DNA from: Pycnopodia helianthoides
Lineage: Eukaryota; Echinodermata; Asteroidea; Forcipulatida; Asteriidae
Assembly: GCA_032158295.1 (NCBI GenBank)
Contig: CM063252.1
Location: forward strand, 18,124,036-18,188,035
DNA length: 64,000 nucleotides
Reading direction: 5' to 3'
Position 1 is the stretch's first letter. Each line of letters starts with the position of its first letter. The notes under the pieces were generated by a model. The model saw only the letters and a list, made by a program, of their open reading frames with translations, did not search any database and was not told the DNA's origin. The translations under genes were made by a program, and so were the position numbers. Below are positions 1-64,000 of the stretch, one piece after another.

Positions 1-825
1 TAGCAAAAGTCAAGATTATAAAGAAACACATAAGAAACCGCAAACAAGTTGGAAAAGGCCCTCGTGGCTGCGCCACTCGCGTGCGTGGTCTCCAATTTTA
101 GTCGCTTGGCATCGCAGCTCCAAGACACAAAGGCCTTGACAAAAGGCTAGGCTCAGGGGTACATGAGTGATGTACCCCACGGGGTACATTACCTTGATCG
201 TGCCCACCATTGGTTGTTTCCAGGGCCTTGTATTATATTAGAAAGTCTTTTTGTGCCTGGCACTTTTCTCTGTTTTTGACAAACTGCAGTCCAACTTCAA
301 TTGCAAAATGAATGTTGATCTATAAAGACCCTGCTTTGTGTAGTGATAGAAACTGTTATTTAGACTATTTTTTAACTGTCCAACATTAATATTTGTCGGA
401 TTCTACTGTTTTTATTAAAAGTATGGATGCATTTTTGATCTGTCATAACTTCTGTTTAAGTTATTTTTAGTAAGCATGAAATCCCTCTCTGTGAGTTGTG
501 GTTCTGAAAAGAACCGGTGGTTTAACAACTCCTATATAAGTTGTTTTTAATAATAGAAATAATGAGTTGTTTGTAATTATTATTATTATTATTATTATTA
601 TTTTATTTGCCATAAAAACAGTACGTAACAAAATACAAGACAATATACCCCAAGATGGGCAAGGGACAGCAAAAGCAAATACATACTATGATCCGTAGAT
701 CTGTTGCCCCACATCTGGGGTACACAAAAATTGAAATAAAGATGAATTTTTTGTACAGAAGGCAATAATAACATCAAGAAAAAAATGTATTATGATGCTA
801 ATTGTGAATGTTCTGTTGCGTGTAG
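1..825 (+). other. Intron sequence of the tomosyn gene (partial)
   Basis: This stretch lies upstream of a recognised tomosyn exon and shows no coding exon I can support. It contains an (ATT)n microsatellite at about 578-602, followed by a repeat-like segment. The short open frames here have no family resemblance. It is read as intron because the exon at 826 opens in phase 1 and so needs an upstream exon outside the window. Confidence 0.6.
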
Positions 826-947
826 TTGGGGAAACAAGCGGTCGTCCGTCACGTAGCATCGCCAGACACATCCCTGGTACCGGAGGTTTAGAAGGAGTCA
901 AAGCTAACTCCAGCTCAGCGGCAGGGGAACTCTATAAAGCACGCATT
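826..947 (+). CDS. STXBP5: Tomosyn (syntaxin-binding protein 5-like), penultimate coding exon
   Basis: Tomosyn is a soluble WD40 protein that binds syntaxin and SNAP25 through a C-terminal R-SNARE coil and restrains vesicle priming. This exon encodes the conserved linker just before that coil. The translation contains GRPSRSIARHIPG, GGLEGVKAN and GELYKARI, which match the tomosyn region of the form 'AR.L.HIPGPGG.EGVK...GELARAR'. The acceptor is tgcgtgtag before 826 and the donor is ATT|gtaagt at 947/948. The exon starts in phase 1 and ends in phase 0. The join ARI|ALHERG reproduces the vertebrate 'ARLALDERG' junction exactly. Vertebrates have two paralogues (STXBP5 and STXBP5L), and this invertebrate gene may be ancestral to both. 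Confidence 0.9.
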
Positions 948-1867
948 GTAAGTACACATGCTGCCACCATCTTGGTTTGATTCACTGTAGACTCAACCTC
1001 GTCCCCAGGGCGTGTCGAGCAGTACCAGGTTGACCGCTCTCTCACCCTGGTATTGGATCATTTGCATATCCAAAAATTTTGGATACGTATGCAAATAAGA
1101 ATAGTCTGGCTGCTTTTCAAAATTTACATCTTCGTCATGGTCTCGTGGTCCGGTTCCAGATTTAATAGCTTGTTTGTACATTGGTTGCCGGCCGGCTGTT
1201 TTAACAAAGGTTAACATTTGGTTTTGTCCAATCAGGGTCCAAGTAAGGAGTTTCCCTCCCAGGGTTTACTATTGTAAACATGGTTGGAAATAAAGTAAAC
1301 CATGGGGACGACGTTGCTGTAGACTGTGCCTACTTGATGTCGCAAGTCGGCCATCTTTACGGGCATAAGATTTTTCTGTTACTTATTTATGCTCTTAAAT
1401 TAAATCTTCGAGGTAATAATTGAGTTGTAAAATTGATCTTTGAACACAAGCTGTGTGTTGTGAGAGAATGTGTGCTTCACGCTTGAGTGGTCAAACAATG
1501 TGGGAACTAGCGGTTGTTTATGTCAAAAGATTTCGGTAACGAGAATATAACATGTAAATGTGTGTTTATTCAATAAATATTCTCTACCTTAAAACACATG
1601 ATGTATTGTCCCTTTTACTTTGATGTGTTAAAAGCAAGTGGCGGACTAGTGGACTAGCAGTGTTGACTACAGGATTGAGGCGTTTTCGGATCATTCACCG
1701 TGGTGTTGCCATACCAGACAGTGATTGAAAGTGTGTCAAAACACTCTCAACCACTGCCTGATAAAACTTCACCAACAAGTCCTGGCTGATACGGAAACTC
1801 CTCAATCTTCCAGGAAAGAGCAGTCGTTCAATACGTTCATAGTGTTAATGTTATTATTACTATTCAG
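948..1867 (+). other. Last intron of the tomosyn gene
   Basis: This intron runs from gtaagt at 948 to ttattactattcag ending at 1867. Its left part (about 990-1290) is a dispersed repeat that recurs in inverted orientation near 15 kb. The remainder shows no recognisable element. Confidence 0.8.
990..1290. repeat. Dispersed repeat, inverted partner of 14,975-15,260
   Basis: The segment starting around caacctcgtccccagg and ending near tggttggaaataaag reads, as reverse complement, through about 14,984-15,260 with only scattered differences. Both copies share the stretch around ggatatgcaaatgatcc and the motif ccggccggctgttttg. The copy at 1 kb is inside a tomosyn intron. Class is unknown; no coding potential is seen. 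Confidence 0.75.
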
Positions 1868-2005
1868 GCTCTGCACGAGAGAGGAGAGAAGCTGAGTGAA
1901 CTGGAGGAGCGCACGGCTCAGATGATGGCCAATGCAGAGAACTTCTCCCAGGCATCCCATCAACTTATGCAGAAGTACAAAGACAAAAAGTGGTATCAGT
2001 TCTGA
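1868..2005 (+). CDS. STXBP5: Tomosyn (syntaxin-binding protein 5-like), last coding exon with R-SNARE coil
   Basis: The exon encodes 45 residues and the stop codon TGA at 2003-2005. It starts ALHERGEKLSELEERTAQM and ends KYKDKKWYQF, the signature C-terminus of tomosyns. The heptad pattern and the Arg of the zero layer (LEERT) mark the R-SNARE motif that pairs with syntaxin and SNAP25 in place of synaptobrevin. There is no transmembrane anchor after the coil, as expected for tomosyn and unlike VAMPs. The exon opens in phase 0 directly after the previous one. The gene body lies upstream of the window. Confidence 0.94.
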   Translation, partial: ALHERGEKLSELEERTAQMMANAENFSQASHQLMQKYKDKKWYQF

Positions 2006-4075
2006 TGTAGTCATGGCAATCTCTGAGCTTTCTCGATGAAGACATGTGATAATTACAGGAGTGATTGAAGAAGACTTCTACATCATCGTCACTTTTCATC
2101 CACTCAGTACTACGGAGAATTGCGTATACAGTGATTGATCAACTAGACGTGGAAGGAAAGATAATTCTCTTCGATCATGCTGAAAATGAATTAGTGTAAC
2201 TGGGATGAACTTGACATAATAATGTAAAGGGAAGCGGATGGCAAGTTTGTTATGGTTAATGGTTGTTGACTGAGATTATCTGCGACCAGTGTTGCGTAAC
2301 GTTAAGCAGTCTAGTCACTTATAATGGTTACCATATAGCTATCAGGAAATGAATGGTAAATACCGTCTTTTCATATTGGAGTTAGTCAGTTCTGATGAAG
2401 GTTAATTGCATAATGAATATAATAACAGCAATGCATTTGATATGACTGTAATTTGAGTGGGTTAGCTTGATAGTCAGCTCTGGTGATAACACACTGATGT
2501 AGTGGTTGGGTTGCTCTTGCATACCACGCACAAGAGACCCTGTGTTATAACACAATGTGTGAACTTGTGTTGGTTTCTTCAGTATCGCTCGACATAAGTG
2601 ACGATACACAACACATTTTGTAACTGGTATGCATCACCGATTGGACAAGGGGACTTGTAGTTTCTGAACTGAGGTAATTGTATGATGGAATATGACAGGG
2701 GAATAACAGCCAACTCACATGTGGAGTTCCAGTGTATAATATCATTTCTTTTGCATGCATTTTTGTAGTTGAGTTGTTTTTTTTTCGACGTTGATTATAG
2801 GGCTATCACTGTCAGAGATCTATACATTCCATTTGTTATTTGAATGTCAGATTCAGTAAACCGTACCCTTTACACACTCTGATGTGACGTTAGACACAGG
2901 CATACCAAAGTCCAAAAGTCTAGCTGGTTCTTTATACGGTGTTAAAAACCTGCCACTGTTTTCATATATTTTTGTTGTGTGTATATATAAATATATATGT
3001 AAATGTTGTGAGGGCATATCTATAGTTAGATTTAGATGTGCATTGTGGACAAGGAGACAGTAGGGTAAAGTGCAATAGGCCTTCAATTTCTAAAAACTAG
3101 TTATTGGTATATCTCTCCATCTCTTTACAAATGAAGGTATATTTATTGTCTTCGATCCAGACAAAACATTCTAGAGGTGATTGTTATATGTCCCTCACTA
3201 AACAAAAAATAATAAAGATAATAAATTAATATATAATGATATGAGATTCATTCCTTTTTGTTACATTGCTGTTGCAGGGCATACTTGTAAATGACTAAGT
3301 TGATTATTGTTGACTGTGAACATAGTAGACGATGATTATAGCTTTACCACTTGGTATTTTAGCTAGACAATTTTTGGTACTTCGGACAGAGGTCTAAACG
3401 ACAGATAGCAAGACTGGCCTCTTGTAAATAGACTATGAAGAATTCCAATAATCAACTCACAACAAACACTATATATGACTGTATAGAAACATGTGTTTAG
3501 ACTAGAATTTCAGCTGCGAATAAAATGAATTACAGTACCTATATATAAATATAAATATATAAATATATATGAGCTTCTGGATTCCAGGAAGCAGATTCAG
3601 GTTTGGTGCATAAATGTAGCTGTTTTGTCTTATGATTATTAATCCATCTTGTAATATATTAGATTACCACACGATCAATCGGACATTTTATCTTGCGTAG
3701 AGTTGATGTCGCTTCACTTGTACAAGCAGCCATTATCAAGCTCCTTATCCAGACTTGAGTATCATTCCTTTTTCATTTTTTACAGTGACTGCTGTTGTAG
3801 TTTATGATCACAAAAAAATCCTTTTTCATAGCTTTGTAAAGTGTTTTGTGTAGCTAAGTTGCATCAGGTGTCACAGCAGTTATATTTTCTTTGGGTTTTT
3901 TTTTTCCGCACTTTGTTGTTCATAAGAAGAAGTTATAGTTCTAAGTACTGACAGTAGAGGGTATGACCCACGGTTAACACAACTCTGAGGTTTTATTATT
4001 ATTATTTTGTTGTTTGAATATGTAAAAGAGTTTTATTATTTCGGTTTTAGAATAAATAGATTTATTTTGTGAGAT
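2006..4075 (+). other. Probable 3'UTR of tomosyn
   Basis: This AT-rich sequence after the tomosyn stop has no coding exon. Candidate polyadenylation signals AATAAA occur near 3211 and at 4051-4056, the latter followed by a T-rich stretch. Some tata-rich microsatellite-like DNA lies at about 2990 and 3540. Transcript data would be needed to place the true 3' end. Confidence 0.45.
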
Positions 4076-6365
4076 GGTATTGCGTTGCATGCATTTCAAA
4101 TTGCCTGTACCTTTAATAGCATGAATTTATTATCAGCTAGCGGTCATTATAAATGCTACTTTGCTGTTCAATGAATCCAATTCTATTTACCAGATAAGAA
4201 CATTGACATTTCAAAGAAAAAGGTTTAAATGTAGGGGATGGGAAGATTTTTGATTCTAATTTATTCCGCAACAAATGTTTCAACACTCATGGTACATTAC
4301 GTAAGAGAAGATCTAATTGTAAGAACGGAATGTCAGAAATGGCTCAGGTTGTATAATGGAATTGTTCTTGTATATTGTTTATCTGATAATATAACAAGAT
4401 TTGGACAGACCAAATGGCAGAAGGATGTATGATGTATTGACACAATGGCCTTCAAAAACAAGAATTGACTCACTGGGCGTTTAGAGTTTTTTCTTACTGT
4501 AGGCTATCTCTTCTTTTACTTTACCCTTCCTCCACCACACCAGATCCCAATTTCTGTAAAACTGTTAAGCAGAAAATGCTCAGCAAAATGGAGCAGGGAA
4601 CCGGTCCCTAATGCTGTACATTACATGGTGGTTTGGCTGGTAACCCACTTCTGTTAAGCATGATTTGTCTGTTCATATTTCATAGCTCAACTCCCCGATT
4701 TAATCCTATTTTGTTTTTTTTTCTTCTGTCTATTATTTTGTTGGGGGGGAGCTCCGCCCCCACCTCTCCACTTCTCGCATTTTTAATCGGCAGTCTTAAA
4801 GAAGTACTGAGAATGCAATCTAGGTTCTAGGGTTAGTTGCAGTTGTCCATGTTGTAAATGAATGATGAGTAGTAGCTTGGGATTCCCAGTTGTCATGCAT
4901 TAATGTGTATGTACACTCTGACTGCAAATAGTTAGCGGGAATTCAACGTAGCCCAAATTTATGTTGCTGCTTACTCCAGCATTTTGTGCTTCTAGTAACC
5001 TTTCTCGGCTTGCAGGGTTGTCCCTGCTAAGCCCTGTAAGCAAAGAATGCTTAGCAAGATAAACTTATGCACACGCCCACTAAACAATTCCTTGCTAACA
5101 AGTTTACATAAGCATGAAGTGTTACGCTACCATAAGCGTTGTTTTTACGCTGTTGGTTTTGGCTTAAGGGTAAGCAGTGTGATGAAATTGGGCTCCAAAC
5201 CCATGGGCTGATCAGACATTATTTAGCATTGATAATATACAGTCTAATCAGGTATGTAATTGTATTGTACTGTACGATAAAACGAACTCAACCAAAAAAA
5301 TTAGTTGAGCTTATGTTAATTTTCATCCATTACTCGAGTGTAATAAATAGTGCACAACTTCAATCAAGATATTCTATTGATTGCACTGCATTTGTAACAT
5401 TGGTGTATTTTGGTTGATCAACATCGGTTTTGTTGTTTCTATTCATAAAATAATTTGACCATTTGCATGAGAAATATTTTTGTTTTCTTATACACATAAA
5501 CAAAAGTTGGTAAATTTGTACCTTATTTATTTATGAGAATACCCTATGCGCGATATAATTATTATTTGTTAGCTTAGGAAGCTTAATGAAATTGCCATTT
5601 GAAAATAATTGAAACTTTATTATAAATTTTATTTATTAGCTGAATCAGATTTCGATGTATATTTTGCATTATTATTTATAATGATATTGATTTGATATTG
5701 ATAATTGGGATTCTAGGCACTGAATGGTTGAAAATCCTATTTAATTCCCTTTGGGGGTTTTTTGCCATGTTTTCCTTGATCATGTTCGTTGCCTGGCAAC
5801 ATGTACGAGTAATCTTTGATCAGTAGACTTTAAAACCCGTACTATTGCAAATGCAAATGCAAAGCCAAATTTGAGGTCTTTATTTTTGCAATCAATAATT
5901 CGCTCAATTTGAAATGTGCTCAACTCTTGCAAAACATTCGCTGTGAATATAGAGTTGTGACGTCGATATTCACTTTGCATTTGCATTCGCATAAAGTCTG
6001 ACCCGGGCTGAAAGGTAGCTGCAATCTTGCTTGTCAACATCCCACTTTATCCTATTTAAGTGACAGTAAAGACCATTAACACGTGACCACCATCTTGGTC
6101 ATGTTCCTTGTATGTGAATGCTAATATTCATGGTACAAAAAGGAACCAGACTATTTCTCCTTCCTGCCTTAGTTTGGATACATTGATTTGAATTGGAGAA
6201 AATCAAGATGGCCGCACCATGGAAAAAGGTCTATTGTTATTGTGGGATTGAAACTGAGGGATCCTCAAAATGAGATAAGTTGTGTAACCCATTGGCCTGA
6301 TTTAATGCATCAGGGATAAAGAATGTAGATTGTTTTGCTCAGTTCTTTCTGAACAAATCCTCAGG
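4076..6365. other. Intergenic DNA with fragments of a dispersed hairpin-like repeat
   Basis: No gene is supported here. The stretches at about 4550-4690 and 4990-5220 contain the recurring words 'ttaagcagaaaatgctcagc', 'ccagccaaattacca' and 'aattgggccc'. The same words return near 7.64-7.9, 25.2, 44.3, 61.3-61.5 and 62.2-62.4 kb, so this is one abundant interspersed family. Confidence 0.5.
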
Positions 6366-6369
6366 CTAC

Positions 6370-6560
6370 TTGGGTCGGGTGCTCTCGACTCCGGGAATGC
6401 TCTGTGGTTTATTGGTTAGGACATCTACCACTCTATCATGCGGGGGTCGTGGGTTTGAATCCCACCCGAGTAACCTGTGGGTTTTTTCTCTGCAGGACAT
6501 GGAAAGCACTGAATCAGCTCTTATTACATATCTGTGTAAGGGGAAAAAAGCAAAATAATA
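6370..6560 (+). repeat. tRNA-derived SINE
   Basis: The sequence has a tRNA-like head with an A-box-like word (tggtttattggttaggac, about 6404) and a B box (gtgggtttgaatcccac, about 6450). It continues into a non-tRNA body (tgtgggttttttctctgcagga). Bodies ending the same way recur near 28.45 kb, which marks a SINE rather than a functional tRNA gene. Confidence 0.7.
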
Positions 6561-7659
6561 TTCACTGCATACTGTTGGTAAAGTGAGTACCTCACACTTA
6601 GTGCATTTCTAGCAGGCTGAAGTTGTTCTCTTCTTCCAGCTCCAGAATTTGTGCAAACTTTAACCTGAGTTTCCATATGTCATTGTTTAGAAGCGATGCT
6701 TTTGACACAGATTGATATTTTTAATGAGACCCTGATTCTTTTCAAAACATGAACGGAAAGTATGGAACTCAACTATTTCTCAAGTAAAACCTTAAATAAC
6801 TCCATGTACTTCATATGGGCATCTGATAGTTGTTGGAGCCAAACTCCATCACACTTACCAACAGGATTAAATCCCTATTGAGGAGGTCAAGCTAGGTTGC
6901 ATTTACCAATTACCATTTCGGGTCCACCCGTTTGTAATCTGCTAGCTCCAAACTGACTGTCCATCTTTGTTATGATTCAACAATTACTCTGCTTCAAATC
7001 TCAGCGCTGTGTTTTTGTCAAATACTTTTTATCCTAATTTTTTAGACCTTTAACACTCTTGGTTTTCCTCCATAAGCAATTTAGTGAGGGAGAAAACAAG
7101 ACGACAAAAAACTTTTTTTTATCAGTTCTACAAATGTGCGGTGTCTTCTACATAAGTTTTCTGTTCGTATGACATTTAAGAAAACAAACTGACCACATAT
7201 TCACTGATGTTTAGCAGGTAACATGGGTCAAGTCAATACATTCCATTTAATCTAAGTTAGTCCATTTGCTTTATTACATAGAGTACGAGATTGATAGATT
7301 CAATTGTCCATTTCTTACATCTTTTTGGGGGAAAGCACTGGTGAATGTTTTGGTCTTTTTTTTTCAACCTGCTTGCAACTTTAAACATGTATTAATTTCG
7401 GCTATGTATAATAACTTGAAATACGTAATGATCTTTGTATTGTATTGATTCCAAACCAACATTCCCTGTTTTCAGTAACTTCTTATTTCAGAACGTCTTA
7501 TTCTTTGCAAACATTCCTCTACTGTCAAATTCATGATTCCCATCAGAGACCTTATCATCTGTGTCATGTTCTTCATGTACTGCCTCATTAATGACTACGT
7601 AATTTTTAAATACACAAGGTGACCTGACTCTTCCTCAAACCTGGGCCCAATTTCATAAA
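6561..7659. other. Intergenic, nothing recognised
   Basis: AT-rich DNA with no coding signal, RNA gene or clear repeat that I can identify. Confidence 0.4.
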
Positions 7660-7766
7660 GCAAGTTAGACCGTGTCCAAATTGACGGCTACGGCTATGGC
7701 TAGATTTCCACGTCATCATGCGTTGAAATATAGGATATCCTTAGCCGCCAACTTGTATACGGCCCA
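7660..7766. repeat. Small MITE-like element (family of 58,630-58,755)
   Basis: The ends are imperfect inverted repeats: ccgtgtccaaattgacggctac on the left and gccgccaacttgtatacggcc on the right. The reverse complement matches the element at 58.63 kb, including gctaaggatgtcct-like interior and the 'ggcggctacggctatg' arm. It is a short non-coding TIR element. Confidence 0.7.
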
Positions 7767-8840
7767 TGCACACAAACATCGTGAGCATAGACAAATCTTG
7801 CTTAGCAGAAACAGGGAACCAGCCAAAATACCATGAAGTTCACATTGTTACGACTGGTGCCCCTCTCATGTTTTGCTTTGCAAAGAAATTTGCTGAGCAG
7901 TATTTTCTGCGTAACTGCATTATGAAATTGGATCAGTGTCCGTTGGTACAGCCAGAGGATTTATACATGAGTTATTATAATCTGGACGTCATTCCATTTT
8001 CTTTTCAGTCCATAGATTATGCAAGTCTCATTGTATTCTCTCAATGTGCCCATACACATTGCTTTACTGTGTGAAAGAAACATCATCGATCATGTATTAG
8101 GGTTTGAATACACGTCCAACTTTAGTGGTTTCATGAAATCATTTTATTGACATTATTAAAATATACTGATTATATTTATTTGGTACTTATACATTAAAAT
8201 GAGTATAAATAATAGCACATCATTAGTATTTGGAACTAAACATTCATTTTGAACCCTTAAGTTTTATGTTCTTAGATCTTCAAACTGTTTTTGTTGGGGA
8301 AAAGTCACCAAAAATAGTTCTACAGGTAACATGTTAATGAGAACAGGTCAAGTTTTCTTAATGTTCTTTAATGTTTGTAGGATAAACTTTCGCAAGATTG
8401 GATTTTGTTTGAAAGCTATGATTAAGCCTGTTCTACATGGGTGTTGGCGTAATGAGGGTTGTATTTGTGGGTGTAGGGTGGTACTTAAGTAAATGCATTA
8501 AAACCAACTGTCCACAGATAGCCTTAACTTATTCTGGGCCCCACAATTTCATGGCTCTGTTACCCAGAACCATCCCCCCTCCAAATGGGATCGAAAAAAT
8601 GTACAAAGGAATGGTTTGATACATGAAATAGCCAACCCCCACCCCAATTATGTATTTGCCTCCGCAATGAAAATGTTAGGTAGAGAGCCACTATATCTTC
8701 CCCCATTCTGGTTTAAGACTTGGTGGAGTACATTTGATAATCAGAAAAACGAACTCAGTTTTCAGCTAAAATCTGAAGCAATTTGAAATTGGGTGTAGTA
8801 GTTTTGTGTCATTGTATGAAACATACCTCTTAAAGCATGT
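7767..8840. other. Intergenic; start is a dispersed repeat fragment
   Basis: The first ~150 bases (cttagcagaaacagggaaccagcc) belong to the interspersed family seen at 4.5, 5.0 and 62.3 kb. The open frame of 102 codons at 7766-8074 reads through this repeat and is not considered a gene. Nothing else is recognised. Confidence 0.4.
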
Positions 8841-8961
8841 GTATAACATTATACAATTGTTGCATGCGGTGACATGGTCCATGGTGTTGTGTACACCCGA
8901 GGGGGCAGGTGTACAAAACCCATGGACCATGTCACAGCAGGCAACAATTGTTTTGTTATAC
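8841..8961. repeat. Foldback palindrome
   Basis: gtataacattatacaattgttgc... on the left pairs with ...ggcaacaattgttttgttatac on the right. The inner arms gacatggtccatgg and ccatggaccatgtc also pair, leaving a short centre around cccgaggggg. A further inverted match (tctgtcttgaat at about 8963 and attcaagacaga at about 9143) extends the structure outward. Confidence 0.8.
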
Positions 8962-9162
8962 CTCTGTCTTGAATTCTTAGTAATATTTTCCTCATCTGAA
9001 GGACTCCAATTTCATCGAAACGATGATAATCTCGATCCTTTGCTGCACAGAAAGTTGTAGACGCGCGCGCGCATGAGGAGAGTGGTACATGGATATTTGT
9101 TGCCCGCTCATGTGATCGTTCTGCGCCAATGAAAATACAGCATTCAAGACAGAGGTATAACA

Positions 9163-9480
9163 ATGGTTATTGTCAAATGTCCACACTTTGTGTAACCCAA
9201 CATATCCATGAAATAACAAACCTGTGAAAATTTAAGCTCAATCGTTCATCAGAGTCACAAGAAAACAGTAAAAGCCCCCTTATATGTTTTCACTGTTTTC
9301 AAACATTTTATCACCGTGATAAAAGCTAATTGTTTTACTAATTTATCAAAAACTATAGCATTTCCAGCAAAACTATTTCAAAGGAGGCTTTCCACCATGA
9401 CCATCTTCATATCATGTAATTTATGTGCAAATCTATGAAAGGTGGAGATTTGGTTTGAATATAACTGTCCCACAAAACCA
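9163..9480. repeat. Diverged member of the MITE family at 59,882-60,223
   Basis: Words such as caaacctgtgaaaatttaagctcaat, tcaccgtgata and ctatagcattt follow the same order and spacing as in the element at 59.9 kb. The ends are eroded, so no clean terminal inverted repeat is visible. Confidence 0.65.
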
Positions 9481-11593
9481 ATGATGTACCATCCCTTGAA
9501 GAATCAACTGCATTTTGTATATAAACTGTTTTTCATTCTGTCATCGGTTGTTTTATATGAGAGGTGTTTCCGTTGAATCAATCGGAACTCAGATTTTTTT
9601 TTTCTGCAAGTAAGCAGGCCACTTTCACTGAGTGGTAGTTGACTGTATGCATACATTAGAGTGTAATGTTTTACAACTTTCCTTGGTTTCCTCAACTGAA
9701 AAATCAGACCATAGACTAGCATCCCTACATTATGTTGGGTCAATTTTGTTGCGGAAACATTTTGCATGAGGTGCACGTCTACACATTAACATTAGGAATT
9801 GGTGTAGAGGTCTGATCGGAATTAAGTAAATAAATGCGTGCAGAAAATGATGCATTCGGGTATGCAAGGTTTAGATCACCATTCACTCAATAACAGTCTC
9901 GAACTTGCTTCAATTTGTAGTTTTGGAATGGTATCAAGCTGAAGAATTTATTTCATAAATGACCAATTCAACCACTAAATAGAGTGTTCAAGTATGTTTA
10001 GTGTGGATTGTAGCGGCAGGTCATTATACAATGATGCCTAAATCAACTACCACAGTGGGAGTACAAACTGCTAACTGTACGATTAGTTGGTTTTAATTCC
10101 AATGTGCAATATCTTCTATTTATCAAATTGTGATGGCCTTTTTCAGTTGGTGTTTATGTATAGTAAAGTATTACAACTACACAATAAGGTGCATCTAGAC
10201 TCATTATATTTAGGTTGGCTTGATTAGGTTTGGAGATTGTACAATCAACTGTAATAATTATAATGATCAATTGACTTTATTGTTAACAAGTTTACATTGC
10301 TAATTGTATTACTCCTGATGTACGACTGGAGGCAAAATGTCTGCATTATCCGTCTTAGATCAATCTTTATGGTTCGTTGGTAGGATTTACCCACCACGAT
10401 TTCTGCAAGTATGGTGTACAGGGAACACTGTATCCAATAAGCAGGCATAATCTAATATATACCTAGCTGTGTCATACGAACATGTTGTCTATCATTGCTT
10501 CTTTGTTGTCACTTTAAGGTGTCTGGACTATTGCCCTGGGTTCTAAGACAATGTGACGGTCAAACTGGTGCTGACAGTAAAATCATTGACAGTGGCAGAT
10601 TTAGGGATGGGCGCATCAGGCACGCCCCCCCCCCCCCCCATTTTCTCCAGCTGAAAACAAAATGAATCGAACGTAAAGTACATCAAATCCCTAGTTTCAA
10701 AACAAGTAAAAAAATAATGCGCAAAACGCTTCTGAAATGCCCTAGACTGTAATGATAAAACAAGTTTCCCGGGGACCTAAAGCGGGCCCCGGAACCCGCC
10801 GTTATAAACTTATCTTAAAATCAGCAATTTTTAAACTTGCAAATTAGCCCTCAAAGCTGGCAGGTTTTACAGCAATAGTTTATTAACCCTCAACCAAACT
10901 TGCTGTGTAGAAACACAGAAATCATACAGTCAATGGGAATCTTCATGCACAAGTGCTTCAGAAAAAATGTTGATTTCTTGGTTCTTCTGGCTGAAAATTT
11001 TAAATAATTTTTGTAAGTTGTTGGCCACGTTCAACAAACAGTATATGATTCATATAATATCATATAATATCAATACACAGTAATACAGTCCGATATCTTT
11101 TCTCAGTTCTGCAATAGGTCCCGAAAATGGCCCAATCTTGTCGATGCAAGTTGAGGGGGAAAATGTGGACAGAGCCTAATTTCTTATAGATGAATGATTG
11201 TTGATACATGTAGGGCCTCCCCCCCCCCTAAATAAAAAACAAAATTGGAGTTTCCGGCAGAAATTTGACAGTTCAAGGAATGGTTCAACACCATCCATAA
11301 CACTACATCTAGATCAGATGAGATTATTCACATTAAAAAGAAGGGGAAATAGTGCACTAAGCAGTAAGTTTGTCACGTGACATAAATGTTGGTGATTTTG
11401 GGCAAACATGTACCTTGATTTGTTTTTTTTTACATCCATGCATAAAACAACTACAAATTTGACGGTCACCCAAATACCGCCCTCTATAAAGTAAAGTATT
11501 TTTAAATACTTTAAATTTGTAACGGTCTCTTTATATACCGCCCTCTATTGCTTTTCGTTAGGGCGGTGCCTTTGGTAGTATGCGGCCGGCGAT
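9481..11593. other. Intergenic, mostly unannotated
   Basis: No gene is seen. A poly-C run lies at about 10,626-10,640 and another short one at about 11,219. Nothing else recognised. Confidence 0.4.
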
Positions 11594-12272
11594 CTGATTG
11601 GTCGTTTTTGCATAGCTCGTGCATTTTAAATGAGGTCAACTAAGGAAAGCGTTATTATTACACGTACACGAAGCCTCAGTTTCTCGCATGCGGTGCGTGA
11701 GAGGTGTTAATAGATAGGTTGCAGTATGACGTAAATCGGCCATCTTTACAGGCAGTTTGGAACAAACAGTCGTGCGTTTCGTGTGAGAACGGCGTGCAAC
11801 ACGCGCGCATTTCACGAAACTCATTGCAGGATTGGTCAGTGAACAACGTGGCTACGTTAATAAGTTGAGCGTTTGACGCACCTGCAAGCCAAAATGCAAT
11901 TTGCCCGTAAAGATGGCGTCTACTGGGAACTATCTATAGCGGCACTAACTGTATTGTGTGCGCTATATCGGTGTCGCTAAGGTTAATCAGTGTTATAACA
12001 CACCTCTTGCTAGTTCTGTTTTCTGGTTGGCTGAAACACGGTCACGTGGGATGAACTATTATAGGCTAGTGCATGAGATTTGCACAACCATGAACTAGAC
12101 ATCGCACGCGCGTAGTTTGCGGGAAATAGTTCCCGAAGCGGGCAATTGTCTTTCAATTTTTGACTGGTTACAGCGCCCTCAAGAGGTTGCCAGGCTCATC
12201 TTAATAAGAAAAAAGGCGGCGTCTGGATCGGATCACGGTAGTTTCTTTTCTTATTTCATATTTTGGACCGAG

Positions 12273-12482
12273 TTGTGTTATAAAACACATATGGACTGCC
12301 ATGATTCGGTCACTAGAGTTCGTCTATCCCCTCTCGGGCCTGTGAGTGACCAGAAGAGGGACCTATTTCCCTCGGCCTCGGGAAATAGGTCCCTCTTCTG
12401 GTAACTCACACTCACAGTCCCTCGGGGGAATATACGTGCTCTAGTGACCTCATTGCTAGTCCATATGTGTATAATAACAAAA
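12273..12482. repeat. Foldback palindrome
   Basis: Outer arms ttgtgttataaaacacatatggact and agtccatatgtgtataataacaa pair, and inner arms agaagagggacctatttccc and gggaaataggtccctcttct are perfect. The centre is at about 12,375. Confidence 0.85.
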
Positions 12483-12889
12483 AAGAAGGCAATAGGTTTA
12501 AGAAAACTCCACAGATCTGTTTTTGTTTCATGTATCATAAAATAACTGTCACTATATCACGGAGGTAACATTGTCCACTTTCGAAGTGTCAAAGTTGTTT
12601 TTGAGTCATGTAAACTAACACAATTTAATGCAAAACACTGTCGAAAGGACAATTTTACGAATCACAAGTCATATACTATAGTTTTCCCAAATAATAGGCA
12701 TAGGGCCTATGTGTCAATAGGTATTGCCCCATACTCTGTCATTTGAAGGCTACTAAACACACACAAAATTCTTCAAATCCCCCAGTGACCAGCCCTGTTG
12801 ACCCAACATGCCCAAGGAGGTAGAATTGTTAGGAGTTGGGACGAAAAACCACAGCCAATTAATCTCATTAGCGCCTCTGGCTCTGCTGC

Positions 12890-13171
12890 ATTAAACATGG
12901 CGCCACCCGCTGAGCTCACCAGATTTACGACGACCGCGATAACGTCTTCTGTGTGCAGTGACCAGTGATGCTGCGATCTCGCTTAGCTCACAGGACACGC
13001 ATACGTCATCGTTCGAGCAATACTGCACCTACAATCAAACAAGAACCAGTTTTCGCATGCGCAGTAGTGTTTACAAGCCTCTTTTCTATGCGCCATCTTT
13101 TCCAAACGATTCTGCGTTAAAATCTGATTGCAACGATATTTTGATCGACAATTTTCGACTTTTTCCACCAA
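12890..13171 (+). promoter_or_regulatory. CpG-rich, TATA-less promoter-like segment with a possible splice donor
   Basis: This stretch is richer in CpG than its surroundings. It carries an NRF-1-like site (cgcatgcgca near 13,055) and YY1-like sites (catggcgcc near 12,897, gcgccatctt near 13,090). A strong donor-like sequence, ccaccaag|gttagt, lies at 13,171/13,172. No downstream coding exon could be tied to it, and it lies inside the inverted-repeat-bounded region, so it may belong to a repeat. Confidence 0.25.
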
Positions 13172-13607
13172 GGTTAGTACATGATTACAATTCTGAATAA
13201 AGTATGAAATACTGTAAATTATGATAATATTAAAAATGGATTTTCAAGGTGCTCCGGTTCTACCTCCATCTGAATTATAGCATGGAGGTAGAAATACCTC
13301 CATGCCAGGAAATGATGTCATTTTCACTCTGATTCTCTCACACACCTCACGTACGACCTTGTAACTTTCGCTCGTACCTATTGCCAAGCAAAGATGAGCC
13401 TAGTTTTCGATCCACACATACATAATATGCATACTTCTCGTGCGAAATAGTTAAAACATTACTATTGATCGTGACCTTGTTCATACAATGACCTATAACA
13501 TGTAAATGCATAATATAACATTTTACTGTGTGGCCCCTTTAGCCTAAGCAAAGATCGTAGAACAGCGCCGCGTCGCTATAAAATCTAGCGCCGTCTACCC
13601 CCAGCAG

Positions 13608-13770
13608 TACACAAATATTGACTGCTTCGAGTGGCATAGTAAAACTAGTCACTCGAGGTGATCCCCGGCGGAGCAGCCGAGGGACGATAGGCGGCTGCGG
13701 GGATCACCGAGAGACTTGACTAGTTTTACTACACCACGAGACAAAGCAGTCAATATTTGTTTTATAACAC
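13608..13770. repeat. Foldback MITE
   Basis: Left arm acaaatattgactgcttcgag ... actagtcactcgaggtgatcccc pairs with right arm ggggatcacc ... gactagttttactac ... gcagtcaatatttgt. Half-copies of the same family (gtgatccccagagca ... gcagtcaatattt) are seen at about 17.04-17.11, 27.07-27.12 and 38.10-38.17 kb. Confidence 0.8.
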
Positions 13771-14379
13771 CTCTTCCTTTGATTCTATCTGTATACTTTA
13801 AGTTTAATAAAATTGATTCACACAAACTTAACGTACGTGGCAATCAATCGTCAAACAAGAACTGTAAAATCTTACGTTGAAATACCGAGTTTTGACAAAA
13901 TAAGAGGGTGTACCAGACTACTGCTGTTACGTTCGTTCTCTAGACCGTATTTCAAGTGCACATATTTTGTTCATTACACCGGGTTTGAGGTTGTCAAGCA
14001 GCTCGTTTAAATCAATGTTTGAAGTCAATGTAGTCAGGGTACCAGGGTATCCATGCACTAGTACATCGGTCGCTAGGCTATCGTTGAATAGTACATCGGC
14101 GGCCGTGTGATAGTACCCCAGCGGTTCGCGCGCGGTTTCTAGTAAAACTAAGACATATCATGTGACGCGCTCTAAACCAATCAAAAGGCAGAATATTTGT
14201 AAGGGGTATACTGTACGTGTAAACTAGTAATAACGCTTTCCTTAGTTGACCTCATTTAAAATGCACGAACTATGCAAAAAACGGACCAATCAGAACGCTT
14301 TATTGTGGCCCTATAGCTAGCATGTGGTACGAAAAAAATCGCATCCGGCCGCAACCTCGTCCCCATGGTTTACTTTTTT

Positions 14380-14960
14380 TGTAATTATTTTATTCGGCAT
14401 TAAAATCAAGCATACGGAGAAAAAAAACAACGACATTGATACTGATTAAAAGCCAAGGATAGCACAAAAAGCTGATTAAAATCGGCTTATAGTTATTTCC
14501 ATCGGGGTCCTTAAAAAACACACAATACAAACAATTAAATACAAATACAAAATTGTTCAAAAATGAGATTGAGAGGAGAGATGTTGTTTCACTGCTCTTT
14601 TAAATTGATAATAATTATTAGAATATTTTATGTTATTAGGAAGTAGGTTCCATTCATACCAGTATTAAAAAATGTATTGCACTCTGTCCCTTTTATTCTA
14701 GGAACAATAAAATTGGAGGAACTACCCCTTGTTGGATATTTATGCATATCTGAGACCTTCATAAATTTTTAAAAGAGGTAGTCTGGTGCCATGTCATGAA
14801 AATTTTTATAAACATGGTTTAGTTTGAATTGTGTAACCCGGTCATTACCGCTTAACATTCTAAGTTTGTTCAGTTCTGTTTGACCAATATGCGATCTAGT
14901 ATCCATACTTAAAATATATCGCAGCCTTTTTCCAATTTAACCGACAATGCAGAGAACCAG
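14380..14960 (-). mobile_element. 3' relic of a LINE (reverse transcriptase C-terminus), antisense
   Basis: The reverse complement encodes broken pieces of the C-terminal part of a non-LTR retrotransposon ORF. They include HVYKNFHDMAPDYL and HKYPTRGSSSNFIVPRIKG, the familiar 'APxYL ... TRG...F.VPR.KG' pattern. A stop codon follows PDYLF and the frame is not continuous, so it is a dead fragment. The A-rich or unique 3' junction is near 14,380. Confidence 0.7.
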
Positions 14961-14974
14961 GATGAACAGCAATA

Positions 14975-15260
14975 AACTTTATTTCCAACCATGTTTACAA
15001 TATAGTAAACCCTGGGAGGGAAACTCCTTATTGGACCCTGATTGGACAAAACCAAATGTTAACCTTGGCCAAAACAGCCGGCTGGCAACCAATGTACAAA
15101 CAGGCTATTAAATCTGGTACCGTACCATGAGACCATGACAAAGACGTGAATTTCGAAAAGCAGCCAGACTATTCTAGTTTGCATACGTATCCAAAAATGT
15201 TGGATATGCAAATGATCCTATACCAGGGTGAGAGAGCGGTCAACCTGGTATTCGCTCGGC
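14975..15260. repeat. Dispersed repeat, inverted partner of 990-1290
   Basis: It begins with ctttatttccaaccatgtttac and runs to ggtcaacctggtattcgc, the reverse complement of the copy in the tomosyn intron. The sequence that follows (15,260-15,540) contains short inverted words such as ccaacctcg / cgaggttgg. Confidence 0.75.
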
Positions 15261-15718
15261 CCCAGCGGCCTATCCAGGACCGCTGGGATGGGCTAATCAG
15301 CTTGCACAGATTCTTGTTCAGGAAGTACGTCATGCGTGCAGTGCTTGCAGTGTGAGTGTGATGCATGATGGGACTGAGCATGGGACTGAGCATTAACGTT
15401 AACAATACGTTTGCCCATCCCAGCACCTTTGGTTTTAAGGCAAGGCACTGGGGACGAGCGAAAACCTGGTACTGCTCGACACACCCTGGGGACGAGGTTG
15501 GTGCGTGGTCGCTTTACCACCAACCTCGTTTCCAGGTGTGATCGATCTCGCCACGCCATTTTGTCCAGCATGCCTTGCTCACGAGAGGCTACGGATCGAT
15601 CACTGATCTCTATCGATAGACCTTTCCATTAATTGTTGATAAACAAACCACGCTGGTTGGCATGGACAGCCGAATGTTGGCAAAACATTCAATCGTGTTA
15701 ACAGACAATCTGACCAAA

Positions 15719-16310
15719 TTCATCAATTTTGCACATTCTTATTTGAAACAAATACACCCCATGGTTAGTTGCTTTGTTTCCAACAAATTCAACAGTACTT
15801 TTGAATATTTTTGTGTAACATTGTTACAAACTGTGGCTATCTGTTTTTGCTTTGCTTTTATGGCTTTCCATAGTTTACCACCTCGGGCGGTATCTGGCCA
15901 CATTCATCAATTTTGCACATTCATAAGCCCTTTTCACACTGCATCTCTTATCCCCGTGGAATACAGCCCCGGGGAGGCCCCGGTTTTTGTTACCCTATCG
16001 GTTACCCCGGCGCACTTTCACACTATCCCCGCATAGGTCCCTATTCCACAGTGGTCCTGTTGCATGTTTCAAGAACACCCCTGGGTTTTACCGCTTACCC
16101 CTACTCCGGAGCAGGGGTGGCTATTCCTCGGGGTATGCCCACTTGCCGGGGCAGACAGGGGGTAAAGGGATCATAGTGTGATCCACGGGGAATAGAGTAG
16201 TGTGAAAAGGGCTTTATTTGACACAGTTGCTTTGTTTCCAACAAATTCAACAGTATTTTTGAATATTTGTGTAACATTGTTACAAACTGTGGCTATCTGT
16301 TTTTGCTTTG
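15719..16310. repeat. Local tandem duplication, second copy split by a MITE
   Basis: Copy 1 (about 15,719-15,862) runs caattttgcacattcttatttg ... ggctatctgtttttgctttgct. Copy 2 has the same sequence but is interrupted after gcacattcata at 15,924 and resumes at 16,215 (tatttgacacagttgctttg). No coding capacity is seen. Confidence 0.85.
15925..16214. mobile_element. 290 bp MITE with terminal inverted repeats
   Basis: The ends agcccttttcacact and agtgtgaaaagggct are near-perfect inverted repeats, followed inward by tccccgtgga / tccacgggga. The undisturbed duplicate at 15.73 kb serves as the empty site and suggests a 3 bp TTA/TAA-like target, as in PIF/Harbinger elements. The short open frames inside are not genes. 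Confidence 0.85.
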
Positions 16311-16313
16311 CTG

Positions 16314-16542
16314 ATTTGTGAAAATTAATAATTTGACGGTGGAAAATACTGAGATTTCGTGAGGTTTTTTGTACTTTGCCGAACCCTCATGACGGTAGGG
16401 TGGTGGTGTGCAAGATGAAGCGTTTCCCTGTCGAGAAGGTACTGGATAGGATAAAGGGGCTTGTGTCGTCATTGACCGCCATCGTCGCGTTGATGTAAAA
16501 CAATGGAAAAGTGCGCGCGTGTACGCGCTACGCACGACTTTG
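16314..16542. repeat. Dispersed repeat, copy 1 (partner 20,736-21,007)
   Basis: From tttgtgaaaattaataatttgac to cgtgtacgcgctacgcacgac the sequence is almost identical to the copy at 20.7 kb. The second copy carries an extra ~60 bp (about 20,881-20,945). This copy is inserted into the antisense LINE relic that continues at 16,545. Confidence 0.85.
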
Positions 16543-16544
16543 TT

Positions 16545-16760
16545 ATCATTAAGTTTAAGGATATTTTCTTGCATCCAAACACGAGTTTCACTTAACACAT
16601 GTTTCAATACGCGTGATGCTCTCATCAGCAAAACCCTTGGGAAGTTTTAAAGAGAAAAAAAAAACCAATTTCAAAAAGATATTTTTGTTGCCATGACAAT
16701 AGCCGAATCCCCATTTTAGGGTGGTTTGACCCCTTTTTCGATTTTGAAAGAGTGAAACTT
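16545..16760 (-). mobile_element. Antisense LINE relic (reverse transcriptase fragment)
   Basis: The reverse complement encodes ETRVWMQENILKLNDNK, matching the non-LTR reverse transcriptase segment 'I..WM..N.LKLN..KTE'. The same relic recurs at about 24.25-24.54 and 41.10-41.34 kb as part of the duplicated block. The insertion of the 16,314 repeat truncates it. Confidence 0.7.
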
Positions 16761-16799
16761 ATATTCGATATTCAATATATTCTATATTCAAGGTCGTGC

Positions 16800-19270
16800 T
16801 ACCATTGAAGTTGTAGGCTAGTCTTGCAGAAGCGCACCTAGGTACGCTCGAAGAGCAGTAAACACGCACCATCAGATACTATTAAAGTTGTTTATGGCTT
16901 TATAAACCTCAGCTGCTGTCAATCAGGATCGAGGATTTACGTGCTGCTGTCAAACAAGAAGCAGTTTTGTATTTGGTAAAATCTGAGTTAGGCATAGCTA
17001 GGCACAATATGTGTTTGGTTAAAACTATGACTCCCTCATCGGTGATTCCCAGAGCAGTCTAAATAGAATGTGCTCAGTTGTTTTAACCATAGCATTCGAA
17101 GCAGTCAATATTTGTGATATCATGTGGTGAATGCATCTACGCAGTACACAGCTAGTTCTGTGCACAGTTTTCTACCATACACAACCCATGCAGTTGAGTG
17201 GTTCTGAATGGTGAAAGGAGTGTAGTAAGACATATCAGTGACTCACTTATATGTGTTACATGTAAATAATGACAACTATTATAACTAAGCAGTCTTACTG
17301 TGTCAATACAATGACAGAAACATGGTGCAAAAATTAAGCAACATGTCACTATTTTTTAATGTAAATAATGATAAATCTTCTTGAGGTGTTGTACAAGAAT
17401 CTACAAGAATCCAATGAGTGAAACAATTCATAAAGATGTAAAAATATAAAGCATTCATCACTCTCTGTATTATGGAAATAATGACAAATCTTCTGTATAG
17501 ATATTTTTTATAACCAAACACTCTCTTGGAGGTATACAAGAATGCAATCAAAGATGCAGTTCAAGGTATAAAGCATGTTTCACTGATTGTATCAATATAG
17601 CAAAGTACGTTTTTGCTCTGCTAAGTTGAAGGAAATATATTGTGCTATTTAGTTAAAATGAATACTCTTATAGCTGTCTCTGCTGTCATGATATTAACTT
17701 TATTTGTATTGCGGGTTTAACAGTTCCCTAGAGGGGATGGGGGATGTTTCTTTTGTAATAAAACAAGAAATCAATTAAATAAGTATCCAGTGAAATAATA
17801 GAAACTTATGGAGAAATATTTTTTCATTATTTCTCTAACAAAGGGCAACTTTTCCCTTATTGTGTTATTTACAAGAATAGTCAAGTGCCAAGAAGAACTT
17901 GAAAACTGTTCCATTCCAATCTACCTTTCATTTCAATTTAATTAGTTATGTTAACTTTTGTGGTTGCCTGGATGTAGCACCCTGATCTAGATGGAAGTTG
18001 CTACTCTGTAAAAGCTCTGTTATTATTTGTTTGTTAAGGGTATACAGATATCTGTTGAACACACACTGTAATATTGTTTCATTGTATGACAGGATTTAAT
18101 AAGCATGACACAGCATTTTATTTGAAGAGCACAATCATTCTGATTCTCTAGTTTCCAAAAAACAGATCAAACGACCAACCGATGAATGGTTTATCTTTGA
18201 ATGTGATCATAAATAATGGTTCTATGGTTTGACATGGATTTGGGGCATGTTAATAGAAAGACTGATTTTGATTGCTTTAGATTAAAATAAGAACCAAGTG
18301 TTGGAGGACAATTTTGCAACATGTTCAAGATTGTCCCCCAATTGGTTCATGGTAGTATTTTAGACAGAAGTAGTTTGCTGGACAATTGACATTGTTATCA
18401 AATGAATATACACTAAACCTGTAGATTTATAAATGACCATTTATTTCTTTGAACAGAACTAATAAGGCATAATAACTTTAAAGACAAAGTACATTATTGG
18501 TAATTATTTTAAAAATATGGTCAGTTTTAAACTGAAAGCTCACTGATGATGAAGTTCATATCAATGCCGTTGTGAAAGTTGAAGTGAGAAAACAAACAAA
18601 GACTCCATAAGTCACTGTTGCTTATTTTGGTTGCCAAAATCAAAATAAGACGGACGGGACTGTCTAGAAAAACACTGACAAATCTGTTTTTATTTTTCCA
18701 GAGAAGTAAGGAACATTACCTGGTATGTTTGTAGCTTTTTGTTTGGATCAGAAAGAAGAAAATGTGCAGGCACAAGTCGCTTTTTAAAATGGCATTCTCA
18801 TAATTTATTTCCTGACTTCAAAGGTTTAAACATAACGTGATTTTTTTTGCTCACCAGACTATTTTGTCCCATAGTGACAACCTCTCTTTCAAGTATCACT
18901 GTGTTGAGTTGAATTCATTGAAGAAACTGCATCAACAAGTTATTTTATGTTGACTGAAATAGTTTTGTTTAGCTGTGTCAGTTGTGTACATTTTCGTTAA
19001 AGGTGATTAGTATGTAAGGTACACTGGGATAATATGAAAACGATTCCCTCAAGTCGCTGCTTATTGAACTGTAACATGTAATGAGAGAATAAAACAAACT
19101 TATTCTTGAAATGTTATATGAAAACTATATTTGTGTGATTTGCACTTCTTTTTGTCCTAAATACACTACAATATATATACCAAAATATTATTATTTTCCC
19201 CTCACTTTAGATTAACAAACTAAAATTTACCATACCCCCTTCCCAGCTTTCCAATTTAGTTTGGTAAGTT
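16800..19270. repeat. Segmental duplication block A, copy 1
   Basis: The block opens with gaagttgtaggctagtcttgc and is near-identical to 37,866-39,705 (copy 2, right end truncated). It is more distantly similar to 56,740-59,020 (copy 3). In copies 2 and 3 the block directly follows an NLR gene; here no NLR precedes it. The 60-80 codon open frames inside are not convincing. Confidence 0.88.
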
Positions 19271-19311
19271 TTCTCTACAGACTTTTGAAATTTTAACTTT
19301 TAAATTCTCCC

Positions 19312-20465
19312 TACCTCTATTACAAACCAGTACACAGTACCTTTTTCTATTCATGTGTATAGGTGCTTTAGTTGGGTTTATTAACCCATTTTCTCACTTT
19401 CTAAGATTGAAAGTGACGGTTGACACACTTGCATCTTTCATTATCTTGCAGGGGTTTTCAAAGAAAGTTTTGACAAGTTGATTTCAAAGAAACCCATCTC
19501 CTCGTTATATGCTGCCATTCAGATTATTCGAGTTTTGTTTGATTCACAAAATGACATAGAATTCGATAATGAAAATCGTAAGTCACTCCTTCCGAGATAA
19601 AACTTAGCCTCCAAAGTGAGTTGGGAGTCTTTTTTATGACAACATTTTAAAATCAGAATTTGTCCGCGAGTAGAAACACTACTTTTCCTAGGACGCACCC
19701 AACGCACAATAACTTGCCACGTGGTACTTACTCGTTTGCATACTCAGTACTCCCATGGTTTTTGCAAGTTTGCGAGTTTGTTACACTAGAGGAAGAAACT
19801 TTTGGAATTAGCTATAATTAGGGGCATAGTAGACAACGTAACTTGGGCGCTGTACTCAATAAGTCAACATCTCAAAATAATTTGTTCAATTAGCTATAAA
19901 TTCTCTCTACCAGTACACAGTACCTTTTTCTATTCATGTGTATGCTTTAGTTGTGTTTATTAACCCATTTTCTCATTATCAAAGATTGAAATTGACGGTT
20001 GAAACACTTGCATCTTCCATTATCTTGCAGGGGTTTTCAAAGAAAGTTATGACAAGTTGATTTCAAAGCAACCCATCGCTCCTCGTTATATGCTGCCATT
20101 CAGATTATTCGAGTTTTGTTTGATTCACAAAATGACATAGAATTCGATAATGAAAATCGACAACATTTTGAAATCAGAATTTGTCCGCGAGTAGAAAAAA
20201 ACCCTACTTTTCCTAGGACGCACCCAACGCGCAATAACTTGCCACGTGGTACTTACTCGTTTGCATACTTAGTACTCCCATGGTTTTTGTGTTTGCGAGT
20301 TTGTTACACAATTTTCTTTCACAGTTTACAAAGCCTTAAGCATAAGTTTCGAGTTTGGATTTTGTTAGAGGAAGAAACTTTAGGAATAAGCTATAATTAG
20401 GGGCATAGTAGACAACGTAACCTGGGCGCTTTACTCACCTATTAAAATAAGTCAACATTTCAAAA
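19312..20465 (+). repeat. Tandem duplication of ~0.58 kb
   Basis: Copy 1 (about 19,312-19,885) and copy 2 (about 19,901-20,465) share ccagtacacagtaccttttt, atcttgcaggggttttcaaagaaag, tgacatagaattcgataatg and ggggcatagtagacaacgtaac in order. Copy 1 has ~58 extra bases after gaaaatc; copy 2 has an extra ~60 bases near 20,310-20,370. Confidence 0.85.
19452..19577 (+). pseudogene. Candidate orphan exon of unknown protein
   Basis: The segment is flanked by a good acceptor (attatcttgcag) and donor (gaaaatc|gtaagt) and is open for 42 codons in the phase 1 to phase 1 arrangement, starting VFKESFDKLISKKPISS. The tandem copy at 20,031 has one extra base and no donor at the same place. Its reading shifts after DKLISKQPI and hits a stop at acatag. 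I do not recognise the family. It may be a remnant exon of a lost gene copy or a chance frame. Confidence 0.25.
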
Positions 20466-20735
20466 AGAGGAGTACAGCTGCGCCCCAGTTACTGGGTCTA
20501 GCTAAGATTAACTTAATTCTGATACAACACATCCATTGAATGCAGTTTGAGTTTGATTATTCTTTGTTAATATTAAAAAGTAGTTCAGTGGGAAGGAAAG
20601 AGATAGCTTTCTTCAAATAATTCCAAAGAGGGATTAAATTACTTCAAAATTTAGGCAGCGAGATTGTACCCTTTTTCACGCACGGGGACGGATACGTCGG
20701 TATACAGCAAAGACGGCAGGAATAAAGGGGCTGGT

Positions 20736-21007
20736 TTGTGAAAATTAATAATTTGACCGTGGAAAATACTGAGATTTCGTGAGATTTGTTGTACTTTGCA
20801 GAACCCTCATGACCGTAGGGTGGTGGTGTGCAAGATGAAGCGTTTCCCTGTCGAGAAGGTACTGGATAGGATAAAGGGGCTGTGTCGTCTTGATCACAGG
20901 GTCTGTGGCCAGACATTGAATAGATGGATTGCAATACGCGTCATTGACCGCCATCGTTGATGTAAAACAATGGAAAAGTGCACGCGTGTACGCGCTACGC
21001 ATGACTT
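20736..21007. repeat. Dispersed repeat, copy 2 (partner 16,314-16,542)
   Basis: Same sequence as the copy at 16.3 kb with an additional segment cttgatcacagggtctgtgg ... near 20,890-20,945. Surrounding bases are not shared, so the repeat moved or was transferred alone. Confidence 0.85.
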
Positions 21008-21068
21008 TCAGCCAATGATAGCTCTTCACGCGTGCACAATTCATCAAAGATGGCGGCCGATGACGTCT

Positions 21069-21142
21069 ATTGCAATCATTGATCTACATTAGTATAATGT
21101 AGATCAATGATTGCAATCATATAGAGTTATATATAACTCTAT
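21069..21142. repeat. Two adjacent perfect palindromes
   Basis: 21,069-21,117 has two 23 bp perfect arms (starting attgcaatcattgatctac) around gta. It is followed by the 22 bp perfect palindrome atagagttata/tataactctat at 21,121-21,142, and then another gattgcaatc word. Confidence 0.95.
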
Positions 21143-22964
21143 GATTGCAATCCATCTCACCCAATACTCACGCGATAAAGCTTTGATTAATTATTGTGAC
21201 TTCGCGCGCCACCCGCTAGATGGGCCTACTTCTTGCGTGTAAATCAAATGTTGAAAATGTAGGGGTAGATGTGACGATCAACGCGTGCGCGTGTATAGTA
21301 ACTGGGTGGTAGTTCATGTTTCCATTTGGGGTTAAATCGGGGAAAAGGGGTTCTAATACATACGGTAAACTGTCAAGAAATCTACTTACCACTCCATGTT
21401 GGCCTCACACTGACCTCGATGGGCTTCCCACCGGTTTCAAGGGGCCGTGTTGGAACGCTTGCACTTTCACGCGAAATCTCGAAAGGGTCCGAGACCACCT
21501 TTTCGCTGCGAATAAAATCTGGCTTTTGATCTCATTATCGCGCACACTGCGCACTGACTGCATGCCCAGCCCCATGACGACACATTCCCTTTAACTTTGG
21601 GTTCGTCAAATTTCACACCCAGAATCAAGACGACTTATCCCATGGGTCGGTCTCACGAATTGTCCTCATAAAGTTCAATGTTTTGTCGTATGAGAACATT
21701 CTACAAATTGAACTTGAGTGTTCTGCAGCTGGGTCATGTGGTTTTGGAGTTACTCGTTGAACTTGTGAACGCTTGATTTCTCACTAGGTTTTTAGAACTT
21801 TGGACTTTTGTACCTCCGCTGCGGTTTGGAATATCATATGAAGATGTTTTAATCCCTAAATTCAAGCCCTCATAATAAACAAATTAAAAATCTACTTCTG
21901 CGGCAGTCAATAAGGAAAAAGTGAAATTCTAACAAGAAAGCCACAATAGGAAATTTGACATGTGACCCCTCCTCGAGCCGCAAAATCATGATTTCTGTTT
22001 TTGATATTTTGTTTGTCCAAATAATGCCTAAGGTGTAGTCATGCTTGTATATGTGTTTATAAGTCGAGAATTTCTGACACAGTGGTATTGCTATAGTATA
22101 GTGGGTTTGTGACGTGTACCACTCGAGTCAGGCGAGCTCGGGCCGCCGGGGTTCAGATCCCCATCATCCTTGTCATCAGTTAACGCCAAAGACAGTAAAG
22201 ACCACCGTCTTTGTTGTCCACAGCTGACACTGAGTGGCAGTGAGTTTCCTTCTTTAAAACCCGAATTTACAATGTTGTTTCAAAATTGTTTCCCGTTCCA
22301 TGATTACTCGTTCAGAAGCACTGTATACATTGATAAAAACTTCATGACACAAAACTACTTCATGTTACACAAATCTTAGATTCAGCAGTGTTATGGCTTA
22401 TTTACGCTCTCAGATCGTTGTTTAAAATAATGTTCTCCTTCTTCCTTGCATCATGTGTCCGTGTTTAGTAAACTAGGAATTCTGGTGTTTTTTTAAAGTA
22501 TTGTATACAATTATGCAGCTTATAATAAACTATAGCATAGTTCATCCACTAGTACAGAGGTTCAAAATCAAAGTTCCAACTGGGACGACCGACGAAGTTA
22601 AATGATGTTTATGCGGGCTCAAAAAGATTGGTTTCGATTTGAGTTGAGGATTAATTGGCCTTTCTGTTGTAGCTCTACCCAAAGAGACGATGGCATAGTG
22701 CCGACCCGAATGCTGTTGTTAAAACGAATCTTTACAAAAATCAGCCCATATTGCCTTTACCAAATGAACGAATGCTAACAGGACTACGGTATTCAGCTTC
22801 ATGTTTCATTCTTATAAACCACTGGTTTATGTAAATGCAGGAAACACAATTGAAGTGAGCCACCGGTGTTCAATATATAATACGTCACTTTTGCTGGTTA
22901 AGTTCAGAATCATTCATGTTTGAAAATTGACCTTTGTACTTCCCTTATCACGGGCAGGAATTCA
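21143..22964. other. Intergenic, no gene recognised
   Basis: A weak tRNA-like word (gggttcagatcccc, about 22,149) suggests another SINE remnant. The stretch at 22,550-22,830 resembles 42,165-42,400 (ggctcaaaaagattggtttcg, ctttctgttgtagctctaccc), extending the duplicated blocks. Nothing coding is supported. Confidence 0.4.
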
Positions 22965-24540
22965 CATATCCTTTCACTTTGTTAAGTAGGTCAGTGTACT
23001 GCTTTTAGCCTAAAATCCGTTTTCATTGTCTTATAATTATGTATCACATGTTTAATAGCAGAAACTAATTTGATTAAGTGAGACCACATTGTCTGCTTGG
23101 GTCCGGTACTCACATAAGGTAAGCTCGCAGAAAAAGCGCATTGATTTCAAAATGTGGTTTGAGTAAACGGCCCGGGCGTGGCAGGACGATTTTGGTTTCT
23201 CTTTCCTGGTTGATATTGGGTAGAAGAGTCGTACTTGTGAAGTTTTCTGAAATTATCTTGATTTTAACATCGTCCATGGCATTGTTTCTGACTGTATAAC
23301 GCAATATGTAAGGAGGGTGTACCTTGTAGAAACCCGAAGTGAGTATAGTTTGTGTTTTATTCCCTGATTACTGAAGAAATTATGAAAAACTTCTTTTTCA
23401 AGACTGACATTGAGCCAACCCGTCACCCTCCGTACCTCTGGTTGGTGCAGTATGACGCACTTGCGGGTGATATAGGTCACGTGTCACATGCACATTTGCA
23501 TATAATACGCTACATAATTATGCGCGAGCGGTGGATGGAGAACATTAAGTGGTGAGATTAACTGAACTTTTTTGCGTCGGATTTTTTTTTATATTTTTGT
23601 TCACAACCTAAATTCTACAAAGCTGCAAGAGAACCAGAAAGCATTAATAAAACACTTTTAAAAGAAACATGATTGTCTTGTGATGGCAATTTGTTCCATA
23701 GGCTTGGCGCAGTATGTGAGACAGATCGGTCTCCCCATAAATGATTAGATATGGGCTCAATAAGGAAGTTACAATTGTAATACCGAAGGAGCGTATGGTT
23801 TAAGAAGATCATCAATACATGCTGGGGCACTGTTAGTGATTTATACACAAAGAGCAGAAGTTTGTACTTAATCTTACTGCTACTGGTAACCAGTGTTACT
23901 CTTTTAGAATAGGTCTAATATGGGAGGACTTTTTAGTCAAGGTAATAACACGAGCAGCAGAGTTCTGAAATCACTGAAGACGTTCAATTTGAGTACAAGG
24001 AAGACCATGTAAAAGTGAGTTGCACATTTCAAGTCTGCAAACTACGACCGAGGGGACTATCTGCTCAGTTGCATTGTCAAGTATTTCCTTACATTACTGA
24101 TATGACGAATGTGAAATGTCGTAGTACGAGCAATAATAAATTAGAGAATATGCGAATTGAGTGTCATGGAAGAGTCGAATGTAAAACCAAGATGACTAGC
24201 TTTAGTAACAGGGGTTATTGCTGAGTAACCTATACTTAATACGGGGGTTAGAAACGTTATAGAGTTGTTGACGTGAACCAATTATCATGAATTCTGTTTT
24301 GTTATCGTTGAGTTTAAGGATAATTATTTTCTTGCATCCAAACACGAATTTCACTAATCAAATGTTTCAATACGCTTGATGCTCTCATCAGCAATACTCT
24401 TGGGAGTTTTAAAAGAGAAAAAAACACAAATTCGAAAAGATATTTTTGTTGCCATGGCAACAGCCGAATTCCCATTTTAGGGTTGTTTGGCCCCTTTTTC
24501 GATTTTGGAATGGTGAATGAAACAAATCTTCATTAAAAGT
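22965..24540. repeat. Segmental duplication block B, copy 1
   Basis: The sequence from ttcacatatcctttcactttg to ccctttttcgattttgg is matched by 39,708-41,335. In copy 2, block B directly abuts block A; here they are 3.7 kb apart. The block includes an antisense LINE relic. Confidence 0.88.
23600..24360 (-). mobile_element. Antisense LINE 3' relic
   Basis: The reverse complement contains HTAPSLWNKLPSQ, the usual C-terminal 'AP.LWN.LP' motif of CR1/L2-type ORF2 proteins. Nearer 24,330 it reads LKLNDNKTEFMIIGS-like sequence. The frame is broken by indels and stops. Confidence 0.7.
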
Positions 24541-24639
24541 TATAGATAGGTGGGTCCTTAGAGGCTGCATTGAATGTATCTATATTATTAAAGCTTGGGT
24601 CAACTTCCTTCCCGCGGCGCTGCGCGATCTGCCCATCCG

Positions 24640-26100
24640 CCCGACTTTTTAGGGAAACAAAGAAGTGCGCCCTCATTGTTTCAACAAGTTCGTGCCAGAT
24701 TTGTTGGTCCGGCCGTGCACACGTGCCACCATCTAGCTAGCCTCCAGAGCTCCATGGAATCATGGTAAAGAATTATACTTCTAAAGTTCTCTGATATTTC
24801 TTGATTTTAAATACCGTCTATGGTATTATCCATGGCTGTATAACACAATGGTGGCGTACCTTGCAGACCAAGCAGTGAGTATTTGTTGGGTTTATCTCGT
24901 GAGAGTCATGATTATTGTCCTGAATAAATGAAACTCTCTGAAGTTCGGTACTGACTCATTTACAGTCATTGCGTTACTGTGTAAGTTAGCCAATCCATTA
25001 TGGCGTGATAGAGCTCAGAAATGATGCATGGAAAAGGTGTTTTTGTCAATTGCGGGATTATTTTGTTCACAGCCAGACATACAATTACAAAGCTACAAGA
25101 AAATACAGACAACATATAGCTTCACAGGGGTTTTAGTTTTGTGAAAATAAAATTAAAAATAAAACCAATATCTTTTGGCAGAAGTGCTTTATATTTAAGC
25201 AGCTCTACGAAATTGGGGGCTGCATTTTGGGTAGTTGCGATAATCGTAAACCCTCCTGGAGAGTCCAGTCTCCGCGGGAGGATGGAGGGTTATGATTATC
25301 GCAACTATATTTTGGAACGATTCGTGGAACATCGCTGAGCTCACCCCACCCCTACTACAACTAGGATTCAAAGTTGCCAACAAGATCGTATGTCCTCTAT
25401 ACATGTATATGAGAAAATGAGGAAATACAAAGATCTTGCAATTAGTGTGGAATGTCACAAACACAAAGAGTCCATTTAACACTTAACACTTAACACAGTA
25501 CTCATTTTGGGGTGTGGTAGCCCTGGACGTCAATTTATTGTCTATAAATCTATGAGTATAAATCTTCTAATTCTATACAATGTGGACACAATTTCAATTA
25601 ATGTTTTTTCATATTTTTACCTGATTTAAGGAGCTGAAATTTTGTTTATACATTCTTCATGGATTGTCTATAACTATTTTTTTGATGGGTCTACAAATAA
25701 CAAATATATCCACAGGTGACATCATTCCAGAAAATAAAAAGATAATCCACGCTTCCGTTACATCTTGTACCGATTGATGTGTGAGCTTACATGCATGAAA
25801 TGCGTAACAACTCTGATCGACTTTCTCATAAACTGAAGCAAAACATTTGATTAGTGTTAGTTTGGTATCAGTAATTAATGTCCTGAAACAGTATAAAATA
25901 CGCCTAAACATTCTTGATATCTGAGCTGAGCTCAATTTCCACAATTATACTGCCCTCTATCAACGAGGTCAATATCCTATAAATTGTTATCTTTTCAAGA
26001 AGTTATAAGTACAGATCACAAAGACTCAAGAATCGTTTCTGATTGGCAGTTTTGTAGCAGAGGACCAAACATTAATGGTGTTCTGTAGAACAAGGGTTAC
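24640..26100. repeat. Segmental duplication block C, copy 1
   Basis: From gggaaacaaagaagtgcgccc onward this matches 42,728-43,270 and then 44,290-44,470 plus 47,415-47,480 in copy 2. The two copies differ by the independent transposon insertions described separately. It contains no gene. Confidence 0.85.
25234..25305. mobile_element. 72 bp miniature foldback element, TA-flanked
   Basis: gttgcgataatcgtaaaccctcc and ggagggttatgattatcgcaac are inverted ends almost meeting in the middle, flanked by TA on both sides. The paralogous position in copy 2 (about 44,350-44,365) lacks it. Its ends are those of the 887 bp element at 43,291. Confidence 0.88.
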
Positions 26101-26300
26101 TTTATGGTAACACTAAAGGGTTACCTGGTAGAGGGAAGTCCACCATCATGGATAACATGGCATCATGATTGGGCATGTAATGAAACACTGCATCAGTTTG
26201 AGTTTGTATTTGTTTTAAGAATGAGTGCAGTTGAAGAATACATGCAATTATACCATGTTGGTAAAATAAAGCAACATAATCAACCTGTTGTTGATTCATG
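26100..26300 (+). pseudogene. NACHT P-loop fragment of a lost NLR
   Basis: The DNA gggttacctggtagagggaag followed by tccaccatcatggata and gattgggcatgtaatgaaac is nearly the P-loop region of the NLR genes (34,012 and 53,297). Indels break the frame, so Walker A and the following helix are read in different frames. The last part still reads FVFVLRMSAVE. It then stops matching, leaving only ~130 bp of a former NACHT exon. Confidence 0.85.
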
Positions 26301-26330
26301 ATTCATTGTTCCATATTTTCTTGTATATTA

Positions 26331-26452
26331 GCAGATGGTGATAGAAGAGTGAAACAATCCTATTCAACAAACAATCCAGCCCAGGCTTCTGTAGAGAGAT
26401 GTAGAGAGGCATTAAGAACTCACAGGACCACAGCACAGGTACGGTTATAGTA
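26331..26452 (+). pseudogene. Fragment of the NLR large-exon start
   Basis: After ttagcag the sequence reads NPAQASVERCREALRTHRTTAQ, corresponding to DPAQVAAESCREALRAHYRTTG at the start of the NLR terminal exon. It lies downstream of the P-loop fragment, the reverse of gene order, so the two pieces derive from different copies or were rearranged. It ends at a donor-like cag|gtacgg. Confidence 0.75.
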
Positions 26453-27117
26453 AATAATATTCCTGAAAATTTAAAAATGGATGGTCAGTGATTGTTTTCA
26501 CTTCAGTTTCAATTCAAGTCAGAGATTGTTTTAAGATAGTTTTATTTTGGAGTGTAAGTTACAGTTAGGTAATGGTCTGGATTTGTAGAGGGACATTACC
26601 AAGAAGGCTAACATTGTACAACAACATTTAAGAAATTGATGTCCAGAGACACGTATTCAGTTATGGCGCTTCTGACTGGGGTTCTAGACGAATGGTGACA
26701 AGATCTTAAACGTATGGCTACGAACGCCCAACACGCTTTAGCCAACCGGTCTTAGACAGCTCCAGCTATGTCTTTATCAGCTGTTTAATACCGGTTTAAC
26801 ATGGTCATGTGACCACCTTTCAACCAATATGACTGCTTTAACTGTCTGGGGTATTGATGAATCTAAGAAATGAAATGAAATGAAATGTAAGTATTATTTT
26901 AAAGATCTTCTGACCAACCTTTTGAAGTGGCATGAAGTTCTTCTATAGAAAGCACTATCTCCCATCAATGGACAATGACAATTCCATTGTAGATTCTACA
27001 TGTAGGCCCTAATACTGGCATGCAAAATGTATCATCATTAGAAATATTGTCGAAATTGTCACCGGAGGTGATCCCCAGAGCACGTTTAGTTTTAACCAAG
27101 GCACTCAAAGCAGTCAA
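26453..27117. other. Remnant of duplication block, then half of a foldback MITE
   Basis: 26,460-26,810 matches 47,920-48,230 (ggcgcttctgactggggttctagacg). The similarity ends at gtttaacatggtca, where copy 1 has ~2.4 kb not present in copy 2. The part at 27,065-27,118 is half of the 13.6 kb MITE family. Confidence 0.6.
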
Positions 27118-27768
27118 TATTTCGTCACCGACGCCAAAAAGTAGCACGCAGTGTACAAAACCACTTTTTTCATATTGCAGTTTTTTTACATATTTAAACA
27201 TTGTTAACCGAGGCCTAAAACTTCATGAAGTTTCAACTGAGCTTTACTTTTTGAAGTACGGTAATTAGGTTTTGCAACTAATGCACCGAACCTGACATTT
27301 TTTGACACCAGGAAGTAGCACTGAGATTCAATTTACCATTGAAACACACGGCGCACACCAGCCTCAAAAGTAAAAAACCGTTTTCACGAAGTAGCACTGC
27401 AATCTTGTGTGTAGCGCGCACGCGTGACCTAGATTATCCAGGTCACAAACACGCATAGTAATACATTGCAGTGCTACTTTGTGAAAACGGAAAATGTCAA
27501 TTTTCGTTAATTTTCAACGTCACGAAGTAGCACGCAGTGTTCTTACTTTATTGCTTTTTAATTTAGGACGAAAAGCATTAAAAAGCACCGTATATATGAA
27601 GTTCAATGCTTCAAGTCTCCACTGTCAGGAAACCAGTTGAAAATACCTTAAAATTTTGAAGGAAAGCTTGATTTTAAAAAGCGTTCAACTTTAAACGCTG
27701 TTTTCTTTGATTGTTACTTTTTACTGGTATCTACCTCTGTGCTACTTTGTGGCGTCGGAGATGATATA
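27118..27768. mobile_element. ~650 bp non-autonomous TIR element with nested inverted repeats
   Basis: The outer ends atatttcgtcaccgacgcc and ggcgtcggagatgatata are inverted repeats, continuing into aagtagcac / gtgctactt. Inside, cgaagtagcactgcaat and attgcagtgctacttt form a second inverted pair around 27,440. No transposase is encoded. Confidence 0.75.
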
Positions 27769-27818
27769 TGTACTGACTTAACTGACTTGAAAGCCGTGCA
27801 AATATTATATATACCTGT

Positions 27819-27940
27819 AGCAACCAATGTTCTATAACCATAGCAACCAATAACCATAGCAACCAATGTTTCATAACCCCAGCAACCAATGTTATATAAC
27901 CATGGCAACCAATGTTCTATAACTGCAGCAACCAATGTTA
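27819..27940. repeat. 23 bp minisatellite
   Basis: About six units of gcaaccaatgttctataacca with small variations are arranged in tandem; one unit is shortened to 16 bp. It lies just right of the TIR element. Confidence 0.9.
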
Positions 27941-28035
27941 CCGGTAGAAATTACACAGCATCTTCTAGATACCTAGATGTCTATGTTGTCTACTTGTTAT
28001 AAAACAAACAATGTCTAAGCTATGGTTTAAACTGT

Positions 28036-28195
28036 GGCCCCTTTCGAATTCACGGCTTCGGCTCAAAAATCGGCTCAGGCTAGCTAGGCTCCCTCAATTT
28101 CTTTAACTCACGCATGCTTTGCGGTCAAGGCTTCAGACAAGAAAACTGGGCCTGAAGCCCAATCCGGAGCCGAAGCCGTGGATTCAAAAAGGGCC
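28036..28195. mobile_element. 160 bp MITE
   Basis: ggcccctttcgaattcacgg and gtggattcaaaaagggcc are inverted ends, continuing inward through cttcggctc / gagccgaag. No coding content. Confidence 0.85.
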
Positions 28196-29440
28196 TATGA
28201 CTCCCTCAATAAATCCATGCAGGAGTGTTCTGTTTTCCCTCAGTCTCTGTATTTTTGGTATAAAGCATTGTAAACTCGGTACTTTACCCAAATCCTGCAC
28301 AGAAAAAGAAAAGTACAATCAACACTACTTGGGTGCGAGTCAAACCCACCCTGCCAATTACATAGAGCAGATACATACCACTACTTTATAGATCACCAAG
28401 TGTCGACCCTGGTTACAAAAGGCCAATTCAAAGTGTGGTTTCGAACCCCACCTGAGTACGTATGCCTGTGGAGTTGTTTTTTGGCAGGACTCATAGAAAG
28501 CTGATATGAGTGCCTTTCACACATCTTCCCCGCCTTGCTGGTCACCATTTTGTGTCTTTAAGCAATATACATGTGTACTTGACTATTGCTTTGTTCTTTG
28601 GATGGGACATAAAGCCATAGGTCCTGTGTACTAGGATAGGTATTGATTGTAAAACAACCCAGAACAATTATTGTGGATGACTAGGTGTTTACCTCATGTG
28701 TTTCTGTTTTATTCCAAGTTGCATTTGAGGCATCCCTGTTTGCATTACTAGAAATTAATAACAATAATAGCGGTGTAGGGTAAATAACATGCTCTGTCTC
28801 TGATTTATTAAATATTACAATCTATTAAACATTTAAGACACCATAATCAAGGCTGGTTTCAGTTGTCTTCACTGACTTTTAATGCCATTTCACTATTTCC
28901 ATTGTGCCTGATTGTGGCATGAGGTCACATTAATTAGCTTACATTGTAAGTCTCTCTAAATTCTTTCATATCAGAATGTTAAGTGCCATTTTCACAACTT
29001 CGGAACGAAGAGAGAGAAGTTCTTTGTACTTTTTTTCCTGTGGGTTAATAACCCTAGGGCAAGGACCACCTTGCTCTAATTAGGACCTTGCTCTCTGGTG
29101 TAACTCGTGATTCTGGTAGGATTACACAGCCAGTCATTGTGCACAGTTCCAAACCTGAACTTGCATCACCATGCATCAATAACACTTTATGGACATTTCT
29201 TTGATTTTTGCTCTCAAAATTAGGTTTGTCAAACAACTGAACATTGACTTTGAAATGGGTTAGAACTACTGGCAACATCAGTGAGGATGTTTCATTTGTC
29301 TGACTGTTGGATGAATGAGCCTGGTTAGCACTAATTGTTCTTGGAATCGAAGGTAAGACTGCATCATATTTCTGACCAGTATTTCATGAACTTTGACATC
29401 TAATCAGATGTAGATTGTTTGTCTTTATCTTTAGACAAGA
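28196..29440 (+). other. NLR1 upstream region, with a SINE fragment at about 28,430-28,530
   Basis: The SINE piece shows a B-box-like tttcgaaccccacc and the tail seen at 6.4 kb. From about 29,230 the sequence aligns with 48,235-48,440 upstream of NLR2. The shared promoter, or an upstream intron, therefore most likely lies in the last ~200 bp. No TATA box stands out. Confidence 0.45.
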
Positions 29441-29642
29441 ATGATAAACAAAGACACAGTCTTTCATTTGAGAAAATATTTTTCTTTGATTCCTAAGATT
29501 CTGTCCGATATGGCTGACCGGAGTGAGGAGACCATGGAAGAAGAGGAGATGGCCAGGCAATCTCAAGAACCAGAACAAAGATCATTGGCTGTTGTTGAAA
29601 ACATTCAACCGTTGCCAGAAACAGGAGACTTAGTGAGAGCAG
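29441..29642 (+). CDS. NLR1 first recognised coding exon
   Basis: It opens with ATG (MINKDTVFHL) directly after an in-frame TAG, then reads ILSDMADRSEETMEEEEMAR and QEPEQRSLAVVENIQPLPET. It ends gca g|gtataa in phase 1. The sequence is acidic and low-complexity with no recognised domain. The paralogue at 48,448 is ~90% identical and stays open, which supports coding. The second methionine (MADRSEE) is an alternative start. A possible acceptor (tatctttag) just before the ATG means an earlier non-coding exon could exist. Confidence 0.65.
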
Positions 29643-30002
29643 GTATAAACTTAATGTGATAGCAGAATAAACAATTAAAAGAAATTGTACACTTGTTGCC
29701 AATGATTTTCAAATTGTTGACAGATTTGGAGACTTGAATCTTGAATATGGGAATTTTAGAGTTAGGGTAAGAACAATGGAAAATCTTCTCTAAACTCAAC
29801 TTGAATGTCTGCAGCGTGAAGCATCAGGAAAGAAATAAAACCAAATAATCTACAAGTGAAGTGTTGAAATGATGATCTTCGTTTACTGTCTTGCAATAAG
29901 AAATATAACCAAACAAACTAAAAACTACTAAGAAAACTGTCACATCCTTCTTTTAAAAAAATGTACAAATTGAGATATTACTCTTCTACTTATTGCTGGC
30001 AG

Positions 30003-30226
30003 GAAGTAGTCTAGAACGTGACAAAGTTTTAGTTTCTGCAAACATGTTTCAACAAATGACATCAGGCAGCGGTCATTTGACTGTCATCAATCCTAAAAAT
30101 TGTCAGATCAACATCACACAACGAAGGCCAGCAGCAGCAGATACATACAAACTAACAAATAGAAACATGGCAAATACATGGTGTAATTTTTTGACTAAAG
30201 GAGACTTCACTGTGTCTCAAAAATAA
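30003..30226 (+). CDS. NLR1 candidate exon, donor lost or terminal
   Basis: After attgctggcag the exon opens in phase 1 and reads GSSLERDKVLV and GSGHLTVINPKNCQINI. The latter corresponds to GSGNLSVSNPSNCTFNI in the NLR2 exon at 49,672. In NLR2 a gtaagg donor follows at the matching place; here the sequence runs on in frame to a TAA at 30,224-30,226. Either the exon is skipped in NLR1 or it ends a short NACHT-less isoform. Skipping it keeps the frame, because flanking introns are all phase 1. Confidence 0.45.
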
Positions 30227-30330
30227 TCTTTCAAGTTTCTTTTTCCCGAAATCATTTATACTAAATCTATTGTCATAACAAAGGATTTAGTTAAAATCAA
30301 GAGGTATTTTGTTTAAAGTACTCAAGCTCT

Positions 30331-30560
30331 GGTGTTTCTGATCAGCAGAGTGTGGATTCGAGTCCCAGTCCTGACACTTGTGTACCTCACTTCACCATTA
30401 TAGACTTGTCCTTTGGATGGGACGTAAAGCTTAGGTCCCGTGCATGTAAAGTAACCCAGTTAATTACACTTCTCGTTAAGATAAGAAGTTTGCATCTTGT
30501 AAACCCTTGCATAGGCCTACCTCTCTTAAACATAATAATCGCTTTGAGACGCCTGTAGAT
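30331..30560 (+). repeat. tRNA-derived SINE in NLR1 intron
   Basis: The head (ggtgtttctgatcagcagagtgtggattcgagtccc) and body (cctttggatgggacgtaaagc ... aggtcccgtgca) match the reverse-strand SINE at 63.24-63.45 kb. The tail cgcctgtagataaagcact is also present in the matching NLR2 intron (about 50,560), so the insertion predates the NLR duplication. Confidence 0.8.
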
Positions 30561-30825
30561 AAAGCACTAGTAAGAACTGAAATACCAATTTACCATAAAG
30601 CAGATACACACAGATAGGTACAAATTCAATTCTATGACCAGGACCAATTCTCAGGAGAAATTATTTTGCATTAAATACTGCCAAAGTTGAGGAAACAACA
30701 AGTTGAAAACCCCCAAATCACTTATTTTGATTGCAGCAATCAAAACAATTAATTATAAGCATATATTAAATATAACATTGATATGTTGATATTTGATCAA
30801 ACATGCCCAATAAACATTCTTGCAG

Positions 30826-30921
30826 GATCTGAACAAGAGTGCACTCCACCAGAGATTCCAAAACTAGATGACTCCTCCCAAGCTGCTGCCAGTGGAAGGT
30901 CATTACAACCCAAAACCTCAG
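30826..30921 (+). CDS. NLR1 linker exon
   Basis: A 96 bp phase 1/1 exon between attcttgcag and gtaagt, encoding SEQECTPPEIPKLDDSSQAA and GRSLQPKTS. It is proline- and serine-rich, probably a flexible linker before NACHT. Its counterpart at 51,191 differs by very few bases. It joins exactly in frame to the large exon (TS-D-DGIVHEAHPTKDP). Confidence 0.8.
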
Positions 30922-33746
30922 GTAAGTACATGGTGTAATTTCTTATGATGGTAAACCATAGAGAAAGGACCTTTCTTCTCTATGGGTAAACTTAGGAAAA
31001 GAATAAACATGGTTGCAGGTTTGTTTTACTAAATATTCACTACCCAAGTAATGCATACAATTGATGGATGCAGATATTTTTGTTATTCCTTACACTTTGA
31101 CAGAAGTTAAATGTTACAAACATTTACATAATAAAGCATACATCCATGTTCAAATTCCATAATATGTTGAATTTGTTAAGACAGTACAGTATTGGTGATT
31201 AAAAGATTCAATGTTGACAATTTTTTGTTGAAGCTTACTACGGAACAGTTTATGCCAAGAAATAAAGCACTGCTAACTGAATTGTCATCTTCAAGAAAAA
31301 ATGTAAATAAATTTATTGTTGCAACTAATTGCTTCCTGCCAAATTTTGTTTTAAAATGAAATCAGAGGACCAATTTCAATGAAATTACATGAAAACATTT
31401 TGTGAAATTGTAAACATGTAACCATACATAATCCGTCGGGTAACCGTCTAACCGCAACAGGTTTAGCATCATGTAGTGCATTGTCGTGTGTATGAACTGT
31501 AGGCTATACATGTATGTTAGAGTTGTGCAATGTAATTGACGTGTAGATTGATGTACTAAAATCAGGCCGAGCTGCGGAATCACCTTGCCTCTAAAAGAAA
31601 TAAAATCCCCCAATAACAAAACTGCTCAAAATTGGCTTGTTGTGTATGTGCCTATTGGATCGTCTTATAAAAAGTCACAATCACGGCCGTGTTGATTGTA
31701 AATGGTGAAGTTTGGGGGCATTTGCTTAAGCTCCGTGCATGCAGGCAAACCCCAATCAAACAGCAACCGGTGACGTCACAAGTCCTTTGTCACTTGGCCT
31801 GTTTGAAATTGCATTTTTTTTCAGATTTTTAGCCGGGAGTGTTTCGGAAAAAATACATTTTTACCCTGTTTTATTGTGAGGTAAGGCCTTAGGGACTTAA
31901 AATAATTGTATTCTATTTCTTGTGGACTCCATCTGTTGGAAAAATACAGAAACTAAATATTTCAGAGCATCTTAGAGCCGCTCTTTATGGTCCGTCGTGG
32001 TCAGATATTTTTAGTAATCGATATATCAGAAATTCAGTATCAGTTATATGCAAAATATTGAAATTCGTCATGGCATAGGACAGTCTAAAAATATCTTTCA
32101 TGACCCCCTTCACCAAATCATTGCATATTCACATCTTGGCATTTTGACTTTGATTAATCACCCTGCAAAAGATTGGGGGAAAAAACTTAAACATACATTA
32201 TGTAGTGTTTTTTTAAGTCAATGAGCTGAAGCTAAAAGTGTCTGAGGAACTAGATGTGCATCGCCAACCGTGCCGCCTGATCAGTACTTTGCCTGATATT
32301 CAAGACACGAACCAGCGAAGACCCATAATGTACACGGCTTAAGCACGCACACCTGTGAAAAAGTAGCCTACAATTCTTTATTTGTTGACAAGCGTTATGT
32401 ATGTTATTGTGTAATTCACTACTATATTTTGCCAAGAGAATACTCCCATTGCAATGTTGAGAATGTGCCCGCAAGCATTCGATAGTTCTTACCTGAATTG
32501 TAGCATGCAAAGTAGCAAGATCTTCCTCCATGCACAGACTATCATCCCATTTATTATTATTGAAAACAATGGTACAGCATTTGTGTGTGTGTGTTGGCGC
32601 TGTTGTTCTTTACATCGTGATCATAAAATAATGGTCTTTGAAAGTTATTTTACCAAAAATGTAACAAGTAATTAGGTACAAACAAAAAACAGAGATAGAT
32701 TTTCTCGAAAACTTCACACATTTTCAATATCATTTATAAATATCAAAATTTCAATATGATTAAAAAAGTGACACCTCTGATATTGATTAAAAAATAATAT
32801 CCGGTTTTTGAGTAATATCGACGTATCCAGGAACCTTATATTCTATCGAGCCAAACCACATGTGACATGTTCAGGTAAAATAGGAGTGAAATTTGAGTTA
32901 TATAGTTTCTAAAATATTTGTAAAACGTTTTTACATTATTGTTTTTAGGTTTGTACTTTGAAATTCCTTTATTGAGGTTTAAAAAAACATATCTGAATTT
33001 TTGTAAATTTTCTCATTATAGACCTTATAGATTTTTTAAAGCATCAAACGTTTTTCCAGCATGTGGTGTTGAACATGGATTATTATTTTTTTTTAGGGAT
33101 GTCATTTTGTTAATGCTGGTTATCAAAATTTGTTATCCAAGTTTATGGCAGTAAAGGCCCATTTTTTCCACCAAGATTAAAGGTTTGTTGAGAAAATATC
33201 AAGCTGACTAAAGCAACAGTTTATACAAACACTTGTGAAGTTTCATTATCTTTAGCGATGGATGAATTTTAATTTCAAGCAATTCAAACCAGCATTAGAA
33301 ACCAAATTCCACAGTTAGGAATGGCTATATTCACTGATATTAGTGATCAATGTGGATCTTGTACCAGTGATGATTTTCCACATCAATGTTGGCTTAGTGC
33401 AGAATCTGCCAACATTTCTTATTTGTTTTGCACAGATGACGAATTTGTATTTGTCCAAGTATTAGTTTGTGAATTCCGAACTTGCAGGTTGCCGAAAGCC
33501 AAGAGAAGTTTTAATATTCCATTCACTACATGATATCATAGCTTTTCTAGCATAAAAAAACCACGGTGATTGATATTGAATGATCAGGTTCTAGAATGAA
33601 ATAAATCAATGCTGTTTTAAGCCTTGGTTTTACCATTTCATAAATACTAAGGCTATATTCTTTCATTGAAGGTTGTTCTGAATTTATTTATGTTCTTGTT
33701 GAATCATGATTACATGTTCCATATTATACTTGTTGTTTTCAATCAG
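30922..33746 (+). other. NLR1 intron before the NACHT exon
   Basis: The left and right ends align with the NLR2 intron (51,287-53,031). The middle (about 31,400-32,870) has no counterpart in NLR2 and includes a repeat-like stretch near 31,730-31,850. A decayed open frame near 33,300-33,533 is listed separately. Confidence 0.6.
33300..33533 (+). pseudogene. Decayed conserved reading frame in NLR1 intron
   Basis: This frame contains QCWLSAESANISYLFCTDDE followed by FVFVQVLVCEFRTCRLP. A matching frame lies at 52,626-52,844 in NLR2. The differences between the copies are mostly amino-acid changing, and NLR2 has an 11 bp deletion that shifts the 5' part of the frame. It looks like an old coding fragment, not an exon under constraint. 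I do not recognise the family. Confidence 0.35.
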
Positions 33747-36700
33747 ATGATGGAATTGTGCATGAAGCCCATCCGACAAAAGATCCAGCTCAGGTCGCTG
33801 CAGAGAGCTGTAGAGAGGCATTAAGAGCTCATTATAGGACCACAGGTAGCTATGTGCGACTAATACCATGGGAGGATGATGACACAAAACATATCAAAGA
33901 TATCTTTACAGAGTTAACATTGGAGAAATCTGGACAGAAACTGGAATCATATAAGGATATTTTCCGTCAGAGAACAAGAGATGGTGATCTCATAAAACGG
34001 GTTATTTTGAATGGGTTACCTGGTAGAGGGAAGTCCACCATCACAGATAAGATGGCATATGATTGGGCATGTAATGAAACACTGCAGCAGTTTGAGCTTG
34101 TATTTGTTTTAAGAATGAGTGCAGTTGAACAAAGCACAGAGCTAATTGACTCAATTTTTGCACAACTTTTAGCCGAAGACACTAAGATAGATAAAGGTGC
34201 TTTGGGTTCTTTTATCAGGGACAATGAAGAGAAAGTACTGATCTTGTTAGATGGCTTTGATGAGTTAATGACCCCTATACCTGCCCTTCGTAAAACCTTA
34301 TTTGGTTCAATTTTAAAGATCCTCAACTGTAAGAAAGGCAGAGATTGTTGTGTAGTTGTTACAACTCGCACCTCTCACTATAATAACTTGGTGACAAGGT
34401 CATTGGTTCAAGAACCTTTCACACAGGTCAGGGTTGAAGGTTTTGATAAGGACAGTATCAAGAAGTATGTGACAAAATTTTACTCGGATGAACAAAGCAA
34501 AGCTGAAGGACTTCTCCAGAGGATCAATTCCTCAAATGTTTTATCTGATTTGGCAAAGAGTCCAATGCTACTTCTGTTGATGTGCATTTTGTGGAGAGAC
34601 AATTCTACACTCCCAGAAACAATGTCCCGTATCTACAGTGAGGCATTGGAGTACATGTTTAAAAGAAAAACTGAAATGTCATCATCTGAAATATCAAAAG
34701 TAACAACTGAACTTGGAAAGATTGGCTTGCATGGTCTTCTTGCTCCAAAACAACAACTTGCTTTTCCTGAAGAAATGTTTGTACCAAGTGCGCTTGAATC
34801 TGCCATAAAAGCAGGTTTTCTTACAAGACAAAAGGTCTTGAAGGGAATGAAAAGTCACAACAGCATTCAGTTCCTGCACAAGACTTTTCAAGAGTTTTGT
34901 GCTGGTAAATACTTACAAAGCTTATTAGAAACAGACACGGTGGAATTCAAGAAGAACCTAAATGAAATGATCAACTCTGGGGCTAATGGTTTTGAATATG
35001 TTTTGCGGTTTTGTGCTGGTGACAATATGGCGTGTACCAGTAGCATTTTACAAACACTGGCTAAATCCTACAAACTCAAAGAAGAACAAGAAAGACACAA
35101 AAGAAAGCCAAACAAAGGTACACCCCTCATGCATTTAGGCCTGAACTGCTACTTTGAGGGTCAGTCAAAAGATTTACCTCCAGTGGAATTCATAAAGTCT
35201 GTTCTAACAGATTCTATCGTCATTAATAGTTGGACCAGAGACAAGCTTAACTTCTTCACATACTTTCTTCAAAATGTTCATACCCACACAATGGAAAGCA
35301 AACAAACTGATTATCTTGACAAGGTACGGTCAGTAGAGATACATTATTGTCACTTGGGAGGGTGTATGTCAGATTTGGCATACTGTATGAGTTTAATGGT
35401 GAATCTTTCATCATTGAAATTGCGACATTGCACATTGAATGACAGTATATTAAGTAAAACATTTGCTGCATCATTAGGAGTAACCTCAAATCCAGTTGGT
35501 TCTGCATCATGGGCCCATCACTTCAAGAAGATGAAGAAACTTGAGAAGCTAATTATAGATAGTTGCTCATGGGCAGAAGAAGATAAGACACATATTGCTC
35601 CTGCACTGTGTGATCTGCCCAACTTGGTTGAATTGAGCCTTTTGGGAAATACCTACTTGAGGGGTTCTGCTGCATTATGGGCCTATCACTTCAAGAAGAT
35701 GAAAAAACTTGAAAAGCTAGTCTTGAGACTCTGCTCATTGACAGGTGAAGACATGACACATATTGTTCCTGCACTGTGTGATCTGCCCAACTTGGTTGAA
35801 TTGAATGTTGATATAAATAAAGGCTTGGGTGGTTCTGCTGCATCATGGGCCCATCACTTCAAGAAGATGAAGAACCTTCAGAAGCTAGTCTTGAGTCACT
35901 GCTCATTGACAGGTAAAGATATGACACATATTGCTCCTGCACTGTGTGATCTGCCGAACTTGGTTGTATTGCATCTTGCGAGAAATATAGAATTGGGTGG
36001 TTCTGCTGCATCATGGGCCCATCACTTCAAGAAGATGAAGAACCTTAAGGAGCTAGACTTAACAAACACTTCATTGACAGGTGAAGATATGACACATATT
36101 GCTCCTGCACTGTGTGATCTGCCCAACTTGGTTGAATTGGATCTTTATGGAAATATGGGCTTAGGAGGTTCTGCTGCAGCATGGGCCCATCACTTCAAGA
36201 AAATGAAAAACCTTCAGAAGCTAGTCTTGAGTCACTGCTCATTGACAGGTGAAGATATGACACATATTGCTCCTGCACTGTGTGATCTTCCCAACTTGGT
36301 TGAATTGGATCTTTATGTAAATATGGGCTTGGGTGGTTCTGCTGCATCATGGGTCCATCACTTCAAGAAGATGAAGAACCTTCAGAAGCTACGCTTGGTT
36401 GGCTGCTCATTGACAGGTGAAGATATGACACATACTGCTCCTGCACTGTGTGATCTGCCCAACTTGGTTGAATTGAATCTTTGGGGAAATAAAGGCTTGG
36501 GTGGTTCTGCTGCATCATGGGCCCATCACTTGAAGAAGATGAAGAACCTTCAGAAGCTACACTTGGGTTTGTGCTCATTGACAGGTGAAGATATGACACA
36601 TATTGCTCCTGCACTGTGTGATCTGCCCAACTTGGTTGAATTGAATCTTTTGGGAAATGAAGGCTTGGGTGGTTCTGCTGCATCATGGGCCCATCACTTG

Positions 36701-37015
36701 AAGAAGATGAAGAACCTTCAGAAGCTAGTCTTGATTGACTGCTCATTGACAGGTGAAGATATGACACATATTGCTCCTGCACTGTGTGATCTGCCCAACT
36801 TGGTTAAATTTAATCTTAAGGGAAATTACGGCTTGGGTGGTTCTGCTGCATCATGGGCCCATCACTTCAAGAAGATGAAGAACCTTCAGATGCTATTCTT
36901 GTTTAAGTGCTCATTGACAGGTGAAGATAAGACACATATTGCTGCTGCACTGTGTGATCTGCCCAACTTGGCTAACTTAGATGTTGAGGAGTATGACTTA
37001 AACGATGATGGTTGA
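33747..37015 (+). CDS. NLR1: NACHT-LRR receptor, large terminal exon
   Basis: NLRs are cytosolic STAND ATPases that oligomerise after sensing a ligand or danger signal, usually through the LRRs. The exon starts after tttcaatcag in phase 1 and encodes ~1089 residues to TGA at 37,013. Order: an N-terminal helical stretch (CREALRAHYRTTG, LIPWEDDDTKHIKDIF); Walker A GLPGRGKST at 34,013-34,039; Walker B ILLDGFDEL at about 34,241-34,267; sensor-1 VVVTTRT at about 34,350; winged-helix motif FLHKTFQEFCAGKYL at about 34,870; and nine 56-residue double-LRR units from 35,500 to 37,012. All ATPase motifs are intact. No death-fold effector domain is visible in the window. Paralogue NLR2 is ~90% identical outside the LRRs. 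Confidence 0.92.
35500..37012 (+). repeat. NLR1 LRR array, nine 168 bp units
   Basis: Each unit encodes two LRRs with the framework GSAASWAHHFKKMKNLQKL, then a variable strand, CSLTGEDMTHIAPALCDLPN, LV.L.L..N..L. Unit length is exactly 168 bp through the whole array. The framework is nearly unchanged even at third codon positions, whereas the strand positions differ in almost every unit. Confidence 0.95.
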
Positions 37016-37137
37016 GATGACTAACTTTAGAACAAGAGCTAAACTCGGAGGTGCTGTTGTAAGATTTAATGGTGACTTTATAACATACTGCACTGCATCC
37101 TTCCTTGCATATGCTAGTAATGTACATGGATAAGGTA

Positions 37138-37180
37138 TCTGAAGATGTGACACGTACAAATTGTTCCTGCACTGTTGATT
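37138..37180 (+). pseudogene. Stray LRR remnant after the NLR1 stop
   Basis: gaagatgtgacacgtacaaattgttcctgcactg matches the LRR unit word gaagatatgacacatattgctcctgcactg with a few changes, ~125 bp past the stop codon. It shows that the array once extended further. Confidence 0.75.
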
Positions 37181-37197
37181 TGATTCTTGTTTAACAG

Positions 37198-37725
37198 TAG
37201 TTGATCAAGTGTCCCATGGCTTAGATGAATTCATATTTGACTTCTTTAGACCTTACAGGTGAATCCACTCCAATGTAACACACCAATGTAGTTGATCAAG
37301 TGTCCCATGGCTTAGATGAATTCATATTTGACTTCTTTAGAACTTACAGGTGAATCCACTGAATTGTAACACACCAATGTAGTTGATCAAGTGTCCCGTG
37401 GCTTAGATGAATTCATGTTTGACTTCTTTAGACCTTACAGGTGAATCCACTGAATTGTAACACACCAATGTAGTTGATCAAGTGTCCCATGGCTTAGATG
37501 AATTCATATTTGACTTCTTTAGAACTTACAGGTGAATCCACTGAATTGTAACACACCAATGTAGTTGATCAAGTGTCCCGTGGCTTAGATGAATTCATGT
37601 TTGACTTCTTTAGACCTTACAGGTGAATCCACTGAATTGTAACACACCAATGTAGTTGATCAAGTGTCCCGTGGCTTAGATGAATTCATGTTTGACTTCT
37701 TTAAGCCTTACAGGTGAATTACAAT
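37198..37725 (+). repeat. 91 bp minisatellite behind NLR1
   Basis: The unit tagttgatcaagtgtcccrtgg ... ggtgaatccactgaattgtaacacaccaatg recurs at exact 91 bp spacing (37,198, 37,289, 37,380, 37,471, 37,562, 37,653). Units 2/3 and 4/5 alternate the same variants (catggc/catatt then cgtggc/catgtt), giving a 182 bp higher-order repeat. NLR2 has no such array after its stop. Confidence 0.95.
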
Positions 37726-37865
37726 CTAATATCACACACCATCCAAGTTTCGTCAAACATCAACCCCCCGCCTCCGCACGCATGGGATGCAGATGTGCTA
37801 TATTTTTCCATATTCCACGAGTGCGCGATTTTGATAATGAATTTATCTTCCAACTACCAATCAGA

Positions 37866-39705
37866 AATTGAAGTTGTAGGCTAGTCTTGCAGAAGCGCAC
37901 CTAGGTACGCTCGAAGAGCAGTAAACACGCACCATCAGATACTATTAAAGTTGTTTATGGCTTTATAAACCTCAGCTGCTGCCAATCAGGATCGAGGATT
38001 TACATGCTGCTGCCAAACAAGAAGCAGTTTTGTATTTGGTAAAATCTGAGTTAGGCACAGCTAGGCACAATATGTGTTTGGTTAAAACTATGACTCCCTC
38101 ATCGGTGATTCCCAGAGCAGTCTAAATAGAATGTGCTCAGTTGTTTTAACCATAGCATTCGAAGCAGTCAATATTTGTGATATCATGTGGTGAATGCATC
38201 TACGTAGTACACAGCTAGTTCTGTGCACAGTTCTTCTACCATACACAACCCATGCAGTTGAGTGGTTCTGAATGGTGAAAGGAGTGTAGTAAGACATATC
38301 AGTGACTCACTTATATGTGTTACATGTAAATAATGACAACTATTATAACTAAGCAATCTTATTGTGTCAATACAATGACAGAAACATGGTGCAAAAATTA
38401 AGCAACATGTCACTATTTTTTAATGTAAATAATGATAAATCTTCTTGAGGTGTTGTACAAGAATCTACAAGAATCCAATGAGTGAAACAATTCATAAAGA
38501 TGTAAAAATATAAAGCATTCATCACTCTCTGTATTATGGAAATAATGACAAATCTTCTGTATAGATATTTGTTTATAACCAAACACTCTCTTGGAGGTAT
38601 ACAAGAATGCAATCAAAGATGCAGTTCAAGGTATAAAGCATGTTTCACTGATTGTATCAATATAGCAAAGTACGTTTTTGCTCTGCTAAGTTGAAGGAAA
38701 TATATTGTGCTATTTAGTTAAAATGAATACTCTTATAGCTGTCTCTGCTGTCATGATATTAACTTTATTTGTATTGCGGGTTTAACAGTTCCCTAGAGTG
38801 ATGGGGGATGTTTCTTTTGTAATAAAACAAGAAATCAATTAAATAAGTATCCAGTGAAATAATAGAAACTTATGGAGAAATATTTTTTCATTATTTCTCT
38901 AACAAAGGGCAACTTTTCCCTTATTGTGTTATTTACAAGAATAGTCATGTGCCAAGAAGAACTTCAGAACTGTTCCATTCCAATCTACGTTTCATTTCAA
39001 TTTAATTAATTATGTTAACTTTTGTGGTTGCCTGGATGTAGCACCCTGATCTAAATAGAAGTTGCTACTCTGTAAAAGCTCTGTTATTATTTGTTTTGTT
39101 AAGGGTATACAGATATCTGTTGAACACACACTGTAATATTGTTTATTGCATGACAGGATTTAATAAGCATGACACAGCATTTTATTTGAAGAGCACAATC
39201 ATTCTGATTCTCTAGTTTCCAAAAAACAGATCAAACGACCAACCAATGAATGGTTTATCTTTGAATGTGATCATAAATAATGGTTTATGGTTTGACATGG
39301 ATTTGGGGCATGTTAATAGAAAGGCTTATTTTGATTGATTTAGATTAAAACAAGAACCAAGTGTTGGAGGACAATTTTGCAACATGTTCAAGATTGTCCC
39401 CCAATTGGTCCATGGTTGTATTTTAGACAGAAGTAGTTTGCTGGACAATTGACATTGTTATCAAATGAATATACACTAAACCTGTAGATTTATAAATGAC
39501 CATTTATTTCTTTGAACAGAACTAATAAGGCATAATAACTTTAAAAACAAAGTACATTATTGGTAATTATTTAAAAAATATGGTCAGTTTTAAACTGACA
39601 GCTCACTGATGATAAAGTTCATGTCAATGCCATTGTGAAAGTTGAAGTGAGAAAACAAACAAAGACTCCATAAGTCACTGTTGCTTATTTTGGTTGCCAA
39701 AATAT
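37866..39705. repeat. Segmental duplication block A, copy 2
   Basis: This is the closest copy of 16,800-18,640, differing by scattered substitutions and small indels. The right end stops at ttggttgccaaaat and is joined directly to block B, so the remainder seen in copies 1 and 3 was deleted. Confidence 0.93.
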
Positions 39706-41350
39706 GGTTCACATATCCTTTCACTTTGTTAAGTAGGTCCGTGTGTACTGCTTTTAGCCTAAAATCCGTTTTCATTGTCTTATAATTATGTATCACATGT
39801 TTAATAGCAGAAACTGATTTGATTAAGTGAGACCGAATTGTCTGCTTGGGTCGGGTACTGACATAAGGTAAGCTCGCAAAAAAGCGCATTGATTTCAAAA
39901 TGTGGTTTGAGTAAACGGCCCGGGCGTGGCAGGACGATTTTGGTTACTCTTTCCTGGTTGGTATTGAGTAGAAGAGTCGTACTTGTGAAGTTTTCTGAAA
40001 TTATCTTGATTTTAACATCGTCCATGGCATTGTTTCTGACTGTATAATGCAATATGTAGGAGGGTGTACCTTGTAGAAACCCGAAGTGAGTATAGTTTGT
40101 GTTTTATTCCCTGATTACTGAAGAAATTATGAAAAACTGTTCTTTTTCAAGACTGACATTGAGCCAACCCATCACCCTCCGTACCTCTGGTGGGTGCAGT
40201 ATGACGCACTTGCGGGTGATATGGGTCATGTGTCACATGCAAATTTGCATATATAATACGCTACAGTGTTATGCGCGAGCGGTGGATGGAGGAAATGAAG
40301 TGGTGAGATTAACTGAACTTTTTTGCGTCGGATTTGTTAAAAAATAATAATAATAATAATAATTCACAGCCTAAATTCTACAAAGCTGCAAGAGAACCAG
40401 AAGCATTCAATAAAATAGAGTTTGAGTTTGACAAATTTTGTTTCAATAAATCACTTTTAAAAGAAACGGATGATTTTACTTGTGATGGCAATTTGTTCCA
40501 TAGGCTTGGCGCAGTATGTGAGACAGATCGGTCTCCCCATGAATGATTAGATATGGGCTCAATAAGGAAGTTACAATTGTAATACCGAAGGAGCGTATGA
40601 TTTAAGAAGACCATCAATACATGCTGGGGCACTGTTAGTGATTTATAGCTATACACAAAGAGCAGAAGTTTGTACTTAATCTTACTGCTACTGGTAACCA
40701 GTGTTACTCTTTTAGAATAGGTCTAATATGGGAGGACGTTTTAGTCAAGGTAATAACACGAGAAGCAGAGTTCTGAAATCACTGAAGACGTTCAATTTGA
40801 GTACAAGGAAGACCATGTAAAAGTGAGTTGCACATGTCGAGTCTGAAAAATACGACGGAGGGGACTATCTGCTCAGTTGCATTCTGTGTCAAGTATTTTC
40901 TTACACTACCGATATGACGAATGTGAAATGTCGTAGAACGTGCAATAATAAATTAGATAATATTATGCTAACTGAGTGTCATGGAAGAGTCGAATGTAAA
41001 ACCAAGATTACTAGCTTTAGTAACAGGGGTTATTGCTGAGTAACCTATATCTAATACGGGGGATAGAAACGTTAGATAGTTGTTGACGTGAACCAATTAT
41101 CATGAATTCTGTTTTGTTATCATTAAGTTTAAGGATAATTATTGTCTTGCATCCAAACACGAATTTTACTAAACAAAATAATGTTTCAATACGTGCGATG
41201 CTCTCATCAGCAAAACTCTTGGAAGTTTTAAAAAAGAGAAACAAAAACACAATTTAGAAGAGATATTTTTGTTGCCATGTCAACAGCCGAATTCCAATTC
41301 AAGGGTGGTTTGGCCCCTTTTTCGATTTTGGAAGAGTGAAAATTGTCTGT
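39706..41350. repeat. Segmental duplication block B, copy 2
   Basis: Matches 22,965-24,540 across its length, including the tail with ccctttttcgattttggaag and ttcaaggtcgtgctaccat. That tail is also the left end of block A copy 1 (16,690-16,808), showing how the blocks are chained. Confidence 0.9.
40370..41170 (-). mobile_element. Antisense LINE 3' relic, better-preserved copy
   Basis: The reverse complement reads HTAPSLWNKLPSQVKSSVSF near 40,470 and LKLNDNKTEFMIIGS near 41,120, both standard for the C-terminal half of CR1/L2-like reverse transcriptases. Stops and indels separate the pieces. It is the duplicate of the relic at 23.6-24.4 kb. Confidence 0.8.
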
Positions 41351-41404
41351 ATTCAAGGTCGTGCTACCATTAAAACAGCATAATGATAAAAATCTTCATT
41401 AAAA

Positions 41405-41670
41405 GTTAAAAAACATGACACACATTCTAAGAACATGGATTTGATCTTCAAGGTGTAATGAATCCATTCATAACACTCTAAACATCGATGAAAAATTATT
41501 TGAAGAAAAAACGAACAAAAACTTACCAGAAAACTGACCGAAATGTCCATGGACCGCACTTCCACTAAATCAACCAATCAGCGTAAACCAAACCGTTGTG
41601 TAGGCGTGGCGATCGTCTCGTGTGCGACTGTGCGTGCACGCAGTTAATGTATTTAACGGATTTACCCTAA
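41405..41670. mobile_element. Internal fragment of the 43.3 kb foldback family
   Basis: aaaaaacatgacacacattctaag ... gttaatgtatttaacggattt is almost identical to 43,430-43,682, without the terminal gttgcgataatcg ends. Confidence 0.88.
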
Positions 41671-42724
41671 CTTTAGAGTCAAACTGTTACGTCTTGGGAT
41701 TTTAGTTGTTGCCAAGTCAACCTTTTGGTAACAGTGGTTTTAGACAATTGGGGCGGGGGTGCTGCTCATCAATTGTTTTGGGGTTTTTCTCAAAAAAATG
41801 ATTTATGTGTATGATTTTATCAAAACATTGCGGGAAATGTCAACTTCAGCAGAGCAAATCAGGCGCGCTAAGTCAGATGATTGGTTTACGCCCAATTTAG
41901 GGCGCCGCCCACCTTTCTTTGCCCGTCGCTAGAGGTTTAAACCCAGCGCAGATATGTTTTTACAAACCAGGTGTAGGCAGACCGATAACTGAGATGTTTG
42001 GAGCGGCATTTAATGTTAATAAGCTCTGTAGAGGTATACTTATACACAGGCGTGAGCAGTGGGTTGGATAAATTAGTAGACTTTTCACAAGCAGAACAGT
42101 GTGTTTGTGTTCTGGGCCAGGATTGGAGTTAATATCCCCAATAATATAGCACAAGTATTACCATGGTTGCCATGGTTCCCAGGACTGTACGATGTTCTGC
42201 TTCATGTTTTATTCTAATCATAAACCAGTGCCGTATACGATCCTTGTTGGGAAAACTCGAACCAAAGTCCCGTTCAGGTGCGCAACAAGCTGGAATGGTG
42301 TTCGCTCACTGGAGAAAGTTGTTCAACGGGCTCAAACACATTGGTTTTGAAGTTGATTTGAGCAGCCTTTCTGTGGTAGCTCTACCGGCAAAGAATTGCA
42401 GCCCACCTTGGGCTGTCGGCTCTCTTTTATCATTGGTCTGCGACTATGATAAGACCGATATTAAAAGAGAATGATAAACAGCTCAAGAAGGTGGGCTAGT
42501 GCTGTGGACTTTTACCTCCATGGTATTGATATCGTCTCATAATTAATTGAGGACAGTGTGCATTAGCAGAAGAATTTACACCTTCATAATCATATCTTGG
42601 ATTTCAAATAATAAGAGTAAGCCGATGGGTCGGATCTTTTTCTTTTTCACCGAACAGTCCAACTATAACCACAATGACTGTGACAGCTTCGTCTTCACGA
42701 ATTAATTTTTATTCTCATTGACTT
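41671..42724. other. Intergenic with a LINE-like 5' fragment on the minus strand
   Basis: No gene is supported. The 103-codon plus-strand frame at 42,163 overlaps DNA shared with 22,550-22,830 and is not read as coding. A 2A-like motif on the minus strand is listed separately. Confidence 0.4.
42113..42139 (-). other. 2A-like motif (GDINSNPGP) in a short relic frame
   Basis: The reverse complement reads CYIIGDINSNPGPE. The core resembles the ribosome-skipping 2A consensus D-[VI]-E-x-N-P-G-P, with Asn replacing the Glu. Such motifs occur at the N-terminus of APE-type LINE proteins in echinoderms. The frame around it is short (64 codons) and looks decayed. Confidence 0.45.
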
Positions 42725-43289
42725 TTGTAGGGAAATAAAGAAGTGCGCCCTCATTGTTTCAACAAGTTCGTGCCAGATTTGTTGGTCCGGCCGGGCACAC
42801 GTGCCACCACCTAGCTAGCCTCCAGAGCTCCATGGGATCATGATAAAGAATTATACGTTCTCTGATAATTCTTGATTTTAATACCGTCTATGGCATTATC
42901 CATGGCTGTATAACACAAGGTGGCGTACCTTGCAGACCAAGCAGTGAGTATTTGTTGTTTATCTCGTGAGAGTCCATGATTATTGTCCTGAATAAATGAA
43001 ACTGTTCTGAAGTTCGGTACTGACTCATTTACAATTACAGTCATTGCGTTACTGTGTAGGTTAGTCAATCCAATCTGGCGTGATAGAGTTCAGAAATGAT
43101 GGAATATGTGTTTTTTTGTCAAGTTTGCAGGATTATTTTGTTCACAGCCAGACATAGCCTAGGCCTACAATTACAAAGCTACAAGAGAATACAGACAACA
43201 TACAGCTTCACAGGGGTTTTGAAATAGAAATGACTTGATTTAGGGCCTATGGGCACAATTTCATGCCTTTGGCTTTATATAGTTCTTTT
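42725..43289. repeat. Segmental duplication block C, copy 2 (left part)
   Basis: gaaataaagaagtgcgccctc ... cagcttcacaggggtttt aligns with 24,650-25,137. The right part continues at 44,290 and 47,415 after two insertions. Confidence 0.85.
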
Positions 43290-43290
43290 A

Positions 43291-44177
43291 GTTGCGATAA
43301 TCGTAACCCTCCATCCTCCCAACGGTCGGAGACGGAGCGAGTCATACAGTGCAAAAAAGTGGCGAAATTGCAATTTCGACTATTTTTGTCAGACTAGTCA
43401 CCAGATTTGCCCAATTTTGACCCCTTTCAAAAAACATGACACACATTCTAAGAACATGGATTTGATCTTCAAGGTGTAATGAATCCATTCATAACACTCT
43501 AAACATCGATGAAAAATTATTTGAAGAAAAAACGAACAAAAAACTTACCAGAAACTGACCGAAATGTCCATGGACCGCACTTCCCCTAAATCAACCAATC
43601 AGCATAAACCAAACCGTTGTGTAGGCGTGGCGATCGTCTCGTGTGCGACTGTGCGTGCACGCAGTTAATGTATTTAACGGATTTGCGCCATTTGCAGTTT
43701 GCGCTGATTAATTGCAGGAACAGCTTTCCAGAATGCGCGCTCAATCTGTAAATTTTTCCTCATAAATATCCTGTGATTGTGCAACTCAACAAAATGCGCT
43801 CAACGACGAGTTCGCTTACGCTGATTGGTCGAGATGTTGCTAGGTCACGAATCGCGAGGTTCGAAAACCGGACCTGAGATTGTCTACGCATCGTGAGAAT
43901 TTCGCTCAGTCTCTGGTAAGTTTTTGTCTTTTTTTCTTAAAATATTTTCTCAATGATGTTTTGAGTAATACGAATGGATTCATGACGCATTGATGATCAC
44001 ACCCATGTTTTTAGAATGTGTGTCATGTTTTTTGAAAGTGGTAAAAATTGGGAAAATCTGGTGACTAGTCTGACCAAAATAGTCGAAATTGCAATTTCGA
44101 CACTTTTTTGCACTGTATGACTCGTAACCCTCCAATCTCCGACCGTCGGGAGGATGGAGGGTTACGATTATCGCAAC
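43291..44177. mobile_element. 887 bp foldback transposon with long inverted ends, TA-flanked
   Basis: The terminal sequence gttgcgataatcgtaaccctcc is inverted at the right end, and imperfect inverted similarity runs inward for roughly 250-290 bp (gtcagactagtcaccagattt, aaaacatgacacacattctaa). TA flanks both ends. There is no transposase, so it is non-autonomous. Block C copy 1 lacks it at this place. Confidence 0.88.
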
Positions 44178-44473
44178 TAGCCTTTATAAAACTTATAAAC
44201 TTATAAGCAGCACTGAAAAATTTTCTACTAAATGCAAAAACATGCAGGAAACCAGTAGCAAGATGTTGTATACCGCATAATAGTTGTTTAGTGCTTATTA
44301 TAAAGCTTATGCCTAAAGTGCTTTTTTAAGCAGCTCTTTGAAATTGGAGGCTGCATTTTTCGGACAATTCGCGGAATATCAAGCTGGGCTCACCCCACCC
44401 CCCTACTAGAATTCAGAGTTACTGCCCTACCAACAAGATCGTATATCCTCTATGAGGAAATGAGGAAACACAT
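44178..44473. other. Block C continuation
   Basis: 44,290-44,470 aligns with 25,165-25,425 except for the 72 bp mini-element missing here. It ends at gaggaaacacata, where the LINE begins. Confidence 0.75.
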
Positions 44474-44706
44474 ATTGTTGTTGTTGTTAAGAAGTGAAGT
44501 GTGTGCGCCGTCGGCAGCCCCTCGCGACTGGTCTCCGCAAATTCTCAATTTTCTCAGCTTTTTGGTGGTGTATCTAAGCATCTACACCCAAGACAGCAGA
44601 GTGACCGGTATTGGACTTTATTAAGCAACTTTGTGGCAGGCAAGTAAAAACCCTTGATTATCATCAAGCAAGAACTAACATTTTGTGTTCCTGTCACCGC
44701 CACTAT

Positions 44707-46200
44707 GATTCCACCATGATGCACCACTGGGGCTACTACCTGCTACTTGCGTGTGCTACATGTACCTGTATACACATCTCTTCAATGTGCCCACCCATGT
44801 GTAATCACACATCCCAGCAGTTGCTGAGGTACAGCAGCAGCATGCTTAGGGAAATACGATCCAACATGTCTCCTCAAAATCTGAAACTACCCAACAATGT
44901 GTATAACCATACCCTGGGTCTTGGTATTGCCAAACGGCGTCATATCCATAGGGGCTGTAGGGGCGGAGAACACAAACAACGAAATGTAAATGCATCTTCT
45001 AGTTCACTTGCTATACCCAGTAACAAATCTCTCATGACAACTCTGGGTTTGATGAACTGTCAATCGGCATGTAACAAGGCTGATATAATCAAGGACTACA
45101 TTCAAGATCACAACATGGACATAATTGCCCTAACTGAAACTTGGTTTAAACAAAATGACGACAAATCCCCTGCTGAAGTCACCCCCAGGGGTTTCAAGCT
45201 TGTTCACGCCCCTAGAAAGGCAAGGAGAGGTGGTGGTGTGGCTTTACTATACAAATCTGGACTTGCGGTGTCCGTTGCTAAGCAAACACATGACAACCAG
45301 ACGCCATCTCACAGTTCTTTTGAACACATTGAAGTCGACATTATTGTTAACAACCAACACTTGCGTTTCATTGTACTGTATCGACCACCTCCATCAGCAA
45401 AGAATAGAGCCCCATTCAGTGTGTTCACCGCGGAATTCACAGAACTTCTTCGCAGACAAGCACTGTTTCCGGGAATTCCGATTATCTTAGGAGACTTCAA
45501 CATCCACTGGGACAAAAATACTAACGAGTCAAGATTACTGAGTGATCTACTTATGCAATACGATCTGCAACAATTGGTAGATTGTGATACACAAAAGTCC
45601 GGTCACATTATTGACTTTGTCATTACCCGCCGATCAGACACTCTCATTCAATCGGTATTAGCTTCTGAGTATGTTTCTGACCATTGTGCAGTCACTTGCA
45701 TCCTGAACCTTCGGAAACCCAAATACACAAAAAGCCTACTCCACTACCGCAAAGTCAACTCCATTGAATTGGACAAGTTTGCTAATGACGTCACAACATC
45801 TCCCCTCATTACAGCTCCAGCGTTGACGATTAACACTCTCGCCGATCAGTATAACAGTGTGCTCGGTCAGCTGATCAATTCCCATGCACCTCTGAAGACA
45901 CGCTACATTGTTGATCGGCCTGCTGTCCCTTGGTACAATGAGCGTATCACACTTGAAAAGCGTCAACGCCGCCAACTAGAAAGGAAATGGCGGAAATCCA
46001 GGCGTGTAATTGATCATGACATTTTCAAAACACAGCGTGGCCTATGTAAACGCATCTTTGCTGAAGCCAAGTCTAATTATTACCACGAGAAAATACAAGG
46101 CTGTGAAGGTAACCAAAAGGCACTCTTTGAAATAACAAATCACCTCATGCACAGGAAAACAATCCACAAGCTCCAACTGAAAAGCGTCCGAGGGAACTAG
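44707..46200 (+). CDS. LINE ORF remnant: AP endonuclease domain
   Basis: This is the intact 5' portion of the retrotransposon protein. The endonuclease nicks target DNA to prime reverse transcription. The conserved residues seen are the TETW glutamate, the RGGG loop, GDFN, and SDH near the end of the domain. Upstream residues are Cys/His-containing (CATCTCIH, CPPMCNH), but no clear zinc finger is formed. The reading frame ends at TAG 46,198-46,200, soon after the start of the region that would lead to RT. It cannot support autonomous transposition. Confidence 0.85.
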   Translation, partial: DSTMMHHWGYYLLLACATCTCIHISSMCPPMCNHTSQQLLRYSSSMLREIRSNMSPQNLKLPNNVYNHTLGLGIAKRRHIHRGCRGGEHKQRNVNASSSSLAIPSNKSLMTTLGLMNCQSACNKADIIKDYIQDHNMDIIALTETWFKQNDDKSPAEVTPRGFKLVHAPRKARRGGGVALLYKSGLAVSVAKQTHDNQTPSHSSFEHIEVDIIVNNQHLRFIVLYRPPPSAKNRAPFSVFTAEFTELLRRQALFPGIPIILGDFNIHWDKNTNESRLLSDLLMQYDLQQLVDCDTQKSGHIIDFVITRRSDTLIQSVLASEYVSDHCAVTCILNLRKPKYTKSLLHYRKVNSIELDKFANDVTTSPLITAPALTINTLADQYNSVLGQLINSHAPLKTRYIVDRPAVPWYNERITLEKRQRRQLERKWRKSRRVIDHDIFKTQRGLCKRIFAEAKSNYYHEKIQGCEGNQKALFEITNHLMHRKTIHKLQLKSVRGN

Positions 46201-47316
46201 CGGACAGATTTTCGGCTTACTTTTCCTGCAAAATCGATCAGATCAGAAGTGACCTGGTTTCAAATCAAATGGCCCCCATACCCACACCTACCACAGAAAA
46301 CAGTAGCCCTAACCCTATCCCACCATCGAGTCCAACCCTCGTAACCTTGAGACCTGCTTCGGAGGACGAGATCGCCAAGATAATCAAGAGTTCTCCTCCC
46401 AAATCATGCCCACTGGACCCTCTACCGACAGCGCTGGTCAAATTGCAAGGAAACATAATTTACAGCCACACTTCTACGCCGACGACACACAATTATACAC
46501 AACTTTCAGTCCCAACTTGGTAGATTATCACGACAACATCCTCTTGTCACTCACCAACTGCTTACATGACTTCCATGCTGGACAACTTTCTCAAATTCAA
46601 TCCTTGTAAAACGAAGTTCATAATAATCTCCTCTCCACAACTCCGTAACAAAGTTTCCATCCAACACATTCAGATTGGCGATACCCAGGTCATACCAAGC
46701 ACAGATGTACGTAATCTCGGCGTGCTCTTCGACCAGTGCATGAACCTAGAGAAAACATGTCTCCCGTGTCTGCCAAACTTCATATATACACCTTAGACGC
46801 ATTGCCATGATCAGACATCTACTTTCTATGAAGGCAGCAGAGCAGCTCATCCATGCGTTTATCACTTCCAGACTTGACTTCTGTAATAGTCTACTTGCTG
46901 GCCTTCCGCAGAGCACGCTGCAGCGTCTTCAATCTGTTCAGAACGCTGCAGCACGTCTCTTGACTGGTAACAAAATACATGACCACATCACTCCCATCCT
47001 CTATAATCTACATTGGCTTCCCATCAAACACTTCAAAATAATCATTCTCACTTTCAAGGCACTCCATGGTTCAGCCCCACTCTACATTCAAAACCTGTTG
47101 ACTCCCCGTACTACAAGACCAGGTCTAAGATTCACCAGCAACATGCTCCTTGTTCCCCGGTCTCGTTTAGCCAGCTACGGGGACAGGGGTTTTTCCAGCA
47201 CAGCACCCAGGCTCTGGAATTCACTCCCTGAAAACCTCAGGGAAATACACAACATCTCACTCTTTCAGCAGCTACTGAAGACACACCTGTTCACACTTGC
47301 TTTTCCTACCACTTGA
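46201..47316 (+). pseudogene. LINE reverse transcriptase remnants (frameshifted)
   Basis: Pieces in different frames cover the pre-RT segment (PSSPTLVTLRPASEDEIAKI), the YADD box, the thumb-region motif RNLGVLFD, and the C-terminal tail from MIRHLLSMKAAEQLIHAFI to LPENLREIHNISLFQQLLK. The last piece (46,807-47,316) is open for 169 codons. Several hundred residues of the RT core are absent between 46,440 and 46,460. Confidence 0.85.
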
Positions 47317-47414
47317 GAATTCCCTCCTTTCCATCTTGACCGGCGCCTTCGAATGGTTTTTGTATCAGATTCAGTGCGCCTTTACAAATGCTGTGTAATT
47401 ATTATTATTATATT

Positions 47415-48447
47415 TCTTGCATGCGGTGTGGAATGTCACAAACACAAAGAGTCCATTTAACACAGTACTCATTTTGGGGTGTAGTAGCCTTGGTAGGCAA
47501 CAGTGTCTGCTGGACCTTTATACCCTGGACTCCGTCACGTTGTATGCAATTGAGGAGTCCAACCTGGGCTAGGGGTGCTGTAGCTTTTCAAGAATGCACA
47601 CAAGACCCAACAGTAAAAAAGCCATTAAGGGTGGGGGAACTAGACTAGAAAACCAGTCTTACCATGAGGGAAGCTAACTGCCAGTTTGTGAACTACAAGG
47701 GAATAATATGCTGAGTATAAACAATGAAGCGTTTGATAATTTAAATGTTAAAATAATCTATTTCATTGAGCAAAGTGATTCATTATTCCATATTTTCTTG
47801 TATAGCAGATGCTAGAAGAGTACAGCAATTGCAAGCCCATCCAACAAACAATCCAGCCCAGGCTTCTGTAAAGAGATGTAGAGAGGCATTAAGAACTCAC
47901 AGGACCACAGCATAGGTATGGATGGTCAGTGATTGTTTTCACCTCAGTTCCAAGTCAAGTCAGAGATTGCTTTAAGATTATATTTATTTTGGATAAGTAA
48001 CAGTTAGGTAATGGTCTGAATTTGCATAGGAACATTACCAAACTAACATTGTACAACAACATTAAGGAAATTGATGTCCAGAGACATGTATTCAACTATG
48101 GCGCTTCTGACTGGGGTTCTAGACGAATGGTGACAAGATCTTAAACGTATGGCTGTGAACGCCCAACGCACTTTAGCCAACCGGTCTTAAACAGCTCCAG
48201 CTATGTCTTTATCAGCTGTTTGGTTTAACATGGTCAAACAACTCTACATTGACTTTAAAATAGGTAAGGACTACTGGCAACATCAGTGAAAATTTCTAAT
48301 TTTTCTGATTGTTGGGTTAATGAGCCTGGTTAAAGAACTGATTGTTCTTGGAATTGAAAGTAAGACTTCATTATATTACTGACCAGTATTTCATGAACTT
48401 TGACATTTCATCAGATGTAGATTGTTTGTCTTGATCCATAGACAGGA
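47415..48447 (+). other. Block C end and NLR2 upstream region
   Basis: 47,415-47,500 aligns with 25,445-25,520, and 47,780-48,440 aligns with 26,300-26,810 plus 29,230-29,440. The promoter of NLR2, or an upstream intron, should lie in the last ~200 bp. No distinct core-promoter motif is visible. Confidence 0.5.
47806..47916 (+). pseudogene. Fragment of the NLR large-exon start, second copy
   Basis: After tatagcag it reads AHPTNNPAQASVKRCREALRTHRTTA-stop, homologous to 26,331-26,452 and to the start of the NLR terminal exon. The TAG stop replaces the CAG of the first copy. It was duplicated along with the block before decaying separately. Confidence 0.7.
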
Positions 48448-48670
48448 ATGATAAACAAACACACAGTCTTTCATTTGAGAAAATATTTTTCTTTGATTCC
48501 TAAGATTCTGTCAGATATGGCTGACCGGAGTGAGGAGACCAAGGAAGAGGAAGAGATGGCCAGGCAATCTCAAGAACCAGAACAAAGATCATTGGCTGTT
48601 GTTGAAAACATTCAACCATTGCCAGAAACAAGAGACTTAATGAGAGCAGAAAACACACAAATGCTTCAAG
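48448..48670 (+). CDS. NLR2 first recognised coding exon
   Basis: ATG (MINKHTVFHL) follows an in-frame TAG, then MADRSEETKEEEEMARQSQE and so on, ending atg ctt caa g|gtataa in phase 1. It is seven codons longer than the NLR1 exon at the 3' end because of an insertion (ENTQMLQ region). No domain is recognised; the composition is acidic and probably disordered. Confidence 0.65.
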
Positions 48671-49671
48671 GTATAAATTTACTGTGATTAGAGTCAATCT
48701 GTATGATTTGACATTTATCTGTAGATGAATTGTGTAATATGGGGAACCATTATCTCTAACCAAAAACACATAATTTGGTTTGATTTGATTTCTAGTTTTA
48801 TTCCACAAACCAGAACTACTCCCAGCACCCTGGAGAAGGGAAACAACAATATTTTTTAAATAATACAAATAAAGCTAACACTGTAGGAAGAGTTAGCAAA
48901 GAGCATTCATTTTAACCCTTATTTGCAGAACAAATTTCCTTTAACTTAGCAGATATACAAATGATTTTGCTAAACAATGCACAATACCTTTTTTCTGAAG
49001 GTCATGCATGTCAGAAGGTCAGAAAAATAAATTTATGCATTCAAATAACTACTAAGTTCTACATTGCATTCACAGACAGTATCATACACAATGTTTTTTT
49101 TTAAAGGATTATACATCAGACAAGAACATACAACATGCATTTCCATTTTCATTTCTTTCATGTGGACAAATGTATTAATGAAATTCTAAGCCGCTGTATC
49201 TTGCAGTTTCTACAAGTAGTTTATGAGCTGAGCATCTAAATCTAGCCAGATAATGTCTGTATGGAGGATTATCAAAAACATGAATACGGTTCTACGTTTA
49301 TCTTATACGTCCAGAGTAGATTCTTGGTTATAAATTTTTTTGACCGGACGTTCTTTTAGTATCATGTAACCAACCTACACCAGCTATACAAAAAAATTCA
49401 TTACAGACTTGCCAACAATTGTAGTAATCATAGAAGTAAAACAAAGTAAAGTCTTTTAAGGTGAATTAAGAGTCATCTTCAAATTCAACACATTTCAGCT
49501 TTCCTGTGATGTGTTTACTAACAGAAGATTATTCCAAGTTGGGGGTGGGGAGATTGGCTTGTTATGACATGAATTCAGACTGAAGATTAGACTTTGTGGA
49601 CAAAGAAGACTTTGGAAGTAAACTGTTGCATCCTTGATGTAGAAATGACTCTTCTTCATTGCCAACAGCAG

Positions 49672-49812
49672 ATAATCCAGCAAGTAAAGGAGCATGTGTG
49701 ATGGATGTCCAATCTTTGTCTCTACACCACACAGAAGGCAGCGGTAATTTATCTGTGAGCAATCCTAGCAATTGTACATTCAACATTCTACAGTTCAAGC
49801 AAGGAACAACAG
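49672..49812 (+). CDS. NLR2 small exon with GSG-NP-NC motif
   Basis: A phase 1/1 exon between a tandem acceptor (cag cag at 49,666-49,671) and gtaagg. It reads DNPASKGACVMDVQSLSL and then GSGNLSVSNPSNCTFNILQ. The second part is a strand-turn-strand-like motif shared with NLR1 (GSGHLTVINPKNCQINI). The tandem acceptor permits a 3 nt choice adding one residue. It is of unknown function; its place, ahead of NACHT, is where NLR effector modules sit. Confidence 0.65.
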
Positions 49813-50233
49813 GTAAGGCCTACACATTAGGAACTTTGGTATATATATATTTTTTTTCAACATTGAGTTTCAAAAATATTCAACATAAATTAAAATTCAT
49901 TCTGATTTTGTTGTGGAAAAGACAAATGTGTAAATGGTTTGTTTGATTATCTAAAACATCAATACAGAGGACTCTGGTAGTTTGGATAATTTCATATCGA
50001 CAGAATAGATGTATGGTGATAAGGTTTGCAGTTTCACCATAAAAATATTATCTCTAAAATAAGTTGTGATAAATCTAATACATCATTGAGTGAGGCTTCC
50101 CGGTTTGTATCTAGATTATGCTTCCAGTATGGAGCATTTTTCTCTTAATCATTTTAGTTTAGCAAGAGTTTTCTCCATCATATTTAATTTTATTTTATTT
50201 GCCGTTATTTTTCTCTTTAACTTTGCATTGCAG

Positions 50234-50314
50234 AGGATATCTTACCAGCATTGGAGAAATTAACTGCCCCTTCAAAAGAGAAACCAACTTTGGACTCAGC
50301 AGTGAAACCAACAG
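50234..50314 (+). CDS. NLR2 small linker exon
   Basis: An 81 bp phase 1/1 exon between tttgcattgcag and gtaatt, encoding EDILPALEKLTAPSKEK then PTLDSAVKPTG. Lysine- and proline-rich, probably a flexible linker. I found no counterpart in the NLR1 intron, so NLR1 has lost it or NLR2 gained it. Confidence 0.6.
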
Positions 50315-51190
50315 GTAATTTATTCAACCAAAAACTTGTCAATCTGAGATTGTCATTTTTAATTCAACCTTAATATTTATTATAAGAAAATTACATTACT
50401 TGGAAAACTTTAGTCTGAAAGCTTTCTCGGTATAAGTGATTATTGGTTCCATCCATCAAAAGCAATTTTATCTGAAATGTGCTATGTAAATGGGTCTCAT
50501 AATTCAAAAGTTGAGCATAGGCCTACCTGTTTTTAATATAATAAGCACTTTTAGATGCCTGTAGATAAAGCACTAGTAAGAACTGAAATACCAATTTACC
50601 ATAAAGCAGATACACACTGATAAGGACCACTTCAACTCTATGACCAGGACCAATCCTCATAATAACTTATTTTGCATTGAATATTGCCATAGTTAAGGAA
50701 ATAACAAGTTGAAAACCCCCAACTCACTTACTTTGATTGCAGCAATCAAAACAATTAATTATAAGCGTGCACAAAAGATGGCACAAAATAACTGTCAAAA
50801 CATAAATAATTTGTTTTCTTCCCCTGAAACATTACCGCATCATATGGGATAAAATAATTCACAGGTTGGTAATTGTTTTGGTGAGTTTGAAAAATCCAAA
50901 ACCAATGACCTATCTCCTAAAACACAGGAACATTTGTATTTGTACATGATGTATCCATTCCCTGGTGGCAATGTTTTGATAATGAGGCTTGAAGTGTCAA
51001 AAATCTCTGAAATTAATGTCGCTCCCTTCAAGACAGTCCAATTTTAGACCTAGAATTTCATTCCTTGAGAAGGATTGCCACTTTCTTATGAGCTTCCTAA
51101 AATCTTCTTTAATTTTGTAAGCATTGATGAAAATAAAACGTTGATATATGTTGATATTTGATCAAACATGCCCAATAAACATTCTTGCAG

Positions 51191-51286
51191 GATCTGAACA
51201 AGAGTGCACTCCACCAGAGATTCCAAAACTAGATGACTCCTCCCAAGCTGTTGCCAGTGGAAGGTCATTACAACCCAATACCTCAG
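51191..51286 (+). CDS. NLR2 linker exon
   Basis: A 96 bp phase 1/1 exon, nearly identical to 30,826-30,921 (one Ala to Val and one Lys to Asn change). It reads SEQECTPPEIPKLDDSSQAV. It joins in frame to the large exon at 53,032. Confidence 0.8.
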
Positions 51287-53031
51287 GTAAGTACATGGTG
51301 TAATTTCTTATGATGGTAAACTTAGGAAAAGAATAGACATGGTTGCAGGTTTGTTTTACTAAATATTCACTACTCAAGTAAAGCATACAATTGATGGATG
51401 CAGATATTTTTTGTTATTTCTTATACTTTTGACAGAAGTTACAAACAGTTCCATGATATAGCAAACATCCATGTTCAGTGTTGATTGGTTAAGATGGTAT
51501 TGGTGATTAATAGATTCAAGCTTACAATGGAACAAATTATGCAAAGAAATTAAGCACCACTATAACTGAAATGTCGTCATTAAGAAAAATGTTGATAAAT
51601 TTATTGTTAAAACTATATTGGCTTTCTGCCAAATTTGTTTCAAAATGAAATAATTGTAATGAAATTACACAAGGACATTTTATGAACTGTGTTTTGAAAT
51701 TGATGAAATTGTTTTGGGTTGTAAAGATTGGAATGATACAATTTTCCAATACTTTACCATCTCTTTCATTGTGCTATCCCATCAGTATATCTGTGTTCAA
51801 TTTATTAATTTCATCCGGTTATTATTTTACCTATGACCAACTTCAGGCTTAAGTTATTGACTCCAAAGCAATATCACAAACACACCTCATAGTTAGGCAC
51901 AAAGATTGTTATTCATGCAACTACCTCTACTGCAATTCAGAAAAAAGGACAACAATTTAGGTCCTGGTTAACTTCCTGGTAGGCCTATCAATTTTGCGTA
52001 GAATTTTCTCAACCCCCAACCGGTATGAGATTAAATTTCTTCATGAGTACAATTTATTCTTCTTGGCCAAAGTAAAGATTGATATAACAATTGTAAGAGA
52101 AATAGTTTCTAAAAACTTCTACACAACAAATTCTCTCATACATATTTGTAAAATGTTTTTACATTATTGTTTGTTGGATTGTACTCTGAGATTCCTTTAT
52201 TGAGATTTTTTTTTAAACCATGTAAATGTTTTGCTCGATGTAAATTAAAACCTGTGCCAAGTTGAGTTTGCAACAACTTCTCACAAATCTGAATTTCTGT
52301 AAAACTTATCTAATTATATTTATTTTAGTTTTTTAAATGCATCAACAGTTTTTCCACCATGTGGTGTTGAACATGGATTATATATTTTTGTACAGATGCC
52401 ATTTTGTTAATGCTGGTTATCAAAATTTGTTATCCAAGTTGATGGCAGAAAAGGCAAACATTTTTCACCATGCTGACGACAGCAATAGTTTATCCTTACA
52501 AATGTGAACTTTTTTATCTTTAGCGATGGATGAAACAGATAGGACCTATTTTAATTTCCAGCACTTCAGATCAGAATTAAATTTTTAAAATCCTGAATTG
52601 GGAATGGCTATATTAACCGCTATAAATGCTCAATGTGGACCTTGATTTTCCACAACAATGTTGGCTTAGTTCAGAATCTGCCAAAAAATCTTATTTGTTT
52701 TGCACAGATGAAGAATTTGTATTTGTCCAAGTATTAGTTTGTGAGTTCGGAACTTGCAGGTTGCCGGAAGCCATCAGATCTTCAAAACATTCCATTCACC
52801 AGATGATATCATTTACCATGCTATTTAGTTTTTCTAGAATATAAAAACCAGGGTGGTTGATATTGAATGGTTAGGCTCTAGGGTGAAATAAATCAATGCT
52901 GTTTTAAGCTATGATTTTACCATTCAAGATATTAGGCTATATTCTTCTCTGTGAAGGCTGTTCTGAATTTATTTATGTTGTTGTTGAATCAAGATTAAAT
53001 ATTCCATATTAAACTTGTTGTTTTCAATCAG
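51287..53031 (+). other. NLR2 intron before the NACHT exon
   Basis: Collinear with the NLR1 intron but ~1.1 kb shorter. It contains the decayed frame at 52,626-52,844. Nothing else is recognised. Confidence 0.6.
52600..52844 (+). pseudogene. Decayed conserved reading frame in NLR2 intron
   Basis: Counterpart of 33,300-33,533: QCWLSSESAKKSYLFCTDEE then FVFVQVLVCEFGTCRLP. The upstream part is out of frame because 11 bp present in NLR1 are missing here. Confidence 0.35.
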
Positions 53032-56000
53032 ATAATGTAAGTGTGCAAGGAGCCCATCCAACAAAAGATCCAACCCAGATCGCTGCAGAGAGCTGTAGAG
53101 AGGCATTAAGAGCTCATTATAAGACCACAGGTAGCTATGTGCAACTGATACCATGGGAGGATGATGACACAAAACATATCAAAGATATCTTTACAGAGTT
53201 AACATTGGAGAAATCTGGACAGAAACCGGAATCATATAAGGATATTTTCCTTCAGAGAACAAGAGATGGCGATCTCATAAAACAGGTTATTTTGAAAGGG
53301 TTACCTGGTAGAGGGAAGTCCACCATCATGGATAAGATGGCATATGATTGGGCATGTAATGAAACACTGCAGCAGTTTGAGCTTGTATTTGTTTTAAAAA
53401 TGAGTGCAGTTGAACAAAGCACAGAGCTAATTGACTCAATTTTTGCACAACTTTTAGCCGAAGACACCAAGATAGATAAAGGTGCTTTGGGTTCTTTTAT
53501 CAGGGACAATGAAGAGAAAGTACTGATCTTGTTGGATGGCTTTGATGAGTTAATGACCCCTATACCTGATCTTAATGAAACATTATTTGGTTCAATTCTG
53601 AAGATCCTCAACCGTAAGAAAGGCAGAGATTGTTATGTAGTTGTTACAACTCGCACCTCTCACTATAATAACTTGGTGACAAGGTCATTGGTTCAAGAAC
53701 CTTTCACACAAGTCAGGGTTGAAGGTTTTGATAAGGAAGATATCGAGAATTATGTGACAAAATTTTACTCAGATGAACAAAGCAAAGCTGCAGGGCTTCT
53801 CCAGAGGATCAGATCCTCAAATGATTTACCTGATTTGGCAAAGAGTCCAATGCTACTTCTGTTGATGTGCATTTTGTGGAGAGACAATTCTACACTCCCA
53901 GAAACAATGTCCCGTATCTGCAGTGAGGCATTGGAGTACATATTTTGCAGAAAAACTTATATGTCACCATCTGAAATATCAAAAGTAACAACTGAACTTG
54001 GAAAGATTGGCTTGCATGGTTTTCTTGCTCCAAAACAACAACTTGCTTTTCCTGAAGAAATGTTTGAACCCAGTGTGCTTGAATCTGCCATAAAAGCAGG
54101 TATTCTTACAAGACAAAAGGTCTTGAAGGGAATGAAAAGTCACAACAGCATTCAGTTCCTGCACAAGACCTTTCAAGAGTTTTGTGCTGGTAAATACTTA
54201 CAAAGCTTATTAGAGACAGACAAGGTGGAATTCAAGAAGAACCTGAATGAAATGATCAACTCTGGGGCTAATGGTTTTGAATATGTTTTGCGGTTTTGTG
54301 CTGGTGACAATATGGCATGTACAAGTAGCATTTTGCAAACACTGGCTGAATCCGACTGGTTCAAAGAAGAAAAAATATTCGAAATTAAAAAGGGGGTACC
54401 CCATATGCAGTTTGGCCTTAACTGCTACTTTGAGGGTCAGTCGAAAGATTTACCCCCAGTAAAATTCATACAGTATGTTCTAACACATAGAGTAGTAATT
54501 TATGGGTGGAACAGGGACAGTCTGAACTCATTCACATACTTTCTTCGAAATGTTCACACCCACACAATGGAAAACAAACAAACTGATTATCTTGACAAGG
54601 TACAGTCAGTAGAGATAGATGATTGTCACTTGGGTGGGTGTATGTTAGATTTGGCATACTGTATGAGTTTAATGGTGAATCTTTCATCATTGGAATTGAC
54701 GGATTGCACATTGAATGACAGTAGTGAAGAGTATGCTGCACTATCAAGAGCAACCTCATATCCATCTTGGATCAATCACTTCAAGAAGATGAAGAACCTT
54801 CAGAACCTAGTCTTGATTACCTGCTCATTGACAGGTAAAGATATGACACATATTGCTCCTGTACTGTGTGATCTGCCCAACTTGGTTAAATTGAATCTTG
54901 GGACAAATAAAGGCTTGGGTGGTTCTGCTGCATCATGGGCCCATCACTTCAAGAAGATGAAGAACCTTCAGGTGCTATATTTGTGTAGGTGCTCATTGAC
55001 AGGTAAAGATATGGCACATATTGCTCCTGCACTGTGTAATCTGCCCAACTTGGTTGAATTGGATCTTGAGAGAAATTACAACTTGAGGGGTTCTGCTGCA
55101 TCATGGGCCCATCACTTCAAGAAGATGAAGAACCTTCAGAACCTAGTCTTGATTACCTGCTCATTGACAGGTAAAGATATGACACATATTGCTCCTGCAC
55201 TGTGTGATCTGCCCAACTTGGTTAAATTGAATCTTGGGACAAATAAAGGCTTGGGTGGTTCTGCTGCATCATGGGCCCATCACTTCAAGAAGATGAAGAA
55301 CCTTCAGAAGCTAGTCTTGATTACCTGCTCATTGACAGGTAAAGATATGACACATATTGCTCCTGCACTGTGTGATCTGCCCAACTTGGTTAAATTGAAT
55401 CTTGGGGGAAATCCTGGCTTGGGTGGTTCTGCTGCATCATGGGCCCATCACTTCAAGAAGATGAATCTTCAGAGGCTAGATTTGAGTGAATGCTCATTGA
55501 CAGGTGAAGATACGACACATATTGCTCCTGCACTGTGTGATCTGCCCAACTTGGTTGAATTGGATCTTGAGAGAAATTTTATGTTGGGTGGTTCTGCTGC
55601 ATCATGGGCTCATCACTTCAAGAAGATGAAGAACCTTAAGAAGCTACGCTTGATTGACTGCTCATTGACAGGTGAAGATATGACACATATTGCTCCTGCA
55701 CTGTGTGATCTGCCCAACTTGGTTAAATTGAATCTTGGGACAAATAAAGGCTTGGGTGGTTCTGCTGCATCATGGGCCCATCACTTCAAGAAGATGAAGA
55801 ACCTTCAGAAGCTAGTCTTGATTACCTGCTCATTGACAGGTAAAGATATGACACATATTGCTCCTGCACTGTGTGATCTGCCCAACTTGGTTAAATTGAA
55901 TCTTGGGGGAAATCCTGGCTTGGGTGGTTCTGCTGCATCATGGGCCCATCACTTCAAGAAGATGAATCTTCAGAGGCTAGATTTGAGTGAATGCTCATTG

Positions 56001-56516
56001 ACAGGTGAAGATACGACACATATTGCTCCTGCACTGTGTGATCTGCCCAACTTGGTTGAATTGGATCTTGAGAGAAATTTTATGTTGGGTGGTTCTGCTG
56101 CATCATGGGCTCATCACTTCAAGAAGATGAAGAACCTTAAGAAGCTACGCTTGATTGACTGCTCATTGACAGGTGAAGATATGACACATATTGCTCCTGC
56201 ACTGTTTGATCTGCCCAACTTGGTTCTATTGAATCTACGGAGAAATTACGACTTGGGTGGTTCTGCTGCATCATGGGCCCATCACTTCAAAAAGATGAAG
56301 AACCTTCAGAAGCTATTCTTGATTGACTGCTCATTGACAGGTGAAGATATGACACATATTGCTCCTGCACTGTGTGATCTGCCTAACTTGGTTAAATTGA
56401 ATCTTTGGGGAAATGGAGGCTTGGGTGGTCTTGCTGCACCATGGGCCCATCACTTCAAGAAGATGAAGAACCTTAAGAAGGTAAACATGAGTGTCACTTT
56501 GCCCAATGACAGGTGA
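53032..56516 (+). CDS. NLR2: NACHT-LRR receptor, large terminal exon
   Basis: Same architecture as NLR1: phase 1 start after tttcaatcag, Walker A GLPGRGKST at 53,298-53,324, Walker B ILLDGFDEL at about 53,526-53,552, sensor-1 VVVTTRT, and winged-helix FLHKTFQEFCAGKYL. An LRR array of about ten and a half 168 bp units follows, ~1161 residues in total. Two units lack one residue (KKMNLQRL, 165 bp). The last unit is cut off: a frameshift turns the normal SLTGED words into LPNDR and a TGA stop at 56,514. ATPase residues are intact, so the protein may still be functional with a shortened C-terminus. Confidence 0.92.
55230..56231 (+). repeat. Recent 501 bp duplication inside the NLR2 LRR array
   Basis: Positions 55,230-55,704 and 55,731-56,205 agree at every base I compared. 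The first difference is at 56,206 (ctgtgtgat to ctgtttgat). The duplicated block comprises three units, 168+165+168 bp, including the unusual 165 bp unit, so its identity is not just framework similarity. Confidence 0.95.
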
Positions 56517-56625
56517 AGATATGACATATATTGTTCCTGCACTGTGTGATCTGCCCAACTTGGTTAAATTTAATCTTGGAAATTAACTTGGGTGGTTCTG
56601 CTGCATCATGGGCCCACCTAGATAT
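56517..56625 (+). pseudogene. LRR remnant after the NLR2 stop
   Basis: gaagatatgacatatattgttcctgcactg ... cccaacttggttaaatttaatcttgg ... ggtggttctgctgcatcatggg is a further LRR unit lying beyond the stop and out of frame. It confirms that the array was longer before the frameshift. Confidence 0.9.
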
Positions 56626-57298
56626 TAAACATAATTGACAACCCCCTCCCCCCCCCCCCCGCATGCATGGGATGCAGATGTGCTATATTTTCCCGTAATC
56701 CATCCATGTGATAACAAATTTATCTTCCAACTACCAATCAGAAATTGAAGTTATAGGCTAGTCTTGCGCAAGGCGTGCATATGTAGGCCTACGCTCAAAG
56801 AGCAGTTATACGCACCAGCAGATACTTAAGGCTTTATAAACCACAGCTGTTGTTAATCAGGATCAAGGATTTAGATTTTATAACCAAACACTCTCTTGGA
56901 GGTATACAAGAATGCAATCAAAAATGCAGTTCAAGGTATAAAGCATGTTTTAACTGTCTGTGTTAATATAGCAAAGTACATTAATTGCTCTGCTAAGTTG
57001 AAGGACATTTATTGTACTATTATGCACAGATTCAAATAAAACAAGCAGACAAATAGTCTTTTGATTGAATGTCACAGCCTCTGAAAAACTGTTTTATTGA
57101 CAAAAAATAAACTGTGGAGAATGCAGAAAAAACATATTGGGCTATCCAATCACACACATGAAAAAGAGCCTGGGACACACCAGATCCCCATCATTGTTGG
57201 GTATACAACTCACCAGTCCATAAATTGGCACATCTGACATAAAACTATACACTTGACATTATGGGCACCACACCCAAAATATCTATAAAACATTTACA

Positions 57299-57690
57299 AA
57301 CAAATGCCACACCATTAGTTGGCACACCTGGCATACAATTAATGGGAAAGAATTTGTTTTAAAATAACATTTACCTTTGCGTTCCAGTCATTACTTGGAT
57401 GCAGAAATGTCAAATGTACGTAGGTTGGATGTTGGCTTCTCACTCAGTTACACATTAGCACTGTGTATAAACCACGCTCAAAATAACTAATTGACAAATA
57501 AATGCCACACCATAAATTGGCACACCTGGAATCTTTTAATTGTGGATCGCATCTCATTTGGAGAAATTTTGAAAAAAAAAACAGTTGCCTTTGGGTTCCC
57601 ATCAATAGATGCAGAAATGTCAAATTTACGTAGGTTGGATGTCAGCCTCTCACTCAGTTACACATTCACACTGTGTATAAACCATTTTAT
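57299..57690. repeat. Direct duplication of ~190 bp inside block A copy 3
   Basis: aaatgccacaccattagttggcacacctgg ... cagaaatgtcaaatgtacgtaggttggatg ... cactgtgtataaacca occurs twice (from about 57,301 and 57,498). Block A copies 1 and 2 lack it. Confidence 0.85.
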
Positions 57691-58629
57691 TGTTAATGGA
57701 TATAATGTGTAAGTTTAATATGAATGCTCTTAGCTATCTCTGCTTTCATGATGTACACTCTATATTGTATTGCGGGTTGAACAGTTCCCTATAGAGTAAT
57801 GGGGATGTTCCTTTTGTGGAATAAAACAAGAAATCAAATAAACAAGTATCCAGTGAAATATTAGAAACATATGGAGAAATATTTCATTATTTCTCGAATA
57901 AAGGCAACGTTTCCCTTATTGTGTTATTTACAATAATAGTCATGTGCCAAGAAGAACTTGAAAACTGTTCCATTCCAATCTACGTTTCATTCCAATTTAA
58001 TTTGTTAATCTACGTTTCATTCCAATTTAATTTGTTATTTTAACTTTTGTGGTTGCCTGGATGTAGCACCCTGATCTAGATGGAAGTTGCTACTCTGTAA
58101 AAGCTCTGTTATTATTTGTTATGTTAAGGGTATACAGATATCTGTTGCTCAAAACAGTTGATTAACAATTGGCGTTTATAGTGCCATTTTGGATTAATAT
58201 TTGTGCCTGAAATATTGTCAAATGAGGGGGAAACTTGTAAAGGCCCCATAAATCACTGCTGCTACTTTTATTGCTGTATGGTATGAATGTAAAAGAATCT
58301 CTGAAAACTGGTCTTTATTGTTTTCTCCAAAGTGTAAAACTAAAATGTTGCCGGAAATAATCACGAAAGAAGGAAAAGTTCAGCCAAATTAAGACTTTTA
58401 AAATGGCCGTCTCTTTTCCTATTCCCAGACTTCAAATGTTTTTAAGCCTTTATGCATTCTTGGTCATAATGGTTACCAGACTTTTTACAATGACAACCTC
58501 TCTTTCCAGTATCACTATCTTGAGTTGAGCTCCTTGAACAACCTGTATCTCTAAGTTATTTATATTGACTGAAATAGTGTTGTTTAGCTGTATCCGACTT
58601 GTGTTCATGTTCATTGAGGCAATGCAGTG

Positions 58630-58755
58630 TGAAAGGCCGTATCCGAATTGGCGGCTACGGCTATGACTGTTGCTAAGGATGTCCTGTACTTCAATGCACA
58701 CCTATGATGTGTTGATCAAGCCGTAGCCGTATCCGCCAATTTAGACATTTCCTAA
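58630..58755. mobile_element. Small MITE (family of 7,660-7,766)
   Basis: Inverted ends ccgaattggcggctacggc and gccgtagccgtatccgccaattt, interior gctaaggatgtcctgtacttc. It is inserted in block A copy 3. Confidence 0.8.
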
Positions 58756-59020
58756 GGTTCACTGGGATAACAATTACACCCTGACTTCTAAATGAACTGT
58801 GAATTAAGCGAAATTGCCTATTGAACTGTAATAATGTAATAAGAGAATAAAACACAAACTTATTCTTGAAATTATGTATGCAATTCAAAGTATTTGTTTT
58901 GTTTTAGTATTTAATTGTTTGTCACATCACACCATTATTACTTTGTACTTATTTCCTTCACTTTTACATATTTGAAGGCAAAACAAACATCCCATCCAAT
59001 TTCCAAGTTTTGGTAGTTTT

Positions 59021-59616
59021 TGCACTACATGGTTATGTGCATGCGCTTGACATATTTTAGCGGTAAAAAGCTGAGAAAGTCCTTAAAAATACATTTCCCC
59101 ACATCTACTGGAGAGCTCGGCCTTTTGTGCTTCCCTCAGCACAATGATTCTCATGCATATTTTGTCAGTATCTTTAAGATCAAAATTCACTGTAGACAAT
59201 CTTCCATTAGCTTCATCGGGTTGTGAATGAAAATTTAGGCAGTTTAATTTAAGAACAATCCATCTCTAAAAGTTCGTTGTTTTATTAAGTTTATCTGCTG
59301 AGTTTGTTTTGATTTACTACAACCAGAACGGGGTTTGATGTTACATTATTTTGCACCCCTCCAAGATTATTTACTCTTCAAAAAATGAGTTTGGATTCAT
59401 TTACATGACCAAATATGGAAATAAGAAGCGGTCACGAGGAGTTCGCCATTTTGTTATGTAAATTAGCCCACTTGGGCGGCTGGATGTCCGCTGTTGTGTC
59501 GTGTCATGCGTTCGTAGCAGAAAATAGGAACGTCTTCAATTTGTCTCAACTTTAGCCTTCTCAAAATTCTCCGTTTTTACCGCAAGTCTGGCGTTGAAGT
59601 TTCACCTATAGGATGC
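59021..59616 (+). promoter_or_regulatory. RMI1 upstream region and 5'UTR candidate
   Basis: Between block A and the RMI1 start codon, the last ~200 bp become less AT-rich (cttgggcggctggatgtccgc, cgtcatgcgttcgtagcag). There is a YY1-like word (gttcgccattttgt, about 59,440) and no TATA box at a sensible place. The transcription start is probably within 59,440-59,560. Confidence 0.4.
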
Positions 59617-59619
59617 ATG
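59617..59619 (+). CDS. RMI1: RMI1 exon 1: initiator codon only
   Basis: The sequence ggatgcATG|gtgagt ends exon 1 exactly after the ATG. Splicing to 61,153 gives M-VHHEFAGSEVATFLKARHV, in which the His-Val of HV falls at residues 19-20 as in vertebrate RMI1. No other upstream ATG gives this alignment. An out-of-frame ATG four bases earlier is discussed in the findings. Confidence 0.7.
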
Positions 59620-59881
59620 GTGAGTTTAAGGATTATTGTTCAAAGGAAGTGGTGTATTCATTCAGAGAAACTGAGGAAAGTTGGGGTTTTTTCAGTCCGC
59701 AATATGGCGATATTTTGGAGTTTGAAAAACATGGACGTGCCCGGCTTTCCAGTATACACAGGAAGTTAGAATAGTAGTGGGTTGATCCAAGTCACAGGGC
59801 TTTGAGTCAGTCGTGTTCATTTTGTTGAGAGTTGGGCAGTTACATTCATTTAGCCTAATATTTACTAGCGATAGCCTGACC

Positions 59882-60223
59882 TTAAAGGTATTGTACACTT
59901 TTGGTAACAGCTCAAAATCAGTGTCCACATTTTGTGTGGTTAAACATATGCATGAACAAACGAACCTGTGAAAGTTTGAGCTCAATTGGTCATCGAGGTC
60001 ACGAGAAAATAGTGAAAAGAGATCTTATGTGTTTTCTGTTTTTTCAAATTATCACGCGCGATAATTACTATTGTTTTACTCGTTTCTCAGAAACGATAGC
60101 ATTTTAGGCAGAAATATTTTAAGGAACTCTTTCTACCAATACTTACTTTAAATCATGTAAGTTATGTGTGAATCTGTGAACATTGTGTTTTTCGATCTTA
60201 CCAATAGTGTACAGGGCCTTTAA
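59882..60223. mobile_element. ~340 bp MITE in RMI1 intron 1
   Basis: Ends ttaaaggtattgtacac and gtgtacagggcctttaa are inverted repeats. The interior has gaacctgtgaaagtttgagctcaattgg and a central atcacgcgcgataat palindrome. An eroded relative lies at 9.16-9.48 kb. Confidence 0.85.
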
Positions 60224-61152
60224 AATGTAATAAAACTAGCGCCATTGTTGCATGGCCAGTGGATAAATATACTCAATGATAATAAATTATTAGTCCCATA
60301 AAAATGTGCCAATAAGCTGGACTACTTCCGCTTGGAGGGAGTCAAGCGTAACTGGCACTATTTATACTGAGGGGGACGTCGCGCCACAATCACGTGACAC
60401 GCGTACACGGGCGAAGTTGCATGCCATGCCTCATCTTCCAAAAATTTTCCAAATGAGATGGACCAGAATAAATTTATAAAAATGAAAGGAAGCTATTATG
60501 AACACTTTTTTCTAGTACTTTGTAAAATGTGAGACTAATTAGACTTTCTGTTATTTAGAAATCTTAAATTAAAATCCGTACTTAAAAACTGGCGAACGCT
60601 TTTTCTGTGATGCTATAATTATGACACATTGGTTACGTTAGTGTTTCTCGTACTTTTTTCTGAGCGGAGCGGCATTTTTATGTGGCCTGTCGCTTGCTTG
60701 ACACGAGCAGAAGATTTCAAAATTATGTTTACTCAAATGAAAGCTGAGCCCAAGTGATGAGCTTTCCCGCTCCTTTGATATACGACGCTTTTGTTGCACC
60801 AAATTGCAACCTGATTGGTCAAGTTGACCATCGTACGCGCAATTTGCAACTAGGTCAGCCCCGCCCCGCTGCCCAGGAAAAAGTTAGCTTCCCTTTTTGG
60901 CTTACGTCCAAACCACAAACAAGGGACGTCACCAAGGCAAGTCTAACAACAGCCAAGCGGCAGAGGGCGCTATTACCAAAACTGTCAGAGCCGTGTTTTG
61001 CACCACGGCTCTGATATTCTCACACTGTGGTGTGGTTGGTATGGGGGTCTTCTGCGGCGAATAATGTATTAATGAGTTGTTCTAGTAGACTAGTACAAGT
61101 AGTATTGCACATTTCATTGCAGAATTTTGTTTTAAACTTGATTTGATTTCAG
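60224..61152 (+). other. Rest of RMI1 intron 1
   Basis: Contains a hairpin at 60,985-61,013 (cagagccgtg ... cacggctctg). The remaining sequence is not recognised. The intron ends in cttgatttgatttcag. Confidence 0.55.
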
Positions 61153-61266
61153 GTACACCATGAATTTGCAGGTTCAGAAGTTGCTACATTTCTTAAAGCC
61201 AGACATGTTCCAGTCATTGGTGATTGGACGATCGAGTGCCTTGACTGGCTCAAACAAGAATACCAG
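61153..61266 (+). CDS. RMI1: RMI1 exon 2: N-terminal domain
   Basis: RMI1 is the OB-fold scaffold of the BLM-TOP3A-RMI complex, which dissolves double Holliday junctions in the nucleus. This 114 bp exon (phase 0/0) encodes VHHEFAGSEVATFLKARHVP and VIGDWTIECLDWLKQEYQ. It matches the start of the RMI N-terminal domain (human: AETWLLAAWHVKVP..WLEACINWIQEE). Acceptor tttgatttcag and donor cag|gtaatg are good. An in-frame TGA lies just upstream within the intron, which fixes the exon start. Confidence 0.9.
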
Positions 61267-61829
61267 GTAATGACTTCGGTCCAAGTATTTTGTTTAAAAT
61301 TTCATAAAGCTGATTAAGCACAAAAAGTAGTTAAGCAAAACAAAAACATGCTTACACCGGTCAAGCTACCATGTTACATGTCACAACTTGTGACTGAGTG
61401 ATATCCTGCACATTTCTGCTAAGCAGACATTTCTTAAGCATATTTTCTGCTTAAGCAGCTATATGAAATTGGGCCCTGGTGGGCGAGGGTCTGTGTGATT
61501 GCCCAATACTTTCTGCGTACAAACAGCCTAAAAAAAATCACACAAAGAAATGATTTTGGGGAGAATTTTCTTTGAGTTTGACACCCTGTTTTGTATGTGA
61601 TTTTTTTGGAGGCCATTTGTAGTGTACATTTATACCAACCAGCACAGCAGGAGTAATCGCTACTTGTACTAATCCGCCATGCGTGTGCATGGTAAGGGCC
61701 TGGACTTCATGGGTTCTTACAAGGCATTGTATTTTAGGGCATTTCCTTGTTGAGGGAGGCCATTGTCTCATTTTCAAGGGCAATTCCAGCCCTGTTTGCA
61801 GATTTCCTCTTAGTCTTAATAATAACAAC

Positions 61830-62171
61830 AATAACTAGTTCCTATACATGTATAGTGCATTTTACAATAAGGTATCAATGCGCTGTACATTAGTGCCCTA
61901 GTCATTCGGCCAATAGCGTTCCTGTAATCTTTCTCAGCTCCCTGGGGAGTATACAGCCCTGTGCTGCCTGTGGCCCGAAGGCTTTTTCAAACACAATATC
62001 AACCTCTACCCTCGCAGGTACCCATTTATACCCCTGGGTGAAGAGAAGCAATTATAGTAAAGCATCTTGCTCAAGGACACAGTGTCATGACCGGGAATTG
62101 AACCCACACCCGATGACTTAACCACCAGAACTTGAATCCGATGCTCTAAAAACCGCTCGGCCATGACACCC
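61830..62171 (-). repeat. tRNA-derived SINE (Leu-like head), antisense in RMI1 intron 2
   Basis: Read on the minus strand it starts ggtgtcatggccgagcggtt, has the B box gtgggttcaattccc, and goes on through ccttgagcaagatgctttac and acccaggggtataaatggg. It ends around gtacagcgcattgatacc. The A/B-box head marks it as Pol III-derived. Confidence 0.85.
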
Positions 62172-62224
62172 TACAAAATATAATTGAGCGATAAGACAAA
62201 CTGTAATACTTGTTATTTTTTTTT

Positions 62225-62410
62225 TGAACCTGGGTCCCAATTTCATAGAGCTGCCGATAGCAGAAATTATTGCTTGACAATTTTCTGCTTAGCAGAAGTG
62301 AGCAGGATACCAGGCGCAACTTGTACATGTGACATGGTAATTTGGCTGGCAACCTTTTTCTGGTACAAGCATAATTTTGTTGTGCTTACATGTAGCTATT
62401 TTTTGTGCTG
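62225..62410. repeat. Copy of the abundant 'aattgggccc' dispersed family
   Basis: cccaatttcatagagctgc, gcttagcagaagtgagcagg, ggtaatttggctggcaacc and cttacatgtagct are shared in order with pieces at 4.5, 5.0, 7.7 and 61.3-61.5 kb. This copy is among the most complete. Confidence 0.65.
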
Positions 62411-62984
62411 GATAACTGGTTCATATTTTTATGTTAGTCATATCATTTGTTTGTTCTGTTATTTGGGCACCGTACCCATGTTTTGAACCACACTTTAACA
62501 ACTTGTCGTTTTTTTTTAGTAGGTACATGTAGGTAGGTTGAGTCTTCAATTCAAACTCACATTTATTTCCAAACTTCATGAAAATTTCCAAACAGTACAT
62601 AGCCAAAACATTAATTAAAAAAAGTAACCCAAAAAGCATTATTTACAAGGCAGAACATAAGATAAGTATGGAGGCATCATCTAGAAGCCGAGGCTTGTGG
62701 TGAGATGCCTGATGGACAGACAAACAGAAAGTAAACAGGAAGAAGAACGTACGGACAAACAGGTTGAACAAAGACAGAATGATGAAGATAATAATAACAA
62801 TAATGATATTAATAATAATAATAATAAGTTAAGCAATGTATATGAAAAGAGACGTCAGCTGACTACTAAACAATCGTAAATAAGAGAATAATTGCAGACT
62901 AGCCATAGTGAGAACAAACTATGTCAGTTACTGGGAGAGGAGAGCTCTTTTATAAGCACTTTTGATGTTTTTGCTCAACATCAG

Positions 62985-63131
62985 AGTCAGAATGTAACTT
63001 CAGATGAGATGAAGCAGTACGTCTACGATCAGTGGCTGGACTCGGATCTTAAAGAAATTGCAGCGCCGTCTCTACCGCAGAATTTATCACAGCAGAAGAA
63101 AACACTGCTCTCTGGCAACTATGCTCTGCAG
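62985..63131 (+). CDS. RMI1: RMI1 exon 3
   Basis: The frame reads SQNVTSDEMKQYVYDQWLDS, then DLKEIAAPSLPQ and LLSGNYALQ, aligning with the human EQWLLTDLRDLEHPLLP...GFYALQ segment. The donor is cag|gtaaga at 63,131. I chose the acceptor gctcaacatcag at 62,984 because it gives the spacing seen in vertebrate RMI1. An in-frame alternative acceptor at 62,897 (aattgcag) would add 29 residues (TSHSENKLCQ...). Later exons lie beyond the window. Confidence 0.85.
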
Positions 63132-63239
63132 GTAAGAATCTAAGTACAGACTGGGACCCTTCTTCCTTTTTGAGTGCAGCCATCAAATGATTGAAGATGT
63201 ACGCAGTGCCAGACACACCGGGGTGAACCCCTGCTCTTA

Positions 63240-63450
63240 GCGATAAGTGTACTTGGGTCATTTACGTGCATTGATAATGTTTATAACCACACACGGGACC
63301 TACGGCTTTACGTCCCATCCGAAGGTACGAAGCAATAATGGTTAAGTGTCTTGCTTAAGGACACAAGTGCCAAGACCGGGACTCAAACCCACACTCTGCC
63401 GATCAGAAACATCAGAGCTTGGGTTTGGTGCTCTTAACAGTTCGGCCACA
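63240..63450 (-). repeat. tRNA-derived SINE, antisense
   Basis: Minus-strand head gtggccgaactgttaagagc, B box gtgtgggtttgagtccc, body ccttaagcaagacactta and cggatgggacgtaaagcc. It belongs to the same family as 30,331-30,560. Confidence 0.85.
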
Positions 63451-63491
63451 AGCACTTACAATTTAAATGACCCTTATGTGGAGCTATGGAT

Positions 63492-63493
<2 letters not shown>

Positions 63494-63524
<31 letters not shown>
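63494..63524. repeat. (AAT)n microsatellite
   Basis: About ten uninterrupted aat triplets, followed by gttcttataaagcgcaaat, a sequence typical of repeat tails. Confidence 0.9.
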
Positions 63525-63527
<3 letters not shown>

Positions 63528-63759
63528 GAGTTCTTATAAAGCGCAAATATCATAGATCAAGGCGATGGACAAAAGAAACAACAATAAACAAAACAAATTA
63601 ACTAGACATTCAGTTTTTGTCAATTACAAAAAACAAGGTGTTCGTGAGTGATGTCATGAAATTGTATTTGAACAAAAACAAGAGGTGTTCGTGCTTGTAT
63701 TGCACGAACACCTAATGAGCTCTGAACAGTTGAGTTTTCATTAGTTTCTTGTATTTCAT

Positions 63760-63984
63760 AATGGACCTTTCCCATGAAATATGCTAATTAGATTCACGCA
63801 TGCGTGCAGACACTGGTTGGCAAACGCCATAGAGTTGTGCACTAGGCAGACGCGCAAACGCGTGTGCGTCACGCCATCATCAGACCCATAATAAAAGGTG
63901 CGATGTTCACTCATTTTGCCAACCAGTAGGGAAAGTGCCCACGCGCGATGTTCAATTTACAGTATTTCATGGGAAGGGTCTATT
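63760..63984. mobile_element. 225 bp MITE
   Basis: The ends aatggacctttcccatgaaat and atttcatgggaagggtctatt are inverted repeats. The interior is CpG-rich and carries a second inverted pair (ctggttggcaaa / tttgccaaccag). Confidence 0.88.
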
Positions 63985-64000
63985 GAGTCGGACTGAGGAA

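Follow-up and report, generated by a model that had tools for sequence, protein, structure and literature searches.

Two adjoining NACHT-LRR genes of the starfish Pycnopodia helianthoides with near-identical repeat units that vary at predicted concave-face codons

The closest described systems are fungal NLRs with high internal repeat conservation, such as het-d, het-e and HNWD of Podospora (PMC1805685, PMC4986451, PMC12222747). For these proteins, the available parts of PMC1805685 and PMC4986451 document the joint occurrence of near-identical WD40, ANK or TPR repeats, exchange between them and diversifying selection at the contact face. The available fungal texts also document concerted evolution and repeat-number polymorphism, and the Podospora repeats cluster essentially by gene. 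The zinc-finger array of PRDM9 is likewise a coding minisatellite; as far as the accessible portion of the source goes, its units differ from each other mostly by nonsynonymous changes in a small number of contact codons, and its allele diversity is documented (PMC3890296). Among animals, the NLR-B30.2 genes of zebrafish form a similarly expanded NACHT-LRR family with gene conversion and selection, but selection there falls on the B30.2 domain, and the LRRs of these genes are described as not particularly variable in the part of the article at hand (PMC4852459). No echinoderm precedent was found in titles and abstracts of the open-licence literature, among the matches listed.

The window analysed here, a stretch of 64,000 nt from Pycnopodia helianthoides, contains two adjoining NACHT-LRR genes (A and B) on the same strand with tandem repeats at their 3' ends (Table 1). 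As far as the fungal papers could be compared, the two systems share a NACHT protein whose tandem repeats are almost identical. In both, diversifying selection acts on a small number of codons in each repeat, at the predicted interaction face, and unequal exchange is proposed to reshuffle the repeats. They differ in that the starfish repeats are LRRs, a motif not found in the available fungal descriptions, in that the starfish units do not cluster by gene and are known from one assembly, and in that the receptors belong to an animal and not to a fungus. PRDM9 differs from the starfish genes in family and function, its fingers being DNA-binding.

Table 1. Features of genes A and B in window coordinates.
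Feature	Position	Strand	Remarks
Gene A upstream exons	29510-29641, 30065-30142, 30825-30920	+	three of four matched; tblastn with A. amurensis and A. rubens relatives
Gene A large 3' exon	33743-37015	+	NACHT, linker, LRR array, terminal stop codon; open frame 33710-37015
Gene A array	35516-36988	+	8 full 168-bp units (A2-A9) and truncated A10
Gene B upstream exons	~48517-48670, ~49672-49812, ~50234-50314, ~51191-51286	+	four; tblastn, splice sites and phase by eye
Gene B large 3' exon	53032-56516	+	NACHT, linker, LRR array, terminal stop codon; open frame 53013-56516
Gene B array	54774-56447	+	10 full units (B2-B11), then a degenerate unit
Exact 531-bp repeat, first copy	55174-55704	+	lag 501
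Exact 531-bp repeat, second copy	55675-56205	+	30-base overlap with first copy
Hybrid unit B7	55611-55778	+	matches B10 exactly through unit position 94 and B4 exactly from position 65 onwards

The start of the large 3' exon of gene A was taken from tblastn with Asterias proteins, with the acceptor read by eye. The NACHT domain (PF05729) was recognised with E = 4.4e-25 in gene A and 1.8e-24 in gene B (88.9 and 86.9 bits; curated cut-off 26.7). A plant NB-LRR identity was rejected, as NB-ARC reached 20.5 and 23.2 bits, below its cut-off of 23.5. In the C-terminal domain LRR_4 and LRR_1 exceeded their cut-offs, and the array also matched the LRRs of ribonuclease inhibitor and NLRP proteins. A match to PF21368 (HNH) covered 11 residues within an LRR and was discounted, and an antisense open frame (36363-36803) spanning the repeats was regarded as a by-product of them. 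No N-terminal effector domain emerged when six relatives were scanned against Pfam with E up to 0.01 (for P0001, the best 25 families). Genes E and G of the family have a Death-domain exon in their vicinity; the window held no match to one with E up to 0.01.

Every unit, 56 residues long, comprises two LRRs of the ribonuclease-inhibitor type. TRF reported 168-bp arrays at 35502-36971 (8.8 copies) and 54775-56616 (11.0 copies), and a 45-base framework string with up to three mismatches matched 16 times in the window, always within the two arrays, while 100 shuffles gave a mean of 0.00. An earlier note on this DNA had placed the LRR arrays of both genes under one span from 35500 to 56513; about 18 kb of this lie between the two arrays and contain the upstream exons of gene B and a LINE-like fragment. 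The unit length of 168 bp given there holds for 16 of the 18 full units, B6 and B9 being 165 bp long. Strand positions had been said to differ in nearly every unit, and 15 distinct haplotypes were counted among the 18; VLSHCS, however, is present twice in gene A, and B5-B6 recur exactly as B8-B9 in gene B. The motifs quoted for both genes all come from gene A, and the 'second LRR' is the second LRR of the gene A units.

The units are near-identical except at about 12 codons, which are the exposed positions of two predicted beta-strands and two residues after the second strand. Mean amino-acid diversity was 0.65 at ten strand columns chosen a priori and 0.11 elsewhere, a difference reached by none of 20,000 column permutations. 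The frozen framework and the variable strand positions of both arrays thus stand far above chance by shuffles and by permutations. The ten most diverse of the 56 columns in the window were 16, 46, 43, 15, 13, 44, 39, 11, 41 and 47, that is, x positions of two predicted LxxLxLxx strands and the two codons that follow the second; positions 46 and 47 were added after the columns had been inspected and are excluded from the ten-column tests. The placement on strands is accurate for most variable codons, with the exceptions of codon 22 (E/K), which lies outside the strands and is eleventh in diversity, and strand codon 38, which is nearly invariant. Judged by the motif and by alignments to ribonuclease inhibitor, the variable residues would be expected to line the inner (concave) binding surface. 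Among units of one gene, framework pS was 0.094 (A) and 0.049 (B) and framework amino-acid difference 0.110 and 0.058, while pN at the ten positions was 0.409 and 0.333.

Strand codons of A and B show several times more nonsynonymous than silent change. Omega was estimated with our own MG94 fit, with the other 44 codons as framework. For the 16 A and B units, strand omega was 6.8 (LRT 24.2) against 0.83 for the framework, and the ten a-priori codons alone gave 5.2 (LRT 16.5). Values were 5.0 (LRT 9.6) for A alone and 8.5 (LRT 17.4) for B alone. With dN/dS at strand codons above 1 and unlike that of the framework in both genes, and with variable codons mostly at predicted strand positions, neither of the two refuting outcomes named in the earlier note was encountered. 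A set of 34 units from eight loci, obtained from 44 close-family units by dropping eight with more than four missing codons and then B8 and B9 (identical to B5 and B6), yielded 2.9 (LRT 22.5) at strands, 0.82 in the framework and 2.8 (LRT 17.7) at the ten codons. Fitted with a silent rate of its own, strand omega was 1.5 (LRT 2.1) for genes C-G; it was 0.9-2.4 for five more distant arrays, of which only L040 reached an LRT of 3.9. Per-site LRTs were uncorrected for 56 sites; codons 10, 11, 39 and 41 (A and B) and 47 (34 units) would fail after correction. Tree methods were called unsafe on exchanging repeats in the available part of a Prdm9 study (PMC3890296). Tree-free, positions 1 and 2 of A and B strand codons varied 1.9 times as much as position 3 (95% interval 1.5-2.7), compared with 0.61 (0.39-0.91) in their framework and 1.3 (0.99-1.79) for strand codons in C-H. 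The ratio of pN at 12 strand codons to framework pS was 5.6 (3.6-10.9) in a bootstrap of 15 A and B units without B4, B8, B9 and B10.

The strand contrast recurred in 14 of 17 arrays of this genome (p below 0.05, uncorrected), each with at least four units of at least 46 residues; they came from 28 open frames with unit matches, at loci that were the better matches from a list in which 150 of 192 candidates were scored. Among relatives it recurred in 63 of 72 arrays (p below 0.05, uncorrected); these arrays are not independent, isoforms and near-duplicates being among them. Here 98 of the best 120 of 164 proteins had unit matches, and 72 were tested. The nearest relatives of the window proteins were from Asterias among these best 120 of 164, and conserved framework with variable strands was also seen in proteins of Asterias, Patiria and Acanthaster.

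The assembly contains at least one recent unequal exchange in gene B, through which the array gained three units and a new strand pairing. Its crossover falls between unit positions 65 and 94, and strands were copied together with scaffold; the duplication could also be an assembly error. A site-compatibility test for recombination was significant in B (p = 0.0065) and not in A (0.35), A and B together (0.08) or all units (0.25). Of the exchange or conversion proposed in the earlier note, this one event is borne out, and homogenisation of the scaffold that spares the binding positions is not. Framework silent divergence is about that of the young gene family itself, framework similarity was no greater within genes than between them, and gene-specific and species-specific homogenisation were looked for and not seen. 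A unit of the same gene was strictly nearest for 4 of 36 units, and this genome's units showed no clustering by gene. The ratio of framework to NACHT divergence was 1.22 within species and 0.70 between. A NACHT tree was rejected as proof of concerted evolution, since this genome's genes were not cleanly apart from A. rubens P0005 (supports 36 and 79). The family-like silent divergence, the lack of clustering by gene and raised silent change at strand codons together leave homogenisation of the scaffold alone unsupported.

The same silent change nevertheless lends some weight to a form of the earlier note's proposal, in which gene conversion acts mainly on the framework and old strand variants persist; the strand segments would then be older than the scaffold around them. 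The fitted silent rate was higher at strands than in the framework in the 34 units (LRT 9.0) and in all eight further fitted sets (barely in L038), and third-position diversity was raised at strand columns (p = 0.038 in A and B, 0.0002 in C-H). C2/C4 and E4/E5 have gene-specific silent variants in common at strand codons. The 'almost no synonymous drift' noted earlier thus describes the framework and not the strands. Against such conversion, the excess was not significant in A and B (LRT 0.56), framework codons interleaved with the strands did not differ significantly from distant ones in silent divergence (LRT 2.3 in 34 units; 0.08 in A and B), and multi-step changes in saturated codons may inflate the strand silent rate. 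We consider it possible but unlikely; a simpler explanation would be that the units amplified recently and were shuffled by exchange, with point changes under diversifying selection. Targeted hypermutation of strand codons, germline or somatic, for instance by a deaminase, would also raise their silent rate, yet the third base is kept while positions 1 and 2 vary at many of them (13, 15, 39, 41 and 44, though not 16 and 46); we consider it very improbable.

Ordinary LRR evolution, in which structural positions are conserved and exposed ones drift under relaxed constraint, would fit the conservation of consensus positions in any LRR protein. Among 51 arrays of relatives whose exposed positions are less conserved, the median ratio of strand to other positions was only 1.2; strands were distinct at p below 0.05 in 23, and the other 28 would also fit such drift. 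In A and B, however, exposed positions off the strands are frozen as well (0.11 and 0.10, against 0.63 and 0.57 at strands), unlike those of porcine ribonuclease inhibitor, whose six units showed no significant strand contrast (0.78 vs 0.68, p = 0.20). These frozen positions and an omega of 5-8.5, beyond relaxed constraint, disfavour this explanation for A and B and render it very improbable. A and B are best read, with a probability of roughly 0.7, as members of a young cluster of NACHT-LRR receptor genes of starfish in which a coding minisatellite, subject to exchange and to selection on the predicted concave face, forms the recognition domain.

According to this preferred reading, the near-identical framework would serve as substrate for misaligned recombination between units, which would change unit number and reshuffle strand pairs. 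Point mutations altering the concave face would be kept by selection from changing ligands, either of pathogens or in allorecognition. The array would sense the ligand, the NACHT domain would oligomerise and signal, and receptor diversity would be germline-encoded. It is a doubtful extension that the arrays are hypermutable, with exchange between units altering the concave-face residues so frequently that individuals, and possibly even immune cells of one animal, differ in them; they would then parallel, in an animal, the NLRs of fungal allorecognition. The variable lymphocyte receptors of jawless fish likewise consist of LRR modules with diverse recognition positions. The likeness to them drawn earlier holds as a resemblance of logic only: in the descriptions available, the genes of these receptors are incomplete in the germline and are completed from cassettes in somatic cells, whereas the starfish genes hold NACHT and array in frames open in the genome. 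With these open frames, and with framework probe matches in the window only inside the two arrays, somatic assembly of that kind found no support. Overall, the interpretation in the earlier note is partly supported.

The data suggest that the combination described for the fungal repeats is also present in animal NLRs with LRRs, and that repeat exchange and strong selection keep making new recognition surfaces. If confirmed, this would be a convergent way to generate receptor specificities without somatic rearrangement, and the variable codons would provide a testable map of the residues predicted to read the ligand.

The array of gene A comprises eight full units and a truncated one, that of gene B ten full units and a degenerate one. 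Each unit spans 56 residues and forms a pair of LRRs, one of the pattern LxxLxLxxCxL and the other of LxxLxLxxNxxL. Among solved structures, sequence matches were to ribonuclease inhibitor, NLRP1, NLRP14 and NLRC4, and in these alignments the unit strands fall on those of ribonuclease inhibitor. In this fold, the x residues of LxxLxLxx face the concave side. Ten strand positions were set beforehand from the motif (codons 10, 11, 13, 15, 16, 38, 39, 41, 43 and 44); codons 46 and 47, which are also variable, were joined to the strand set only afterwards. Six further close loci (C-H) were taken in, one on C15 and the other five on contig C10, between 17.88 and 17.98 Mb.

Mean amino-acid diversity of the window units was 0.65 at the ten strand positions versus 0.11 elsewhere, and none of 20000 column permutations matched this strand diversity. 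The other close loci gave 0.69 versus 0.19 (0 of 20000 permutations). Codon 22 is variable though outside the strands, and codon 38, a strand position, barely varies. Exposed non-strand positions are frozen (0.11 in A and 0.10 in B, compared with 0.63 and 0.57 at strand positions), unlike those of porcine ribonuclease inhibitor, whose six units showed no significant contrast (0.78 vs 0.68, p=0.20). Thus, the pattern exceeds an ordinary LRR consensus.

Selection was assessed by MG94 codon fits in which the tree was kept fixed, the LRT testing omega against 1. For the 16 non-identical units of A and B, omega was 6.8 at the 12 strand codons (LRT 24.2), 5.2 at the ten a-priori codons alone (16.5) and 0.83 at the other 44 codons, the framework (0.34). 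The strand value was 5.0 in gene A alone (LRT 9.6) and 8.5 in gene B alone (17.4). Among 34 units from eight loci, it was 2.9 (22.5), with 2.8 (17.7) for the ten codons and 0.82 for the framework. Under a common silent rate, omega was above 1 at 11 of the 56 codons in A and B, at an uncorrected LRT >3.84 (10, 11, 13, 15, 16, 39, 41, 43, 44, 46 and 47), and at 10 of 56 in the 34 units; none lay outside the 12-codon set in either case. As repeat exchange makes trees unreliable, which is described for Prdm9 (PMC3890296), tree-free counts matter here. In A and B, codon positions 1 and 2 varied 1.9 times as much as position 3 in strand codons (1.5-2.7) and 0.61 times in the framework (0.39-0.91); the ratios in C-H were 1.3 (0.99-1.79) and 0.73 (0.52-1.01). 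Local hypermutation would be an alternative source of the variation; however, the third base is invariant in several of the variable codons (13 C, 15 T, 39 A, 41 T and 44 A; not 16 and 46), which argues for selection. Diversifying selection at the predicted strand positions of A and B is well supported by the codon comparisons, and an earlier note was right about a frozen framework with variable strand positions.

The fitted silent rate was higher in strand codons than in the framework in all eight fitted sets, in the L038 array by a hair; the difference had an LRT of 9.0 in the 34 units and 0.56 in A and B. Multi-step codons may produce this difference artificially; alternatively, the strand segments may be older than their scaffold. 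Framework codons interleaved with the strands and those distant from them did not differ in silent rate (LRT 2.3 in 34 units, 0.08 in A and B). Less favourable to selection, strand omega in loci C-G was 1.5 (LRT 2.1) with an own silent rate and 4.4 with the shared one. Framework omega of about 0.8 was not different from 1 in the young A-H set, so that the near-identity of the DNA owes more to recent shared ancestry than to strong constraint. On a longer time scale, constraint on the framework protein is apparent: between gene A and five A. amurensis genes it differed by 0.12-0.17, compared with 0.24-0.26 for the NACHT exon, although against A. rubens P0005 the difference was 0.23 for both.

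Concerning exchange between units, 531 bases of gene B are repeated exactly. The first 94 positions of unit B7 equal those of B10, and its positions from 65 onwards those of B4, without any difference; it is thus a hybrid with a crossover located after the first strand segment and before the second. Provided that the assembly is correct, a single event added three units and created a new strand pair. Stretches of as many as 81 identical bases are common to the A and B arrays. Unit order is kept in C and E, and gene-specific silent variants common to C2/C4 and to E4/E5 are a small hint of within-gene copying. Framework dS was similar within (0.043-0.151) and between genes (0.048-0.129); it was below NACHT dS (0.095-0.203) for 14 of the 15 gene pairs, though by a small margin. 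Only 4 of 36 units of this genome were strictly nearest to units of their own gene, compared with 12 of 33 in A. amurensis and 11 of 19 in A. rubens, where P0001 has a doubled array. No excess of relative framework closeness within species was seen. These comparisons speak against strong homogenisation. Of the exchange proposed in the earlier note, unequal exchange is borne out by one event, while homogenisation of the scaffold alone is not.

The genome searched comprised 479 Mb in 742 contigs (window at C10:18124036-18188035) and gave 56 NACHT matches above cut-off, some being pieces of a single gene. Among the matches listed, the best relatives of gene B were NACHT-LRR proteins from Asterias rubens and A. 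amurensis (70-74% identity for the first six), followed by Acanthaster and Patiria proteins, which identifies the source as a starfish. Four short exons lie upstream in gene B; traced by eye, their splice sites are plausible and their phase is continuous. Three of them were matched in gene A. The stretch encoded by exon 2 may resemble RHIM-like amyloid signalling motifs.

Features in the window and at related loci (window or locus coordinates)
Feature	Position	Strand	Remarks
Short piece	26113-26447		resembles NACHT exon or stretch preceding it; probably relic of additional family member
Gene A open frame	ends 37015		NACHT, then tandem LRR units
Minisatellite	37197-37719		directly downstream of gene A; non-coding, 91 bp, 5.7 copies, 96% matches (TRF); no such array reported downstream of gene B (TRF)
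LINE-like fragment	44605-47316		between gene A array and gene B exons; endonuclease domain PF03372, E=9e-16; no Pfam match in later open frame
Short piece	47835-47900		as for 26113-26447
Gene B exon 2	49672-49812		Gly/Asn-spaced stretch, also in Asterias relatives
Gene B exact repeat	55174-55704 and 55675-56205		531 bases
Gene B open frame	ends 56516		NACHT, then tandem LRR units
Unit remnant	56517-56616		past gene B stop codon; out of frame, prolongs array
Death-domain exon, L033	9136-9477	-	near gene E; PF00531, E=2.1e-5; similar open frame in L035, close to gene G; window without a match at E up to 0.01
Orphan array, L036 (C15)	~4581-5043	+	about three units; NACHT match absent from 9 kb retrieved

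Arrays with at least four units were also tested among the matches listed. In this genome, the ten strand positions varied more than the rest in 14 of 17 arrays (p<0.05, uncorrected), the exceptions being both L045 arrays and that of L047. Variation lies mainly in the first strand in some arrays, such as L042. Among the relatives' listed matches, strand excess was found in 63 of 72 arrays, isoforms included, and in 23 of the 24 with the most conserved framework, Patiria and Acanthaster proteins among them; in the stricter test against exposed non-strand positions, it was found in 19 of 21 conserved arrays and 23 of 51 others. Five arrays outside A-H had strand omega of 1.7-2.8 with a shared silent rate (LRT >3.84 in L037, L038 and L040) and 0.9-2.4 with their own (only in L040). 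Support for diversifying selection at the predicted strands of distant arrays is therefore weaker than for A and B.

The proposed likeness to lamprey VLRs finds no support as somatic assembly, because NACHT and array share one germline open frame. For the NLR-B30.2 proteins of zebrafish, selection is described in the B30.2 domain and not in the LRRs (PMC4852459). NACHT proteins of Podospora exchange WD40 repeat units, with four codons per repeat on the interaction face under diversifying selection (PMC1805685), and Dyrka and colleagues extended this fungal pattern to ANK and TPR repeats, reporting LRR motifs as absent (PMC4986451). The starfish case would work alike, but with an LRR repeat and in another kingdom; by this analogy, its arrays would be akin to those of fungal repeat NLRs rather than a proven member of that group.
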